Assembly: GCA_002118135.1 (NCBI GenBank)
Contig: BDIU01000013.1
Location: 372,001-436,000, forward strand
DNA length: 64,000 nucleotides
DNA from: Trebouxia sp. TZW2008
Lineage: Eukaryota > Chlorophyta > Trebouxiophyceae > Trebouxiales > Trebouxiaceae
Direction: 5' to 3'
The position numbers and the translations under genes were made by a program. Position 1 is the first letter of the stretch. Each line of letters opens with the position of its first letter. Below are positions 1 to 64,000 of this stretch, piece by piece. The notes below the pieces were generated by a model. It was not told where the DNA came from, searched no databases, and was given only the letters and a program-made list of their open reading frames with translations.

Positions 1-1670
1 ACAGACCTGGTGTTGTACAGAATTGCAAAGGTTTGCAAAAAAGCAGGTGCAGGGGTTTGTTGTACAAGCTTTTTGTTTATGCACTTTACGCTTCACGTTC
101 ACAAGGCAATACCGCTTGGCGCCTTGCTAGTGATACAAAAAGCAGTGCTGTCTTGCCAGCAACAAAAGACAAGGTTTTCATGTTGCGACAGTGCCATCCC
201 ATGTGTACTGTTACATAGCTGACATGGGCTGCAAGAGGAAGGGTAAAAAGGTATTGATAAAAGTCAAAGTCATCTGCTGCTGTGACCAACCTGGTGACTA
301 GCAGGCTGCTCTGGGCTTCTGTACTAGACAACAACTTTGCCCTTTCAGCACAGACGACGGTTGCTTCCGGCAATATGAACCAAACGCAGCATGTGCCCTT
401 GCCCCGGCAACAAAGTGCTTCTGCTTGTTCATATGCTTTGAGCGTTCACAGTTCTGGATGCACGGGCAATGCCAAGTGTAGCTACATGCAATCAAGGGCA
501 ACTTGCCTACTGCAAGATGTCATGTACGTGTGGCACTTGCTCTCGTTTGGGTAGCATGTAGGCGCCAGTCCTGAGACCTGTCGCTTTTTCTGCATACATG
601 CTTCCTTGTGGCAGAGCACATTGTAAAGCTGGCCTGTTCTGTGGCTTAACATAGCACAAGCATCAATTGCAAGGGCAAAGAGATGCATGCACAGCGCCTG
701 CTTGACAGATATGTACAGCCTCTGACGCATCGACTGCTGCGCAACCAACAAATGAGTGGCTGTGACTGCGGCGAATGCACCAAATTTTGCACTTGTTGCG
801 TAGCTCAAAGCTTGGCAGACTTGCATGCCTTTGTGTGAAAAGTTGTCTTGCAAACATTGAGGTACAGATCAGGCAGCTGGGCGTCGTCTCTCTTACATGT
901 TGTTGCTGTTTGAGCCACAGTATGTTGAGCAAGCACCACTGCTCTGTCTCTATTGCTTATAAGTAGATCAAAACGCACTCAAGCGGGCCTGAGAGTGATT
1001 GGGAGCTCATATGCTTAACATGAAGCAAGGAGTAGAATCCTTGTCACACACATCCCACAGGGGTCATATGCAGACAAAGTCAGAGCAGTTAGCACAACCA
1101 CGTGGCAGCCATGCAAGATGCTGTGACACAGCCAATGGGAGGTCATACAAGAGAAAAAGAGCAGCACTGACCATTTACACTGCATGTAAGCAAAAGGAGC
1201 ATGTTTAATCTGTCATCTAGTGCCTCAGTTTCGATTTTGTCAGTGATTGACGTGTGTTGCAGCTGCAAGATTCAACTACAAACTTTCACCTGCAGCTGCA
1301 GCAAGTCACGCTGTCATGCACATATTGGACTGTTTCCCAGTGAAGATCATCTAGTGAGGCGTGACATTGACAGGCACTCACACTCAGGCATTAAGTATTA
1401 AAGTAATTGCTAGACCCTGGTGTAGACAAATACCTGCATCTTGTCTGGAACTATACTAGTGATGTATTTATGTGATTTGATGCAGATTCACAACATAACA
1501 TTAATGTGTTGCAGGGCATATCTGATAATATTATCAGAAGCTTCCAGTGTGACCTCAGCACCAGATGTGGGGGGAAAAAAAATAAAAAAATCACAGATTG
1601 TGTTGCATACAGAACAGTCTTGTTGGGTGGCTAAAGCATGTACATCAGCTTCTTCCTTTCTTCTTGCACA
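1..1670. other. No recognisable gene; left edge of window
   Basis: Only short overlapping open frames are present on both strands, none with a family motif or a consistent splice structure. The stretch is CpG-poor and TG/CA-rich, like the introns and spacers elsewhere in the window. It may be intergenic, or intron of a gene that begins outside the window. Confidence 0.4.
1521..1538. repeat. 18-bp perfect palindrome
   Basis: TCTGATAATATTATCAGA equals its own reverse complement. The core is AT-rich. No gene or terminator context is visible, so the role is unknown and it may be chance. Confidence 0.5.
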
Positions 1671-1671
1671 G

Positions 1672-1800
1672 ACGCAAAAGGGCGGCAGAGAACCCTGCTA
1701 CAAGGCTCAAGGCTGGAGGTGCTGCGGCACCTCTTTAAGAATCCGACATCACTTGCATTGCAGGTATCAGCACGTGAAGGCAGCCAGGAATATAAGTGAC
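1672..1800 (+). other. Possible terminal coding exon of an upstream gene
   Basis: A pyrimidine-rich tract ending in cacag at 1667-1671 is followed by an open frame (DAKGRQRTLLQGSRLEVLRH...) that runs to a TGA at 1798-1800. A possible donor (CAG|GTATCA) lies at 1761. No partner exon could be found upstream and no family is recognised. It ends 22 bases before the F-box start, so it may equally be 5' UTR of that gene. Confidence 0.2.
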
Positions 1801-1822
1801 CTGCGGAAAGCAGCCTGCGATC

Positions 1823-3076
1823 ATGCAACTAGCGGATGAGTTGTGGGGTTGCGTATTCGCTCACCTTGTTGCTGTCGGCGAAAACCCGGTGAGCGTTTGG
1901 GGACACATAGAAGACAGCCGTCTGCAGCTGCTGAAGTTGCTGAAAGTCCGGCTAGTGTGTAAGCGCTTCGACAGCCTTTACGCAGAGCAGGTGCTGCGGC
2001 TGTCAATACCGGCGCACCTTTCAATCCAAGCGCTTCCTGGCCTGCTTTCATGGCTGACGAAGAGCAAGTTCTCACTCAAGACCTTTGAAGCAAATTGTAA
2101 TAGTCAGCTGGTGATAGCTCTCCTGGGAGCATTGGCTGCTCTGCAAACGCCTCTTGCCTATGTGCGAATAAACAACATTGCCCAGCCATCAATACAGCTG
2201 CTGTCAGCATTCAAAACCCTCAATACTTGCGCCCTGGATTCTTCTACTAATGATGATGATACTTGGAGTCTGTCATCTCTAGGACAATTACCATGTCTGC
2301 AGTACTTGCAACTTGTAGGCAGGTTCATAGGCTTAGGAGGTCCTTCACCATCTGACAATGCTAATGCTTGATGACGCAGATGTGGCAAGTGCTCCAGATT
2401 GCAGTTTTGTCTCATCTCTGAAGGAGCTAGACCTGAGCAACAGCAGACTGCAAGGATTGCATGGGCAAACCTTATCTGCTTGCTCAAACCTCACAAAGCT
2501 ATATTTGGATTAGCTTTTGGAGTCAGACGGCAATCAGCAGCTTTCATCAAATCTGTCAGCATTGCATCTTCAAAGTTCTTGCTTGACCAAACTTACTTTG
2601 TTGGACCTAGGCGGTGAAACCCTTGACTTGACAGACCTGCATTGGCTTTTTCAGATGACGCAAATCAAGAGCCTGAGATTGACATTCATAAGATGTGGTG
2701 AAGACACACTTGACAAGCTACTCATGCTTTCAGCTCTCACAAATCTTGAACTGAGAAGCCACGAAAGCAATTTGATGGTCCTGCACCAAGGCTGCATATG
2801 GACTGCTCTTGGCATCCTTTAGGTGTTTTGCAAAGCCTCTTCATTTCAGATTGTGAGCTACACTGCACGCCACACAGTGCGACCAGCTTGTTGCAGCTGG
2901 ATTGCTTGAAGTTTCTCAGCTTGCATGGTGTCACCTGCGCACAGGATAGCTTGTTTACTGTTGCTGCTCTCTTAGGGCGTTTTGACATGAAACCAAAGGT
3001 GAATCTAAGTGTCCCTGGAGAGTCCAAACTCAGCCAGCTTTGGCGGCAGCAAAACTGTTTGGTACTTGAGACCTGA
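1823..3076 (+). pseudogene. F-box/LRR protein, broken by frameshifts and a stop
   Basis: The first frame (ATG 1823 to TGA 2371) opens with an F-box-like segment, MQLADELWGCVFAHL, followed by RLVCKRF, and then leucine-rich sequence. The LRR reading continues downstream only by changing frame near 2350-2365. It then crosses an in-frame TAG near 2512 and shifts again near 2800, where LFISDCELHCTPHS resumes the repeat pattern up to a stop at 3076. The conceptual protein would be about 410 residues. F-box/LRR proteins are substrate adaptors of SCF ubiquitin ligases. No intron of usual size with GT-AG borders explains the breaks, so I call it a pseudogene; assembly error or unseen short introns are the alternatives. 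Its 5' end is CpG-rich, as in the intact genes. Confidence 0.6.
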
Positions 3077-3746
3077 AGCAAACAATCAATGTGTTAACAT
3101 TATGTACGTGTTTTGCGGAGGTGTTGTTCTCAGTGTGCAGTATTTGAGCCATTTCAGTGTCTATGCATCATTCATTCCCCTGACATGTAAGACCTTCCTG
3201 ACTGACTGATGACAACGTTTCTGGAGTGAGTTTGGGTGGCGCATATTCTGAATGATTGGCCTCTTGCATACAGGATCATCGTATATCTAAGCCTGCAGTA
3301 AGCATCACACACAGGGCACGTGTAAACTCATGAATAACACCATCATTGTCAAGAGACAAGTCAAGAGACAAGTTGAGACGCATGAAGTGTCGGGCTCTAC
3401 AAGCATAGTCAAAAAGATGGGAGCAATGCTCACCGGATGCTACGTATGCTGTCCGTCAAGGCATCATACGGCGTACAAACATCAAGCCCCGTTCACACTC
3501 CTTGTCAGCTAAAGCTTTTGACCACGGTGTCAGCCTGTCGTCCGAAGCTGCATCACTTCAGCCCGCCGACTCTTGTCGGCATTTATCAGCTGTGTGCAGC
3601 GTTCCCTTGGCATACTGTGCTGCATGCTAGTGACCTGTCGCTCGCTCACGAGCGCGCTATTGCGACCTAAGCACTCTTTGCGTAGCTTTCAGCTTCGTTC
3701 GCCATACCCGGGGTTCCAACGAGGTCATAGGGTGATTCCTGTCAGG
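3077..3746 (+). promoter_or_regulatory. Spacer and putative 5' region of the DNA glycosylase gene
   Basis: The first part is AT-rich with no coding signal. From about 3530 the sequence becomes CpG-rich, which in this window marks gene starts. An ATG at 3624 is in frame with the glycosylase ATG at 3747 and would add 41 residues rich in Arg, Ser and Leu, like an organelle presequence. No TATA box or named element was recognised. Confidence 0.4.
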
Positions 3747-6700
3747 ATGGTTGAGGGACACGGGTGCCATCGTGTTGCGCATGCCCACAGGAAGCTACTG
3801 CTAAACAAGCGTTTCGTTGCAACGTCTCCAAACAAGCGTTTTACTGAAGGTGACGAGCACTTTGAAAGCATTCCTGCCTCATCAATGATGTTATGAGTAT
3901 CGAACAGAAGAGCTCACAGATTCCCTGCGTTGGCTCAGGTGCAGAGGCAGTGCAGAACCAGCCTTTGACAAGGATAGAGGTCCACGGAAAGAACTTGTTC
4001 TACTTCTTTGGGGACGCTGCAAATCCTCGTGTTGTCCACATACACTTTGGCATGTCTGGCGCCTTCAAGACAATGACTCTGCCTGGACCTGAAGCTACAG
4101 AGACTACCAGACTGACACTTGTCAACCAGGAGCATGGCATCATCGCGCACCTCAGCGCCATGACAGTGATTTTGGGTGACTTAGGTAAGCTGGCAACAAC
4201 ATTGATCAAAGCATTGTATAGCCTTGAGCAGACCAGCATGCTCTGAAGCAAGTGTGTTTAGCACGATTATGTACATCATGCTGTGCTGCATCAATATGTC
4301 CCTGGGTGCTGCCATTATTGTTGTGTATTGCATTGCAGCCAGCTGCATACCGAAGCACGATCAATGCAGGGCAACAAAGCTGAAGCATCACATTCACAGC
4401 TGCTAAGAGGCAGTTGGCGTAGAGCTCGGACGCTGAATTGTCGGGGTGACAATGTCTGTGAATGCAGTGAATGCTACAAAAGCCATTTGTGTAATTGCTG
4501 TTGTGTGCATGACAGATTACTACAAGGAGAAATCCGGCAAGCTAGGTCCAGATCCCCTGAGACAAGACGCAGACGGTGAGCGCCTGTGGGAGAAGATGCG
4601 TAAAAGCAAGAAACCAATTGGAGGCATTTTGATGGACCAGACTTGCATAGCTGGCATTGGCAACATCTACAGGGCAGAAATCCTGTTCAAGGTGAGTGGC
4701 CTTCAGCAACAGGCACAAATAAGCAAAGCAACTCTGCTGTGTGCAAAATTGTTACATCCTCAAGATGTTGGTTCAGGCGACAAGTCTAGTCATGCAGCTG
4801 GGCATGCTCAACGCATCTGTGATGCTGGGATTGCTTGACAGTAGCTCGTGCTGAGTTCTATCTGCATCTATGGCATCCAGTCTGCATGCCCTGGGTTCTG
4901 ACCACTGCTGATTGCAGTTGAGGCAGCTCATCCGGCCAGCATGTGCGCACCACGCTGTCATGCAGCAGATACTGTGCTTTGAGTTGTCATAGACTCAAGC
5001 TGCAGAGTCCTCATGGCATGGCGCTCAAGCAATGTGACCATGCCAAACATGAACGCAATCCAGGCAGAGCATCTAGCCAACATGTATGCACTACCCTGTC
5101 ATGCAGCAGATTTTGTGCTTGTAGCCGTCATATACTCAAGCTGCAGAGTCCATGTGGTGAGGGGCTCCATAGCATGGCTCTACAGCAGTGTAGCCTGACT
5201 GGCCTTGCCAAACATGAATGCGATCCAGGCAGAGCATCTAACCACCATGTATGCACTACCCTGTCATGCAGCAAATACTGTGCTTCAAGCTGTCATATAC
5301 TCAAGCTGCAGAGTCTTTGTGGCAAGGAGCTGCACGGCATGGCGCTCAAACAAAGTAGCCTGCCTGGCCATGCGAGAATCACCTAGTGAGGCAGCTAGCC
5401 ATCATGTATGCACCACCCTCTGAGTCTCTAATCCTCATCACTTGCACATGCGCTTTGTTTTGCGGCATGCTGCTGGACAGGATTCTTGACTCAGGGGTAG
5501 TGGGCACGCTAATTAGATGTGATGTGTCACAGCTGCGCTTAACTGTGCAGCAAGACAACGCACAGCTACACTTCATATGGCAGCTTTGCTTGAACGCATG
5601 TCCACCTCTGCACAGTCATCAGCGATGCTGGCCAAGCACGCACTGCCTGACGAGGTGTGAAGTGTTTGACACACTGTGACAACTGACATAGGCAGGAAGG
5701 CATCCAGGCTAGCCTGACAGGTGTTTTAGCTAGGATTTATGTTAAGCTCTGTATCTTCCACCTGTTGTGCATCTGAGGTTGGATTTCACACCCAATCTCT
5801 AGCTAGCTAGCTGGTGTACAGCTGGTGCCATACAAAATTTCAGGACAAGTCTACACTTTTCACTATCAAACACAGAGCAGCCAAGTTGTGTTGTAGACTT
5901 TCCTCCCCAGGTTGCACGCTGTCCTATTGTTCTTAAACGTGTTGATTTAAGGCAGGGTGCTTACAGACGTAGTCTTGAAATGTCATTATACTGTTAGGAT
6001 ACCCAGAATTAATAGTAAGCAGTCAATAAGCAAAATGTCATCAATACGACTGCTAATTTCAGCATCGTGATCATCAATGTTATAGTCAGTTGGCATTGAT
6101 GCTAGTGTCTTTTGGTGTTGTTGCTGTAGGCAGGGGTGCACCCAGAGCAGCCGGCATGGAGTGTGAGCCGTGAAGGGTTTGAAGCCCTATGGCGCCACAG
6201 CGTGCTGCTGCTGCAGCGCGGCTTCAAGACTGGCAGCATCCTGACTGTTGATGAAGACGAGGCAAAGAAGCTGGGCAAACCCTGGACCAGAAGGTGAGCC
6301 AAACGCAAATTCATGCTTTTTGTACTGTAGACATTCTTTTCACTTGCAGAGCGGCAGCACCCTCACTATGGTTGAAGATGAGGCAAAGAAGCTGGGCAAG
6401 CCATGGACCAGAATTTCATTTCATGTTTTGATTTATGTTTGCACTTTTAGTGTCTGTACCTGGTAGCAGACCATGACCCATCAGAAATTTGCTGTCTGTG
6501 TAGCACTGCTCATGACTGACAGGAGCAGCACAGATGACAGCACAGAACAGACCAGAATGATGTCAGCTGCAAACAGCCTCAGATGCACCGTGCGGTACAA
6601 ACTGAGGCACAGGGCCACTCGCCGCTTTCATGTCAGGACATACATTTACAGAGATTTCTTTGACAGGCCAGGTGACACATTCGGGGATTGACTTGCAAGA

Positions 6701-9337
6701 AGCATATTAACAGGCTAGGGGTTGACTCAGCAGCACATGGAGCTGAAAGATGACACATGGCACAACCATAAAACCTGTGCACACTGTGGCTTCCGCCATC
6801 AGTACCTGGAACAAGCAAAACTCATGATACCACGGCACACTTTATGACCTCTTTGCTACAGGGACGTTCACCACCACAACAGATGTGGCTATTATGTATC
6901 CCCCATCACCATGTGGAACAAGCAATGGTCATGATCCATGTAACAATTTTGCTTGCAAAGATTGTGTGTGCTGCCCTGACTGTTAAATGCCTGCTGTAGG
7001 TACGTGTACAATCACAACTCCTGTGGGCGATGTGGGTCCACCATCAGCACATGGGACATGCAGACACGCACAGTGTACGCCTGTGAAGTCTGCCAGCCCT
7101 TACGCTTAGACCCTGGAACAGAGCTAGCACCAGGCCGAATATCAGCTCTAAAAGCCAGCATGCCCACCAGGCAATTCAAGAGTCACTGTGCACCTGAGGC
7201 GGCTGCTCAGGCAGTGCCGGCGCAAATGACTGTTAAGGAGCTGAAGGTGGCACTTGAAGGGCTGGGGCTGGATGGCAAGGGCACTAAGAAGGTGCTGGTG
7301 GAAAGGCTGAAGGCGGCGCAGGCTGCTGCTAAAGGTACAGAGTCCAAAACAATAAGCTGCAATGGTTGGGTTTTGGCTACATTGCTTGTCTTGTGTTGCT
7401 GCTTGTCGTCAAAGCACACAGGTCCACTTGTCTGTGTGAAGCCAGGGCCAGATCAAGTTCATTCCTGTGAGTAATGAAGGCTGTGTACGCAACCAACGTA
7501 ATGCCATGCCATGTAATGTAATGTAACAGATCACAGGCTGGATGCAGGGGCTGATGAAGCAGAACCATCAAAGCCTACAGGTCCAGTTGGTGGTGTGAAG
7601 CCAGGGCTGGACCAGGATGAGAGCAAGCCCCTGCAGGGCCCTGAGCCCCTCATGGGTACCCAGCACCTAAAAGAAGTAGAGCAAGGTCACATGGCTTCAG
7701 GAGATGAAGCAGTAGGTTCATCACGCTCAGTAGCTTTTATAGACGAGACGTCAGCTGATTGCCAGCAACGGGCGCGCAGGAAGCTTTGTGTATCTGTTGG
7801 CACTGCTGTTTTGCCACATACAAATACCAGCAATTGCCTGCTGCCACACCATCATCAGCACAACGTCGTGTGTCAGCTTGCTAGTCAGTAGACACTCTCA
7901 TGCGCTAAAGCTTCACTGCATACTGATACATTCCCATGCTAAGTCCTCTATCACTGTACAGGCGCCAGTTGACCAGGACCTGGCAAAGCAGCAAGAAATT
8001 CCACCCGCCAAGATGACAGTCCCTCAGCTCAAGGAGCAGCTCAAGACTTTCAACATGCCCGTCAGCGGCAAGAAGGCGGATCTCGTGCACAGGCTGGAGA
8101 CAGCGCTTTCAGCAGCGGCAGCGACAGGCCACGCCTCTGACGCCATGTCGCCCGGTACCACTCAACGCACCGATAGCACCGCTGCTCCGGATTCAAACTC
8201 GAGGCAGCCGCTGGCAGCAGCGGTGGCCCAGCAAGACGCGAATGACGGCATCCAGAAAGCAGCACCGTCAGCGGATCTGAGTGCTGGCGAGCAGCAGCGG
8301 CTAGCAGCGACGGCAGCTTCAGTAGGATTAGTCGATGAGGGGCAGCAGCAGCAAGCGGCAACAGCAAGAGGAGCGGAGCTGGCTGGGGGCTATGACAGCG
8401 GCTCTGATGAGGCAGGGCCAATGCAAGGCGGGTTGGCAGGTCAAGACGGTCTTGCTGATGTGCAGCCTGGTACAGAGGGACTGGGGGACGTGATGACTGC
8501 TGAGGTGAGGCTTTTGTTGCTGCAGGACAGTGCAGTTGTGTTATGGACCCAAGGACTGAAAAAATTTCCTTGTAAAGCAAAGAATCAAGAGTTGCAAACC
8601 TGCAGGGCAAGCAACGATTCTGAATAGAGCTGGTCCCTGCAAATCTGGAAAGCTGTCACAGCATAACTGATTGCAATTGACAAGGCGTGACAGAAGCTTT
8701 TGAGGCAGCATGCACATCCAATTGTACACAATGCACAATGTCAACCTCAGCATGGTGCTCATGTGCATGACATTGCCCTGCGCGTAACGTCACATTGCAA
8801 GAAATCTGGTCATGCCTGCATGTTCCATGGGTGAGGACTACTTCTTTAGCCAATCTGGATCTCGCATGCAACTGTCATCCTTCATCTCTCTGCAAAACGT
8901 TGTGCAGCAGCTGAGATACAAGCACAGTTTCTGTACTAGCTGCAGCAAACAGCACTTGTTTCAGACGGCATCACATCACCAGCATCATCAATCACAAGCT
9001 TGCTGGGGATCAGCATCAACTTCATGATCTTCATGGATGATTGTGTAGTGAACCTCTCAATGTCTTAAGTAGTCAACCTCTCCTGTTTAGCTTTGTCCCA
9101 AGTTGCATATGACATGCATATAAAGACTGCTGCAACATGTGATTGCAGGATGCTGCAAGGGAGAAGGCTGCTGCTGGAGAGGGCCGCAATGTTGAGCATG
9201 TGGCTGAAGCAAATGACATGACCCACGCAGCAGCTGACAGCAAGAAGCGCAGAAGGAAACCGGCACAAAGGGCAGAAGCTACACAGCAGGTGCAGGCGGA
9301 AGGCAGGAGAACAACTAGAAGAAGGAAAGCACCGTAG
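3747..9337 (+). CDS. Fpg/Nei-family DNA glycosylase/AP lyase with two SAP domains
   Basis: Exons: 3747-3849, 3939-4184, 4516-4691, 6130-6293, 7000-7334, 7530-7789, 7962-8504, 9149-9337. All phases fit and give 671 residues. It should excise oxidised bases and cleave the abasic site. Seen: an N-terminus MVEGHGCHRV with Val2 in place of the usual Pro2; HGKN with the conserved Lys52; the H2TH signature IAGIGNIYRAE (Asn166); a C4 zinc finger (Cys238, 241, 258, 261); SAP-like DNA-binding segments near 306-340 and 446-480; and a basic tail SKKRRRK that could be a nuclear signal. The two SAP segments are linked by low-complexity Ala/Gln/Gly sequence. The start at 3747 is chosen because the family uses the residue after Met1 as nucleophile. 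Val2 is known from animal NEIL3. Introns 4 and 5 contain decayed copies of exons 4 and 6. Confidence 0.9.
4937..5420 (+). repeat. Tandem repeat of about 150-160 bp inside glycosylase intron 3
   Basis: Three full units and part of a fourth, each holding variants of CATGTATGCACTACCCTGTC and ATACTCAAGCTGCAGAGTC. One plus frame stays open through all units (4943-5386) and would read as a repeated Cys/His/Leu-rich peptide. Flanking exon phases show that it is intronic, so the open frame is probably chance. Confidence 0.75.
6350..6412 (+). repeat. Decayed partial copy of glycosylase exon 4
   Basis: It follows an acceptor (cacttgcag, 6341-6349) and matches the last third of exon 4. It reads GSTLTMVEDEAKKLGKPWTR against GSILTVDEDEAKKLGKPWTR in the intact exon, but it loses the donor and runs on as ISFHV. 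It lies about 60 bases after the intact exon. Confidence 0.85.
7418..7455 (+). repeat. Short decayed copy of glycosylase exon 6 start
   Basis: ACAGGTCCACTTGTCTGTG and the following GAAGCCAGGGCCAGATCAAG resemble the part of exon 6 that encodes TGPVGGVKPGLDQDE (about 7579-7620). It sits upstream of the intact exon within intron 5. Confidence 0.65.
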
Positions 9338-10601
9338 CTGGTTGACCGCACATCTCAGCTGCTTGTGTCCATGGCGCCAGTTCAAAATTTTCAAAGGGTA
9401 GATGAACCACAGAAAACAGGAAATTGAAAGTAGCTGACCAGATGCAAATTGTGCCCTTTTGCATCTGTGGCTTCAACCTGTTGACTGATTTTGGCAGACA
9501 AAACAAAAGAAAAGTCCATGCTGTTAGATGTCACAATGGGAGCCTTTGTGAGCAACAACAGCCCGGGATGGATTTTGGTATTGCCAGGATGTACAGACTC
9601 ATTGTCACTTCCAGCTGTCTGTCTGCGTTGCCAGCTGCCCCGCACAATGCAGTCAAGCATTTTGCAGGTCTTGTACAGTGCTTGAGACAGGCGTCAGTCA
9701 ATGGCATTCTTCTGGCAGCCCCATCTTGCACAGTTTGCATCGGATGCTTTTGCTTTGCAGAAGTTTTGCAGCTTCATCATGCTTGGCGGGACCCATGCAG
9801 TTATCTGTGACTGCATGGAAGCCAGATCAGACTGCCAGTCAGCTGCTGTGTTGTGTGTCTGTACCAACAGGAGTTACCAGCTCTTGCTTTCACTTCTGAC
9901 AGCTTCTTATATTCTTCGCTTTTGCCACCTGAGAGCATTTTGCCAGTTGGTGACCAACGGGCGGTACGTGCTTGGTCTTGCCTTGCTTTTCTAGTCTGTG
10001 CTCCACGACATTTTTTTTGTTTATACAGGCATTGGTTGTCAGATATAGATTTTGGCCTCTGTATTGTACACGATGGACCATTGAAAATAAGGGAGCTTGA
10101 GGCTGTTCTGTGTCCGAGTATGCCAAATGCAACACACGCAAAGTGTGTACAGGCAGGGTCATGCCACCATCATTGAACAAGGCATCGCGAACAGTGCAAG
10201 AATCAGTGCTCTGACAGCATGCAGGGTAAAAGCCCTGGGAGCAGCCACTACAATTGTACTACAGTGGGCCCAGGGTCTGCTGACATGTGGTCATCATGAC
10301 GCCATAGGGATCGTCGGAAGCACCCATCTCCCAGGACACTGCATATCAGGCTAGCACGAGTCTGCAGACTCGAAGCAATGCAGAGAAATTCTGTCAACGC
10401 TTGAACCCATCCTAGACTAGATTGCCAACATGATGTATTGCTGTCAAACATCAACAGAAGTGGAATGGAAGGCGTAGCGATAGCATTTGTTAGCGCTAAG
10501 GCAGGCGAAGTTTATAGCAGTCAACCATGGACTGCTTCCTTTCATTGGGGCTCTTCTCATAATGTCTAATGGCATGGATCATTCTCCTTATACAGCAAAA
10601 T
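9338..10601. other. Spacer between convergent genes; no gene seen
   Basis: It lies between the 3' ends of the glycosylase (+) and the NDUFAF3-like gene (-). Short frames on both strands lack motifs and phase-consistent splice sites. It presumably holds both 3' UTRs. No clear poly(A) signal was identified. Confidence 0.45.
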
Positions 10602-11986
10602 TTAGTTGCTGCCGGCAGGCAACATGACTCCTGCCACCTTGCGTCCCTCCTGGTTGAGTATGTTGAAGGTAGAAACAGCATTTGCCTGCAGTTCAGGAGA
10701 CGGTTCAAAGAGTATTCCACAAGGTGGTACAGTGAGTAGTCATGTCCAGAATCTAGCAACAAGGAAAGGGAGATAGAACAAGGCGTATGCAGTAGTGTCT
10801 TTTCAGGGCAGAACCTCATGTTACCGTGTCAATTGCCTCGTATGCTATGTTGTGCTGTTTGAAGTAGTTGCGTAGCTCCAGCGGTACCATCTGAGAATGC
10901 AAGCCGCACCCGATGATCACTAGATCTGCAAGTAGCACCGTCTGTCCATATCAAGAGCAGAAAACAACTGTCTTTACTGTAAGGCATCATGACGGGACCC
11001 TCTGTGAACAGAAGCAGCCCAGTATTGCAGCTGTGTGCATAGGCAGAGCAATGCTTCGAGACAGGGGCGGCGGGTGCAGATTTGCTTGCAGCATGCATGA
11101 GCAGAGTAAAGCCTCAAAGGAAGCAGCAGGTGCAGGTTTGCAGAGTTGCAGCATGCAGGAGCAAAGTAATGCTTCAAGGGACATACCAGGGGCAGGCTTG
11201 AACAAATGCTGCGTGCATGCGCAAAGCAATCCATCACAGAGCATACCAGCTGCCATTGAACAGTGGTAATGTGCATGAGCAAAGTCATGCAAACTTGTTT
11301 TGAGATACCATATCCTGCTTGAGATGCTTTCAGCAGTTATGTAATCTGAACGTAGCTAAGGACGCACCAGGGGCAGGCTTGAAAAGTTGCAGCATGCTGA
11401 GGCTGCTCGGTGTGAGCTCTTGCCAGTTCTTCACATTCCACATCATGAACAGGTCATTGATACAGAACACAGCACCCTGCACTTGGACATCATTGACTAT
11501 GAAGCCTGTGTCATCATACCTGCAGGCAGCTCATTCAGATCTTGATTCATAATGGTCCAAAAATACTCGCGCAAAACTTGTCAAGCTAAGCAAGCCATGA
11601 AGCGCACCCGTCAATTCGTACAAGACCAGCTTCTGCGACTATGAGATCGTATTCTTCTGCCTTTGTGGCGAACGAGGCGTGAAGAGGATGCTGAAGCTTA
11701 AACTGGCTTGCAGAGCTGCGCGAGCAATGAGTCTATCAGAGCACTCTCGAGCAAGCCTGCATGCCACTCACGACTAGTGGCAATACCTGTGCCGGCAAGG
11801 GATGATCTCACCGGCGCCTTTGCAGTGCAATGAGCGCAATTTGAACTGGACTGTCCCTTGACCAGGTTGACCAGATTGAGCGTTTGCAAAAACACCTGAA
11901 TCGGAGGCGTTGATCGTGCCGTCAGCGATACAGATGGCGCGAGCGAGAGTGCTTCTTCTGGCAGCCCGTCTGCACAATTCCAGCAT
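10602..11986 (-). CDS. NDUFAF3-like mitochondrial complex I assembly factor (Mth938 domain)
   Basis: Exons in reading order: 11986-11896, 11656-11608, 11519-11368, 10925-10825, 10685-10602. Phases agree and give 158 residues. NDUFAF3 proteins act with NDUFAF4 in early assembly of respiratory complex I in the mitochondrial matrix. The first about 30 residues (MLELCRRAARRSTLARAI...) are Arg/Ala-rich with few acidic residues, as expected of a presequence. The rest has the Mth938/DUF498 pattern: GFIVNDVQVQGAVF, LTPSSLSMLQLFKPAP, then the core DLVIIGCGLHSQMVPLELR and the C-terminal STFNILNQEGRKVAGVMLP. Length is normal for the family. Intron 3 contains three decayed copies of the end of exon 3. 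The gene starts 381 bases from the divergent SecY gene. Confidence 0.88.
11060..11225 (-). repeat. Three decayed copies of NDUFAF3-like exon 3 end
   Basis: Read on the minus strand, segments near 11186-11225, 11131-11170 and 11060-11100 each resemble the exon 3 end CTGCAACTTTTCAAGCCTG, with the peptide LQLFKPAP read as HLFKPAP, LQLCKPAP and so on. They lie downstream of the intact exon, inside intron 3, and are progressively diverged. Confidence 0.8.
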
Positions 11987-12367
11987 TCGTGACTCACACA
12001 CTGCTGTGCCAGCAGCTGGCAATGGCGCGCATGCTGTTCCGCTATTGAGTCTATTGTAGGAGGGTTGTTGACCGAAGCTCCGAAACCTGTTCAGGCACGA
12101 ACGCAAAAGGCTTGGCGTTGCCAAGCTTGTATACAAGATCGCGTCTGTTATGCTGCACTCACCTGGCCAAGGGCACTTCGAGCACATTGCCGCACCATCT
12201 GATCCCGCAGACAGACCGCCAGCAAGGCCTTGCTAACAGAGCTGGTGCTTTCAATCTCGTTGACGCGACGTTGCACTGGTCTGCAACAGCTGCCTGGCGG
12301 AGCCAAAGGCGGGCTCACACTCAGACTGCAAGAGTGACAGCACTGCCTTCGCCCTCCAGAGAGTTGC
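11987..12367. promoter_or_regulatory. Divergent promoter region, NDUFAF3-like (-) / SecY (+)
   Basis: This 381-base spacer separates two head-to-head starts and is rich in CpG and GCGC. No TATA box or named element was recognised. It is one of three head-to-head spacers of similar length in the window. Confidence 0.5.
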
Positions 12368-15300
12368 ATGCAACGACCTTTTGCTGGCAGCAGACTTGCC
12401 AGCTCGCACCCTCAAGTCCAAGCAACTGCACCCATTCCTCTCCCCACACTCACGCAGAACAGCAACGGCTGCAGTGCACACCGAGCAGCCGGCCAGCACA
12501 AGGCGCGGGCTTTGCCCTTCAAGCAGCAAGCAACCTCAGCCAGGTCACTCCTTTCACAGCGCAGCAATAGGCAGCTATTAGCTCAAGGGCACTGTCAGCT
12601 GCCGCTTCTGAATTGCTACAGTTGTAGACATCCCCTGCAAAGTCAGCCAGCTAGACATAGCCTTTCCCCGGCCACACCTGCAGCAAAAAAACCAGCTGCT
12701 TTTGGCGGACGCGAGCACAGTGGTCGCAAGCACAGGCTTAGCAAAACCACTAGTGCTGCCTTGCAAGATGCCTGTTCAGGACTCACAGCTACTCCTGAGC
12801 GCCCTTGGACTGTAAGCCCGGCAGCAGCACCAAGAGCTGCCTTCAGCCCTAGCACAAGGCAGAAGCACAGGCTTCGCAGCACTACCACACCTGCTTTGCA
12901 AGATGCCACTTCAGGATTGACAGCCCTTCCTAGGCATTCGTGGAAAGCATGCAAGCGCTGGCTGCAGAACACCTTTCCCCTGCTTCGCAACGAGGAGCTG
13001 TTGAGGAGAGCTGCCTGGACAGTCATGATCATTGCCATTGCCCGCTCAGGCCTCCATCTGAAACTGCCGTATGTCAATCGTACTGTGAGGCCCAGATCAG
13101 ATACACCGGGTGCGTGTTGCAAAAGTTATCACTCTTTTGCCATGTGTATCTCTGTATGAGTAATTTGGATGTGTTGAGCCTGTCGCTACTGCTGAACCTG
13201 AGCCGGAATCAGACTCTTGTTTTTCTCCTGCGGCCTATCACTCTTCTTGCTGTCATCAGCTTTCGAATCGCGCTGTCACTCTTCTTGCTGTCGTTTGCTT
13301 TGGGACACGTGCTGTGTAGCAGGAGCCGTGAAGAACTGGTGTTTGTTTTGCAAAACTACTTCCAGCTGCATTTGCCAAGCATGCTTCTCAATTTCTAACA
13401 TTTCTGGATTATTCTTGGCGAACAGGGCTCATGCTTTTCACCACAACTGCCTTTCAATCCCCTTGCTGTCATGAATGTTGTTACCATTTCTGTTCAGCAG
13501 TACCTATTACCCTTCTTACTTGGGCTTGTCCTCAATGCTAGCATCATTGTGGGAGCACCATTGTGACTCTGGTCTTGATAGGCTATTGTGCTTCTTTCTG
13601 TCCTCAACTTGTGATTGATTGCTATGTTTCAGGGGGCATGGAAGATTGCTTTCTGGGGTCAAAGGACTTGCCAGACAGTATGTTCACTCTTGTCATCGGG
13701 CCTGTCATGAATGCCAGCATCATTGTTGGAGCCATTATGATCTGGCCTTGATAGGCCATTGGTCTTCTTGTTTTCATTAGCTTTTTGTTCGAACTGGTTT
13801 TGCAGGAGGCATGGAGAATTGGTTTTTGGAGTCGAAGGACTTGCCAGACAGTATGTTTGACCTTGGCATTGGGCGGGTCATCAATGCTAGCATCATTGTG
13901 GGAGCCATCATGACTTTGGCCTCGATAGCGTTTTGGTTTTCCCATTGTCATTAGCTTTTGAATCATTGCTGTCATGCAGAGGTCATGAAGGTTCACTTTT
14001 GGGTCGAAAGGATCTGCCAAACATATAGTCTGATTCGAGAGAATGTTTTCAGCTTGTTCTCTCTATCTCGCTCCTTGCTGTCATTAGCTTTTGAGATCAG
14101 GGGCCATGCAGGCTTTGCTTTTGGGATCTAAGGAAATTGCTACTGACTCAGTGCGCCTTTCATTCTTGATACTGCCATCAGCCTTCTAAACACACTTCAT
14201 GTCTTGCAGGTGGCATGGAAGACTGGTTTCTGGGGTCAAAAGATTTGCCAGACAGTATGTTCAATCTTGGCATTGGGCCGGTCATCAATGCTAGCATTAT
14301 TGTGGGAGCCATTATGACTCTGGCCTCAATAGGACTTCTTGGACCTGGAGCCAAAACACAATTGGACCAGTATAAAGAAGGCGGGCAAGAGGTAGGGCTT
14401 GCCTTTTTTTTCATTCATTCAAAACGCATGCTAGACAGACTCAGCAGGCCCAGCTAAGTATGTACTGGAGCAATCAATTGTCTCCAACCAGTTTGATCAT
14501 GTGAAAATTGCAATGCAGAACTACATGCAGCTGTTGACCTGCTTGGAGGTCCAAAATTCGTGCAGCTCTCAACAATATGCAGCTGTTGACCTGATTGCAG
14601 GTCCAAGTTGCAATTGTTGCTGCATTATATGGTTTCTGCTAGCAATAGGAACATTCAACTCCTTGCGTAACACGGACGCTCTATGTTGATGCTCATGCAT
14701 AACCCATTTTGCATTTGCAAACCCTTCAGGTATGTTGTGCCGCCCTCGTGGTGGTCTAGTGACAAGACCAAATGCTATTCTTCAACTGAAGCTCCTTTTG
14801 CCAATTGCTTCAAGACTGCTTGACGCAATCAAGCAGTCAATCCCTGGCAGCAGATACACAAGCAGCACGCGATTCAGCAGCATGCTCAACTGGTTGATAA
14901 AACATTTCAGAAGAGTGATCATTGCTAAAAACGAACATGCTGCCTGCTTATTGCATAGCTGCATTGTGTGGGTGCAACCAACTCCAAAAGCCTGCAGACA
15001 CAGGTGCCTGCCGCCTGAACAAGTTTTGCATGATATGGAGTATTCACAGCTTTTGAAATGCTATTCTCAGACAATTGCTGATGCTACAATGGACACGGTG
15101 ACACCTTTGATCAGTGCTTTTGGAGTGGTCCAGCTTGTAAACAGACTTGATTGCTCAAAGACAGTCGCTTGGTGACCATACATACCTAGCAAGGGCCATT
15201 TAGTATGCGTTGTATGTATGTATGTATGTATGCAACAGCACATGCCATGCTTGCAGGGGATGGCGTACATTCAGGCCCGTTCCAATTGGTTTGCAGCTGG

Positions 15301-18300
15301 ATTGGCTCTTGTTCAGGTAACTTTATAACTGTTATGTCCATGCTTCTTTCCAAGGCAATCAACTGCTTCTGTTTGCACCCTGCACCTGGCAGGGTCACGA
15401 AATCTCGTTGTTAAGTATGTCTATGCCAATGGGGATGCCCATGATTGATTGTTGATGCTTCATGCACTGCCCAGCAAGTCTGTGGAGACCAGAACCTGTG
15501 CTTCATGCTCAAGTTTGCTGGACAGTCTCAACACTACTGCGTCTAATTTGTCATCAGCAGCATCAGCAGCAACAACTGCGTTGCTGCGTTATGGCATGCA
15601 TGCTGTGTTCATAACCAAAAAACGTTTTTCGTTAATGTTCGTTGTTACTTGTTTACCACCCAGTAGTGGTTGTGTGCTTTCTCAAGTATGGATAACAGCA
15701 TGCAGCTAAATTGCAGGGTGTATGCTAGTCTTGATGATGTGTCAGCCATGATGTGTCAATCTTTGAAGGCGCCCTGACTACTTTGCCGCGCACATGCTGG
15801 TCAGACCATGCTTTCATCGCTCATGCATCTCTGTGCTATTTACAAATGCAATCTCATGTTCCACTGATCTTCAATTTCCCCTGTTGTTTCCTTGAGTTGT
15901 GCCGGAGGTTTTGTTGGTCGATTGTTGTTGTGAGTTCTTGACGTGATGCTGATCCTCTGCATGTTTCATTTGCTGCACGCTTGAGTTATGGGTGTGTTGA
16001 CTTTGCCCAGACAGAGGGATTGCGCTTCATCTTCCCAATTACAATCATTCTGACGGCAGGCCAAATCCCTTCTACTGTTGGTTACATGGCCTGATTGTTG
16101 ACTGCAGGGTGTGTGGGAAGCCTTCAACATGGTTGGCTCTGCGCAGACACAGGGAGGCCCACTCATCTTTCTGATTACAAGCATTTTGAGTGCAGTTGTT
16201 TTCTTTCCGTTGCTACATCGCTTGATCTTGAGTGCAGGGTGCATGGAAAGCCTGTAAGATGGTTGACTCTGTCCAGGGAGAGGGAGTTCTCCTTATCTTC
16301 CTGATCACAAACATTGTTATGGCGGGCCAAATCCCTTCTACTGTTGGTTACATGGCCTGATTGTTGAGTGCAGGGTGTGTGGGAAGCCTTCAGGATGGTT
16401 GACTCTGCCCAGACAGAGGGGGTTCCCTTCATCTTCCTGATCACAATCATTCTGACGGCGGGGTGTGCCACTCTTCGGTGGCTGGCAGATAGTGTGGAAG
16501 CCAGTGGGCTGGGTGATGGCGTGACCCTTCTCATCTGCCTCAACATCGTCAGCGGTAAGCTGGGTCTGTATCATCGTTACTCCACACATGCTTGCTGGCG
16601 CAGCACTTAATTCTTCTTGTCGCTCTCAAGATTGTCAGCGATAAGTCGGGAGGTCTTGCACCCTCATCACTTACATGCTTGCTCACAAAGTGCAATGCCC
16701 CAATTCTTGTTCTCAACAATGTTGAGTCAACATTGAGTGGCAGATAGTAGAAGTGAGTGGGATGACAGCATTACAACTGGCCCAAACCTGCATCGTGTCA
16801 TCATGACCCTTCAAGATCAACATGCATGCAATAGAATCAGCGTCATGCCATGTTGCATTTGCACAAATAGACTGGCCTTCCAGACAAACAAGCGAATTTG
16901 GCACTGGATGTCATATAGCTCTCTTTACAGCGTTGAGATATTTACTGGGCAGGAGCTGAACCAGTGGTGTGTGCATGCAAGGTATGCAACCATTGTGAAC
17001 AGAATGGCTTGGACCCTGACCTCAACTGGCAGCGTCTTGACACTGATCTGACAATAATTGCAGTTCCTGGTGGCTTTTTCAGCTCCAAATAATTAAGATG
17101 TGCACAGACTTAGCAAAATCCGTTTTTGCTTCTCTGACCTGACAGGAATTGAACCACTCACCTGTGCATGCAGGCTATGCCACCATTGTGAACAGAATGG
17201 CTGCGACTCTGACTGCGGCTGGGGTGCCCCAGACGCAACTTGGCCTGCTTACTGTGGCTTATGTAGGCCTGGTGGCCCTGGCAGTAATCATCAGCTCCAT
17301 CACCCTGAAACTGCCGTTGGTTTACTACAAGCAAAGGAGGTCAAAGGTGAGCATTGACTCCTCTGACATGCAAAACTAACACATGACAGCAATTTGTCAC
17401 ATAGTCTAGTACAGGTAATTATGCAATTGGTCTGCTCAGAGCAAAGATGGTCAAAGGGTATGCTTATGCGCCTTCCCCTGTATAGCACCTGCTCAGCAAC
17501 CGCCTATGCCTGATGTACATAGACACCAGGTTAGACGTCAAAGTTGAAGTGGGAGGCCTTGGGTCTGGGTCAAGCCCAGAAATGGACGAGCGCTGACTTG
17601 AGCCAAGCTTTTGTCACTGCAGGCACCGCAGGAGTCCCTAAAAGAAAAGAAAAGCAGCATCAGAGGCCCGCAACACTCCACAGTTGACTGTGAACGCCTA
17701 TTTGCCCATAAGCCTCAGCCCAAACGGCATGAGCGCAGTCTTGTAGGCCACTTGCCTGAAGGTATTATCTTTTGAGAGTGGCATTGTTACTGCAGGCACC
17801 ACAGGAGTCCCTAGACAAAAGGAAACCGGCCTCAGAGGCCCTCGGCACTCCACAACTGACCGTCAACAGCCCCTTGCAGTATTGAGATCTAGCGAAAGCA
17901 TCTCGCATTTGTGTCAAGTCCTGAGGGTGATGTTAACATTGCAGGCACCACAGGAGTCTCTTGACAAAAGGAGAGCAGCCTCAGAGGCGCTCAACACTCC
18001 ACAGTCGACCGTCAACAACGCCTATCTGCCCATAAGCCTCAGCCCAAACGGCATGAGCGCAGTCTTGTACGCCAGCTTCCTATATCAGCTACCAACACTT
18101 GTGGGTCTGGTGTGGGAGAAAACAGGCCAGATGCTGGCCAGAGAGCTGATGTTGGGAAAGTTTTCCAACTTGATATATGGAGCGACGGTGTTTGTCTGTG
18201 GACTTGTGCAACTTGGGCAGGACACGCCTAAGTCTATGGCAAAGTACCTCGCACATGTAAGTCACAAAGCAGAGCATAGCAACTTGCTTGCTGGGCCTGA

Positions 18301-20161
18301 CATGTAGTTCAGTGGATTGCTTATGGCATTTTTGCTCTTTTGTGTTGCTTGTATCTCTGTGGACTTGTGCAGCTGGGGCACGACACCTCCGAGTCCATGG
18401 CAAAGTACCTCGCACATGCAAGTCTTCAAACTCTGCCTGTTAAAGTGCTTGCTGAGCCTGTGAAAAGGCTTGCGGAGCCTGTGAAAAGGCATGCACTCCA
18501 GTAAAGGAGTTGAGTGCTGCACAAACACCTGAGTCTGCAGTGCAGCAGTACGTATATGTGGTTGTGAATTCTTCCCTGTTTTGTTTGTGCAGCAGGAGTG
18601 CATTACACTCAAAGGAAGGCAAGCTTGTGCTCTCTTTCAAGCACTGATGCGTTCATGCTGTGCAAAGTGACAGCCTGCATACTTTGCGTGCAGGCTGTCA
18701 CAATGAGCATGTACATGGGACAGGTAGCTTCCACTGTCTACAGATTGATGAGATTAAGGCTTCTTCGAGCAGCTTCTGCAAAGGCAGTGAAGAGCTTTTT
18801 GAGTTCAGGGCTCCAATGTTTCTGAAGATCTAGAGCCTGATCATTTAACTCCTAAGGCTGTACTGATTAGCTTACGTAGTCCATCAGTCTGTTGTGCTGC
18901 TGCTGATTGTGCGTGGTCCCTAATTCATGGCTAACAGTGCCTATTCAGGCGCTTTTGTACTTCATGAGTCAGACTCAGTGTGTGCATGACTGATACAGAT
19001 AGAAGCTGGTATTGAAGTTTTCAGCCCTGTATCATCCACTGAGAACTTTCTGAGGCGCACAATGAACATAATAGTTAGAACTTGCTGTTTGCAACTCAGA
19101 TATGTGCATGACTGATGCAGATAGAAGCAGGTATTGAAGGTTTCAGCCATGGACCATCCATTGAGAACTTCCTGAGGCGCACAATGAACATGATGTTTGG
19201 AACTTGCTGTTTGCAACTCAAATGTGTGCATGACTGATGCAGATAGAAGCAGGTATTGAAGGTCTCAGCCCTGGACCATCCACTGAGAATTTCCTGAGGC
19301 GTACAATGAACATCATGCGCTTTTGGGGAGCGCTGCTGGTGGCAATTCTAGCAAGCGCTGCACATTCCTTTGATCACCAGTGCATGCGGATTCTGGGGAC
19401 AAATGTGAGCTCTGTGAGTCTGCTGTTGGTGGTGGGTCTTGTCACATCTGTTATCAGACAGGTCAGTCTCACAACTGCACATGCTCTTGAGTACAGTTGA
19501 TCACATGTCATCAAAATGCGCATGATTTTTTTCATCAGTGCATGCGTATTCTGGGGACAAATGTGAGCTCTGTGACTCTGCTGTTGGTGGTGGGTCTTGT
19601 CACATCTGTTATCAGACAGGTCAGTCACCCAACCAAGTGCAGTTTGCATCGTGCATACTTTGCAGACCTAGCTGCCTGCCACACAATTTCTGTATTGCAA
19701 CAGGGTCATGCGTTTGGAGTTGCCCCACCACTTGCATGGTAGGCCTCACAGACAAAGTGCTGCAGAATTCATTGTGAACTAGTGTATTTCTTCATCTTGG
19801 GTTTGCTAGCTGTTTGTGCATCATTGCGAGTCAGCAGCCATCTGCAAAATTCACTGCCTTCTGAGAAGTATGGGCAGTGCAGATTTAGCATTTCTTGCAA
19901 ACTCTTGCCTCCTTGGCCGCCATTCTCCTTTCCTAATTCTAGCTGCCTGAAGTTCTGTAATATTGGTACTGCAAGCAATCCAAATTGCCGTTGCATGCAC
20001 AGAAGCATGGCTGCAGGGCCGTCAGTACGTCAGCATTGATACCAAGTTGCTTTGACTGGCTGCAGGTACAGTCGCTGCTACAGGTCCCTGCCTTGGAGAG
20101 AGCCTTGAAGCGGGAACGCGATGTTCTTCAGCGCATCTCCATTGGGGCAGCAGGTGCTTAG
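12368..20161 (+). CDS. SecY-family preprotein translocase, plastid SCY2-like
   Basis: Exons: 12368-13109, 14210-14391, 15257-15316, 16374-16554, 17174-17346, 17945-18256, 19243-19461, 20066-20161. All phases fit, giving 654 residues. SecY is the channel of the Sec translocase; plastid SCY2 is thought to serve the inner envelope. The first about 200 residues are Ala/Ser/Gln/Arg-rich and hydroxylated, like a transit region. Then come membrane segments with SecY hallmarks: NLGIGPVINASIIVGAIM, LTAGCATLRWLADSV followed by GLGDGVTLLICLNIV, PISLSPNGMSAVLYASFL, PSTENFLRRTMNIMRFWG, and SVSLLLVVGLV. The assignment to SCY2 rather than SCY1 rests on the divergent sequence and the FDHQCMRI-type segment and is less certain. 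Five of the seven introns hold decayed copies of the neighbouring exon. Its start is in the CpG-rich divergent spacer. Confidence 0.85.
13522..14145 (+). repeat. Ladder of decayed copies of SecY exon 2
   Basis: The intact exon is 14210-14391. Upstream lie a fragment (13522-13584), a near-full copy (13633-13755, frame lost at the end), a second long copy (13806-13930, open but without donor), and two short remnants (13980-14028 and 14101-14145). The best copies follow their own CAG acceptors and retain GGMED, KDLPDSMF and NASIIVGAIM. Confidence 0.92.
15211..15232 (+). repeat. (TGTA)n microsatellite
   Basis: About five TGTA units lie in SecY intron 2, shortly before exon 3. Confidence 0.8.
15990..16330 (+). 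repeat. Three decayed copies of SecY exon 4
   Basis: Copies at 15990-16060, 16108-16200 and 16238-16330 precede the intact exon at 16374-16554. Each carries variants of GGTGTGTGGGAAGCCTTC, GTTGACTCTGCCCAG and ATCTTCCTGATCACAA. Parts of the intron before the acceptor (GGCCAAATCCCTTCTACTG...) are duplicated with them. Confidence 0.92.
16982..17036 (+). repeat. Decayed copy of SecY exon 5
   Basis: TATGCAACCATTGTGAACAG and the bases after it match the start of exon 5 (17174). The acceptor has changed from GCATGCAG to GCATGCAAG. The preceding intron sequence is also similar. Confidence 0.88.
17623..17883 (+). repeat. Two decayed upstream copies of SecY exon 6
   Basis: 17623-17755 and 17796-17883 both start after ctgcag with GCACC(A/G)CAGGAGTCCCT. 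The first extends through AAACGGCATGAGCGCAGTCT and then reaches a TAG. Both have frame-breaking changes. The intact exon is 17945-18256. Confidence 0.92.
18351..18425 (+). repeat. Downstream copy of the end of SecY exon 6
   Basis: It matches the last about 70 bases of exon 6 (CTGTGGACTTGTGCA..., then GCAAAGTACCTCGCACATG). The donor GTAAGT has become GCAAGT. Confidence 0.88.
18999..19197 (+). repeat. Two decayed upstream copies of SecY exon 7
   Basis: 18999-19075 and 19121-19197 each begin ATAGAAGC(T/A)GGTATTGAAG and carry GAGGCGCACAATGAACAT. Both stop being exon-like about 75 bases in. The TGTGCATGACTGAT(A/G)CAG acceptor context is repeated with them. The intact exon is 19243-19461. Confidence 0.92.
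19539..19619 (+). repeat. Downstream copy of SecY exon 7 end with usable splice sites
   Basis: The copy is 81 bases (27 codons, no stop) and nearly identical to the last 81 bases of exon 7. It has an upstream TTTTTTTCATCAG acceptor and the same CAG|GTCAGT donor. It could be a cassette exon that repeats a membrane segment, or simply an intronic remnant. Confidence 0.85.
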
Positions 20162-20825
20162 GAAATAAAGAACAAAAGAAAAGCCTACGCCGTTGCGCAT
20201 CGTAACGGCAGCCTCTGTTCGAAAAGGCAGCCAGGCAGGTGCATAGATGTAGATCACAAAGCAATCTATTGACCGAATGGACCCTGGGCTTTCTGTCCAC
20301 AAATGAACATTGCAGACAAGATATATACACCGCCTGTGCTGGGACATTGCTGAACAATTTTTACAGAAATTTCCGATTATAGTGGCGGCTGCTCATACAA
20401 GTACAAGTTTGTCGAAAACTTGATCTACCTTCATGCATTGAGCGCTGTTGTTGGCTGACGCTCAACATCAAACGTGATATCTGCAAGGACTCAGAGTCAA
20501 AATCACCTTGCATGGCAAGCTGTCGATGACTGATTGCAACATCCTCACAGCCTTCTGACAACACAGGCACATCACAACGGCTAGACCTAGTTGGTAACAG
20601 TCAGACAGCAACAGCATAAGCAGTGTGTACGACAGCAACAGTCCTAAACAAGTTCACTACCTGCAGCTGCCTAAATGGACTTCACACACAACAGCAACTG
20701 CACCTAGGTCCTGAACTCCTGGGCGGCTTTGCAAAGCCTCATGTTATGACGCCAAAGCAGGTCTTTCTTTTCTGTTCTTGGTTTCCTAAGCTCAAAGAGC
20801 AGCACATGCTGCATGTGCACCTGGC
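20162..20825. other. Spacer between convergent genes; no gene seen
   Basis: It holds the 3' flank of SecY; AAATAAAG directly follows the stop. The 3' flank of the next minus gene is also here. No coding signal was found. Confidence 0.4.
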
Positions 20826-21982
20826 TTATTGCCTAGGTCGTACTTCAACATACTCTGCATCAGCCATACTGTTCTGCAGAGGTTCAGGCAAGGCTGACGT
20901 CCTGTGCGGGACTTGTGTTGGGGTGGGAACATTCTTACGGGGCCACATATCCCTTTGCAGCCGATGACCCTCTGCATCTGTCAAACTGCTGCGCAAGGGC
21001 TCTGGGTAGTCTGGTGTCGATACTGCTCTGCCACCTAAAGCAATAAACATGAATCATCAAACAATTTATGCTGAAGCTCACTGGCAATGTTACATTTGGA
21101 TGAAATGGCTTAATTGCTTGTGGACACTGCTCTGCCACCTGAAGCAGCAAATACGTATCGTCGCACAACGAACACTGGATAGTGTATACATCTCTGAATG
21201 TGCAGACTCTGTCAAGCTGCTGCATAAATGTTCTGTGCAGTCTGGTGTGGACACAGCTCTGCCACCTGAGAGCAGCAAACATGTAGCATCCAACAGCGTG
21301 CACACTAGCAGTCGTGTTTGACCCACTGTATCTGTCAAGCTGCTGCAAAACCGGGCTGGACACTCTGAGGTGGACACGACCCCGGCACCGAAAACGCAAC
21401 CTATGTATTGATCATAAGATCTTCAGGATGGGGCAAGTGCATGCAATGGCTTTGCTTACCTTCAGGGATATGGACACTGTCTGGAAAGGCTCGTCTAGTA
21501 GCTGTGCCACCGAGCTGGGCTTGCTTGCCAACATCAGAGACTGCGTATGTTGGAGTGTAGTTCAAAAACATGTCTGGGTCAGACATAGAGGACCTGACGT
21601 TGCGCTGTGTTGAAGAGCCCTGCGGCGTAATATGCACTGACATAAGTACAACGTGCTACAGGTGTTCACACAAAATCAATGCAGCCAGTTGAGTTCTTGT
21701 GTTTTGTTTGGTGCATGCATTCAGATGCAAACAGGCAAAACCAAGTGCCAGGCAGAACTCCTGGATCTGCACTGTGACAAAGAACGCAAGGACTGCACTC
21801 GTCCTGCAATTTGGTAACTATATGCATGTCTCGAAACATTGACATCATTGTGCTGTGCGCACCTGAGTAATCTTTGACGGCCTTCCGTGCTTACTGAGAG
21901 CGGGGAAATAGTTGACACCCTTCCCAAACGACATCGTATGGGCAGCGCGCACGCTGCACGAGCCAATACATATCTCAAACAT
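20826..21982 (-). CDS. Uncharacterised 162-residue protein
   Basis: Exons in reading order: 21982-21863, 21619-21460, 21034-20826. Phases fit exactly. The predicted product starts MFEICIGSCSVRAAHTMSFG, continues MSDPDMFLNYTPTYAVSDV, and ends MADAEYVEVRPRQ. It is polar and Pro/Ser/Arg-rich with no membrane segment and no domain I recognise. The start sits in a CpG-rich stretch (about 21880-22100), which supports the model. The second intron carries three decayed copies of the last exon's first part. Those copies also support the reality of that exon, because the same duplication pattern marks known exons in neighbouring genes. Confidence 0.6.
21120..21385 (-). repeat. Decayed copies of the last exon of the 162-residue gene
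   Basis: On the minus strand, segments near 21327-21385, 21196-21275 and 21120-21143 carry GTGGCAGAGC(A/T)GT(A/G)TC(G/C)ACACC-like and AGCAGCTTGACAGA-like sequence from the start of the intact exon at 21034. The middle copy keeps an acceptor, CTCAG. Confidence 0.82.
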
Positions 21983-23000
21983 GGTGATCTTGGCAGATGA
22001 CGCCTCTGAGCAGGAGCACAGAGATCCGCAATCATCGTCTCGCGAGCAGTTAGCAGGCCGCGTACCTCTGTTCGATCACGCTGGGCAGCTGGTGAGGCAG
22101 TCTCCTCAACATGATGCTTATTCCTGCAAGCTACCTCAAGATACGAAAGGTGGTGCCAGTATTGGCAAGATCGAGAGGTCGCGATAGGATATTGATCGTA
22201 GTGTCGGAACTTTTGCTGGGTGCTGCATACAAATGACGTCTGACCTGGCAAAATGACATGGCATAGAATTTAGCATCCAAAAGTTTCAACGCTGAAGAGC
22301 TTTGACCTTGCTACCTATGAGACCTGATGGGCGCCTGAGCATGGAAGTGATTGCAACGCAGCTCACACCTGAGCGGACGCACATGAATTGCGTGGGTTTT
22401 CCGACATTTGATTTTTGTGGTCCCATTGACTCTCAGTGTGTTGCAAGTATCACAGCTCCGCCGGCTCTGCCTGTCACTTTTGAACTGAAATCAGTCACTT
22501 TATGGTAAAGTGCTTGAGACGTCACCGTACTGAGCTTGAGCAGCATGCCTTGTCAGGGCTGGTGTGCTTCACGCATCCCACAATGCGCAAAGGTGACTGT
22601 ACATCTTATTTTCAAGCTGGACTTCCCAGCTACAGCATGCACTAAACATTAGCCCATGCTGGGCTGCATGCGCAACAGGAGGTTGATTGCTGGCAATTGC
22701 AAGTTGGTGAGGATAGTCGACGTGGTGGGCACAGCTTGGTAAGCTACTCGAAGGCTCTATAAGAGGTCCAAATAAGCCAGACATTGTCTTGCTAACTTGA
22801 GCAGCCAGCATGTGCAAGCCAAATCAGTGAAGCACATGGAACTAAGCTTAAGACTGCAAACAAGATCTACACCGTTGTGAGGCATTCAGAGACAACTGCC
22901 TTGCAACATCACTCATACTGGCTGCCCAAGTCGACCTGCTCTGGCAAGTGGGCCCTCAAACAAGATTTTGAGACAAAATACAAGCATCCGCTGAGGCCCA
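21983..23000. other. 5' flank and spacer; no gene seen
   Basis: Bases 21983-22200 are CpG-rich and probably the promoter of the 162-residue gene. The remainder, up to the stop of the next minus gene, shows no coding signal. Confidence 0.4.
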
Positions 23001-25501
23001 CTAGCTGAGCTTCACATCCATCTCAACTTGCAGGTCTGCAATCACCATGCGGACCACCTGCAGTGTTTTCACCCAGTTGCGCGAGTCACAATGTTCATTT
23101 GCATTGGCCCAAGATGCACAAAGTTTTGGTTTGCACACAAACTTTGGAGGCAGGTCATTGCATCTGCATGCACATAGCTAATTCAGACAACCTCACTAGA
23201 AAGCACGTAATTTGCTGATGGTGTTGATGATGACTACCTGCATGTCTGCCAAGCTGTTGTGCGTCAAGTAGGCACGGAACAGCCGCCGCAGCTGCCTCTC
23301 CTGAAGCAGCTGCTTGTCAATGATCTCGCTGAGCACAGCTATCTTGAAGGCTGTGTAACTGCTACGCAGCCGCTGGTTATGGTACCGGCTTTGATGCTGC
23401 TTGCTTGAAGCCTCAGATCGCAGGTGGCGATATGGTGCATCTGCAGTACAGACAACGTACTGCGCCATGAGGTCTGTGGTACTATATATGCATAGGATGC
23501 TTCACGAGATTTAGCAGTGCCTACAGATAATGCACAAACTTAAAAGGCTTCAGTGTGGTACAGTGTTCTCTTGTTGTAGGGGCATTCAATATATAGAGAT
23601 CTGTCAATGTGACAACAATGAAAGCGGGAAGAAGCACTGCATTCTGACTGCTATGGTCTTGCTGACTAGTGACATCTCAATGTAGTGACAATTGTCATGA
23701 TAATGCATGCAGTCTTTACATCAAGAAATCACTGTACTGTGCATTGTAACAGTGAGATTATGATGCTGGAATGCTTACATAGACCATCTGCGGGAAGTGG
23801 CACTGTAGGGTCCATCAGCGCATGTGCTGACTGTGGTCTTGATGATGCCTGACAATGCGCACAGGCCTTCTGCCTGCAGCAACAACAGCGCCTGCTGTCA
23901 AAACTGCCTGACCACAATAACGTCTCTTTGTAACGACACTCATTGTGAGAACATTCTTGATGTACAGACAATGCAGTAGGAAACCAAACACTGCGTTCTG
24001 ACTGAAATGGGACCACTGCGTTAGGATCAGTTGATGTAAGGACAATTTCTTGGGAACCAAGCAGTCACTATGTAGAGAAGTCATGTGGCATGTAACAGCC
24101 CTGCTTCTTCTATGGGAAGTTTCCATCATTTCCCATCAGGAAACGCATAGCTATGCAATTCAGCTATCTGGCAAGGGCAACAACCAGTCAACGAGGCAGG
24201 CTGAGCCTCAGGAATCGACAGCAGTTAAGGTCGTGTGCAACGTGGCTGCACACGTGCAGCTATGACATGTGACATTCCCTAATAGCCAGTGCATTGTGCC
24301 ACTCAACATGCTGTGCCTCTCCAATTGTCATGTCTTGTAGTGGGCTGATTTTTGCTCATATGGCCAAATGCGTATGTGCAGCCACAACAGAGCCATGCTG
24401 CTGATTATTGCTCTAGCACGCAGCATGGCAGGCAGACTGGCTGCCACAGAAACAATGGTGCTGTTGCTGCTGGTGCTGGTGCTGGTGCTGGTGCTGGTGC
24501 TGGTGCTGGTGCTGATGCTGGTGATGGTGATGGTGATGTTATTCCTACTGTTCATACTAGCAAGATTACCATTGGGAGTCCATGAAAGATGTCAATGGCC
24601 AATGCTGAATCTTATGCAAAGACAAAGACAGGCCTTGCCTTGGAACCCATGAATTCATGCTGAAAGCTAGTGACTCTCGATTGGATTGCTTGAAGTGCCG
24701 AGGGTCACATGCACTCTTGACCTCAGCCTTGAACTGACGCTTATCTGTCTCATCCATGCGTCTGTGCATGTGGTATATGTTGCGGATATGGTTGAGGGTT
24801 GTCTCATCGCTTGCTGCAAGCTTGTGCGCTCTGCAGAGGCAAAACATTGTGCACATCAATTCCAGGATCACCTGTGTTGTATAATGCAGGCTGGTTGATG
24901 TGCTATAATGAAAAGCACAAACAATCAAATGACCCAGCAACTGCATGAGGAAACGCAGCTTTGCATGCCACACAATATGTGACACAAGACAGTCATCTGA
25001 GGTCGTCAAGACATAGTGACAAGTAGTCCTGTGCTGGTACCTGTTGCTACTGAGTCTGCCAGCTGCGGCAACAGCATAGGAGGGCTGTGTGCCACTCTGC
25101 TTACCCCTGCTTGTCTGCTTACAGCTAGTGTCTGTCAGCAGCTGTTACAGGCAAATATTTTCATATGATTGCACATCAAGCAGAGACAGACCCGCAAGCA
25201 CAAACGGCAACAAGAGGCTCGTGCTTGGGGAACCTATTGGGCTATGCGTTTGCTGAACGGTGTGAACTGCCTACCTTGCTGCTCGAGCTGCCGCCCATAG
25301 CATCGTAAAAATAGCTTCCAACCTGCCCGATGCATCCAAACTCAGGCAGATGTTGCGAGGCTTTAACCGTCCTTGACCAAGCGGGCTAATCGTCACCTCT
25401 GGCTCTGCGGATAGCAGCTTGCGACGCATATTCGTGTACTCTGCGTGTATCTCATGAACTCCACCAAGGCAGCGCTCGTCAGGCAGGAATCGTCGACCCA
25501 T
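23001..25501 (-). CDS. Uncharacterised 256-residue protein
   Basis: Exons in reading order: 25501-25275, 24830-24722, 23869-23779, 23440-23238, 23141-23001. Phases agree throughout. The start, MGRRFLPDERCLGGVHEIHA, is inside a CpG-rich block (25270-25680). The product is basic and probably helical: RRKLLSAEPEVTISPLG, then IRNIYHMHRRMDETDKRQF, then SYTAFKIAVLSEIIDKQLL, and a C-terminal KTLQVVRMVIADLQVEMDV. No signal peptide, membrane segment or known domain was recognised. The last acceptor (CCAAAG|TTT) is weak. An alternative at TGCATGCAG is out of phase. Confidence 0.5.
24465..24538 (+). repeat. GGTGCT hexanucleotide tract
   Basis: About eight GGTGCT units grade into GGTGAT units, inside intron 2 of the 256-residue gene. 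The minus strand would read as a Ser-Thr run, but this is not coding in the model. Confidence 0.85.
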
Positions 25502-26694
25502 CGCTGACTGACCTCCGCACTCAGGTAAGCTAAAACCGGACCAACGTCCGCTTTGACGCAGCGGTCCAAGCGCAAGATAGGAGGACTACAGTGCCAAAGT
25601 CGCACGACAGCGAGGTCGTTGTGTCGCTCACGCTTTGCTCGATAGGTCAAGAAACGCCCTCTGCTGGCAGCCTGCGGGGCCCTGCGGGGCAGGCATCCAG
25701 ATTCCGATTTTTGACCCCTTCATAAATTGGGTTGGAGGTCAAGCCCTGGCAGGGTCTTAGTCAGCGGTCTGTTAGGTCAGTTAGGTCACGGAAGGGTTTT
25801 GGACTGGAGGCATGTAAAGCTCTCGACCAGCTCTGCAGTGCCCGACTCCTAGTGACACCAGATGATCATGAGCTGGCAAGTTTTCAACATTGAGATCAAA
25901 GCACAGCAGACTGTGCTTGGGATTCCACATACGTAGTCTCAGTCCAAACAGGAAGATTTCCTGGCTGTCATCAGGACCTACGTTGTATCCTGCAGGAAAG
26001 TTACAACTGTAACTTTACAGTCACTGCAATTCACTGGAATGCCAGTCAACAATCTGTCACAGGAGGCATTAATTAGTGTACATGCTGTCGTGGGCACACT
26101 CGCCTGAGCAACATTCTTTTTTGGCTTAACGGGTCCTATATGTTGGCAGATGTCGCACATTGCGTCCAAGGCGCAATTGAAGAACAACTGAAACGTGAAT
26201 GCCTTCAGTTGTCAAAGCTTCCACAATAAACTGATGATTTCTGCTGCATATTGGCATCTGCTACAATGCAAGCATGTGGTTCACCACATGCATTTGACGT
26301 CTGCTGCATTGTCTGCAACCCGTTGATTGTAAGTTGAGTGTGACTGAACTTAAGAAGCTGCCAACTGCAGGCCAAACAGAGCAACCATCCACACTACAGG
26401 CTGAACTGCAGTTGAATCTGCAGGCTTAGTATTGCCTTATTCACAGTACCGGGTCCCAAAGCAAACTTTTCAAGAATAATGTTATATTACATACGTAGTT
26501 TGCAGACAAAAATGAGGTGACTCCAAGATCTTGAAGCAGCAATGATCACCTAGGCAACCACTACATTGCTTTTCCACTATCTGCCAGATTAGGCTGGCTG
26601 CAGCCAATACCAAGGACAGTGTCAGCTTGTCCCACAGCCATTCTTCACAACTCTGCAAACCTCATTCCAAAGCCTGCCACCCACACAAAGAGCA
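25502..26694. other. 5' flank and spacer; no gene seen
   Basis: Bases 25502-25690 are CpG-rich (putative promoter) and include a short tandem GCCTGCGGGGCC / CCTGCGGGGC. From there to 26694 there is no coding signal; the 3' end of the next minus gene follows. Confidence 0.4.
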
Positions 26695-28110
26695 TCAAGG
26701 TGCTTGCCCTGCAGTGGCATGCCTGACTGACTGCCATATGTCAGTCAAAGAAAAGCCAGAATGCCCTGTGAACAAGCAACGCATGTGAGCTGAAACAATA
26801 TCCATCACAGGCAGATCAAACGGAACCAGATTGCCAATTTCAATATGCTCACCAATGAAAGGAAAAACTTCGAGGGTGCTGCCAATTGGGTACAAGTCAA
26901 TTGACAGCCCATTTGGTGTCTTGCCTGGTACCTCAGGGCGGCCCTGGCGAGCACCCTTGTCCTTGTGCAAAACTCGTATGGCAGCCCTGCGCACAATGCG
27001 TTGCGTAGCAGAACTAGTTTGAATTGGCGTTGCAGCTCAAAGCAGGAGATGATCCATGTCATGTGAATGCCGAGTGTTGCCAGCATGCCTGCTTGCAGGC
27101 ACTACATTGCACAAGTCTGGCAAATGGTACCTGTTGGTCTCCACCAGATCATCTAGCTCAGTCAGCCACAAACGCCCAGCAGGCGCACCATCAGGCATGC
27201 ACGGCATCTCATCATCTTCCTGTCTGCGAAACAAACTTCGCTGCATTGGTGCTCTACCTGTCTCAGTGTTGCCTTTGAGCTTTATCTGAACTATCTTTCC
27301 TTCCAGAATAATGGCATCTGCAGCATCACATGACTATATCACTCTTGTCAACTGACCTTTTCAGCTACCTCAATTGTCTATATGTACCAGAGGCTAGGAA
27401 AGAGATGTGCTGGCTCACCTGAGGCACCAAGAGAGCTATCCTTTTTGCTAGGGGGCTGCAACAGTCCTGCACAAAGCAAAGTCTCAGCTTAGGCTCAGGT
27501 GCTTGTTTGCTGATGTTGCTTGGAGCTGACTATAACTTGTATACACGGATGTAACTTGGCATTTGAGCACGTGAGCACAGAATGGAAGACAGGTAGACCA
27601 TTCACCGCCATACTTCTTGCATACAAAGTAATGCATCAATACTCAAAACACACATCTTTTGCTGACGGACATTTGCTTGTGCAGGACCTGGGCTATGCAA
27701 CCATAGCACAGGTACTCATGTCTACTCAAGCAATGAGCATAGGTACTGACACAGATACAATTCAAAGACCCACCCTGGGCATGCTGTATAGCCTTTTTGA
27801 CAATGTTGCACCTCCTGACGCTTAGGCCATATGGTGGCTGGCCAAGTATGGCAGAATTGAGCTCAGTGAAAGGACCACAAGCATCCTCCTCCCCCTTGTA
27901 GCCTATCCTGTCATCTTCTAAAGCTTTGAGAATAAGTGCCAGGTCACTCTGTTGGGCGCCAGCCAAAACCAGGGCATCACGTATGCTGACCATGCAGTTT
28001 CTGCGATCTGCCAAACACTGTTTTGCCTGAGTGTGAAGGTCAATTATCTCAGAACACAGACCAACAGCCACTCGTGTTACCTCTGCCAAGGCCTTGGAGC
28101 AGCTGCAACG
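26695..28110 (-). CDS. Uncharacterised multi-exon gene, 5' end unresolved
   Basis: Phase-consistent exons in reading order: about 28110-27774, 27466-27419, 27317-27131, 26986-26695. The first exon reads VGLCSEIIDLHTQAKQCL and SDLALILKALEDDRIGYKG. The third reads AIILEGKIVQIKLKGNTE and LWLTELDDLVETNR. The last has VPGKTPNGLSIDLYPIGSTL and VPFDLPVMDIVSAHM. A good internal donor (ATTG|GTGAGC, near 26861) could shorten the last exon. No ATG was found for the first exon, and a further 5' exon in the CpG-rich stretch 28120-28460 is likely. I recognise no domain family. Confidence 0.45.
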
Positions 28111-28591
28111 CAGCGTGAAACTGATACACTGCGTTCTACGACCTGTCTTTCAAGTGCGAGTGGAAGCTGCTGCCTTCCAAATCGGGCCCGCCGTTGAGGC
28201 TGCAGAGGTGCAACAGGGCGGTGAAGTGGCTTGTAGCTGACCGGCGCAGCTGGACAAATCTGAACTCAATGTATGGCCGTCACCGTCAAACGGTACCGAA
28301 TCGTCAAAGCAACTGTCCTGACCGAGAAAAAGGACTAATGCTAACTGGTTTGTACAAGATGTTCTTCGACCACTGCTACCCTTCGATCACCGCTACCTTG
28401 GCATAGTGTGCCCATGAAGCAGTAATGCCTGAGGGTATCAAACCCTAGCATTTTGTCTGTCTCGCCCGAGGGTCTTTCAATTTCGCTTGTTGACTTCTAC
28501 GCTTATCCACCTGACGGACTGCAGACGTCCACTGGCGATGGTGTGACTTCTCGCAATTCCTGATGCGTTCGGTGAGATATTCACCTGCAAT

Positions 28592-31096
28592 ATGCGCCGA
28601 GGTAGAGCGCCAGCCGACAAGTCAGAGATCTTGGCCATGTTCCGTTTGCAGTACAGTGGCGAAGGTGCCACACACACGTTAGCAGACGATGTCTCGTGAG
28701 TCCTCGTTTCTTCACTGCACGGATGATCTGCCGATTGCACAGCTTTTGAGTTTCTGAAAGAGCCTTAGGTGACTGATCGCTTGACCTAGGGTACCGAATG
28801 TCCTGCAGACTCACGAAAGAACAGAAGTGGTAGCTTTTGTTTGATCAGAACTGGGGAAATCTGGCCCCAGGAAGCCAAACCAAGTGGCTGGTCTATCTCA
28901 GAAAGAAGGTGACGTTTGCTACCTTGCAGCCCTCTTGGTATATGCAGTGGAGGTTTTGCAGTCTCCACTTGATTTGACGCAAATGGTGTGCTGGTAACAG
29001 AAGTGGATAAGTGAGCATCCTGAACAGCCTGAAGGGTGTTTGGTGTTTCCCAGCAGTAAAGCTTCTGCATTTTTGTCACATCTCCTAGAAGAATGTCTAC
29101 AAAACAACAGCAAGGATCCGCTAGGCGCCATAAAGTCAGCAAGAAAGGCGCTTTGGCATCAAAAAACGTGTCAGGCCGGCATTCCAGATGATGGGGCAGA
29201 GTTTCCTTGTCAGCCATATATAGCTGGCGTCACAAGCCGGGCCAAAATAGCAACAACCGAGGCTCGTCAAAGGTTTGTGCTTGTTGGCAAAGCAAACCTT
29301 GTGCCACTCAATAATACTTGAACATATTGTGTTGTCAACTACTTGCTCTTTCACAGTGAAGATACTGATCATAGCTACGCTGCTAGCACTTTGAGCAATG
29401 AGGAGTATGCTGCCTTACTTGACGCAGCAATGCGCTTTCCTGACAAGCAGCTGCAATCCTGGGTGCCTTTCCTCCATGAGTTTGATGTTTTACACTGTCA
29501 CAAAACAGCCATGTATTGTACATTCTTCTCTAAAGAGAAGTGATTGCATACAACATGTTTTTGTGTGACAGCAAAGACATTGTTGGACAGCAACTATCAT
29601 GTAATGTTGCCATGCTGTGCTTGCGCTTGCTTGCTTGATAATGGTTGGCAAAGTCGTGGTTGTGTTTGAAGGTGGGCCTGTGTGTGGCTGCCATGGTTAG
29701 CTGTGGCACAATGGCGGGTTACCGCTCAGGTCGGCTTGTGTGCTTCAATCAAATCCTGTGCTTGCTCTCTTGACTCAAACACAACTGCACAAGTATGTTG
29801 CTTTATAGATGATCTGCAAGACACACGATACTTCATGGAGTTGGTTTGCAGCGTTTGTGCAGAACCCTTGCCCATGCAAATCTTGGCATTGGCCAACAAT
29901 GCTGGCAAAGCAAATCAGGTGTGTGATGGTCAACTTAAAATTTCTCACTGCTTGAGCTCAAAGCTACACCACATATGACTACTTGTTTCACATAGAGACA
30001 TGTCATAACATTGCAGGATGCTCAAATGACCTATGCGGCATTAGCAAATCATCGGCTTCAACACTTAGACTGTTTGGCTTACTTGTCGCAACTTATCATG
30101 TTCCAGATTAATGTTTGTAAGCTCCCGCTGCTAGCATTGATATACCACAATGACATGAGTTGGCGTTCTTATCGACTGTTCTTCCGGGACCCATCAATGG
30201 CTACAAGCAAGCAGACATACTACGACATTTCCACTATGCTCTTGAAGGTTGCTGCAACTTTGCCTGATGCCCTTGTCAAGTCAAAGGTATGTTGTCGTCA
30301 CAACCCGGTGCTTGCAAAGTAAATGGCCCTCGTTAGTCATGTTTGCTGTATGCAGACGTTCACTTGTGTCACAATACTCATTTGAAGGTTTTGACGAGTG
30401 GTGTTATAAATTGTTGGTTGAAGGTGTGTCTTCATATAAGAGCCATATGAGAGTAACCATGAGCGCATTGGCCCAGGTTCAAGAACATCTTATGTTATCA
30501 TTTCTGTTTTTACACACACGTCATTGTGGCCAGGATGTGAATGAAACGCCCGCAGGTTACCCACCACATGCGTTGCAGCGGAACAGTGCAGCTTGCAGCT
30601 GCAGCTTGCAGCATGGATGTTCTGCGAGTCTGGGGAAGGTTTGTACTTTGCTTGTATTGTAACTGTGTTGCAATTGCCTTGTAGGCGACACTTGCATTGT
30701 CATCAATCTTCCGCTTGTACAAGGAAGGCTTCTATAGGGGCTTACTTGTGTCACTAGATATTCTTGTGACAACATTTACCTCAATTGTACATGTCATGTG
30801 TTGACTGCTGCTGGCAATCCAGCTGACACATTCTACTACTTCCAAGGTTGTCAAGCGAAAGTGGCAAAACTAGTGGTCACAATACCAAGGCAAAACGTGT
30901 ACCTATGCGTACAGATGCAGCTGTTTGTGATCCACTGTTGAGCTACTCAGGACTGCGGCTGTACAAGGGCTTGGATACAGCCATAAGCCAAGCCCAAAAG
31001 AACATTTACTTTGTTCGTTAATGATATAGATATCATTCCCTGTGCCAGGTGATTTGGGCTGAGCCCGACTCCAATGACTTCGTCACAAAAGAATGA
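28592..31096 (+). CDS. Uncharacterised multi-exon gene, partly resolved
   Basis: Start exon 28592-28695 (MRRGRAPADKSEILAMFRLQ) has a strong GTGAGT donor and lies in a CpG-rich block. Phase-consistent internal exons are 29089-29272, 29357-29486, 29672-29729, 29809-29918 and 30017-30286. They carry NEEYAALLDAAMRFPDKQL, DTRYFMELVCSVCAEPLP and ALANHRLQHLDCLAYLSQL, suggesting an alpha-helical repeat-like fold. Possible later exons lie near 30388-30423 and 30685-30792, and a plausible last exon is 31049-31096 (VIWAEPDSNDFVTKE then TGA). The link between exon 1 and 29089, and the 3' half, remain unsettled. The overlapping minus frame at 28786-29217 is also open but has no matching splice partners. 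No family was recognised. Confidence 0.45.
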
Positions 31097-31400
31097 CAGC
31101 AAGCAGCTCAATGCAAGCGCATATAAAGCATATCTTCTCATGTTGCTCCTGGAGACACACAGCTGGACCTGTCATTGCTTGCCTGCAGAAGCGTTACTCA
31201 TTGTTCTAAATGCTGCACACAACACCTGTAAGCTGCTCAATCTGCCGTGTACTTATGCTGCACTCTGAAATGCTGCTTTCTTAGTCTCCAGTGACTGTGA
31301 TTGGCTCCTTGATCATGTGCTACAGCAAACGCTTGTATCTGTCAAGATTTATTCCCACTGAGATAACACCAGTTGCTACCCAACACCTCACACAGTGAGC
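31097..31400. other. Short spacer between convergent genes
   Basis: About 300 bases between the last exon of the preceding plus gene and the ribokinase stop. Nothing was recognised. Confidence 0.4.
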
Positions 31401-34400
31401 TCACTGCTTTTGTAGTAGTTGGTCCACTGCTGACCGGTCAGGCAGACTTGGCATTGCTCCTGGCTTTCCCACACACAGCGAGCTGGCCGCAGCTGCAGCA
31501 TAGCAGGCAAAGCATACTTGTCAATTTAAATATAGCAGCACAAGGCAAATGCTCACACACAGCGAGCTGGGCGCAGCTGCAGCATGGCAGGCAAAGCATG
31601 CTTGTAAATTTTAAAACAGCAGCATTACAGCACAAGGCAAATGCTTACACACAGCGAGCTGGCCGCAGGCAAAGCATGCACAGCAGGCAAAGCATGCACA
31701 GCAGGCAAAGCATGCACAGCAGGCAAAGCATGCACAGCAGGCAAAGCATGCACAGCAGGCAAAGCATGCATTTGACTTCAAAACAGCAGCACTGTAGCAC
31801 AAGACACTCCCCACACACAGAATGCTGGCTGCAGGCATAAGCAGGCAAAGTATGCTTTCAGTATCAAAACAGCAGCATTGCAGCACAAGACACATGGTGA
31901 GCTAGCCGCAGCTGCAGGCACAGCAGAACATGCTTGTCATGTCCAAACAGCAGCACTGCAGTACGAGGCAAACGCTCACACACAGCAAGCTGGCTGCAGC
32001 TGCGGGCACAGCAGTCAAAGTATGCTTGTGATTTCAAAACAGCAGCATTGCAGCACAAGCCAACTCCCCACACCTGGTGAGCGAACTGCAGATGCAGGCA
32101 CAGCAGGCAGAACATGCTTGTCATGTCAAAACAGCAGCACTGCAGTATAAGGCAAACACTGACACCCACAGCGAGCTGGCTGTAGCTGCTGGAGCAACAG
32201 GCAAAGCTTGTTGCTACAAATCAGCAGCACTGCAGCATGCGGCAAACACTCACGCGCACAGCGAGCTGGCCGCAGCTGCAGGCACAGCGCGCTATCTGTG
32301 CTCAAATCAGCAGCCATGCATCACAAGACTAGCTTATACACCAGCTGGGTGTAGCAATAAGAAGGCATGGCATCACACTCCATCATGCACAATTGCATTG
32401 CTCAGCTCAACAAAGTGCAGAGATGTTTGCTGTCAGGCGCAAGCGGAAGGCCATGAATAGGCCACAGCACTCCTTTTCTGCACCTTTGCTTTCTGCTCCT
32501 TGCAATGCTACAAAGCAGCTCTGCTTGCTTGGTTGATGCGGGTCTTACCTGCAAAGTTCATGGCGTCTTGGTATGACTTGCCCTCCAGGATGCCTACAGC
32601 TATGGCGCCCGTGAAGCAGTCACCTGCGCCTGTTGTATCTACAACCTGCAGCATCATTGCTGAACATGTCACAAATTGGACTTTGCGCTATGTCATCATC
32701 ATGACATTGATGTCAGGTGGCGTACTGCCAGGCTCAACAATCGCCCGCTTCTGTTGTGTCCACGACCTGCCTCATCATCCTCAACATTGCTGCACAAGCT
32801 TGCTCAAAATTCAGCTTGAGCTATGGTAGCATCAGGGCATTCATACTTGCATCTGTTGTCTCCACTAGCTACATCATCTTCAGCATTGTTGTTGCTGAGC
32901 AAGCTACGCAACAGCGCACGAGTTCCAGCTTGTACTATGTTAGCATTGTGACGTCAAAGTATAGCTACATGCGACAGGGTCAGCATTTGAGGTACTGACA
33001 GAAAGCAATGAGCACTTGTGCACCATTGAGCAGCTGTACGCCATTGGCTGGCTGGAAGTTGTACAAAGCATGCTCTCATGTTGTGCCCATCATGTGAACT
33101 TGAAAACAGAGTCATAAAACACCACCATGAAAACCATTTTTTGTCAGGCAACTCTTGTCTCCAAACAGTCATCCCAGTGATCACCTTGTCAGCCTTGAGG
33201 ATGCCTTGCGTGAGCACCTCACCCTGCCTGATCAGCATCGAGCCTTTGGTGCCCAGCTTGGCCAGTACTATATCCACGCCCTTCTCTTGCACACTGCGAG
33301 CAGCTGCCTGCACCTGCTCCTCTGTCTCTGTGGGCATGCCTACAAGCAGGATGTCACAGTTGATGTTAACAGCTAATGCAAACTATTTTGTGGGACAAGA
33401 TTGGCCTGCAGCACTGCAGCGATGCTAGACCGACACCACCCAGAATCACAAGGTCACCATGGAGCCCTTTGTGCCCGGCTTGGCCAACACTATGTCCACA
33501 CCCTTCTCTTGCACTTTGCGAGCAGCCGCCTGCACCTGCTCGTCTGTCTCTGTGGGCATTCCTACATGCACAGAGCCACACAGTCAATGTCAACAGTGTT
33601 CAAATACTCTTTCTGCCACACACTAGCCTCTCTGAAGCAGCAGCATTTCTGAAGCAATCCCTCTGGAACAGCTGCTCTAATGCAGCTGCTGTGAAGCTGC
33701 CTGTCTGAAGCACTGCTCTGAAGCTTCTGTAAAGCAGCTGCTTTGAACTAGCTCATGTGAAGCTGCCTCTCATAAGCAGCCGCTTTGAAGCCGATCTGAA
33801 GCAGCTTGGCATGACAGCCTGTGATAGTACAACCTCAATGCATTCTATCTGCAAGGGGTGATTGAACAAGATCAGAGAGCATGCTTCATTTGGGGATACT
33901 ACCAAACGGTTCATTGATGGAGTACAGATGAAAGCAAAAATGGGACAGCTACCATGCTGCATGTGACTAATTATGGCTTGGCGTTGATGTCAGATAGGTC
34001 GGCAGATAGCTCATCACAGAGTAACCAGCAGATAGCTTGAGAAATTTGCCATGGCAGTCGAGACAAATCAACTGTAGTAAATCACGAAAGATGCTTTGGC
34101 ATGAAGGGAATGATAACACTTGTACATACCCGACTGCTGGGTTCAAAAGCATGCATGAATGAATTGATTCATTCCTGCATGATGATGCTCAAAAGATATA
34201 TGAAAGAGCACCTGTGAGGTTTGCCAGCTCTGACTCATTAGGGGAGATGATGGTCAGGTGCTTCAGCAATTCTGGGTCTACATCAGCATCAGCCCCGCCA
34301 CAGTCCAGCACAACCGTCACACCAGCTGCTGATCCCAACTGCACCAAAGTGGCGTGCGTGAGTCACCACATGCATGAGTCACCGGATGCATGAGTCACCG

Positions 34401-37344
34401 TATGCATGCATTAGCTCAAAGCATTGAGTTATGCAAGAGATTGTTGCTGTCCAGGACGACCATAACTCCAGCAGCTGACTTCGTCAAACCAGCATGCATG
34501 CGTCGTCTTAAAGCATTGAGTCGTGCAAGCAGTCGTTGCTGTTCAGCAAGACTGTTACACCAGCAGCTGACCCCAATTGCAATATTCTGGCATGCATGTG
34601 TCACATGATGCCATTCAGCCATGTGTAAGTTCATGACACTGCATGAGTTGCCAACAGTTGTGACAAAGGGATGTTTCACCCTGCTAGGAAGGCAGGCATG
34701 CAATGTGGCTTGATCCATGCAATGCATGAAGGGCCAGTGTTGTTGATATAGAACACAATACTGAGCTGTCTGTCATGCCACTTAGCAGGAAAGCCTGCTG
34801 AATGCATGCAAGCATGCATGCAATCTTCTATGCATGGCACTGATCAAAAGCACAACAATGAGTTAGGCAGGCATACAAACAGCCGTTGATGGCCCTTGCT
34901 GCAGAGTTTGCATGGAGGTCTGCAAGGAGGCTCACAGGTCATGCACAAATACCTTGGCCACTTCCAGGTTGACGGCCTCTGGGATCTCCCTTTGCAGCAG
35001 AATGGCTCCTGCATCGCTCAGCAACTGCGCCCGCACATGCTCTGTGTTACACACAAGCATCATGCCCAAGCATTGTCATTATAACTGCCATCATTTACTT
35101 ACCTTCTAGCACAGTCCAATGACACTGAGCATGCCACTCTGAGAATCAAACAGCTTTCAACAACATAGAGCATTTGACTTACACACAAGCATCATGCCCA
35201 AGCACTGTATTCATGATTGCCATCATTCACACACCTTCCAGCACAGTCCAATGCCACTGAGCATGCTACTGTGAGAATCCAACAGCTTTCAACAACACAG
35301 AGCATCTGTTTTGCACGCAAGCACCATGCTCAAGCATTGTCATTATAATTGTCATCATGCACATGCTTTCTAGCGCAGTTAAATAGTCCTAAGCATTGAA
35401 GCAATATACAGCGCAAGCGTTTGCCTGCAACATTGTAGGCTATTAAGCTACCATCAGCTGTCTTTCTTTGCAAGCAATAGACTCACACAAGGACCATGCA
35501 AGTCTTGCTTGACACGGCGCTAGGCTCACCTTGCGATCATCATCTGAGAAATTCCATTCTGCCTGATTTGCCCCTCCAACAATTGTGATGATGTTCTCAC
35601 CTGCGTTGCAGACACAACACCGTGTCATATGCTTTGCCAAGTGACCGTACCGCAGGGTGACAGTAGACTAGCCATTTAGCTCTGATGCTGACAGCAGATT
35701 CAGCTTGCACCTCACTGCTGAGCGGTTTGGTCATTGCATATACCTTCTGCTATTCATCAGGTGTCATGCATTAGCTGACGATGCAGCATACAGTGACTGC
35801 TACCCCTCAGCATTAAAGCAGCAAAAGGTTCAAATGGATCAGCAGTTGGATCCCAAGCCCCAGGCAGCTGGTCAGGTTGCATGGCAACCCTCTGTCAGAT
35901 TTGCCTTTCTTGCTGCTTTGTGATCAAATTGGGCTCAAACGACAACGTGTGCAACAAGAGGAACAAGACTCCCTCTGGCTGCGCTGGTTGTCTGTTGCGC
36001 CCAGGTGTTTCACAAAGCAGCAACCAAGGTAAGTCTGCTCGCAAGCTGAAACAGCGCCAGGAAAACAGCGCATAACGTACAGCCAAATAGCATGCAAGAC
36101 ACAAGTGCTTTGTGGCAGACAAGGAACCTGGACAAGACTGCCAGAAACCCTGGACAATAGTCAGGAAATCAGCACATATCAAGTAGTCTCACAGTGTGCA
36201 AGCTACAAGGTTATTTTGCCTGTCAGGAACAGCTGGTGCAGAACGCTCAAAGGAGCAGCAAGAGAAGAAGAGCTGAGGAAAACAAGACAGGTCGTAGCCA
36301 CACTGCAGGCAGTCGAGCAGAGTGCCATCCAGCAACTCGCTCGCCAAACCAAGGAGGTTGCGGCATTGCAGAAGGACATAGAAGCTGCTGACGCTGGCAA
36401 GGCTCGTGCTGTGAAGGTCGGCTTCTGCTGCTTTCGCTTTGCGTAAATCCTGGGCATTATAAACAAAACCTGCCCCTTTGCTGTGGTCTCTTCTGGTTTA
36501 GCGTCTAATGCCTTGTGGTACAGGAGCAATCAAGTTAGAGTGCCAGAAAACCATGGCAGTAGTTTGCGTGTTGGCGTCGTGTATCATCGATGCCACTACA
36601 CACTAAATAGACTGTACAACACGAATGCAGCATGGACCCTCAGCTGAACATCAGGTTGCAGAACTGTGAACTGTAATGCTCAGAATAAGAGGTTGGTTGA
36701 GCTGAACACCTGATTTGTCAACCATGATCATGGCTGTGCCACTGGGCCCTTCGATCTCTCTTAGGTAGCTTAGGTCAGCGCCGCACTTTAGCAGGCTGTC
36801 CTTCAGGAGCTGTGCATTTGCATCTGTGCCAACCTGCATGTATGCGCCGCTGCATTACAGATTCGGGAAGGGCTTATGCTCATCAAGCAGAGGGCATCTG
36901 CCTTGTCATGCATGACAGACCTGACCCAGAAAGTATGTGGGATAGCCAAGATTGGCAGCTGCTGCTGCTTGATTTGCGCCCTGCAGGTCGCGATGGCGCT
37001 CATGGAATCAGCTATGGGGTCAAGTTGCATGTAGTTGGGCCAATAGTAACATTCTGTCGGCAAAGACGTGCCTTGCCTCCAGCAGATGTCGACATAGATT
37101 TGGCAGCAAGCGTCTCGCCTGGCTTGGGAAACCTGTCTACTTGCAGCATCATGTCGGCATTGATCGATCCGACAACAACGAGTGGCTTCTTGTTGGCGTC
37201 TGCAACGATAGTGCGTGCGAGTGTGCGCCGACGAGGAGTATATCGACGAGGCTGTAGGCGACATACAGCGTGATGCCCCGACTGTAACAGTGAAGCGCAA
37301 CGGCTGTTGGCATGCAATACTCTAGGCTGCTGCGCCGTATGCAT
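31401..37344 (-). CDS. RBSK: Ribokinase (PfkB family), probably organelle-targeted
   Basis: Exons in reading order: 37344-37072, 36980-36921, 36833-36710, 35600-35530, 35039-34953, 34338-34212, 33339-33185, 32645-32549, 31492-31401, giving 361 residues. It phosphorylates ribose to ribose 5-phosphate. Seen: VVVGSINADMMLQVDRFP and GGKGANQA (PfkB signature 1), TAMIMVDKSGENIITIVGGA, TIISPNESELANL, and DTTGAGDCFTGA with the catalytic Asp308 (signature 2), then SSLCVGKPGAMPSLP near the C-terminus. The about 70 residues before the kinase core are Arg/His/Leu-rich, like a plastid or mitochondrial targeting peptide. The first intron needs a GC donor (AAG|GCACGT). Introns 4 to 8 hold repeats, most of them decayed copies of nearby exons. 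The true last exon was identified only after recognising that the adjacent minisatellite is made of its copies. Confidence 0.92.
31493..32335 (-). repeat. Minisatellite built from ribokinase last-exon copies
   Basis: About nine to ten diverged units of roughly 80-92 bp (one stretched by an 18-bp array) fill intron 8. On the minus strand each unit carries a form of GCAGCTGCGGCCAGCTCGCT GTGTGTG. This is the acceptor and first codons (AAASSLCV) of the intact last exon at 31492-31401. It is followed by intron sequence such as CATGCTTTGCC and GCTGCTGTTTT. Divergence differs between units. Confidence 0.92.
31666..31770 (+). repeat. 18-bp tandem array nested in the minisatellite
   Basis: Six units of GCAGGCAAAGCATGCACA, nearly identical, expand one unit of the larger array. 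The high identity suggests a recent expansion. Confidence 0.93.
32735..32950 (-). repeat. Two decayed copies of ribokinase exon 8 start and its acceptor
   Basis: Forward-strand segments TTCTGTTGTGTCCACGACCTG (near 32751) and ATCTGTTGTCTCCACTAGC (near 32851), each followed by CATCATC...CATTG, resemble CCTGTTGTATCTACAACCTG at the intact exon 8 border (32630-32650). Both are upstream of the exon in reading order. Confidence 0.75.
33440..33562 (-). repeat. Decayed copy of ribokinase exon 7
   Basis: On the minus strand, after a CATGTAG acceptor, it reads GMPTETDEQVQAAARKVQEK and then GVDIVLAKPGTKGSM before a stop. The intact exon (33339-33185) reads GMPTETEEQVQAAARSVQEK. The copy lacks the exon's 3' third and its donor. 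Confidence 0.93.
34353..34412 (+). repeat. 16-bp tandem repeat, ATGCATGAGTCACCGG
   Basis: Three to four units start just upstream (in reading order) of the ribokinase exon 6 acceptor and end in TATGCATGCAT. Confidence 0.8.
34446..34600 (-). repeat. Two decayed copies of ribokinase exon 6 start
   Basis: Minus-strand segments within 34535-34600 and 34446-34490 carry TTGGGGTCAGCTGCTGGTGT and GTCAGCTGCTGGAGTTATGG. Both resemble the exon 6 start TTGGGATCAGCAGCTGGTGT (34338). Confidence 0.85.
35041..35400 (+). repeat. Three tandem units of about 120 bp next to ribokinase exon 5
   Basis: Each unit contains ACAAGCATCATGCCCAAGCA-like, CATTATAA(C/T)TG(C/T)CATCAT-like and CTAGCACAGTCCAATG-like sequence and the exon-border motif (A/T)CA(A/C)AGAGCAT. 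The first unit abuts the exon 5 acceptor at 35040. Confidence 0.85.
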
Positions 37345-37690
37345 GTTGTCGGGTCCTGACTTAGCCCGTTCGTCAGTAGCGGCAAGGTATCGGAGCCGAG
37401 TTGGCACGGGTTGATGATCGTGTCAGAATCAGTGGGGCACGATGCAGGCCTGCATGTGAATGCGACTGCATCCAAAACTCATAGTGCAAGCTTGCTTGAG
37501 CACCCCGGAGGCCAATACGTACGGCCCTTTGACAGCAGGAGTCGGTGCAATGCTGAATTCTGTGCTTTTGCGAGTTTGACTGGTTTGACCTGGCGTTGAC
37601 CGTTTAAGCAAGCAGTACCGAAACCGCATCGGCGTCGATAGCCAAGACTTGACCGCGGGTGGATGCAGAGGCTAATCGAATGCATGTGCG
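37345..37690. promoter_or_regulatory. Divergent promoter region, ribokinase (-) / asparaginase (+)
   Basis: This 346-base spacer between two head-to-head ATGs is one of the most CpG-dense parts of the window. No named element was recognised. Confidence 0.5.
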
Positions 37691-40600
37691 ATGTCAATGC
37701 TGAGAGTGCCTATTGGGATGCAGCGCTTTCTGCGCCACTGCAGTTTCGCGAAACTGCCGACCGCTGCATCTAGCTTGTCTCGGCGGCTTCATACAAACGT
37801 ACAAGCACTGGCCGCCACCTCCGATGCGCTCATCAGCACGAACGGTGACTCCCTTCAGGTGAGGCAGCTCATGGCGCCTTCACATGTAATCCAACCACAC
37901 CTGTACTGCATATTGTGCTTGCAGAAGACTGAGCATGCAAGCAGCGAGGTCATTGAAGCGCCCCCTGTCAAGAAGCCAGTCGTGTCGACTGGTCGGCAGA
38001 AGATCAAAGAGCAGAAGAAACGCGAGCTGCAGGCTGCCGCTAATGGTAACACCCTTCCTCACTTTTTGTACTTTGTGTCAAGTCAATATACTGGCCTAAC
38101 ACCTAAGCTGAAAGACATTGTCATACTTGAAAGCATTGATGTTGTGTGCTGCCCACATGAGCTCGCCAAAATGCTTCTTGCACCTCGCAATGGCATCTCA
38201 GTCACAAATGCCATCCCACCCAGAATACCTCATGCACATGTGCATATAGGAACAACACTGCGGTCGACCTTGCATAGTGAAATCCACGCAGCTGCTAAGG
38301 CACTCCATCAATGAAACCAGTCACCATGTCTCGTCATCAAATTACAGATATCAGGTGTCATCTGCGCAATCTGCATGTAGGCCTTGGAACTATGGTCGTT
38401 GCAGGCCCTGTGATTATGGTTCATAACGCTCTACTCAGCGTACTGACAGTGCTTACAGGGATGAGCCTAGGCATGGACCCTGTTACATTTGAGAAGCCTA
38501 GCACTGAGGCAATTGGGTGTCTGCCGGCCCTGCCAGTATGGCGCCTAAGGCTCACACCAGTGATTTCATTGTCCACTGTTGCATTTCTGAAGCCTCAAAA
38601 TTGGGTGAGCTGCAGGCCCTGTGATTATGGTGCCTAAGGCCCTACCCAGCGTGCTGAAACTTCACATGAGGTTTTCCCTTGGCACAAACCCTGTCGCAGT
38701 TTGAAAGCCTCAGACTGAAAAGATTGGGTGATTTGCAGGCCCTGTGATTATGGTGCCTAGGACCCTACCCAGCGTGTTGATCGTCCACGCGGCAAGTACC
38801 CTAGGCATGGGCCTTGTTGCACTCTGAACTCCTTGAATTGACCACATTGGGTATTTACAGGCCCTGTGATTATGGTGCCTAAGGCCCTACCCAGCGTGCT
38901 GATAGTTCACACGGGAGGTACCCTAGGCATGGATCCCCTTGCCTCATATGAGCCTGATGTGGATGGGCGAGAGCGCTTGAAGGGTGGCGGCAGCTTTAAA
39001 GGCACTCTTGGCCCTGGTATGCCCTTGCAACATCACAAGTTGCTGTCAGTCCAACAGCAGTCCATGCGCCTACTGGCAAGATGCATCGCAAGTCATATTG
39101 CAGCAGTACGCCACAAGTGACCTTCTTCATGCAAAGGGCTGCAGTGGGCAAGTTGTTGGCATTCACTCCTTGTCAGATCAGAGCTAGAGCATGCTACCCA
39201 GCAACCAGTATGAGCACAAGGTCTGTCAGCATGTGCTGCTTTCTGCACTGACCATGCAAGTCAATAATCAGATGTGCAGAACCTGTGCTGACTCTGCCAT
39301 ACATCATGCACGTCAGTGGTCATCACAACCATTGAAGTGCGCTTAGTTGGGCCTTTTGGATATGTGCATCAACCCTAATCTGCATGTGGACATCAGTGTG
39401 GCCAATCCAATCTGGATATGCAGGTGACATGTTGATTATCTGCTGAATGTGGTACCAGAGCTGCACAAATTTGCCAATCTGACCCTCCAAAGTAGCCTTC
39501 AACAAGGACAGCTCCAGGGTTGATCCTCCAGAGTGGACCGTCTTAGCACGGTCGCTGCATAACATCAGGATACATCATAAAGTCTTTCTTTTGATGCAAG
39601 CAGGATTCCACTGCTGCAAGTTAACTGCGAGTGTGTTCATCAATCCTTGTGCGTGTAGGAGACATGCTGAACAACCTGCTGAACGTGGTGCCAGAGCTCA
39701 ATGAGTTTGCCAACCTGACTCAAAAAGTGGCCTTCAACAGGGACAGCTCCATGGTCGATTTCCCTGAGTGGTCAGCCTTAGCACAGCTGCTGCACCACAT
39801 CAGGAGGCAACATAACGCTTTCCTCTTTATGCATAGAAGCTTTGTTCTGGTGAATGATCTAGCAAATCTCGTGAAAGTGATCTGCACATGCAGGTGACAT
39901 GTTGAACAACTTGCTGAATGTGGTGCCAGAGCTGAATGAGTTTGCCAACCTGACCCTGAAGGTGGCCTTCAACAAGGACAGCTCCAGGGTTGGTCCTCCA
40001 GAGTGGGCAGCCTTAGCGCGCCTGCTGCATAACAACAGGAGGCACTATGATGCCTTTTTAGTGGTGCATGGCACTGATACCATGGCATATACTGCTAGCG
40101 CCCTGTCACTTATGCTGCTGGGATTCAAGAAACCCATTGTCATGACAGGTACGCTCCTCTCACACATAGATGCAATCTTGCTGGTGGAATTCAGGTCTAT
40201 ACACGAGCCTCTGGATCAGCATCCATCTTGTCACATGTCGCATGTAATGGCACTTTTTGCAGACTCCAAGATATCTTGATGCAGTGTACTCCTGTGTCTG
40301 AGTTTGCCTGAAAGTTGCTAGCATGGAGCTTTGGATCAAGCTCTATGCTGCCTATGGTTTGTGTTGCCTGGTTCTAGTGATCAAGAGCGCCTTTGCAACA
40401 GTCAATAATGTTGTGAGACTTACTTTCAGGCATCTCTGCTAGGTGCTTTCACCTTTTGCAAGCTCTCATTTGCTGTGCCTGGAAATGACTCGCTTTAGAA
40501 CTCAGAGCGGAACAATCTGACAAGCTTCACAAAGTCATCCCTGATGCAGGGTAGGAATTCACAAGGCAACATTGTAATGCCTTGTGTGCAAGCAGTGACC

Positions 40601-43600
40601 TTGTGTACAAGCCGTGACCTTGTGTACAAGCAGTGACCTTGTGCGCAAGCAGTGACCTTGTGTGCAAGCAGTGGGCTGCAGCAAATGCCTCACAGTACCT
40701 TTGTCTCACAGATGCAACGCAAACATACATGACGCGCACAGAAATGCTGCATCAAGCAGTTGCGACAGGTGTCAAAGCCACTGCTGAGCGCATTGTGCCC
40801 ATGTCTGTGCCAGATATTTGATGCATTCTGTTATGCTGTGCAGGCTCTCAGCTGCCTCTGGCAAAACCTCGCTCTGATGCGCGGCAGAACCTGATTGACT
40901 CCATCACCTGTGCAACCTCGTATTTCAACCCACCACACGTAAGTTGTCAGATTGCTTGCCTACAACCTTGCACTGATGCTTGAAGATGCTTTCCTTGTTA
41001 TCGATTGAGGCAGCACCATACGGAATGCTGCTCTGCGGGCACAGCCCTCCATCAGCAAATCTTTCTGTTTTGATCTGTGCTTTGCTGTCTCTGCTGTTTT
41101 CCCATCCCCTTTTTGGTTCTTGCCCTCCGACTCCCTGTTTTCCTTCACCTTGCTACATGCATCACCTACTTCTTTTGGACCCACAGCTGATTTGTTAATG
41201 ACTGTGCAAGGATGCATGTAGCAGTTTTGAGAGTCACTCCTGAGCCAATCATGATTGCGGGACAGGACAATTACTACTCATGCCTAAGCACAATATATAT
41301 TACATTGGAGCAATGGTGACCATAATCATGTTGACATTCCATCTTCTTCACAATTGCTGTGCTGCATACCAATCAACTGCATGCAGTCTGGCACTGGTCA
41401 AGCCTCAACTGAACTCAAGATCAGCTTGAGGTCAGATGCCCATTGGGATATGCTTGTGCTGCGTACCGTGCATGTATGTAAGCAGCATAAAGTTTGATGT
41501 ATGGCATTGCACTTCTACAGTCTGCGCTGCAAGCTGATGTGCCTCATATGAGCTGTGCGTACAGAGCAGGTGCAGCTTCAACAGATTGCAATGTGCTTTG
41601 GTGGTCAACTAATGACATACAAGTTCACCTTTCACTGAGGCGTTTCCTTGTGTACCATGTGAAACTACTATATTGCAAGCTGCTGTCTGTCATACAAGCT
41701 GTGTGTACAGAGCAGGTGCATTCCAGGAGATGGCGATGTATTGTGCGTCATGCTATGAAACACGCTGTACAACACTACACAGTGGATGTTTGTGCGACAT
41801 GCAACACAGTATGTTTGGTAACAATCTTAGCTGCTGTGCCTCGTAGCAGCTATGCTTCATACAATCTGTGTCTGCAGAGCAGGTGCAGCTTCAGGAGGTG
41901 GCAGTCTGCTTTGGGGGTCAACTCATGAGAGGCAACCGCGCTCAAAAGGTGGATGCAAGCAACTACCAGGCCTTTGACTCGCCCACATACCATAAGCTGG
42001 CGCTGCTGGGTGTAGAAGTGGATTGGCAACAGCAGTACCTCCTGCAGGTGAGCTAGCACGATCTGCAGCAACTATGCCTTCAAACCTTTATTTCCTGCAC
42101 ATCTATGGTGATGAGGGGCAACTGCACCCAGAAGGTGAATGCTAGCAACTACCAGGCCTTCCAGTTGCCCACCTACCACAAAATGGCCTTGTTGGGTGTC
42201 GAAGTAGATTGGCAACAGCAGTACCTCCTGCAGGTGAGCTAGCAAAAACCACCAAAGGAAAAAGTCACAGCCTACACCACAAGACGTCCTAGGAGTGAGC
42301 TGGAACAGTTGCAGCAATGATCTGGGTTCAAGCATTTTCCTGCACAAGTACCCGCAGGCCACTGTAATAGGCAAAACCTTTGTAGTAGGTGACGGTTATT
42401 AGAAAAAAGCAAGCAATGGCTTGATGCTGGAAGGCACCAACCAGAGCGTCTCACCAACGTACTCCGCTCTACACTGGCTGGTTGCAATGCATATTCCTTA
42501 GTGGGAACCCTGACGTTTACGCACTGCATTATCACAAGGCCCTCTTGGCCACTTGCAGTACTCAGCAGCAGCCTTTACCATAAAAGGGCCTGCCCTGCTA
42601 TCAAAGCTCATGTCATTGTCACCATGGATGCATACTTTCATTCTTGTCGTGGCTCATCGCCCCAGGAAAAAGCTCAGAAATATGCAGCATACAAAGCCTT
42701 CCCTGCCACGACCTGACATGGCTGGACCCTGATTGATCAGTCAACCATTGTTGCTGTTCCAAAGACCCAAGGGGGGTGAGCTTGCAGACACTATCAAATT
42801 GGGAATCATGTGGCATCAATGTCTGCTTTACAAGGCAATGTATTTGGCATGTGATATGATCAAGGCTGGACTGAACATGATGCAATGCATGGGTGCAGGT
42901 TCAGGGTGGGTATAGGCCACGATTTGGATTGGATCCTGCAGTGATGAGATTGCCCATTGTACCTGGTGCCGACCCCCGGGTAATGTATGGGGACCTGGTT
43001 CAGCGAGGGGTCAAAGGCGTTGTGCTGGAAGCTTTTGGTAAGCACCACACAAGCTCATACTTGCAGTCAAGGAGAGCAATTGCTACTTCCTACACATGTG
43101 CAGCAATACACATATTGAAGCGTGGAGCGTATCGTAATTCCTGGGGGCACTTGTTGCTGCTCAGCATCATTTGAGGGGAGATACGCCCTGATGCTGCCCC
43201 ATCCGTACACATGCAAGTGTGTCATTGCATGTATATGCAGTACATGTACATTCTGTAATGCAACAGCTAAAATGTCCTTTTTGTATGAACAGAAGTTTAG
43301 ATCCTGTCACACGCAGCCAACATTGACAAATCAGGCAGATGGTATCTGTCAACATGCCTTTTGGATCAGACTCTTCCCATACTGATTTGTTCAGGTGTGG
43401 GCAACATGCCTGATCTGCCACAGCAGGGCTGGCTGCCTTGGCTTAGGCAGCAACGCAAGAAGGGCCTTCAGGTACCATGCATTGTGCATTTTGCATTCAT
43501 GGAAAGCTTGCTTGTGCAACCTTTGAAATGCATGTGCTGCATGTCTGTTGTTCACAAAGAGGACTGCTGCCAACTGTGATGTCTGCTTGAAAGATTTTGT

Positions 43601-43959
43601 CCCAAAATTCATGCGCAAAAGCAGAGCTGTGCTGATGTCCATCCTAGCCATTGCATTGAAATGCCCTGATTTTGACTGTTGCTCGTTCGAATTGCAGTCC
43701 TGACTACCTGTTGTCTGTACAACAATACATTTGACTGTCCAAACGAAACCAAGAGTGGCCATGAGTGCAGGTGTATCTATCATCTCAATGCACAGTGGGC
43801 ACGCTCAACCCTGAGCTCTATAGAAGTGGCCAAGTTGCGTTGAGTATGGGTGTGGAGGCAGGTCCACGAATGACACCAGAATGTGCAGTAGTCAAAATGA
43901 TGCAGTGCCTACGATATCCTGCACTCCCATTGACCGTTCCACTGTGTGGTGAGATGTAG
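37691..43959 (+). CDS. Type I L-asparaginase (AnsA/ASPG-like), probably organelle-targeted
   Basis: Exons: 37691-37858, 37925-38045, 38861-39016, 39894-40148, 40844-40938, 41880-42047, 42899-43037, 43395-43471, 43771-43959, giving 455 residues. It hydrolyses asparagine to aspartate and ammonia. Seen: VLIVHTGGTLGMDP (first active-site motif, Thr in TGGT), DAFLVVHGTDTMAYTASALS (second motif), KKPIVMTGSQLPLAKPRSDA, GGQLMRGNRAQKV, NAFDSP-like QAFDSPTYHKL, and VVLEAFGVGNMP. The N-terminus (MSMLRVPIGMQRFLRHCSFA) is Arg-rich and hydroxylated, like a mitochondrial or plastid presequence. A basic linker, GRQKIKEQKKRELQ, follows. Exon 6 may start at 41880 or 41883 (both keep frame). Introns before exons 3, 4 and 6 contain decayed exon copies. 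The C-terminus is shorter than in forms with ankyrin repeats. Confidence 0.92.
38405..38830 (+). repeat. Decayed copies of asparaginase exon 3
   Basis: Copies at 38405-38520, 38616-38720 and 38739-38830, and a scrap near 38525, all begin after GCAG with GCCCTGTGATTATGGT and continue toward CTACCCAGCGT and CCTAGGCATGG. All lose the frame or the TGGT motif. The intact exon is 38861-39016. Confidence 0.93.
39424..39830 (+). repeat. Two decayed copies of asparaginase exon 4
   Basis: 39424-39570 has frame-breaking changes. 39659-39830 follows a GTAG acceptor, stays open (GDMLNNLLNVVPELNEFANL), and reaches HNAFLFMHRS where the intact exon has YDAFLVVHGT. It therefore lacks the catalytic motif and a donor. 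The intact exon is 39894-40148. Confidence 0.93.
40581..40673 (+). repeat. 19-bp tandem repeat, CTTGTGTGCAAGCAGTGAC
   Basis: Five units with one or two changes each, inside asparaginase intron 4. Confidence 0.92.
41565..41750 (+). repeat. Two decayed upstream copies of asparaginase exon 6
   Basis: 41565-41630 (AGCAGGTGCAGCTTCAACAG then GTGCTTTGGTGGTCAACT) and 41711-41750 (AGCAGGTGCATTCCAGGAGA) follow ACAG acceptors. The preceding CATA(T/C)(G/A)AGCTGTG(C/T)GT context is repeated with them. Confidence 0.88.
42107..42233 (+). repeat. Downstream copy of the second half of asparaginase exon 6
   Basis: It reads (V)MRGNCTQKVNASNYQAF and then LLGVEVDWQQQYLLQ, followed by the same CAG|GTGAGCTAGC donor as the intact exon. 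It has no acceptor, so it should be intronic. Confidence 0.93.
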
Positions 43960-44314
43960 TCTGTGTCTGTGCACGCAGCATGCTGTGATCCTCGAAGGTA
44001 GATAGTGCTATCGATACTACAATTCATGGGTCATTTGGGCAATTCTGCTCAGGGTTGACACGGCATTTCTGCTCAGGGTTGGCAAGGCAAGGCTGTCAAA
44101 GGCAACTTTGACTATCCATGTTTTCAGATGACAGATTCCTCAATTTGCTGTGTGCAGTGTACTGAATGTGAAAATCTTGCTACCAACAAACTATTGCATT
44201 TTATCAACAGATTCTGCTTGCATGTTGTTTGAGCCACACCTTGGTTGTGAAATCATTTTGCATTATGCAGTACTATGTATGGCATTCTTAGCTATCAGCA
44301 AAATGTTGCAGCTA
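43960..44314. other. Spacer between convergent genes; no gene seen
   Basis: About 350 bases separate the asparaginase stop from the sterol isomerase stop. A short direct repeat, TTCTGCTCAGGGTTG(G/A), occurs twice near 44043-44080. Confidence 0.4.
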
Positions 44315-45695
44315 TCATAGAGCCTTCTTGCGTGTTGTTGCTTGTGCCACGAGCTTATTGATGCGTGAGCCTGAGTACCACATGACTGATGCTGGAACAA
44401 CAATCCACACAGCGTTTACAATGTTGAAGTAGAACCAGAAGTACAAGGGCTCGGGTCTACTATATACTGCACCTGCACAAAATGCAAGTGGGCATCAGTA
44501 CATGGTGACTCGGATTGGCACCAAGGAAGCCGCAACTGACCAGCCTTGGAAACTGCAGCAGAGCAGGCATGAAAGCTGTGCACATTGCCTAACAATAGTT
44601 CACAAGGGCATGCATTCATGATGCACAGCCAGCGACTTGGGGTGATGACTGCAAATGCATTGTTGAGGCTTGCAACAGCATTGAAATGCTGTGTTGACAT
44701 CAAGCTATGGGGCTGACAAGCAGTCTGTCTCTTACCGTCATAGTAGCTAGTGGCAAAATATAGCACGTCTCCGTATAGTTGTCCAAGGGACACTGCAAAT
44801 TGCAGTGTAAAGCGCCATGGTCTTTGCTTAAGCATGCCATACAGGATCACAAAGCATAGGGGACCCTCAATGAATGCTGTCACAGCCTCCATGCATATCG
44901 TGAACGCATCTCTGGTTGCATAGCGTGAATCTGCCAAGCTGTACTCCTTCCCTACATTGAAACTGCAATTTCAACAGCAAGTTCTTGCGCTTCATGACAT
45001 GCCTGGCATGTAGTGTTGCAAAACGTGCATGACCATTGCAGCAAAGCAATGATGTGCTTGAATTGGTCATTCCAGTTTGCAGCTTAAGGCAATCAGGCTG
45101 CATGGGCATGTAGCAGGTGTGCAATGCAAGGCAACATATGGCTGTAATGTGCGCATGAGTGCAAAGTTATGATGCTTGTTGCAGCAGAAGCCTACATAAG
45201 CAGAAGCCTACATATCTCAAACAGAATGTTGCTGGTGTTGCTCTGGTAGAAATCTGCAAAAAGCACTACTGTTCCTGCAGGCAATGCTTCACTTTCTTAG
45301 CCCTGCCCAATGCTTGAAACGCTGTTCTTGACATTGCTCACACAAGTGATATCTTCCTCGACATACCTTCTACAACAAAATGAATGATGCCAGTCAAGGC
45401 AAACCAACAAAAGACAATCCGGTCAACCAGCTGCAGGTGGCGGTAAGATCCTGCTTGATCAGTCAATACACTTAGTGGCAGAAGCCATTTTCCAACAATT
45501 AGGTAGCTCTAACTGATGTGGAAGTCCACCTGATATGACCCAGAACGCCAAAAAGAGCAGGATCGCAGCGCTGAAGAATACTGCTAGCACCACGGTAAAC
45601 GGCATCAACGGTGGCACGTAGCCTTGAAGCTGCAGACTGCGAGGGTAGTACGGGTGAGGTGCACTCAGCAGGTTATCCGTAATGCCGTCACTCAT
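44315..45695 (-). CDS. EBP-type 3-beta-hydroxysteroid Delta8-Delta7 isomerase
   Basis: Exons in reading order: 45695-45530, 45450-45367, 45253-45212, 44951-44736, 44472-44315, giving 221 residues, the usual length. The enzyme moves the sterol B-ring double bond from C8 to C7 in the ER membrane. Seen: PHPYYPRSLQLQGYVPPLMP at the N-terminus, GIIHFVVED with the catalytic-type His79 and Glu83 (the family usually has EG here), FEIWKEYSLADSRYATRDA, VTAFIEGPLCFVILYG, LQFAVSLGQLYGDVLYFAT, and a C-terminal YFWFYFNIVNAVWIVVPA. Several membrane helices are evident. The tail QATTRKKAL is a possible ER-retention context. Exon 4 uses the acceptor TTTCAATGTAG, chosen because it restores the conserved WKEYS. 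Confidence 0.92.
45183..45214 (-). repeat. 16-bp tandem duplication across a donor site
   Basis: AGCAGAAGCCTACATA occurs twice in direct succession, spanning the donor of sterol isomerase exon 3. On the coding strand the donor context ATGTAGGCTTCTGCT is doubled. Confidence 0.9.
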
Positions 45696-46074
45696 ATTGC
45701 CGGCCCGGTAAGCCGAGCTGTTTTAGCTGCACGTGCAGGTGATGCTGGGTGACAGGTCCAGATCAAGATCTGTCAACTTCCAAGCGTGTGCCCGGGCAGT
45801 GCTGCAAAGAGGTGTCTGCGAAGCTGCGATTCTATAAGAGCGAGAATATCACACGAGAAAACGCTACAACCTCGTGTTGACAGGCCACTGCAAAACCACT
45901 TCAGGTTGACCGAAGCGAAAACTGTTAAGTTTGACCCTCGTCAGACACGCAAGTTAGGCAGAGCTTAACGAGTGGCCTTGCAACAGTCAAGCCATCAGAA
46001 GCAGATTGTCACGGTCAATCACACCACTGCTGGTTCGAACGCTGCAGCGTCTCAAGCACACTGGCCGCTCTTGC
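45696..46074. promoter_or_regulatory. Divergent promoter region, sterol isomerase (-) / Nudix (+)
   Basis: This 379-base CpG-rich spacer lies between head-to-head starts. The Nudix frame is open upstream of its first ATG to about 46006. Confidence 0.45.
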
Positions 46075-48091
46075 ATGTACCCCTTAGCTGCGTGCAGACC
46101 GCTGACAGTCTTGCGAGCCTGCTCAAAGTCAACATCGCTGCTCACATCGATCAAGCTAGGCAGCTTCCAGCGCGCACACTGCATCGTCAAGTCTGCATAC
46201 TTCCACAGTTGGCGTGAGCACAGCACCATCAGAAACTATCAGGCCACACATATAGCTGCTGCAACCTCCTCTGAGACCTTGCCAGGCATGGCAACTGAGA
46301 TGCTAGCTGGCAGGCCAGATGCATACGAAGGCTTTCTGGTGTCTGCTGATGATCTCCCCTCAACCTCAGACGAATTTGACTCCCGTCTGCAGCACTCTTT
46401 GCAGGTACAGCAGCGCACATACTTGCTTTTCCATGTGACATGACATTGCATATCTGCCAGCAAGCTTGTTGGTGCATTGCAGGATTGGGAGTCTTCAGGA
46501 AAGAAGGGCATCTGGCTCACAGTCCCAGCAGAGAAATCGCAATTGATACCCACCGCAGTCAAGCATGGTTTCACCTTCCATCATGCAGAGAAAAGCTACG
46601 CCATGTTGACGCGATGGCTGCCAACCACAGAGGACACACTGCCACCAAATGCATCTCACCAGGTACGCAATTGCACAACAGCCTTCTGGTGCTGCTTTCA
46701 TCTGATTTGGACACGCCAGAATACCCAACTGTAGCACTCGAGTGATGAGGTCTTATGCATGATGTCTGTATCAAGTGCAGGTAGGAGTAGGTGCATTTGT
46801 CATCAACAGCAAAAAGGAGGTGTTGGTGGTGCAAGAGCGTTTTGGGCCCCTGAAAGGCACGGTGAGCTGCACACATGCTGGTTGTATATGCTTGTGGCAA
46901 CAGCGTGAACAGACTACTGCATCGTGCACTTTGGCCATGCCAGTGATGGGGAAGTCACTGCATCTTTCTCTGCACTGCTGTCTGAGGTCGCATTACATGA
47001 CAGCATGCAAAGCTATGTTCCCATACAGTCTGCATTGCTGCATGTGACTCAGCACGCATTGATTGCTGCACACGTCACAAACAACTGCACACAAGCTACC
47101 GGGGCAGGCACTTCTGTAACGTATCATCATGCAATTGGTCAAAGCCATCAGTGACAGCGTGTTATTGCGTAGCCTGGTCTCACAATTATTTTGGTATGAA
47201 TTGCAGGGTGTTTGGAAGATGCCTACGGGACTTGTCTTGGTGGGTGAGGATATCACAGAAGCAGCAGAAAGGGAAGTTCTGGAGGAAACTGGCTTGGAAG
47301 CCAAGTTTGAAGCTATACTTGCCATGCGCCAGTCACACAAAGCAGCCTTTGGCAAGAGCGACATGTTCTTTGTCGTGGCTCTCAAGTAAGTTTGCATGCA
47401 TTTGCCTTCATATGCATGCAAGAATATGGCTTATCAGCCAGTCCTCTGATGCAGTAGGCAAAGCTTTTAGCCTGTTTGTTCGCATGTCCCGACAACCAAA
47501 CTCAGAATATTCCAGCAACTTGACACTGTCTGGGCGAGGTTTGCAGCAGTCAGCAAGTGCAGCCCCCTAATCCAGACAGGCAGACACTCATAACATCACC
47601 TGGATTACTGCCTGTGCATTATCGCTCGTGACTGACAGCGGCAACGCAACAGACAGCATAGACAGCTTCACTACAATCTCAGCTGCAGACACCCTCAGAT
47701 CCACTCAACTCACCAGCTGAGGCATACATTTGCTCGCGATTTACGTCACAGGGCACAAACAAACCTCAGTCAGCAACTGCATGCAATAACATAGTCCCTC
47801 TGATACTGTAGCACCCATGTGTCACCTGTTTGACTGGTTTGCAGGCCGGTTGATGACAGTCAGAAACTAGTTGCCCAGGCAACTGAAGTAGACGGGGTCA
47901 AGTGGATGCCCTTGAATGACTATGCCACCAACCCATTTTCTGCAACAAAGCCGCTGTACAACAAGCTTGTGCAGCAGTGCGTAGCGTATGCCAATGGGAC
48001 GTACTCAGGCATGAAGGCCGCCAGCATGCACAGCGGCAGAGGCGACCGTATAGAACTGCTCATGTATGGCAGCGATACACCCAAGCTATGA
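46075..48091 (+). CDS. Nudix hydrolase, NUDT6/NUDT8-like
   Basis: Exons: 46075-46404, 46483-46662, 46781-46861, 47207-47385, 47845-48091, giving 338 residues. Nudix enzymes hydrolyse nucleoside diphosphates linked to another moiety, using Mg2+ or Mn2+. Residues 205-227 fit the Nudix box GX5EX7REUXEEXGU exactly (GLVLVGEDITEAAEREVLEE, then TGL). Before it come the strand VGVGAFVINSKKEVLVVQE and an N-terminal pre-Nudix region (KKGIWLTVPAEKSQLIPTAV, then GFTFHHAE) typical of plant NUDT2/6/7/8/10 and animal NUDT6. MFFVVAL and EVDGVKWMPL follow. The first about 60 residues are Arg/Ser/Leu-rich and could target an organelle. Substrate cannot be read from the sequence. Confidence 0.9.
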
Positions 48092-48572
48092 TGTCAACAC
48101 AACAATTGTAGCCCACCTGGCTTGCTGTCTTCATTCCAGGGCCCAGAGTGGGCACTGCTGTTTTGTCATGCCTAGTTGCAGATGCATCAGTCTGTAGGGC
48201 TTAGGCATAGCGAAGGAAAGCACATGAACTCTTACAGGCTGTATTGAATGTTGTACGCTGTGACTGGGGTCAAACACACATCCCTTGGCCTACAGTGTCC
48301 CAATAAAACCCTATGCTATACAGCAACATGTGCTGGAAACTAGACTGAAGATTGTTTGCACTTTGGCCTCATACATGCTATGTGCTACCTGGTGCTTTCA
48401 TTCCTTTTGTGGACGTGCATTGCAAACTACGCTGGAAACCCTACTCACGCACAATACACTTGCTCTACTCGCATGGTGTGAACACGACTTGTAGCATCTG
48501 CTTTGCCAGCTGATACACTTGCGATCCAGGGTCGCGAGCACAGCAACTGAGCGCTCTGACAAGACTATGAAT

Positions 48573-49428
48573 CTAATGATGGTGATGATGATGACCGCCA
48601 CCCCCATATGGCATACCCCCACCATAGGACCCCTGATTGTGGTGATGATGGCTGGAGACCATGTGATCTGCACATCATACAACTGATATGAGCACCCCCT
48701 TGCGCTCTCTTCATGACGAAGGTCTTGCTTGGGCCTTTTACACTTCATAGTCTACATATGTTAGCGTGTGTCAGTGAATGCTGCATAGGCAGGAGCAGAC
48801 TGATCACAGATAGAATGCTCCTGAGCACTGTGTACTCAGACATCTACTGAGCTGGTGCATTCAAGGTGCTTACCTAGAACAGCACCCCCAACTGCACCAG
48901 CAGCTAAGCCCATCATTGCACTGCTCATATTAAAGCCACCACTTGAATGTGGTTGACCTGCAAAACAACAAATGAGTTGCAGCAATCTTCGAACCTGGGC
49001 AGCAATCTTCGAACCTGGGCACCAATGCAACCTCCAGCAACAATCATGCCATTGGTTGCTAGCAGAAGCCTACTTGTCTGAGGGTAGCCTGCAGAGCCAT
49101 AGCCTGGCGGTGCCTGTGGGTTATACATTTGAGGCGTGTAGGGCATTTGAGGGTTGTATTGCTGCGGTGTACCATACTGCAGAGGCAGCTGCTGAGGGTA
49201 CTGCTGCTGGGAATATTGTTGCTGAGGATACTGTTGAGAATATTGTTGCTGGGAATACTGTTGCATAGGATACTGCTGCAAGGGGTACCCTGAGGAACCA
49301 TATGACTGTTGGTATGGAACTGTTCCAGGCATATACGTTGGTGGTGGTGCACCAGCGGCTTGAACCGACAGGGGCTGGAAGCCTTGCTGCTGCGGATATA
49401 CTGGCGCACTAGGGTTGTACATCTGCAT
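48573..49428 (-). CDS. XYPPX/PQQ-repeat, glycine-zipper protein with natural His6 tail
   Basis: Exons in reading order: 49428-49074, 48957-48874, 48667-48573, giving 177 residues. The N-terminal two thirds are Pro/Gln/Tyr/Ser repeats (YSQQQYSQQYPQQQYSQQQ). A short glycine-zipper helix, MMGLAAGAVGGAVLG, follows, and then a Gly/His tail with HHHHNQGSYGGGMPYGGGG and six terminal histidines. The order resembles plant 'glycine-rich protein A3'-type XYPPX proteins, whose function is poorly known; membrane association or condensation is possible. All three phases fit. The histidine codons are CAT CAT CAT CAC CAT CAT followed by TAG. Confidence 0.8.
48981..49020 (+). repeat. 20-bp perfect tandem duplication
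   Basis: AGCAATCTTCGAACCTGGGC occurs twice in direct succession within intron 1 of the XYPPX gene. Perfect identity suggests a recent event. Confidence 0.93.
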
Positions 49429-49509
49429 GCTGCCGGCTGAAGTTGGCGAATGAACGGCTGTTTCTCGGTTGTGTAGCTTGCGATCGCACGCCGCTTTTCT
49501 TTTGCGGTG

Positions 49510-49788
49510 TCACGCAACGACCCTCGCTCGAGGAGTCAGCAGATTTTGGAGAGGAGACCGCAAGTGTGTCGGGTAGATCGCCCCTGTCGCTGTAAGGAGC
49601 GATCTAAGTGCCAGCGCATACTGAATGGCGCTGCAATTTAGCTGCAGACCGTAACTACGGTCAGCTTCGTGCTTGAGCCTCTTGGCTTCCAGCTTCCCTG
49701 GGCTTCTAAATGGGTGTGGCTCATTTGGTGCAGCAATCATCTGAGCGACGCTTCCATTTGGAACCAGCACGTCTTGGCTGAAAATCAC
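49510..49788 (-). CDS. Possible exon of an uncharacterised minus-strand gene
   Basis: A frame ending at 49510 reads QDVLVPNGSVAQMIAAPNEP and LEAKRLKHEADRSYGLQL. It is preceded by an AAAGCCAG acceptor near 49788. Codon use looks more coding-like than the overlapping plus frame. It may be the last exon of a gene starting near 51628, but no complete chain could be built. Confidence 0.3.
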   Translation of the reverse strand: MIFSQDVLVPNGSVAQMIAAPNEPHPFRSPGKLEAKRLKHEADRSYGLQLNCSAIQYALALRSLLTATGAIYPTHLRSPLQNLLTPRARVVA

Positions 49789-51817
49789 TGGCTTTCTCTT
49801 GCTGCCGATGCTCTACACTCAGTGTTTGGAAACACTTCAGTGAGGTCGGTCACATTTACAGCCATCAGACAACGACGTTAACGTTGGGCAGGGCATTCCA
49901 ACTAATTTCAAACTTGGCAATGGCTTTTCTGCGACGATCAGCTGTGCACGTTGAATGCTATGGTCACAGACATGCGAGTAGGGGACAACACAGAACATTA
50001 CAGCACCAACTACTGCTATGAAGAATACAAAAGCATACTGCGATTCAGTGCAGTGCACGAGCCGTTGAAAGCCAATTTGACAACACCTCACAACTTTACA
50101 ATGTTGTCTGGACACCAAGCATGACTAATTCCCTTAGGCTGGTTGCAACAAAAAACCATACCATGTCTGTATTGTCGCACACAATACTGTCATGTGATCA
50201 GTCATATTCTACAGCTGACAGCGTACTGAGGTAGATAAGCTTGACAGTCTGATGAAGGCGACACATCAAACAGCGCAAGTCACCAGCAGAAGGGTTGCTT
50301 GTGGCCTTTGCATAGTGACTCAGACCCACTAAGTCTTGCAGTCCTAAACACGACAGCAAGTATGATAATATTGCGCGTGCATGGCAAATTTAGAGAAAGG
50401 AAAGTCTATGCCATAGGGCGTCATAACAGGAGGCTCTGTCTAAAGTGGCAATCCTGCAGCCATATGATGCATCTTCTGCTTGTTCAGGTCTGAGCCTGGC
50501 AATACTGTTGCCTCTTGGTCTGGGCCGTTGGCATGTAGAGCACTGCTTGCAACATCATGAACAACATGCAAGGACGCATGTATATATGATCATCCGATAA
50601 GCACTCAAGCAGCAGAAGACAATGCTGGCAACATGCCACTTTGAAGCAAGAGAGGACGGCGTTGTAAGTGCAAAGCCTTCCTGAGAATGCGTGAAATGGC
50701 CAACCAAACCAGAGCAGGTGGAAGCACTGACCATCTTTGCAGAAGCTATGCCGCAGACCTGGACTTACCTATCTTGCAATTGGGTAGTGTTGAGAGTCAC
50801 ACGCTACACACCTTGCAGCAGTTGGAGCAACATGGCTGGGAGCAAACAGGCTGAGCTTATGGGTTACTGTGCACAGGATGTGCTGCACCTGCGAACAAAT
50901 ACACATAGCTTCATAGATGACTATGCATTACGTTCATTGAGCAACCCAGATGTCTCCTGAACCAAACGGCCAAAGCAATACCAACACAATAGTGCAGAGC
51001 ATGCATTTCAAGCCTTTGGTGTGCAACAGACAGCATGAAAGCTGGCTGCATGACGGACAGGAGTTGCTCTTCGCAAGATATGGCCGCAGAGCGCACTTTA
51101 ACTTACAATGCGGATGGAAGAATGCGTGATAAGCAGGCAAGTGATGTCATGCAAGGGAAACAGGAAGCATGTGGCAGGGCAGGCACTGAACATCCTGAAT
51201 TAACTGAAGTTACCTCAATCACCGTGGCGAAGTCACATCAGCATCAGTCCTGTAAGAAATAAAAGTTCAAATCAGTATATGTCGGAATGGCTTCTTCTGC
51301 TATGCTCATCCACAGTCACAGGCAGAATAGGTTGCTGTCCTTCAATATATGCGACGATATTGGTATTGGCCCTCAACACAACTTCAGCAGCAGATTGAGG
51401 GAGCGAGCCGCATACACACATTTGTTTACAAACACAGGAATACATGTTGTCCTCAGGCAATAAGCGGAAAAGAAGCTTCATCCTTCGAGGAAGTTAGTTT
51501 GCATAGGTTTCTTCACAGGACGCAAGATCACAACAACAAGCAGGCGAGCTACAGAACTGGCAACGGGGCAAGCATACTCACCGTCTGAAGTTTGATGCAT
51601 TGCTAGGAGCTTTCTGCGACATGAGCATCGTCGCCGCCTAGCGCAGTCTCAGCAAAGCTCATACTCAACCACAATGCTTTGAAGAAGATCAAAGGTCATC
51701 CTGAGCACTTTTTGTTGTCGGAGCCAGGCGTTGACCGACTGACTTTCAGCAAAATTGCACTGGGCCGGCTACTCGCGCTTCAGAGGCTCGTCTTCTAAGA
51801 CTGTATCCAGCTGGAGG
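49789..51817. other. Region with unresolved candidate exons
   Basis: On the minus strand there is a possible start exon at 51628-51582 (MLMSQKAPSNASNFRR with a GTGAGT donor, CpG-rich context). Other candidates are a frame ending at 51272 (AAEVVLRANTNIVAYIEGQQ) and a hydrophobic one near 50060-49845 (YAFVFFIAVVGAVMFCVVPY). Phases do not chain convincingly. The plus strand shows nothing clear before 51818. Confidence 0.3.
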
Positions 51818-54800
51818 ATGACCAGGCGTGGCGCGCCGCCAAGTCGTCAGCGGCAGGCGTTTGAATCTCTCCTTGATCCGGCATATGCGTCTCAGCCCAA
51901 TACTTTCGATACGCAACATGAGCAGGGCAAGCGAGGCCGCCAGCGTAATCGTTCAGATCGCCAAATTTTTGACAAGCGAAGATCAGACAATACACCTGGG
52001 TTCACACTTCGTGAGGCAGTGCCGACTTCACAACAGCCTGCCTCAGGTCTTGAGCAGCTCAGCAGCATGTTCGGCTCCATGATCGACAGCAGTATCATCA
52101 GCGAGGTTCTGAAGAGCTGTGGTAATTCAGTACAAGCTGCGGCAGAGGCACTGCTTGAGATGTCTGAGCGTCAGCAGCCTCAAAAGCCACAGCAAGATCA
52201 GCTAGCAAACACAGCAGGTGAGTGACATGCTAGCCTCCCTTGGTCAGCGCACACCGTCTTTGGCATGTGAGACAATCGCTCATTCGATTAGTCAAGGATA
52301 CCATGAGTCCTGTCCATGCCTGAGCATACGCACACTGCCTGCAGAGTTGACATCAGAGACCAGCTATTGGAGCTGGCTTCCTGAGGAATGCAAAGGGCTG
52401 GTGCTGAAGCACTTGGACTCCAAGGACTTAGCCAAGGCAGCGCGTACTTGCAAAGAGTTTGCAGAACACATCAGGGGAGTCCGAGCTGGCCTTGCCTGTC
52501 TCAACATACCCCCTGGTGAGCTTGATTGTGCAATTGCTCCTTGCGCTGCAACTGCATGCCAGTCTGACAATCAATGCAGCTTGCAATGCCTGAGCTGCAA
52601 TGCTCAGCTGTGCTCAGTCCTCAGCAGCAGCTGACACCAGGTGGCTGGCCTGGTTGGCATAATTTACGCTTCATAGCAGAGCTTAGTCTTGTGAACCCAG
52701 CTTGACAAGCAGCAGCATAATGGCATGCTGCAACACACATAACATGAACCTACATTTGCATAAGCAATCCTCAGAAACAGAAAACCCTACTGGCGTGTGT
52801 AACGTTTTTTGTATGCCTATCACCAGCGGCGATGAGATATTGCCGACGAGATGTCGCCGGTGAGATATTGCCATTGAGAGATGTTGCAATGAAACAGCGA
52901 ATGGGTAAAAGAGGAGTAGCATAGCGGTGGATTAGACAGTCACCACATGGCAGCAGATCAGTGCCATCTGCTTTTGCAGGCATGAGCAGGGCTGCTGTTC
53001 AAGGAATGATAGCAGCATACACAGGAGCGCACACAGTCAGCTTGGCTCGCTGTGCCGGGCAGCTGCGTCACACCGTGGATTTTGCAGACATGTTTGCAGC
53101 TGTGCAGAGGGGCAGCAATGCACGTAAACAAGGCCCACCCATAGAACGGCTGAGTCTGAAGGGGTGCATCGCATTGAGGACTGATGACATTGCCATGCTT
53201 TGCGAGTACTTTGACTCCCTCAGGTGTGTGACTGGTCTTCAAGCAAGCTTCTTGGGCAACATCACAGTAGCCTTGCTCATTGCATCTGTCACTGAAACAG
53301 CACTTTGACGCTATTGCTTGCTCAAGTCTATGAGCGTAACTGTTGCAAACACCCAAGGGCACTTTCTAACCACCGTGTTTCTGATAAGGTCCAAACTGCT
53401 GCTGTCCTGCTTTGCCATGCCAGTGCAAGCAGCAGCAAGTGCCACTTTTACTTGGCTCTACCGCCCATGCAGTCCATGCTTCAGGTGCTGCGCTTGCCTT
53501 GCAGGTCCAGCTGTGTTGGTTTAAAGCAGCTTCTGGCGGACTTGTGCAGAACTAGCTGCTTGCTCCTGTATGTATCTATGCGCTGGCTTTCACAGCCTGC
53601 CGGGCAAGTGCTTGTAATGTATGAATAAGTGAATGACTTGCCATTTCGACTGTGCAAGACGCAGTGCGTGCTTGTGTCCAGGGGATTGAACTTGAAAGGG
53701 TGTGAAGACATTGATGACGCTGCTGTGATCCTGCTGTCCAAATACTGTGCAATGCGATCAACGCTGCCGGATGACTTGAACTCCCTGCATCTGACAGCAG
53801 CAGACCCTGGACCAGCAGCAGCTCCAGAAGCAACAGCACCCTCAGATTGGCAAACTGTCAGCATGCAGCGCGCTTACCTGAGTAACATCATGGTAGGGCT
53901 GCGGCAGTCTGAGGCGCCTAGCAACCCACACAAGCACCTGCAACCAGGGCTCAAAGCTGAGGGCACTGCAGATCATGCGCACTCTCAACAGCATCACAGG
54001 CAGTCAGCAACAGGTAAGAACTGCAAGATCTGTAAGACATGTTGTCTAAGCATATGCGTTGTCAGTTGAAACACAATCAAACAATGTTTGTTCTCCAAAA
54101 CCTGTGCAGTGTGGTGTTCAAAATTTCGATGTAGTTCTTGGCCAGCAAAGTCAAACAGCTTCCAAGCTGAGGAGGGAGTGGCTCTGAATCAACCTGGCTA
54201 CTTTGCTGTTGTTGCTGCAGCTGGGCCGCTGCAAAGTGTGGCAGACATTGCACAAACATACTTGATGCTCTACATCTATGTGCCACTCCTTCACACAGCC
54301 CATTTCTGTTGCATGGGCAAAACGCATGGCCTGCCTTCACACAAAGACCCCAGCTGAAGGTCCGATGGCGTCAATGCAGTAGCTGTACGCAGTAGCTGTA
54401 CACACTAGCTGTATGCTGCATCAGGAAGCAGTGTACAGGTTTGTGCATGCATTACCTGTGTTGGCTGCACTGCAGGCGGTACGTCTGGGCTGAAGTCACT
54501 ATGCCTGGACCGCTATGCAAAGGTGACAGAGAAGGGGGTGGCAGCTCTGCTGAAGGGCTCAGCAACAGCACATTCCCTGACTTGCCTGGGTGTTTCACGC
54601 TGCCTGGGACTTGAATCGTAGACCCCAGCTGATGTCCTGATGTGGTCAATGCAACATCTGTGCTAGCTGCACTGCAGGTGGCACATCTGGTCTAGAGTCC
54701 TTGTGTCTGGACGGCTGTGCAAAGGTGACAGAGAAGGGCATGGCAGCTCTGCTGAAGGGCTCTGCAGCAGCACACTCCTTGACCGGCCTGGACGTTTCAC

Positions 54801-57800
54801 GCTGCGCAGGGCTCTCTGGTAACCCCTTGGATCTGCCTCCCAAGGTAATGATTCAAGTTTCAGATAGCCGTTGCTGATAGCTGTCTCAAAGAGGAGCTTC
54901 AACAAGCTGTGTGCATTCAACTTCTCAGCCGCTGGGACTGATTTGCATCATGCATGATGCAAGCTTGATTGGCAGGCGAAGTCTCTTGGTGCCAGCAGCT
55001 GCCATGCCATCATTGCTGTTGAGCTTCAGCTGCCAGCAGTAGCGTCCCATAGAGTCAGTGTCTGTAGTTGTCTGCTGTAAGCTTCAGTAATGCCCAGTCT
55101 GTCCTGAGCATTGTGCTGCATGCAGGCATTCTTGTCAGGATTGCCATGAAGTCACTTCTGTTGAGCTTCCAACTGCCAGCATGGCACCATGGGAGTCAGT
55201 CTCATATGAGTGGTGTGTCCTGAAGCCAATTGCTGCATGCAGGCGCCCTTGAGACAGCTCATTGCCAACAGCTGCCATGGCATCACTTCTGTTGAGCTTC
55301 AGCTGCCAGCAACAGCGACCTTGGAATCAGTCTCAGTGGCCGGCTGCCGCAAACTGAAGCGGGTCTACATATCTGCCGCCAATCTCAACAGTTTGGCTGT
55401 AGACGACTGTCCACAGCTCCATAGTCTGGAGCTGTTGTGTCCAAAGTTGGCGACTCTGAGTGCCTCCAAGTGTAACCATCAGGCCATGCCTGTGCTGACG
55501 TGCCCAAATTTACAGCAACTCAATCTGTTTGGCAACCGACAGCTGCAGTCTGAAGGTGAGGCCTGTATAGCAACAATAACATCACAAAATAGAAGAACAC
55601 AACAAGCAATGCAGTTTGGTTGTTGATGATTGTCTGCCGCTCAACAGTCTGGAGCTAAATTGTCCAAACTTGGTGACCTTGAGCGCCTCCAAATGTGCCC
55701 ATCAGGCCATGCCTGTGCTGTCGTGCCCAAAGCTGCAACAGCTCAACCTGTTTGGCAACCAGCAGCTGCAATCTGAAGGTGAGGCAGTTCATGCCTCACA
55801 AAAAGAAAGAGAACTGTAATCAGAATTTATATGCTATTGTGCCCAAAAATACAGCAGTTCAACTTGTTTGGCGGCTGGCAGCTGTAGCCTGAAAGTCAGG
55901 CCCAGCTACAGTAGTATCTCTTGGACAGAACATTGACTATCAGCGGGTCCCAACATGGATCAGGCAGACTGCTGCCTGCTCAGTATTTGCGGCATGAGCT
56001 TTGCATATGTACTGCATAAGACAACTTCATGCCAGCTGCATACATACTAATGTGCTAACAGAGTCTCCAGGCAAGGGTGCATGCTGCAAATGCTGCGGTC
56101 AAGCTTCTTGCACATCAACCTGACAAGGCTGATGCTTTTGATCTGCTGCAGAACTTTGTGCATGCAGTGCACTGCTTCTGTATGCATCTAGCAGGGTCAC
56201 AAATTCTCACAAACAAGCAGGCATCATGTGTTACATTGAATGCATGCTTCCTCGTAGGAGTTTGTGACTCTGCTAGGTGCATACAGAAGCATTGCACTGC
56301 CTACAAACAGTTGTGCAGCAGATTGTGTGCACCACAAACCCAGCCAGCCTGGTGAGACAAGACTTGTGCCACACCCAGCGCCTATGCTAGCATGTGATCT
56401 GATATCACTAGCATTACAACTTGTTATCCATTACTGATTTTGTTGCGGTAGTCTGAGTCTCATCATCAAATTGTCATCATAGGATGGTGACGATGACAGG
56501 ACTGATGCTCCTGCTGTGCTGCAGACATGGAGGAGGTTTTGGACCAGCTGCCAAACCTGGTCAAGCTGAATGTCAATGGCTGCATAGCTCTGACCAGGCT
56601 GGTGCTGAGGAGCTGCACCAAGCTGTCATGGCTTGATTGCTCAGGCTGCTCACGTGTGCACCATGTCATCAGCTCTAGCCCCGCTATGACGCACATGGAT
56701 GCTGTTGCCTGCGCCAATTTAGTGGTGCGTACTGCAATTTCTCTGGTCCCCACCTGCTGGGTGGTAGGCTCCTTTCTGTCCTGACACCCTTGTTGCATGC
56801 CTGCGGGTGTGAGTCTGCTTCAGTGTTGTGATCCAAGCTGCAATGGCTTGACTGCTCACGCTTGCACACGTCATCAGCCCTAGCCCTGCTCTGACGCACA
56901 TGGACGCTGTTGCCTGAGCAAATCTAGCGGTGTGTACTGTAATTTGTCTTTTTAAACACCTGCTGTGTGTCAGGCTGCTTTCTGGTTCAACAAACGCCAA
57001 AGCTGTTGTCTGCAAATGTCTCCCTGTGCGTAGCATGCATTGTCCTTTTGCATGCCTGAACAAGGAGGCTGGGCCTGGTTCAAGCACATCACACTAGCTG
57101 GTTCATGCATAAACCACCTTCACCTTGCTTTAGGCCCCGCTCAGTTGCAACAGCAAATTTGGCTTTGCTATGCAATGCATGCCTATGGCAGCACACATGG
57201 CAGCATGTGGCAACTGGGGTTTGCAATTTGTCAGTATGCTTCACTTTGCGCATCAGTCAAGCTATATCTTCATCCATGCAGACCATTGTTCCTGGCTGCC
57301 TGTTGGATTGGTCATGCCTTCTGTGACAATCATTCAGTGTTTAAGGCTCAACTTATTGCTGCATTGTCTGCAGTTGTGCTATCAGCTGCAATGCCATCAG
57401 GTTTTATTACATTCACCGCTGCAGGAGGTGTCACTGCAGAGTTCTAGAGTGACCAAGATGACTCTGGCCAACTGCGCTGTGTTGCGGCAGCTCTCTTTCC
57501 CTGAGCTTGATCATGCAGTGGCTCAGCGGCTTGCTGGGCCCGCTGCCAAGTCAAGCTCCAGTGCAGGCTCAAAGGTCAGCATTGCTCTTGGCGTTGAAGC
57601 GCTTGATTATCTTGTGTGCAAGTGACAATCATGGGAGAAGTATGACATGATGGTATTAACAAGACAGGCTCTAAAGCAAGCACTGTACTTGACATGGAAG
57701 CGCTGAGGTGACTTGTGTGCAAGCTTGAGTACTGTCTGGGAGGACTTTGGCATTGTGTTGACTAATGCGGTTGCAGAGATTTGTAACTTTGCAAAAGCAG

Positions 57801-57911
57801 GTGCAAGCATCACAACTGTGGTATGTATTGCTGCAGGACCGTCTTGCGCGGCGGATCAACATCAGTGGCTGTGATCAGCTGCCATCTGCTGTCCAGAGCG
57901 TACTATCCTGA
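51818..57911 (+). CDS. CUE-domain F-box/LRR protein
   Basis: Exons: 51818-52217, 52345-52515, 52980-53223, 53682-54013, 54678-54844, 55243-55555, 56525-56724, 57425-57574, 57837-57911, giving 683 residues with all phases consistent. Residues 78-117 form a CUE (ubiquitin-binding) domain: LEQLSSMFGSMIDSSII, CGNSV, AAAEALLEM. Residues about 140-185 are an F-box: WSWLPEECKGLVLKHLDSKD, LAKAARTCKEF. Leucine-rich repeats follow: IERLSLKGCIALRTDDIAM, LESLCLDGCAKVTEKG, LDVSRCAGLS, LVKLNVNGCIALTRLVL, LSWLDCSGCS. F-box/LRR proteins recruit substrates to SCF ubiquitin ligases; a CUE domain would add ubiquitin binding. The first 60 residues are basic and disordered-looking. Introns before exons 5 and 6, and after 6 and 7, contain decayed exon copies. 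Confidence 0.87.
54476..54624 (+). repeat. Decayed copy of F-box gene exon 5
   Basis: After CTGCAG it reads GGTSGLKSLCLDRYAKVTEK and GVAALLKGSATAHSL, then stops at TAG (LGLES*). The intact exon is 54678-54844. The ACTGCAG acceptor and the flanking ACCCCAGCTGA(A/T)G context are also duplicated. Confidence 0.93.
54976..55230 (+). repeat. Two decayed upstream copies of F-box gene exon 6
   Basis: Segments 54976-55080 and 55126-55230 follow GCAG and carry TGTTGAGCTTC(A/C)(G/A)CTGCCAGCA and GAGTCAGT(G/C)TC from the intact exon (55243-55555), with frame-breaking changes. Confidence 0.9.
55613..55895 (+). repeat. Downstream copies of F-box gene exon 6 end
   Basis: 55613-55791 repeats the LRR-coding end (VVDDCLPLNSLELNCPNL...FGN) and ends TCTGAAG|GTGAGG, like the intact exon. 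55838-55895 is a shorter, more diverged remnant whose donor has become TCAGG. Confidence 0.92.
56823..56935 (+). repeat. Downstream copy of F-box gene exon 7 end
   Basis: CAAGCTGCAATGGCTTGACTGC, CATCAGCCCTAGCCC and GACGCACATGGACGCTGTTG match exon 7 with deletions and an in-frame stop. The GGTGCGTACTGCAATTT donor region is copied as GGTGTGTACTGTAATTT. Confidence 0.92.
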
Positions 57912-59003
57912 CTGTCAGCAAGCTTTCTATACATGCCAATGGCATTGAAAGAAAAAGTGCCGACAACATTGTCATTGTGTGTCTTGTCAATGGCAAAGTG
58001 GTCATCACCACCAGCCAGCGTGCAATCCGTGCCATGCAGATGTCTGTTGTTTGTGCGCTTGTACACCAACACAAAGCATTATGAGCATTAGTGACACTCT
58101 TGGTGTGCTAAGCAGCTGCCAGCTGAGCACTGCTTTGGCAGATTTTGATTGACATAAAAGTGAAGTACATTGACGACACTGACCTCTGACCATTTGCTAT
58201 CACCAAGCATTTCCAGGCATATGTCATGTTTATGTCATATGCGATCCTTGCTCAGTGTTGAGAGAATTCAAAGTTACGGTTTCAATCGCTAAACCTCGCA
58301 AACAGCACGTCTCTGTCAACCCTGCATTCCACCTTTGCAGCCTGAATTATCCTTATTGATGTCATCATCATTGTAAAGTACTTTTTGTAGTAGCATAAAA
58401 GAGTTACGCCCAGGTCCCCAGCTCCCCAAAATTTGTAGAGGGAACACAAGCTAACTCAGAAGACAAACTCTCACAGGGGGCTGATTGTGGAGCTGGGAAG
58501 CTCGCAAGCTGTGCACACTGTGTGGTTCTGGGGCTATGCGTGGTAAAAGGCACTTGGTGTTTGAGTGTGTGGCATTGGCTGAGTTGCAGGCCAAGTGTGC
58601 TCATTTGTTTGATGCCTGCGGTCACAACATGCACTGTGCGTGACTCAGAGCTGGCATTCACATGCAAGTCTTTGCCATGACTTTGTGATGGAGGGCTTGT
58701 TGAGCGACCTTCGAGTAAGCAGAACTTGTTAGCTACATCGTACTAGCGCACGAAGTATAGCGTGATCCCAAACACGCATGATGATGGCTGACTGAATCCA
58801 CTTGACTGTACATGGCTTTTCTCAGTGCTGTCCTAAGTGTGAAGCATGCACCATCAGTGAGGTACCGAATCATACTGAAGACCATATGCGCAATCCTGAG
58901 TTCAGCAGGGAATCAGCAAGGAATGCCTGCTCAACATGATGAGGCAAGGTGCTTCGACGACACAAACACATGAAACCTGTTCTTGCGCCTGTCAGACTGT
59001 TCC
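57912..59003. other. Spacer between convergent genes; no gene seen
   Basis: About 1.1 kb between the F-box gene stop and the FHA gene stop. Short frames on either strand (for example minus 58404-58667) lack motifs. No repeats of note. Confidence 0.4.
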
Positions 59004-60395
59004 TCAAGCAGCGTCCTCATCAAAGGGCGCCCACACAAGCGTGTAGGACACACCGTCAGTTGAAGGCTGCTCATCTGCATCATTATCCTCATCACCGGTG
59101 CTGTCCTGGAATCCTGAACACGCATGCAAGCCAGTGAGACCGTGACAAAAGTGTCATGTATTGCAGCAGCCTGCAGTCACTTGAAGGTGCAGATGACACG
59201 ACGCGACCTGAGTCTTGAAGTCAAGGTCTCACCAAACTTGATTGTCGACCCTTTTTTCAGGACAGAAGGCCTTCTTCTGCCAGGTTTAACCACCTTTCCG
59301 TTTATGCTGGTGCCGTTGGTGCTGTGCTCATCAAAGACGTTCACCTGACTTGTCTCTTTGCCTTTAGCCCCTGCTGGCACCAGCTTCTCGTGAGCGACAA
59401 TGTGTGTTTGCTAAGTGCTGGCATGCCAGTGCAATGACTATTTGTGCACCAAACACCCGCTGAATTCATAACGTTGTTGTGCCTCAAGGGCAATCAGCTG
59501 TCATGAGACATGCTTCAGCTGTACAATACAGTGTCAAGACATCGGAAATGGAGAACAATGAAGCAATTGCAAACAAGAGCCACAGATAGGACTGACGCAA
59601 CGCATGTGAAACGCATTGTCATAGGCAGCATTCAAGTTCAAACCTGCAGCAACTCAAGCATGCAAGGTGTACAAACCCGAAACTTTCATGGCATGCCTCG
59701 TAGCCTAGTTCAGATCTGGCATAAGCTTACCAGACTCAATGCGTGCATGGTTTCCAGAGACTGTGTCATTGGGAATGACCAGATCCATGGTGTCTGCATC
59801 TCTGCCAACCTTGTACGTACGCTCTGGCAAAAGCCTGAAAGCTTCTTGCTCAGGATCTGCACAGCTCAACAGTCAGCAACATCAGCATACAAGCACGATC
59901 CTAGCTATGGCAATGCATTGCTATTATAACAGGATAAGCATCATGCAGTGGTGGTGTGTGCACTACGTTCCAGGCAGATCCAGACTCATGTCAAAACGAC
60001 AAGCTCAGATCTCAGCTTACAAAGCTTGTGATAATCGACCAAAATTTGCAGCTTGTGTTTCAGCAAGTGCAGCTTGACTTTTTTGTTCTGTTGTGCGCAA
60101 GCTGGCTTTTAGTCAAAAGCTGACTTCTAGCAGCTGTGTTGGGCATGCATGTGTCTTGAGCCTCTTCAAAATGAACTGGTCATTGCGACGCCAGCACAAG
60201 ACAGCAATGCACAACAGCAGAGCTTGCAAAGATGATCTGACCTGTGGGCTTTAGCATGAGGCTGCCAGAAGCTGTGGCCTTGCGCCTCTTTTTGCTTGAA
60301 GAGGTTGGTGTCCCAAACTTGCTTTTGGCCTTTTGGTCAGCGCCATCTACATCCATTGGTTCTGGAGAAGGCTGTGTGCCACTATCATCACCCAT
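59004..60395 (-). CDS. FHA-domain protein
   Basis: Exons in reading order: 60395-60242, 59856-59731, 59370-59233, 59113-59004, giving 175 residues. FHA domains bind phosphothreonine peptides in DNA-damage and cell-cycle signalling. The domain spans about 58-135: TYKVGRDADTMDLVIPNDTV (VGR core), SGNHARIES (conserved S..H), then STNGTSINGKVVKPG and KKGSTIKFG. The N-terminus is acidic then basic (MGDDSGTQPSPEPMDVDG; SSSKKRRKATAS, a likely nuclear signal). The C-terminus is acidic (DSTGDEDNDADEQPSTDG). The exon 3 acceptor is a NAGNAG (CCAGCAG|GGG), so isoforms with or without one Ala are possible. Confidence 0.88.
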
Positions 60396-60720
60396 ATCTG
60401 CACAAGTAATGATATGAAAATGTGCAACGAGCGAGAGTGCAAGCGAGATCTCTGGAGGGCGAGCACCTAGAGATCAAAAGGCCCATTAGGTCTGAGGATG
60501 CCAAAGATGCAGGACAATCACTGTCACATCAGGGAATGCATAGATCTTGCGGCGTAGAGCAAAAGGCAGCTTGACTTGCTTGTGCAATACACTGCCAGTA
60601 GACATGAAAATGTCAGTATTGAAAGTTTTGGGTCACTGTCAGCGGGTCTAGAGCATATCAGGGGTACATGAGTATGTGGCAGGACTTCATGATACCAGCA
60701 AGAAAGTCAGACAAAGGTGC

Positions 60721-63700
60721 TTAGGGCAGCTTACCGTCATCATTGTTGTCCCCATTGCCACGGTCATCACCATTGTCGTCGTCCCCTGGAAGGGCACCAG
60801 CTTTCTCCATGACATCCCAGATGTCTTGCACTCCCCATCTGCTTGCAAGCCCACGTATCAGGTAGGCATGCCGACTACGCAGGGCCTCCAAGTTCCAAAA
60901 AGGCACATCAGCCAAGCCAAAAGCACTCAGCCCTGCCGCCAACCCGCGAGCCATGGGCTCATCAAACAACAAGGCTTTTTTTCTGGAAAAGCTACTGTTG
61001 CTGACTTCTGAGTTCTGGGTGACGCTAAGGATGCACAAGTTTCCTAGCTTGTGCACCCAGCGTTTGGCACTTACCTCTGTCCAGCCTGGCTGTGGTACTT
61101 TATACCAATCAGACCCTGGTGCAGGGTTCTGCATACAACAAAACATAGCAATCAGCCAGCAAGGTGTGCAGTACAAGCAGCGCAGCTTCACAATGAACAG
61201 CCATGTTGATGGCATCACGGCACGTAGGCAAGACTGAGAGGCACCGCAATAAGATTTCAGAGAAAGTATGATGAACTATTGCCAAATTGTTATTGGGAGG
61301 GAGCAGAATGGCTTGGGAGATAGTTGTTTTCATGCAACCCACGGCTTCTATGTCTCCTAGCGAGGTCATCAATACTTGCTGGCATGCATGCTCATGATGA
61401 CAATGATGGAAAGCAATGTGATTGACATACCTGTGGCATAATGTGCTCCACAGACAGCACGCCCTCCCAGCGTCGAGCATATCCACCAGCTCCAGCCCCA
61501 TTCTGATTGCCACCAGCCAGCTGATGTTCAACCGCAAGCAACACGGCCTTTGCTTTCTTGTTGCTGCTTCCTTGGTACAAGTCACGGCCCTTGATAGCCC
61601 TCAAAAGCCGTTGCTTGCCCCCCAAAGCCCTCACTGTTGACCCAAACGTCTTGAAATACCGTCTCGTACATTGAAGCAGGTGCCAATGCAACACTCACCT
61701 GCAAATTTAACAAAGCTTTAAGCATCTGCAAGTTTCTTAGCAGTCATCAATGCATTGCACAGGTGCATTCACTCAAGATAAGCCATAGGCACCATGTAGC
61801 ACAACAAAATTGACCGCAGCGCAGATGCCAGCCTGAGCAAATGACAGTTGCACAGTTTACAGCTTCACTTGACGTCCAAGGGTGCTTGCCTGTTGCAATG
61901 TCCGCACAAGCCGGCTGAAAGCCGCCTTTTGCTGATACACAGTGCATGGCAACAGGACTGCACCCAGAGTCAAGCATTCCAACTCTTTCAGGAAAGCTTT
62001 GAGCCATGAGGCCGGGTTCTGGGCCTTGGTGGCTTTCAACTTGGTGGTCTGAGCCTTCATGACAGCCAACAAAGCAGCAGTCCGCCAGATTTGATTTGGG
62101 AAGCACAGAAGATTGAAGATGATCTGCCCACAATATCTCACATCTGCCAAATGCTGGTTTGTTGCTTGACCGTTTTGAGCAGGAACAAGATCTGTGTCAT
62201 CGTTGCTCAGTAACGCAAGGAATGCAGCTCCAAAGGGCTTCAGGTGCTGGTTCACAAATCTGCGTGGGTCAGCGTTGAAGCCGACTTGAGCAAGAGGCTG
62301 ACCATTTGTATCTGCAAGTTGGAATGCAAGGCGATAAAAGTCCACTGCCTCCATTTGATTTGCCCTGCAAGCATGCATACGCTTCTCAAAGAGATGTCAA
62401 AGGATGCTCAAACTTTCAGAAGAGACTTTCAGACCTAACTCAAAAAAATTAAGTGCATGTGAACTCATGTATGTTGCACCCATGATGAAGGGGCCAGTGG
62501 AGAAAAGGAGTGTGATCGAGATGTCAAGTACCCTTCAGATCAGCACAGAAACGCCACACAGCTGCAAGGTGCTATATGCCATGCCTGTCGGAATCGTTGA
62601 GCCGCCGCATATGTTCAAACAGCTCATCCACCAAGGTTGCTGGCAACTCGATTGCACCCCTCGATGCCTTAGGCAGCATCACTCCATTGCGATGGTGCCA
62701 AGCTTTGGTGGCATTGCTGCCAAAGTTCCGCCTTTGCAGTCTATGAAGCCTGGCAGCCACTGTTGACCAGTCACTTATGACAGTCTGCCTCAGTATCCTG
62801 TTGTTGGGGCCAGGAATGTGTTGAAGCAGAACAGCTTTGAGTATGTCTTCGTTTCCCAGTGGCTGACCTGTGACAAGTGTGAGCAAAGCTATGTGCGCTC
62901 AGCTTGCACAGCACAGCAATCCCAAAGCATGCAATTCCGTCAGCAAAAGGCGTAATCAGGTGCCTTGCTTGAAGACTGCAGCCAATGCCTGGGAATTTTG
63001 CTGAGTGATAAGCAAGGTCCGTACACCTACCACTGTAGTTGATGTTGGCAAAGCTTTGGAAAGCAAGCTGTGTGTCTCCAGTCATTGTCAATGTCAAGTA
63101 GACAGCCTCATCTATGTACTTGAAGAACGCAGCTACATCCAGGACTGAGTCATGGTTGGCGTCAGAAGCCTGTCTGAGCCATTCGAGCATGTATTCTGCA
63201 TTTCTGCGCTCCCGCCTTCTGTTGCTGAGCTGCTCAAGATCGTCAGCCAAGCTGCCATTGATTCTGAAGTTGAAGCACACCTGAAAATCGTGCTGCTGTG
63301 TCTGCAAAAACGGATTTCCCTGATTCACCCTTCCAAGTTCGCCCCCCAGCCTGCTGCTGATGCTGCGAATGATTTCGGCATGGGCTATGCCGTCAGCTAA
63401 GCGAATGTGTTCCTGAATCGCGGCATAGAGCATGACCAAGGTAGTCGCTCGCTGCTGGCCGTCCACCAGATCGCAATTTCTGGACCGCTGCTGCCACCAG
63501 AACTCAGCTTCAGGCCTATTAACGCCTTGACCAACGTCGGTTTGCTGCAAGATGATGTTTCCCAGCAACGTGACTGGATGCTGATGTTCGAAAGCGTAGC
63601 GTAAGTCTTGCAGCAGCTTGTCAGTGTGAAGCTTGGCTTCCCACTGGAAAGGGCGCTGATACTGTGGGACCTCAAGTCGGAACGTGTGTACATCCAGAAA

Positions 63701-63742
63701 GCTGCGAAGTGTCAAGGCTGCCGTTTGGATCGGCTCGGCCAT
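60721..63742 (-). CDS. DUF262/DUF1524 (GmrSD-like) protein
   Basis: Exons in reading order: 63742-63031, 62867-62585, 62364-61890, 61649-61431, 61128-60721, giving 698 residues if read to the TAA. The N-terminal DUF262 shows VPQYQRPFQW, LLGNIILQQ, DLVDGQQRATTLVML (DGQQR at 94-98) and FANINYSGQPLGNEDILKA. The C-terminal DUF1524 has the HNH-type VEHIMPQN (His559), then WVHKLGNLCILSVTQNSEVS and FSRKKALLF. In bacteria this pair forms GmrSD-type modification-dependent restriction enzymes that need NTP. The role in algae is unknown. Introns 2 and 3 appear to use GC donors (CAG|GCATGG and CAG|GCAAGC), and the exon 4 acceptor is weak, so the middle of the model is less certain. A good donor (GACG|GTAAGC) near 60733 could add a further exon. 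Confidence 0.8.
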
Positions 63743-64000
63743 GCTGCGGCAGAGCGAGGCAGAGACTGTGAACTGACACGGACACGAGTGCCTATGCTGC
63801 GACAATCATACGACACTTTCAGAGGCGGGCGTATCGCAATGCGAGCGTTAATTCGGAAACGCTCGTCATATGACGAGAATTACCAAGATGAAGAGGAGTG
63901 CTGTGCTTTTGGCTAGGCCTTTAGCGCACGAACATACGAAGCCTTCTTGCTGTTCAGGGGGTGTTTCTAGAAGCATCCTAATCCCATTTAGCCTAGTGCA
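63743..64000 (-). promoter_or_regulatory. Putative promoter of the DUF262/DUF1524 gene
   Basis: CpG-rich sequence continues upstream of the ATG to about 63850, as at other gene starts. The frame stays open upstream to about 63805 without another ATG. No named element was recognised before the window end. Confidence 0.4.

What the first reader, a model, noticed from the sequence alone, without database searches (positions are those of the whole stretch)
3747..57911. Pervasive 'exon echoes': tandem duplications across exon/intron borders in most resolved genes
In the glycosylase, NDUFAF3-like, SecY, 162-residue, ribokinase, asparaginase and F-box genes, introns contain decayed partial copies of the neighbouring exon. 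The copies follow a rule. Upstream copies hold acceptor plus the exon's 5' part and lose the donor. Downstream copies hold the 3' part plus donor. One intact exon remains, usually the last of the upstream series. This is what neutral tandem duplication with one breakpoint in the intron and one in the exon would leave. About 30 such copies in 64 kb suggests a genome-wide process and a possible source of intron growth, cassette exons and new minisatellites. I know of no described genome with this density, but that is not proof of novelty.
Basis: partly seen in the sequence, partly recalled or inferred. Interest (0 to 1): 0.88.

Follow-up and report, generated by a model that had tools for sequence, protein, structure and literature searches.

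The report
Exon-edge copies littering algal introns
Introns of this lichen-alga genome hold many decayed partial copies of the neighbouring exon, the leftovers of frequent local DNA duplication, much like the 'exon stuttering' recently described on tiny bird chromosomes but apparently spread widely over this genome.

Summary
The window (a Trebouxia genome) has 54 direct and 1 inverted self-matches, 53 of the direct ones within 3 kb. Of 19 ten-kb stretches from 19 other contigs, 16 show the same; shuffles of 18 of them show none. Sixty of 217 scored exons carry intronic partial copies. Upstream copies are acceptor-only 70:1 against donor-only; downstream copies donor-only 49:2 against acceptor-only. 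That rule is geometry: random breakpoints plus selection for one intact exon. A spliced homologue shows the asparaginase echoes are not in the protein. Codon-position patterns fit neutral decay. Echo families are locus-specific, and a SecY echo recurs in a metagenomic relative.

Two corrections. Only about half of the copies behave as simple head-to-tail duplications; in the rest homology fades near the splice site. And the phenomenon is described: Hron et al. 2026, 'exon stuttering' on chicken dot chromosomes. Their screen repeated here hits 31 of 131 introns, against their 190 of 5,572 dot-chromosome introns. New here: a green alga, many contigs, ordinary GC.

The parts
38860..39018 (+). asparaginase exon (residues 95-147 of P0001), source of four upstream echoes
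   Evidence: 100% identical to P0001, which comes from a 2,621-base contig while the gene spans 37697-43956
38404..38842 (+). four upstream echoes of that exon (38404-38508, 38526-38576, 38609-38719, 38738-38842); three stop at residue 129
   Evidence: tblastn of P0001; BLASTn rows with periods 122, 245, 456
39893..40149 (+). asparaginase exon (from residue 147)
   Evidence: P0001
39440..39834 (+). two upstream echoes (39440-39596 in two pieces, 39658-39834), ending at residues 204 and 205
   Evidence: periods 235 and 470
41878..42047 (+). asparaginase exon used in P0001 (residues 264-319)
41565..41622 (+). upstream echo: acceptor plus first 58 bases
   Evidence: period 313, 81%
42111..42233 (+). 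downstream echo: last 123 bases plus donor GTGAGC
   Evidence: period 186, 84%; not in P0001
14210..14391 (+). SecY exon with upstream echoes at about 13635-13756 and 13808-13928 and a partial one at about 13520-13582
   Evidence: orthologues P0122, P0123; periods 577, 404, 753
16374..16554 (+). SecY exon with upstream echoes at 16238-16326, 16108-16189 and 15996-16060
   Evidence: periods 136, 266, 402
17174..17346 (+). SecY exon with an upstream echo at about 16983-17029
   Evidence: period 193
17945..18256 (+). SecY exon with upstream echoes near 17623-17757 and 17796-17874 and a downstream echo at 18350-18417
   Evidence: periods 322, 149, 161; relative P0125 reads through the upstream echo into the exon
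19243..19461 (+). SecY exon with upstream echoes at 18999-19064 and 19112-19186 and a downstream echo at 19518-19622
   Evidence: tblastn of P0122; this exon is below my score cut-off and is not in the 217
33185..33382 (-). ribokinase (PfkB) exon; upstream echo at 33454-33596, which the exon model wrongly called as an exon (33458-33561)
   Evidence: PfkB match E 0.0007, below the curated cut-off, in this exon; PfkB match over the cut-off at 32550-32681
34212..34338 (-). ribokinase-region exon; upstream echo at 34541-34611
   Evidence: period 238
54678..54844 (+). exon of the F-box gene; upstream echo at about 54478-54603
   Evidence: period 202, 83%; F-box domain at 52206-52631. Exon and echo are both open, and a repeat protein is not excluded
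57425..57622 (+). last predicted exon of the F-box gene; downstream echo at about 57665-57753
   Evidence: period 101, 69-73%
6217..6293 (+). predicted glycosylase exon; downstream copy at 6343-6413 covers bases 6-76 of 77, both splice sites lost
   Evidence: formamidopyrimidine-DNA glycosylase H2TH domain at 4437-4835
31467..32372 (+). imperfect direct-repeat array not touching a scored exon

Best explanation
This is gene-body 'sequence stuttering': a long-running local duplication process copies segments, mostly 100-240 bp apart, in direct orientation within genes of this Trebouxia genome. When a copied segment crosses an exon border, selection keeps one intact exon, and the other copy becomes an intronic half-exon with an acceptor and no donor, or the reverse. 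Splicing probably ignores it because its partner site is missing, and it then decays neutrally. Some echoes sit in true tandem arrays that grew by further duplication or unequal exchange; others are spaced copies whose neighbouring intron sequence is not recognisably shared. Shown here: locality, direct orientation, presence in most sampled contigs, the border rule, a neutral pattern of decay, absence of the echoes from the asparaginase protein, and separation of echoes from the same exon at different times. Inferred: that the copying is DNA break or replication repair, that splicing ignores half-exons through exon definition, and that there is no function.
For: Direct and local: 54 direct to 1 inverted in the window; 183 near direct to 7 inverted in 18 stretches, L010 left out. 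Border rule 70:1 and 49:2, matching simulated geometry. Exon-echo differences by codon position 408/2346, 372/2358, 683/2354 = .174/.158/.290: neutral echo, exon free at third positions. Echo splice sites kept as expected from drift, AG 48 of 65, GT 33 of 47. Echoes absent from P0001. One pair among 85 clusters shares sequence. Constant-period arrays, e.g. 130 x4 in L033 and 135/137/137 in L019. Published screen: 31 of 131 introns, 67 direct, 0 inverted.
Against: Spacers are homologous in only 19 of 50 and 26 of 50 pairs; in the earlier flank test 26 of 38 upstream and 13 of 28 downstream flanks were homologous, against .82 to 1.0 in simulated tandem copies. Only 9 of 40 two-copy repeats are adjacent within 5 bp. 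The gene-rich stretches L021 and L028 have no repeats. Distance of the copied part to the exon border is 1 base or less in 30 of 67 hits, against more than 90% in chicken. No junction of a young copy could be read, and splicing was checked in one gene.
Confidence: 0.66

Rival explanations
1. Only simple head-to-tail tandem duplication followed by neutral decay; intron spacers merely lost recognisable homology faster because both copies drift and suffer indels.
For: Geometry fits; upstream flanks are homologous on average (mean z 4.6); some arrays have constant periods with shared spacers.
Against: In echo-echo pairs, where both parts should be neutral and of one age, the exon part is .795 alike and the spacer .671, null .606; pairs without shared spacers have irregular periods (ICC -0.27); echo-echo differences have a third-position excess; 28 of 119 echo alignments have gaps, so indels look too few. 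BLAST selection of similar exon parts biases this comparison.
Confidence: 0.27
2. Old tandem copies whose exon-derived parts are kept alike by gene conversion from the intact exon, while spacers diverge freely.
For: Sharp contrast between exon parts and spacers; echo-echo third-position excess; asparaginase echoes at equal 235-base steps with spacers of 59 and 60 bases but weak similarity (z 2.5 and 1.5).
Against: Conversion between copies about 80% alike is expected to be rare (general knowledge); irregular spacing in most such pairs.
Confidence: 0.16
3. The copies are functional alternative or mutually exclusive exons.
For: Some echoes keep an open frame and a splice site, e.g. 42111-42233.
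Against: 11 of 162 copies reach both exon ends, some of them because the model called an echo as the exon; first- and second-position differences are as high as neutral drift predicts; echoes are not in P0001.
Confidence: 0.04
4. A mobile intron or repeat family (introner) inserted many times.
For: Many introns carry repeats.
Against: Each cluster is made of its own local sequence: 1 shared pair among 85 clusters; the asparaginase exon plus echo matches only its own locus.
Confidence: 0.01
5. Assembly artefact.
For: A gap of 162 N in L012 is flanked by identical 52-base copies, so the assembly handles near-identical repeats badly.
Against: Nearest exon-echo identities are about 73-89% between the 10th and 90th percentile, with codon-structured differences; a SecY echo appears in a metagenomic relative. 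Poor assembly would hide young copies rather than invent old ones.
Confidence: 0.02

Closest known systems
Sequence stuttering / exon stuttering on avian dot chromosomes (Hron et al. 2026, PMC12954441; abstract, outline, sections 7, 9, 16 and some passages read; section 8 not read)
   Same: Local direct repeats of tens to hundreds of bases in introns; lateral exon parts copied with the adjacent donor or acceptor site; coding exon left intact; copies imperfect
   Different: Here in a green alga, on 12 of the 18 stretches that had introns, GC 48-52% without correlation to repeat cover; 31 of 131 introns against 190 of 5,572 (rough, my gene models were not manually reviewed); exon parts median 55 against 36 bases; border distance of 1 base or less in 30 of 67 against over 90%; length variation among individuals not testable here
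Small tandem duplications from Pol alpha-primase fill-in at staggered breaks (Schimmel et al. 2021, PMC8355091; passages read)
   Same: Local direct duplication of short segments; a possible source of the copies
   Different: A mechanism shown in mammalian cells at induced breaks; no junction data here to test it
Tandem exon duplication (e.g. PMC9013439; search listing and start of abstract only)
   Same: Duplicated exon sequence beside its source
   Different: Here mostly half-exons with one splice site, not whole spliced exons
Intron gain by tandem genomic duplication (PMC4974935) and introners (PMC9860276); search listing and start of abstract or significance statement only
   Same: Duplication-based change of intron content
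   Different: No new introns were shown here; units are locus-specific, not a shared family

Membership tests
Sequence/exon stuttering (Hron et al. 2026) | Intron repetitiveness: local imperfect direct repeats of tens to hundreds of bases | tested here: met
   85 clusters in 244 kb, 79 of them with periods of 100 to under 240; 20.4% of predicted intron bases
Sequence/exon stuttering (Hron et al. 2026) | Exon fragments with the adjacent splice site repeated in the neighbouring intron (BLASTn-short screen, 42.1 bits) | tested here: met
   31 of 131 introns; 67 proximal direct, 0 proximal inverted, 1 distal, 0 shuffled
Sequence/exon stuttering (Hron et al. 2026) | Extensive intron length variation within the species | not testable with these tools
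   one assembly only; no reads or further individuals
Sequence/exon stuttering (Hron et al. 2026) | Association with GC-rich dot chromosomes (an association, not part of the authors' three main features) | tested here: not met
   24 ten-kb pieces with GC .479-.516, Spearman -0.11, p .59
Simple tandem duplication | Copies head to tail with the whole unit repeated | tested here: inconclusive
   met in constant-period arrays; spacer homologous in 19 of 50 and 26 of 50 pairs; 9 of 40 two-copy repeats adjacent within 5 bp
Tandem exon duplication / alternative exons | The copy has both splice sites and is spliced | tested here: not met
   both exon ends reached in 11 of 162 copies; echoes not in P0001, the only gene where splicing could be checked
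Introners / transposable elements | The same family sequence at many loci | tested here: not met
   1 shared pair among 85 clusters

The most novel reading that the evidence does not exclude
A gene-body-specific copying process, possibly coupled to transcription or splicing, preferentially copies exon edges up to the splice junction and deposits them about 100-200 bp away in the adjacent intron, again and again from the same exon. The loss of homology at the splice site in about half of the copies, their irregular spacing, the excess of clusters on exons and their scarcity in intergenic DNA would be its signature.
Probability: 0.17. Interest if true: 0.88.

Novelty: new variant of a known kind. 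Interest (0 to 1): 0.63.

Why it matters
The one description of exon stuttering that I found ties it to GC-rich bird dot chromosomes. Finding it at a higher rough density, at ordinary GC and on many contigs of a unicellular alga argues that high GC and microchromosomes are not required, and points to a lineage with an unusual duplication or repair spectrum that can be cultured and sequenced. The half-exons are a natural experiment on how splicing ignores acceptors without donors. They also warn gene annotators: the self-trained exon model called at least one echo as an exon (window 33458-33561).

Tried and rejected
First coding model: trained on the longest ORFs, it drifted into low-complexity repeats and was dropped. 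A second, seeded with 20 stop-free Pfam-matched exons, gave clean splice signals, AG|GTRAG-like donors and TGCAG| acceptors.

Single-burst reading: identities of local direct hits peak at 80-90% and 12 of 294 reach 95%, which looked like a past burst. But the only gap in the sequences analysed, in L012, is flanked by identical 52-base copies, so young copies may be hidden by the assembly. Trebouxia sp. TZW2008, which resembles this genome in size (69.9 Mb) and GC (49.7%), is called a shotgun assembly (PMC12712428 passages, PMC7526373 passages). I draw no conclusion on age, and identity with TZW2008 is not proven.

Selection against echo splice sites: none seen. Depletion of whole-exon copies: not distinguishable from geometry. 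Comparison with other eukaryotic DNA: not possible with the collections on hand; one viral-contig scan for relatives of the asparaginase confirmed none. Junction microhomology was not measured. Literature searches turned up one paper on exon copies in introns of this kind, the chicken paper; the library lacks most subscription journals, so absence elsewhere is not shown. In PMC11126685 and PMC12712428 I saw only passages found by search terms.
Full report
What was checked. The window is G000:C13:372001-436000 of a 68.5-Mb, 527-contig genome. A protein joined from predicted exons of the asparaginase gene is 90% identical to a Trebouxia sp. C0006 protein and 84% to one of C0005, so the organism is a Trebouxia, a lichen alga. 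Size and GC resemble Trebouxia sp. TZW2008 (69.9 Mb, 49.7%, passages of PMC7526373), but identity is not proven.

Window self-comparison gives 54 direct and 1 inverted matches, 53 of the direct ones within 3 kb. Of 19 ten-kb stretches taken from base 20,001 of 19 other contigs, 16 hold local direct repeats; one dinucleotide shuffle of each of 18 of them (L012, which holds N, was not shuffled) gave none. Without L010, a GC-poorer piece with 140 inverted hits, the counts are 183 near direct against 7 inverted. Three stretches have none: L013, where no gene was predicted, and L021 and L028, which have 11 and 6 scored exons. In the 244 kb kept (window and 18 stretches) there are 85 clusters, and 17.5% of bases lie in repeats. 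Of the 85 fundamental periods 79 lie from 100 to under 240 bp, median 156.5. The stretches were chosen at regular contig numbers, so small contigs are over-represented.

Gene models. No annotation was available, so I trained a small exon model on 20 stop-free SecY and PfkB exons matched by Pfam; it converged on strong splice signals. The asparaginase model was confirmed: the query is 100% identical to P0001, a 452-aa protein from a 2,621-base contig, while the gene covers 37697-43956. The contig is too short to hold the introns, so it must be spliced. SecY exons were supported by P0123 (Trebouxia sp. C0004) and P0122 (unnamed), about 34-74% identical exon by exon.

The border rule. Of 217 scored exons, 60 have at least one copy within 1 kb; a whole-locus criterion gave 67. 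Among 162 copies, upstream ones are acceptor-only 70, donor-only 1, both ends 5, neither 12; downstream ones donor-only 49, acceptor-only 2, both 6, neither 17. Copies in one array are not independent; counting only the nearest copy on each side gives 34:1 and 25:2. Random placement of segments with the observed periods over the observed exons predicts roughly equal acceptor-side and donor-side copies and about 10% whole-exon copies among those not inside the exon; the nearest observed are 34, 25 and 7, and some of the 7 arise because the model called an echo as the exon. The rule therefore needs nothing but selection for one intact exon. Repeat pairs inside a single scored exon are 3, all in L017.

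The echoes decay neutrally. Exon and echo differ at 17.4%, 15.8% and 29.0% of first, second and third codon positions, as expected if the echo drifts at every site and the exon mainly at third positions. Splice dinucleotides of echoes survive in 48 of 65 (AG) and 33 of 47 (GT) cases, close to the 70% that I compute from first and second positions; AG and GT elsewhere in the exon part survive in 63% and 47%. In asparaginase three of the four echoes of exon 38860-39018 stop at residue 129, and the echoes of exon 39893-40149 stop at residues 204 and 205: one breakpoint, then amplification. None is in P0001.

Not a mobile family, not an assembly product. One pair among the 85 clusters shares sequence, and the asparaginase exon plus echo region matches only its own locus. 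The metagenomic protein P0125 reads through the upstream echo of SecY exon 17945-18256 into the exon, so that echo exists outside this assembly. P0127 looks by eye like a further echo with a frame-shifted second copy; I did not test this formally.

What simple tandem duplication does not explain. A head-to-tail duplication must also repeat the intron piece next to the splice site. In 50 exon-echo and 50 echo-echo neighbouring pairs the exon-derived parts are .83 and .795 alike but the spacers only .673 and .671, against about .605 for shuffled sequence. By local alignment the spacer is homologous in 19 of 50 and 26 of 50 pairs; null 17 of 200. A global test of 40-base flanks gave 26 of 38 upstream and 13 of 28 downstream, where simulated tandem copies give .82 to 1.0. 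Arrays with shared spacers have constant periods; pairs without have spacings no more alike within an array than between arrays (ICC -0.27, permutation p 0.90, 34 periods in 14 arrays). Among 40 simple two-copy repeats 9 are adjacent within 5 bp. Echo-echo differences also show a third-position excess (.208/.217/.321; p 1.4e-9), which one duplication followed by drift would not leave: echoes left the exon, or were overwritten by it, at different times. I cannot decide between spaced copying, gene conversion and fast loss of spacers.

Distribution. Repeats cover 20.4% of predicted introns, 20.4% of predicted exons and 2.7% of predicted intergenic DNA. Clusters touch scored exons in 56 of 85 cases against 38.3 (sd 3.8, 0 of 2,000 shifts) and lie wholly in predicted intergenic DNA in 2 against 6.9 (p 0.024). 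By distance from scored exons the trend is weaker (3.6% of bases more than 2 kb away, shift expectation 10.1%, z -2.0). Exon-containing pairs stay detectable longer and some echoes were called as exons, so this is suggestive only.

Comparison with the literature, made after the above. Hron et al. 2026 (PMC12954441; abstract, outline, sections 7, 9 and 16 and passages read) describe 'sequence stuttering' on chicken dot chromosomes, including 'exon stuttering': lateral exon parts copied with the adjacent splice site into the intron. Repeating their BLASTn screen (blastn-short, length 20 or more, 42.1 bits) on 131 introns between scored exons gives 31 introns with 67 proximal direct hits, 0 proximal inverted, 1 distal and 0 in shuffled introns. 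Theirs gives 190 of 5,572 dot-chromosome introns after manual review. My exons were not reviewed by hand, so the sevenfold difference is rough. They find the copied part within one base of the border in over 90% of cases; here it is 30 of 67 (50 of 67 within 10 bases). They suspect high GC; here GC is 48-52% and uncorrelated with repeat cover. A search for the term found no other paper in the library.

Mechanism. The most likely origin is local duplication during break or replication repair; Pol alpha-primase fill-in at staggered breaks makes small tandem duplications in mammalian cells (PMC8355091, passages). That is inference. Young copies, which would show junctions, may be missing from this assembly: the one gap in the sequences analysed is flanked by identical 52-base copies.

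Verdict. Observation confirmed; interpretation right in outline but incomplete for about half of the copies; novelty reduced by the chicken report but extended to a distant eukaryote, on most sampled contigs and without high GC.

Noticed in passing
L012:5671-5936: A scaffold gap of 162 N is flanked on both sides by the same 52 bases, as if a near-identical tandem copy could not be assembled.
   Followed up: partly
L021, L028: Gene-rich stretches with no local repeats at all, while L022 has 61% of its bases in them; the reason for this unevenness is unknown.
   Followed up: no
L010:1-10000: GC .415 piece with 73 near direct and 140 inverted self-hits, unlike the other stretches.
   Followed up: no
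window 31665-31770: Perfect 18-base minisatellite, 5.9 copies, inside the 31467-32372 repeat array.
   Followed up: no
window 24468-24535: TGCTGG hexamer repeat, 11.3 copies.
   Followed up: no
window 62774-63805 (-): Gene with a GmrSD restriction-endonuclease N-terminal (PF03235) domain, 59 bits, in an intron-bearing algal gene model.
   Followed up: no
window 12968-20158: This SecY is a divergent copy: its best Trebouxia relatives are about 50% identical, and the genome holds further SecY matches on C244 and C273.
   Followed up: partly
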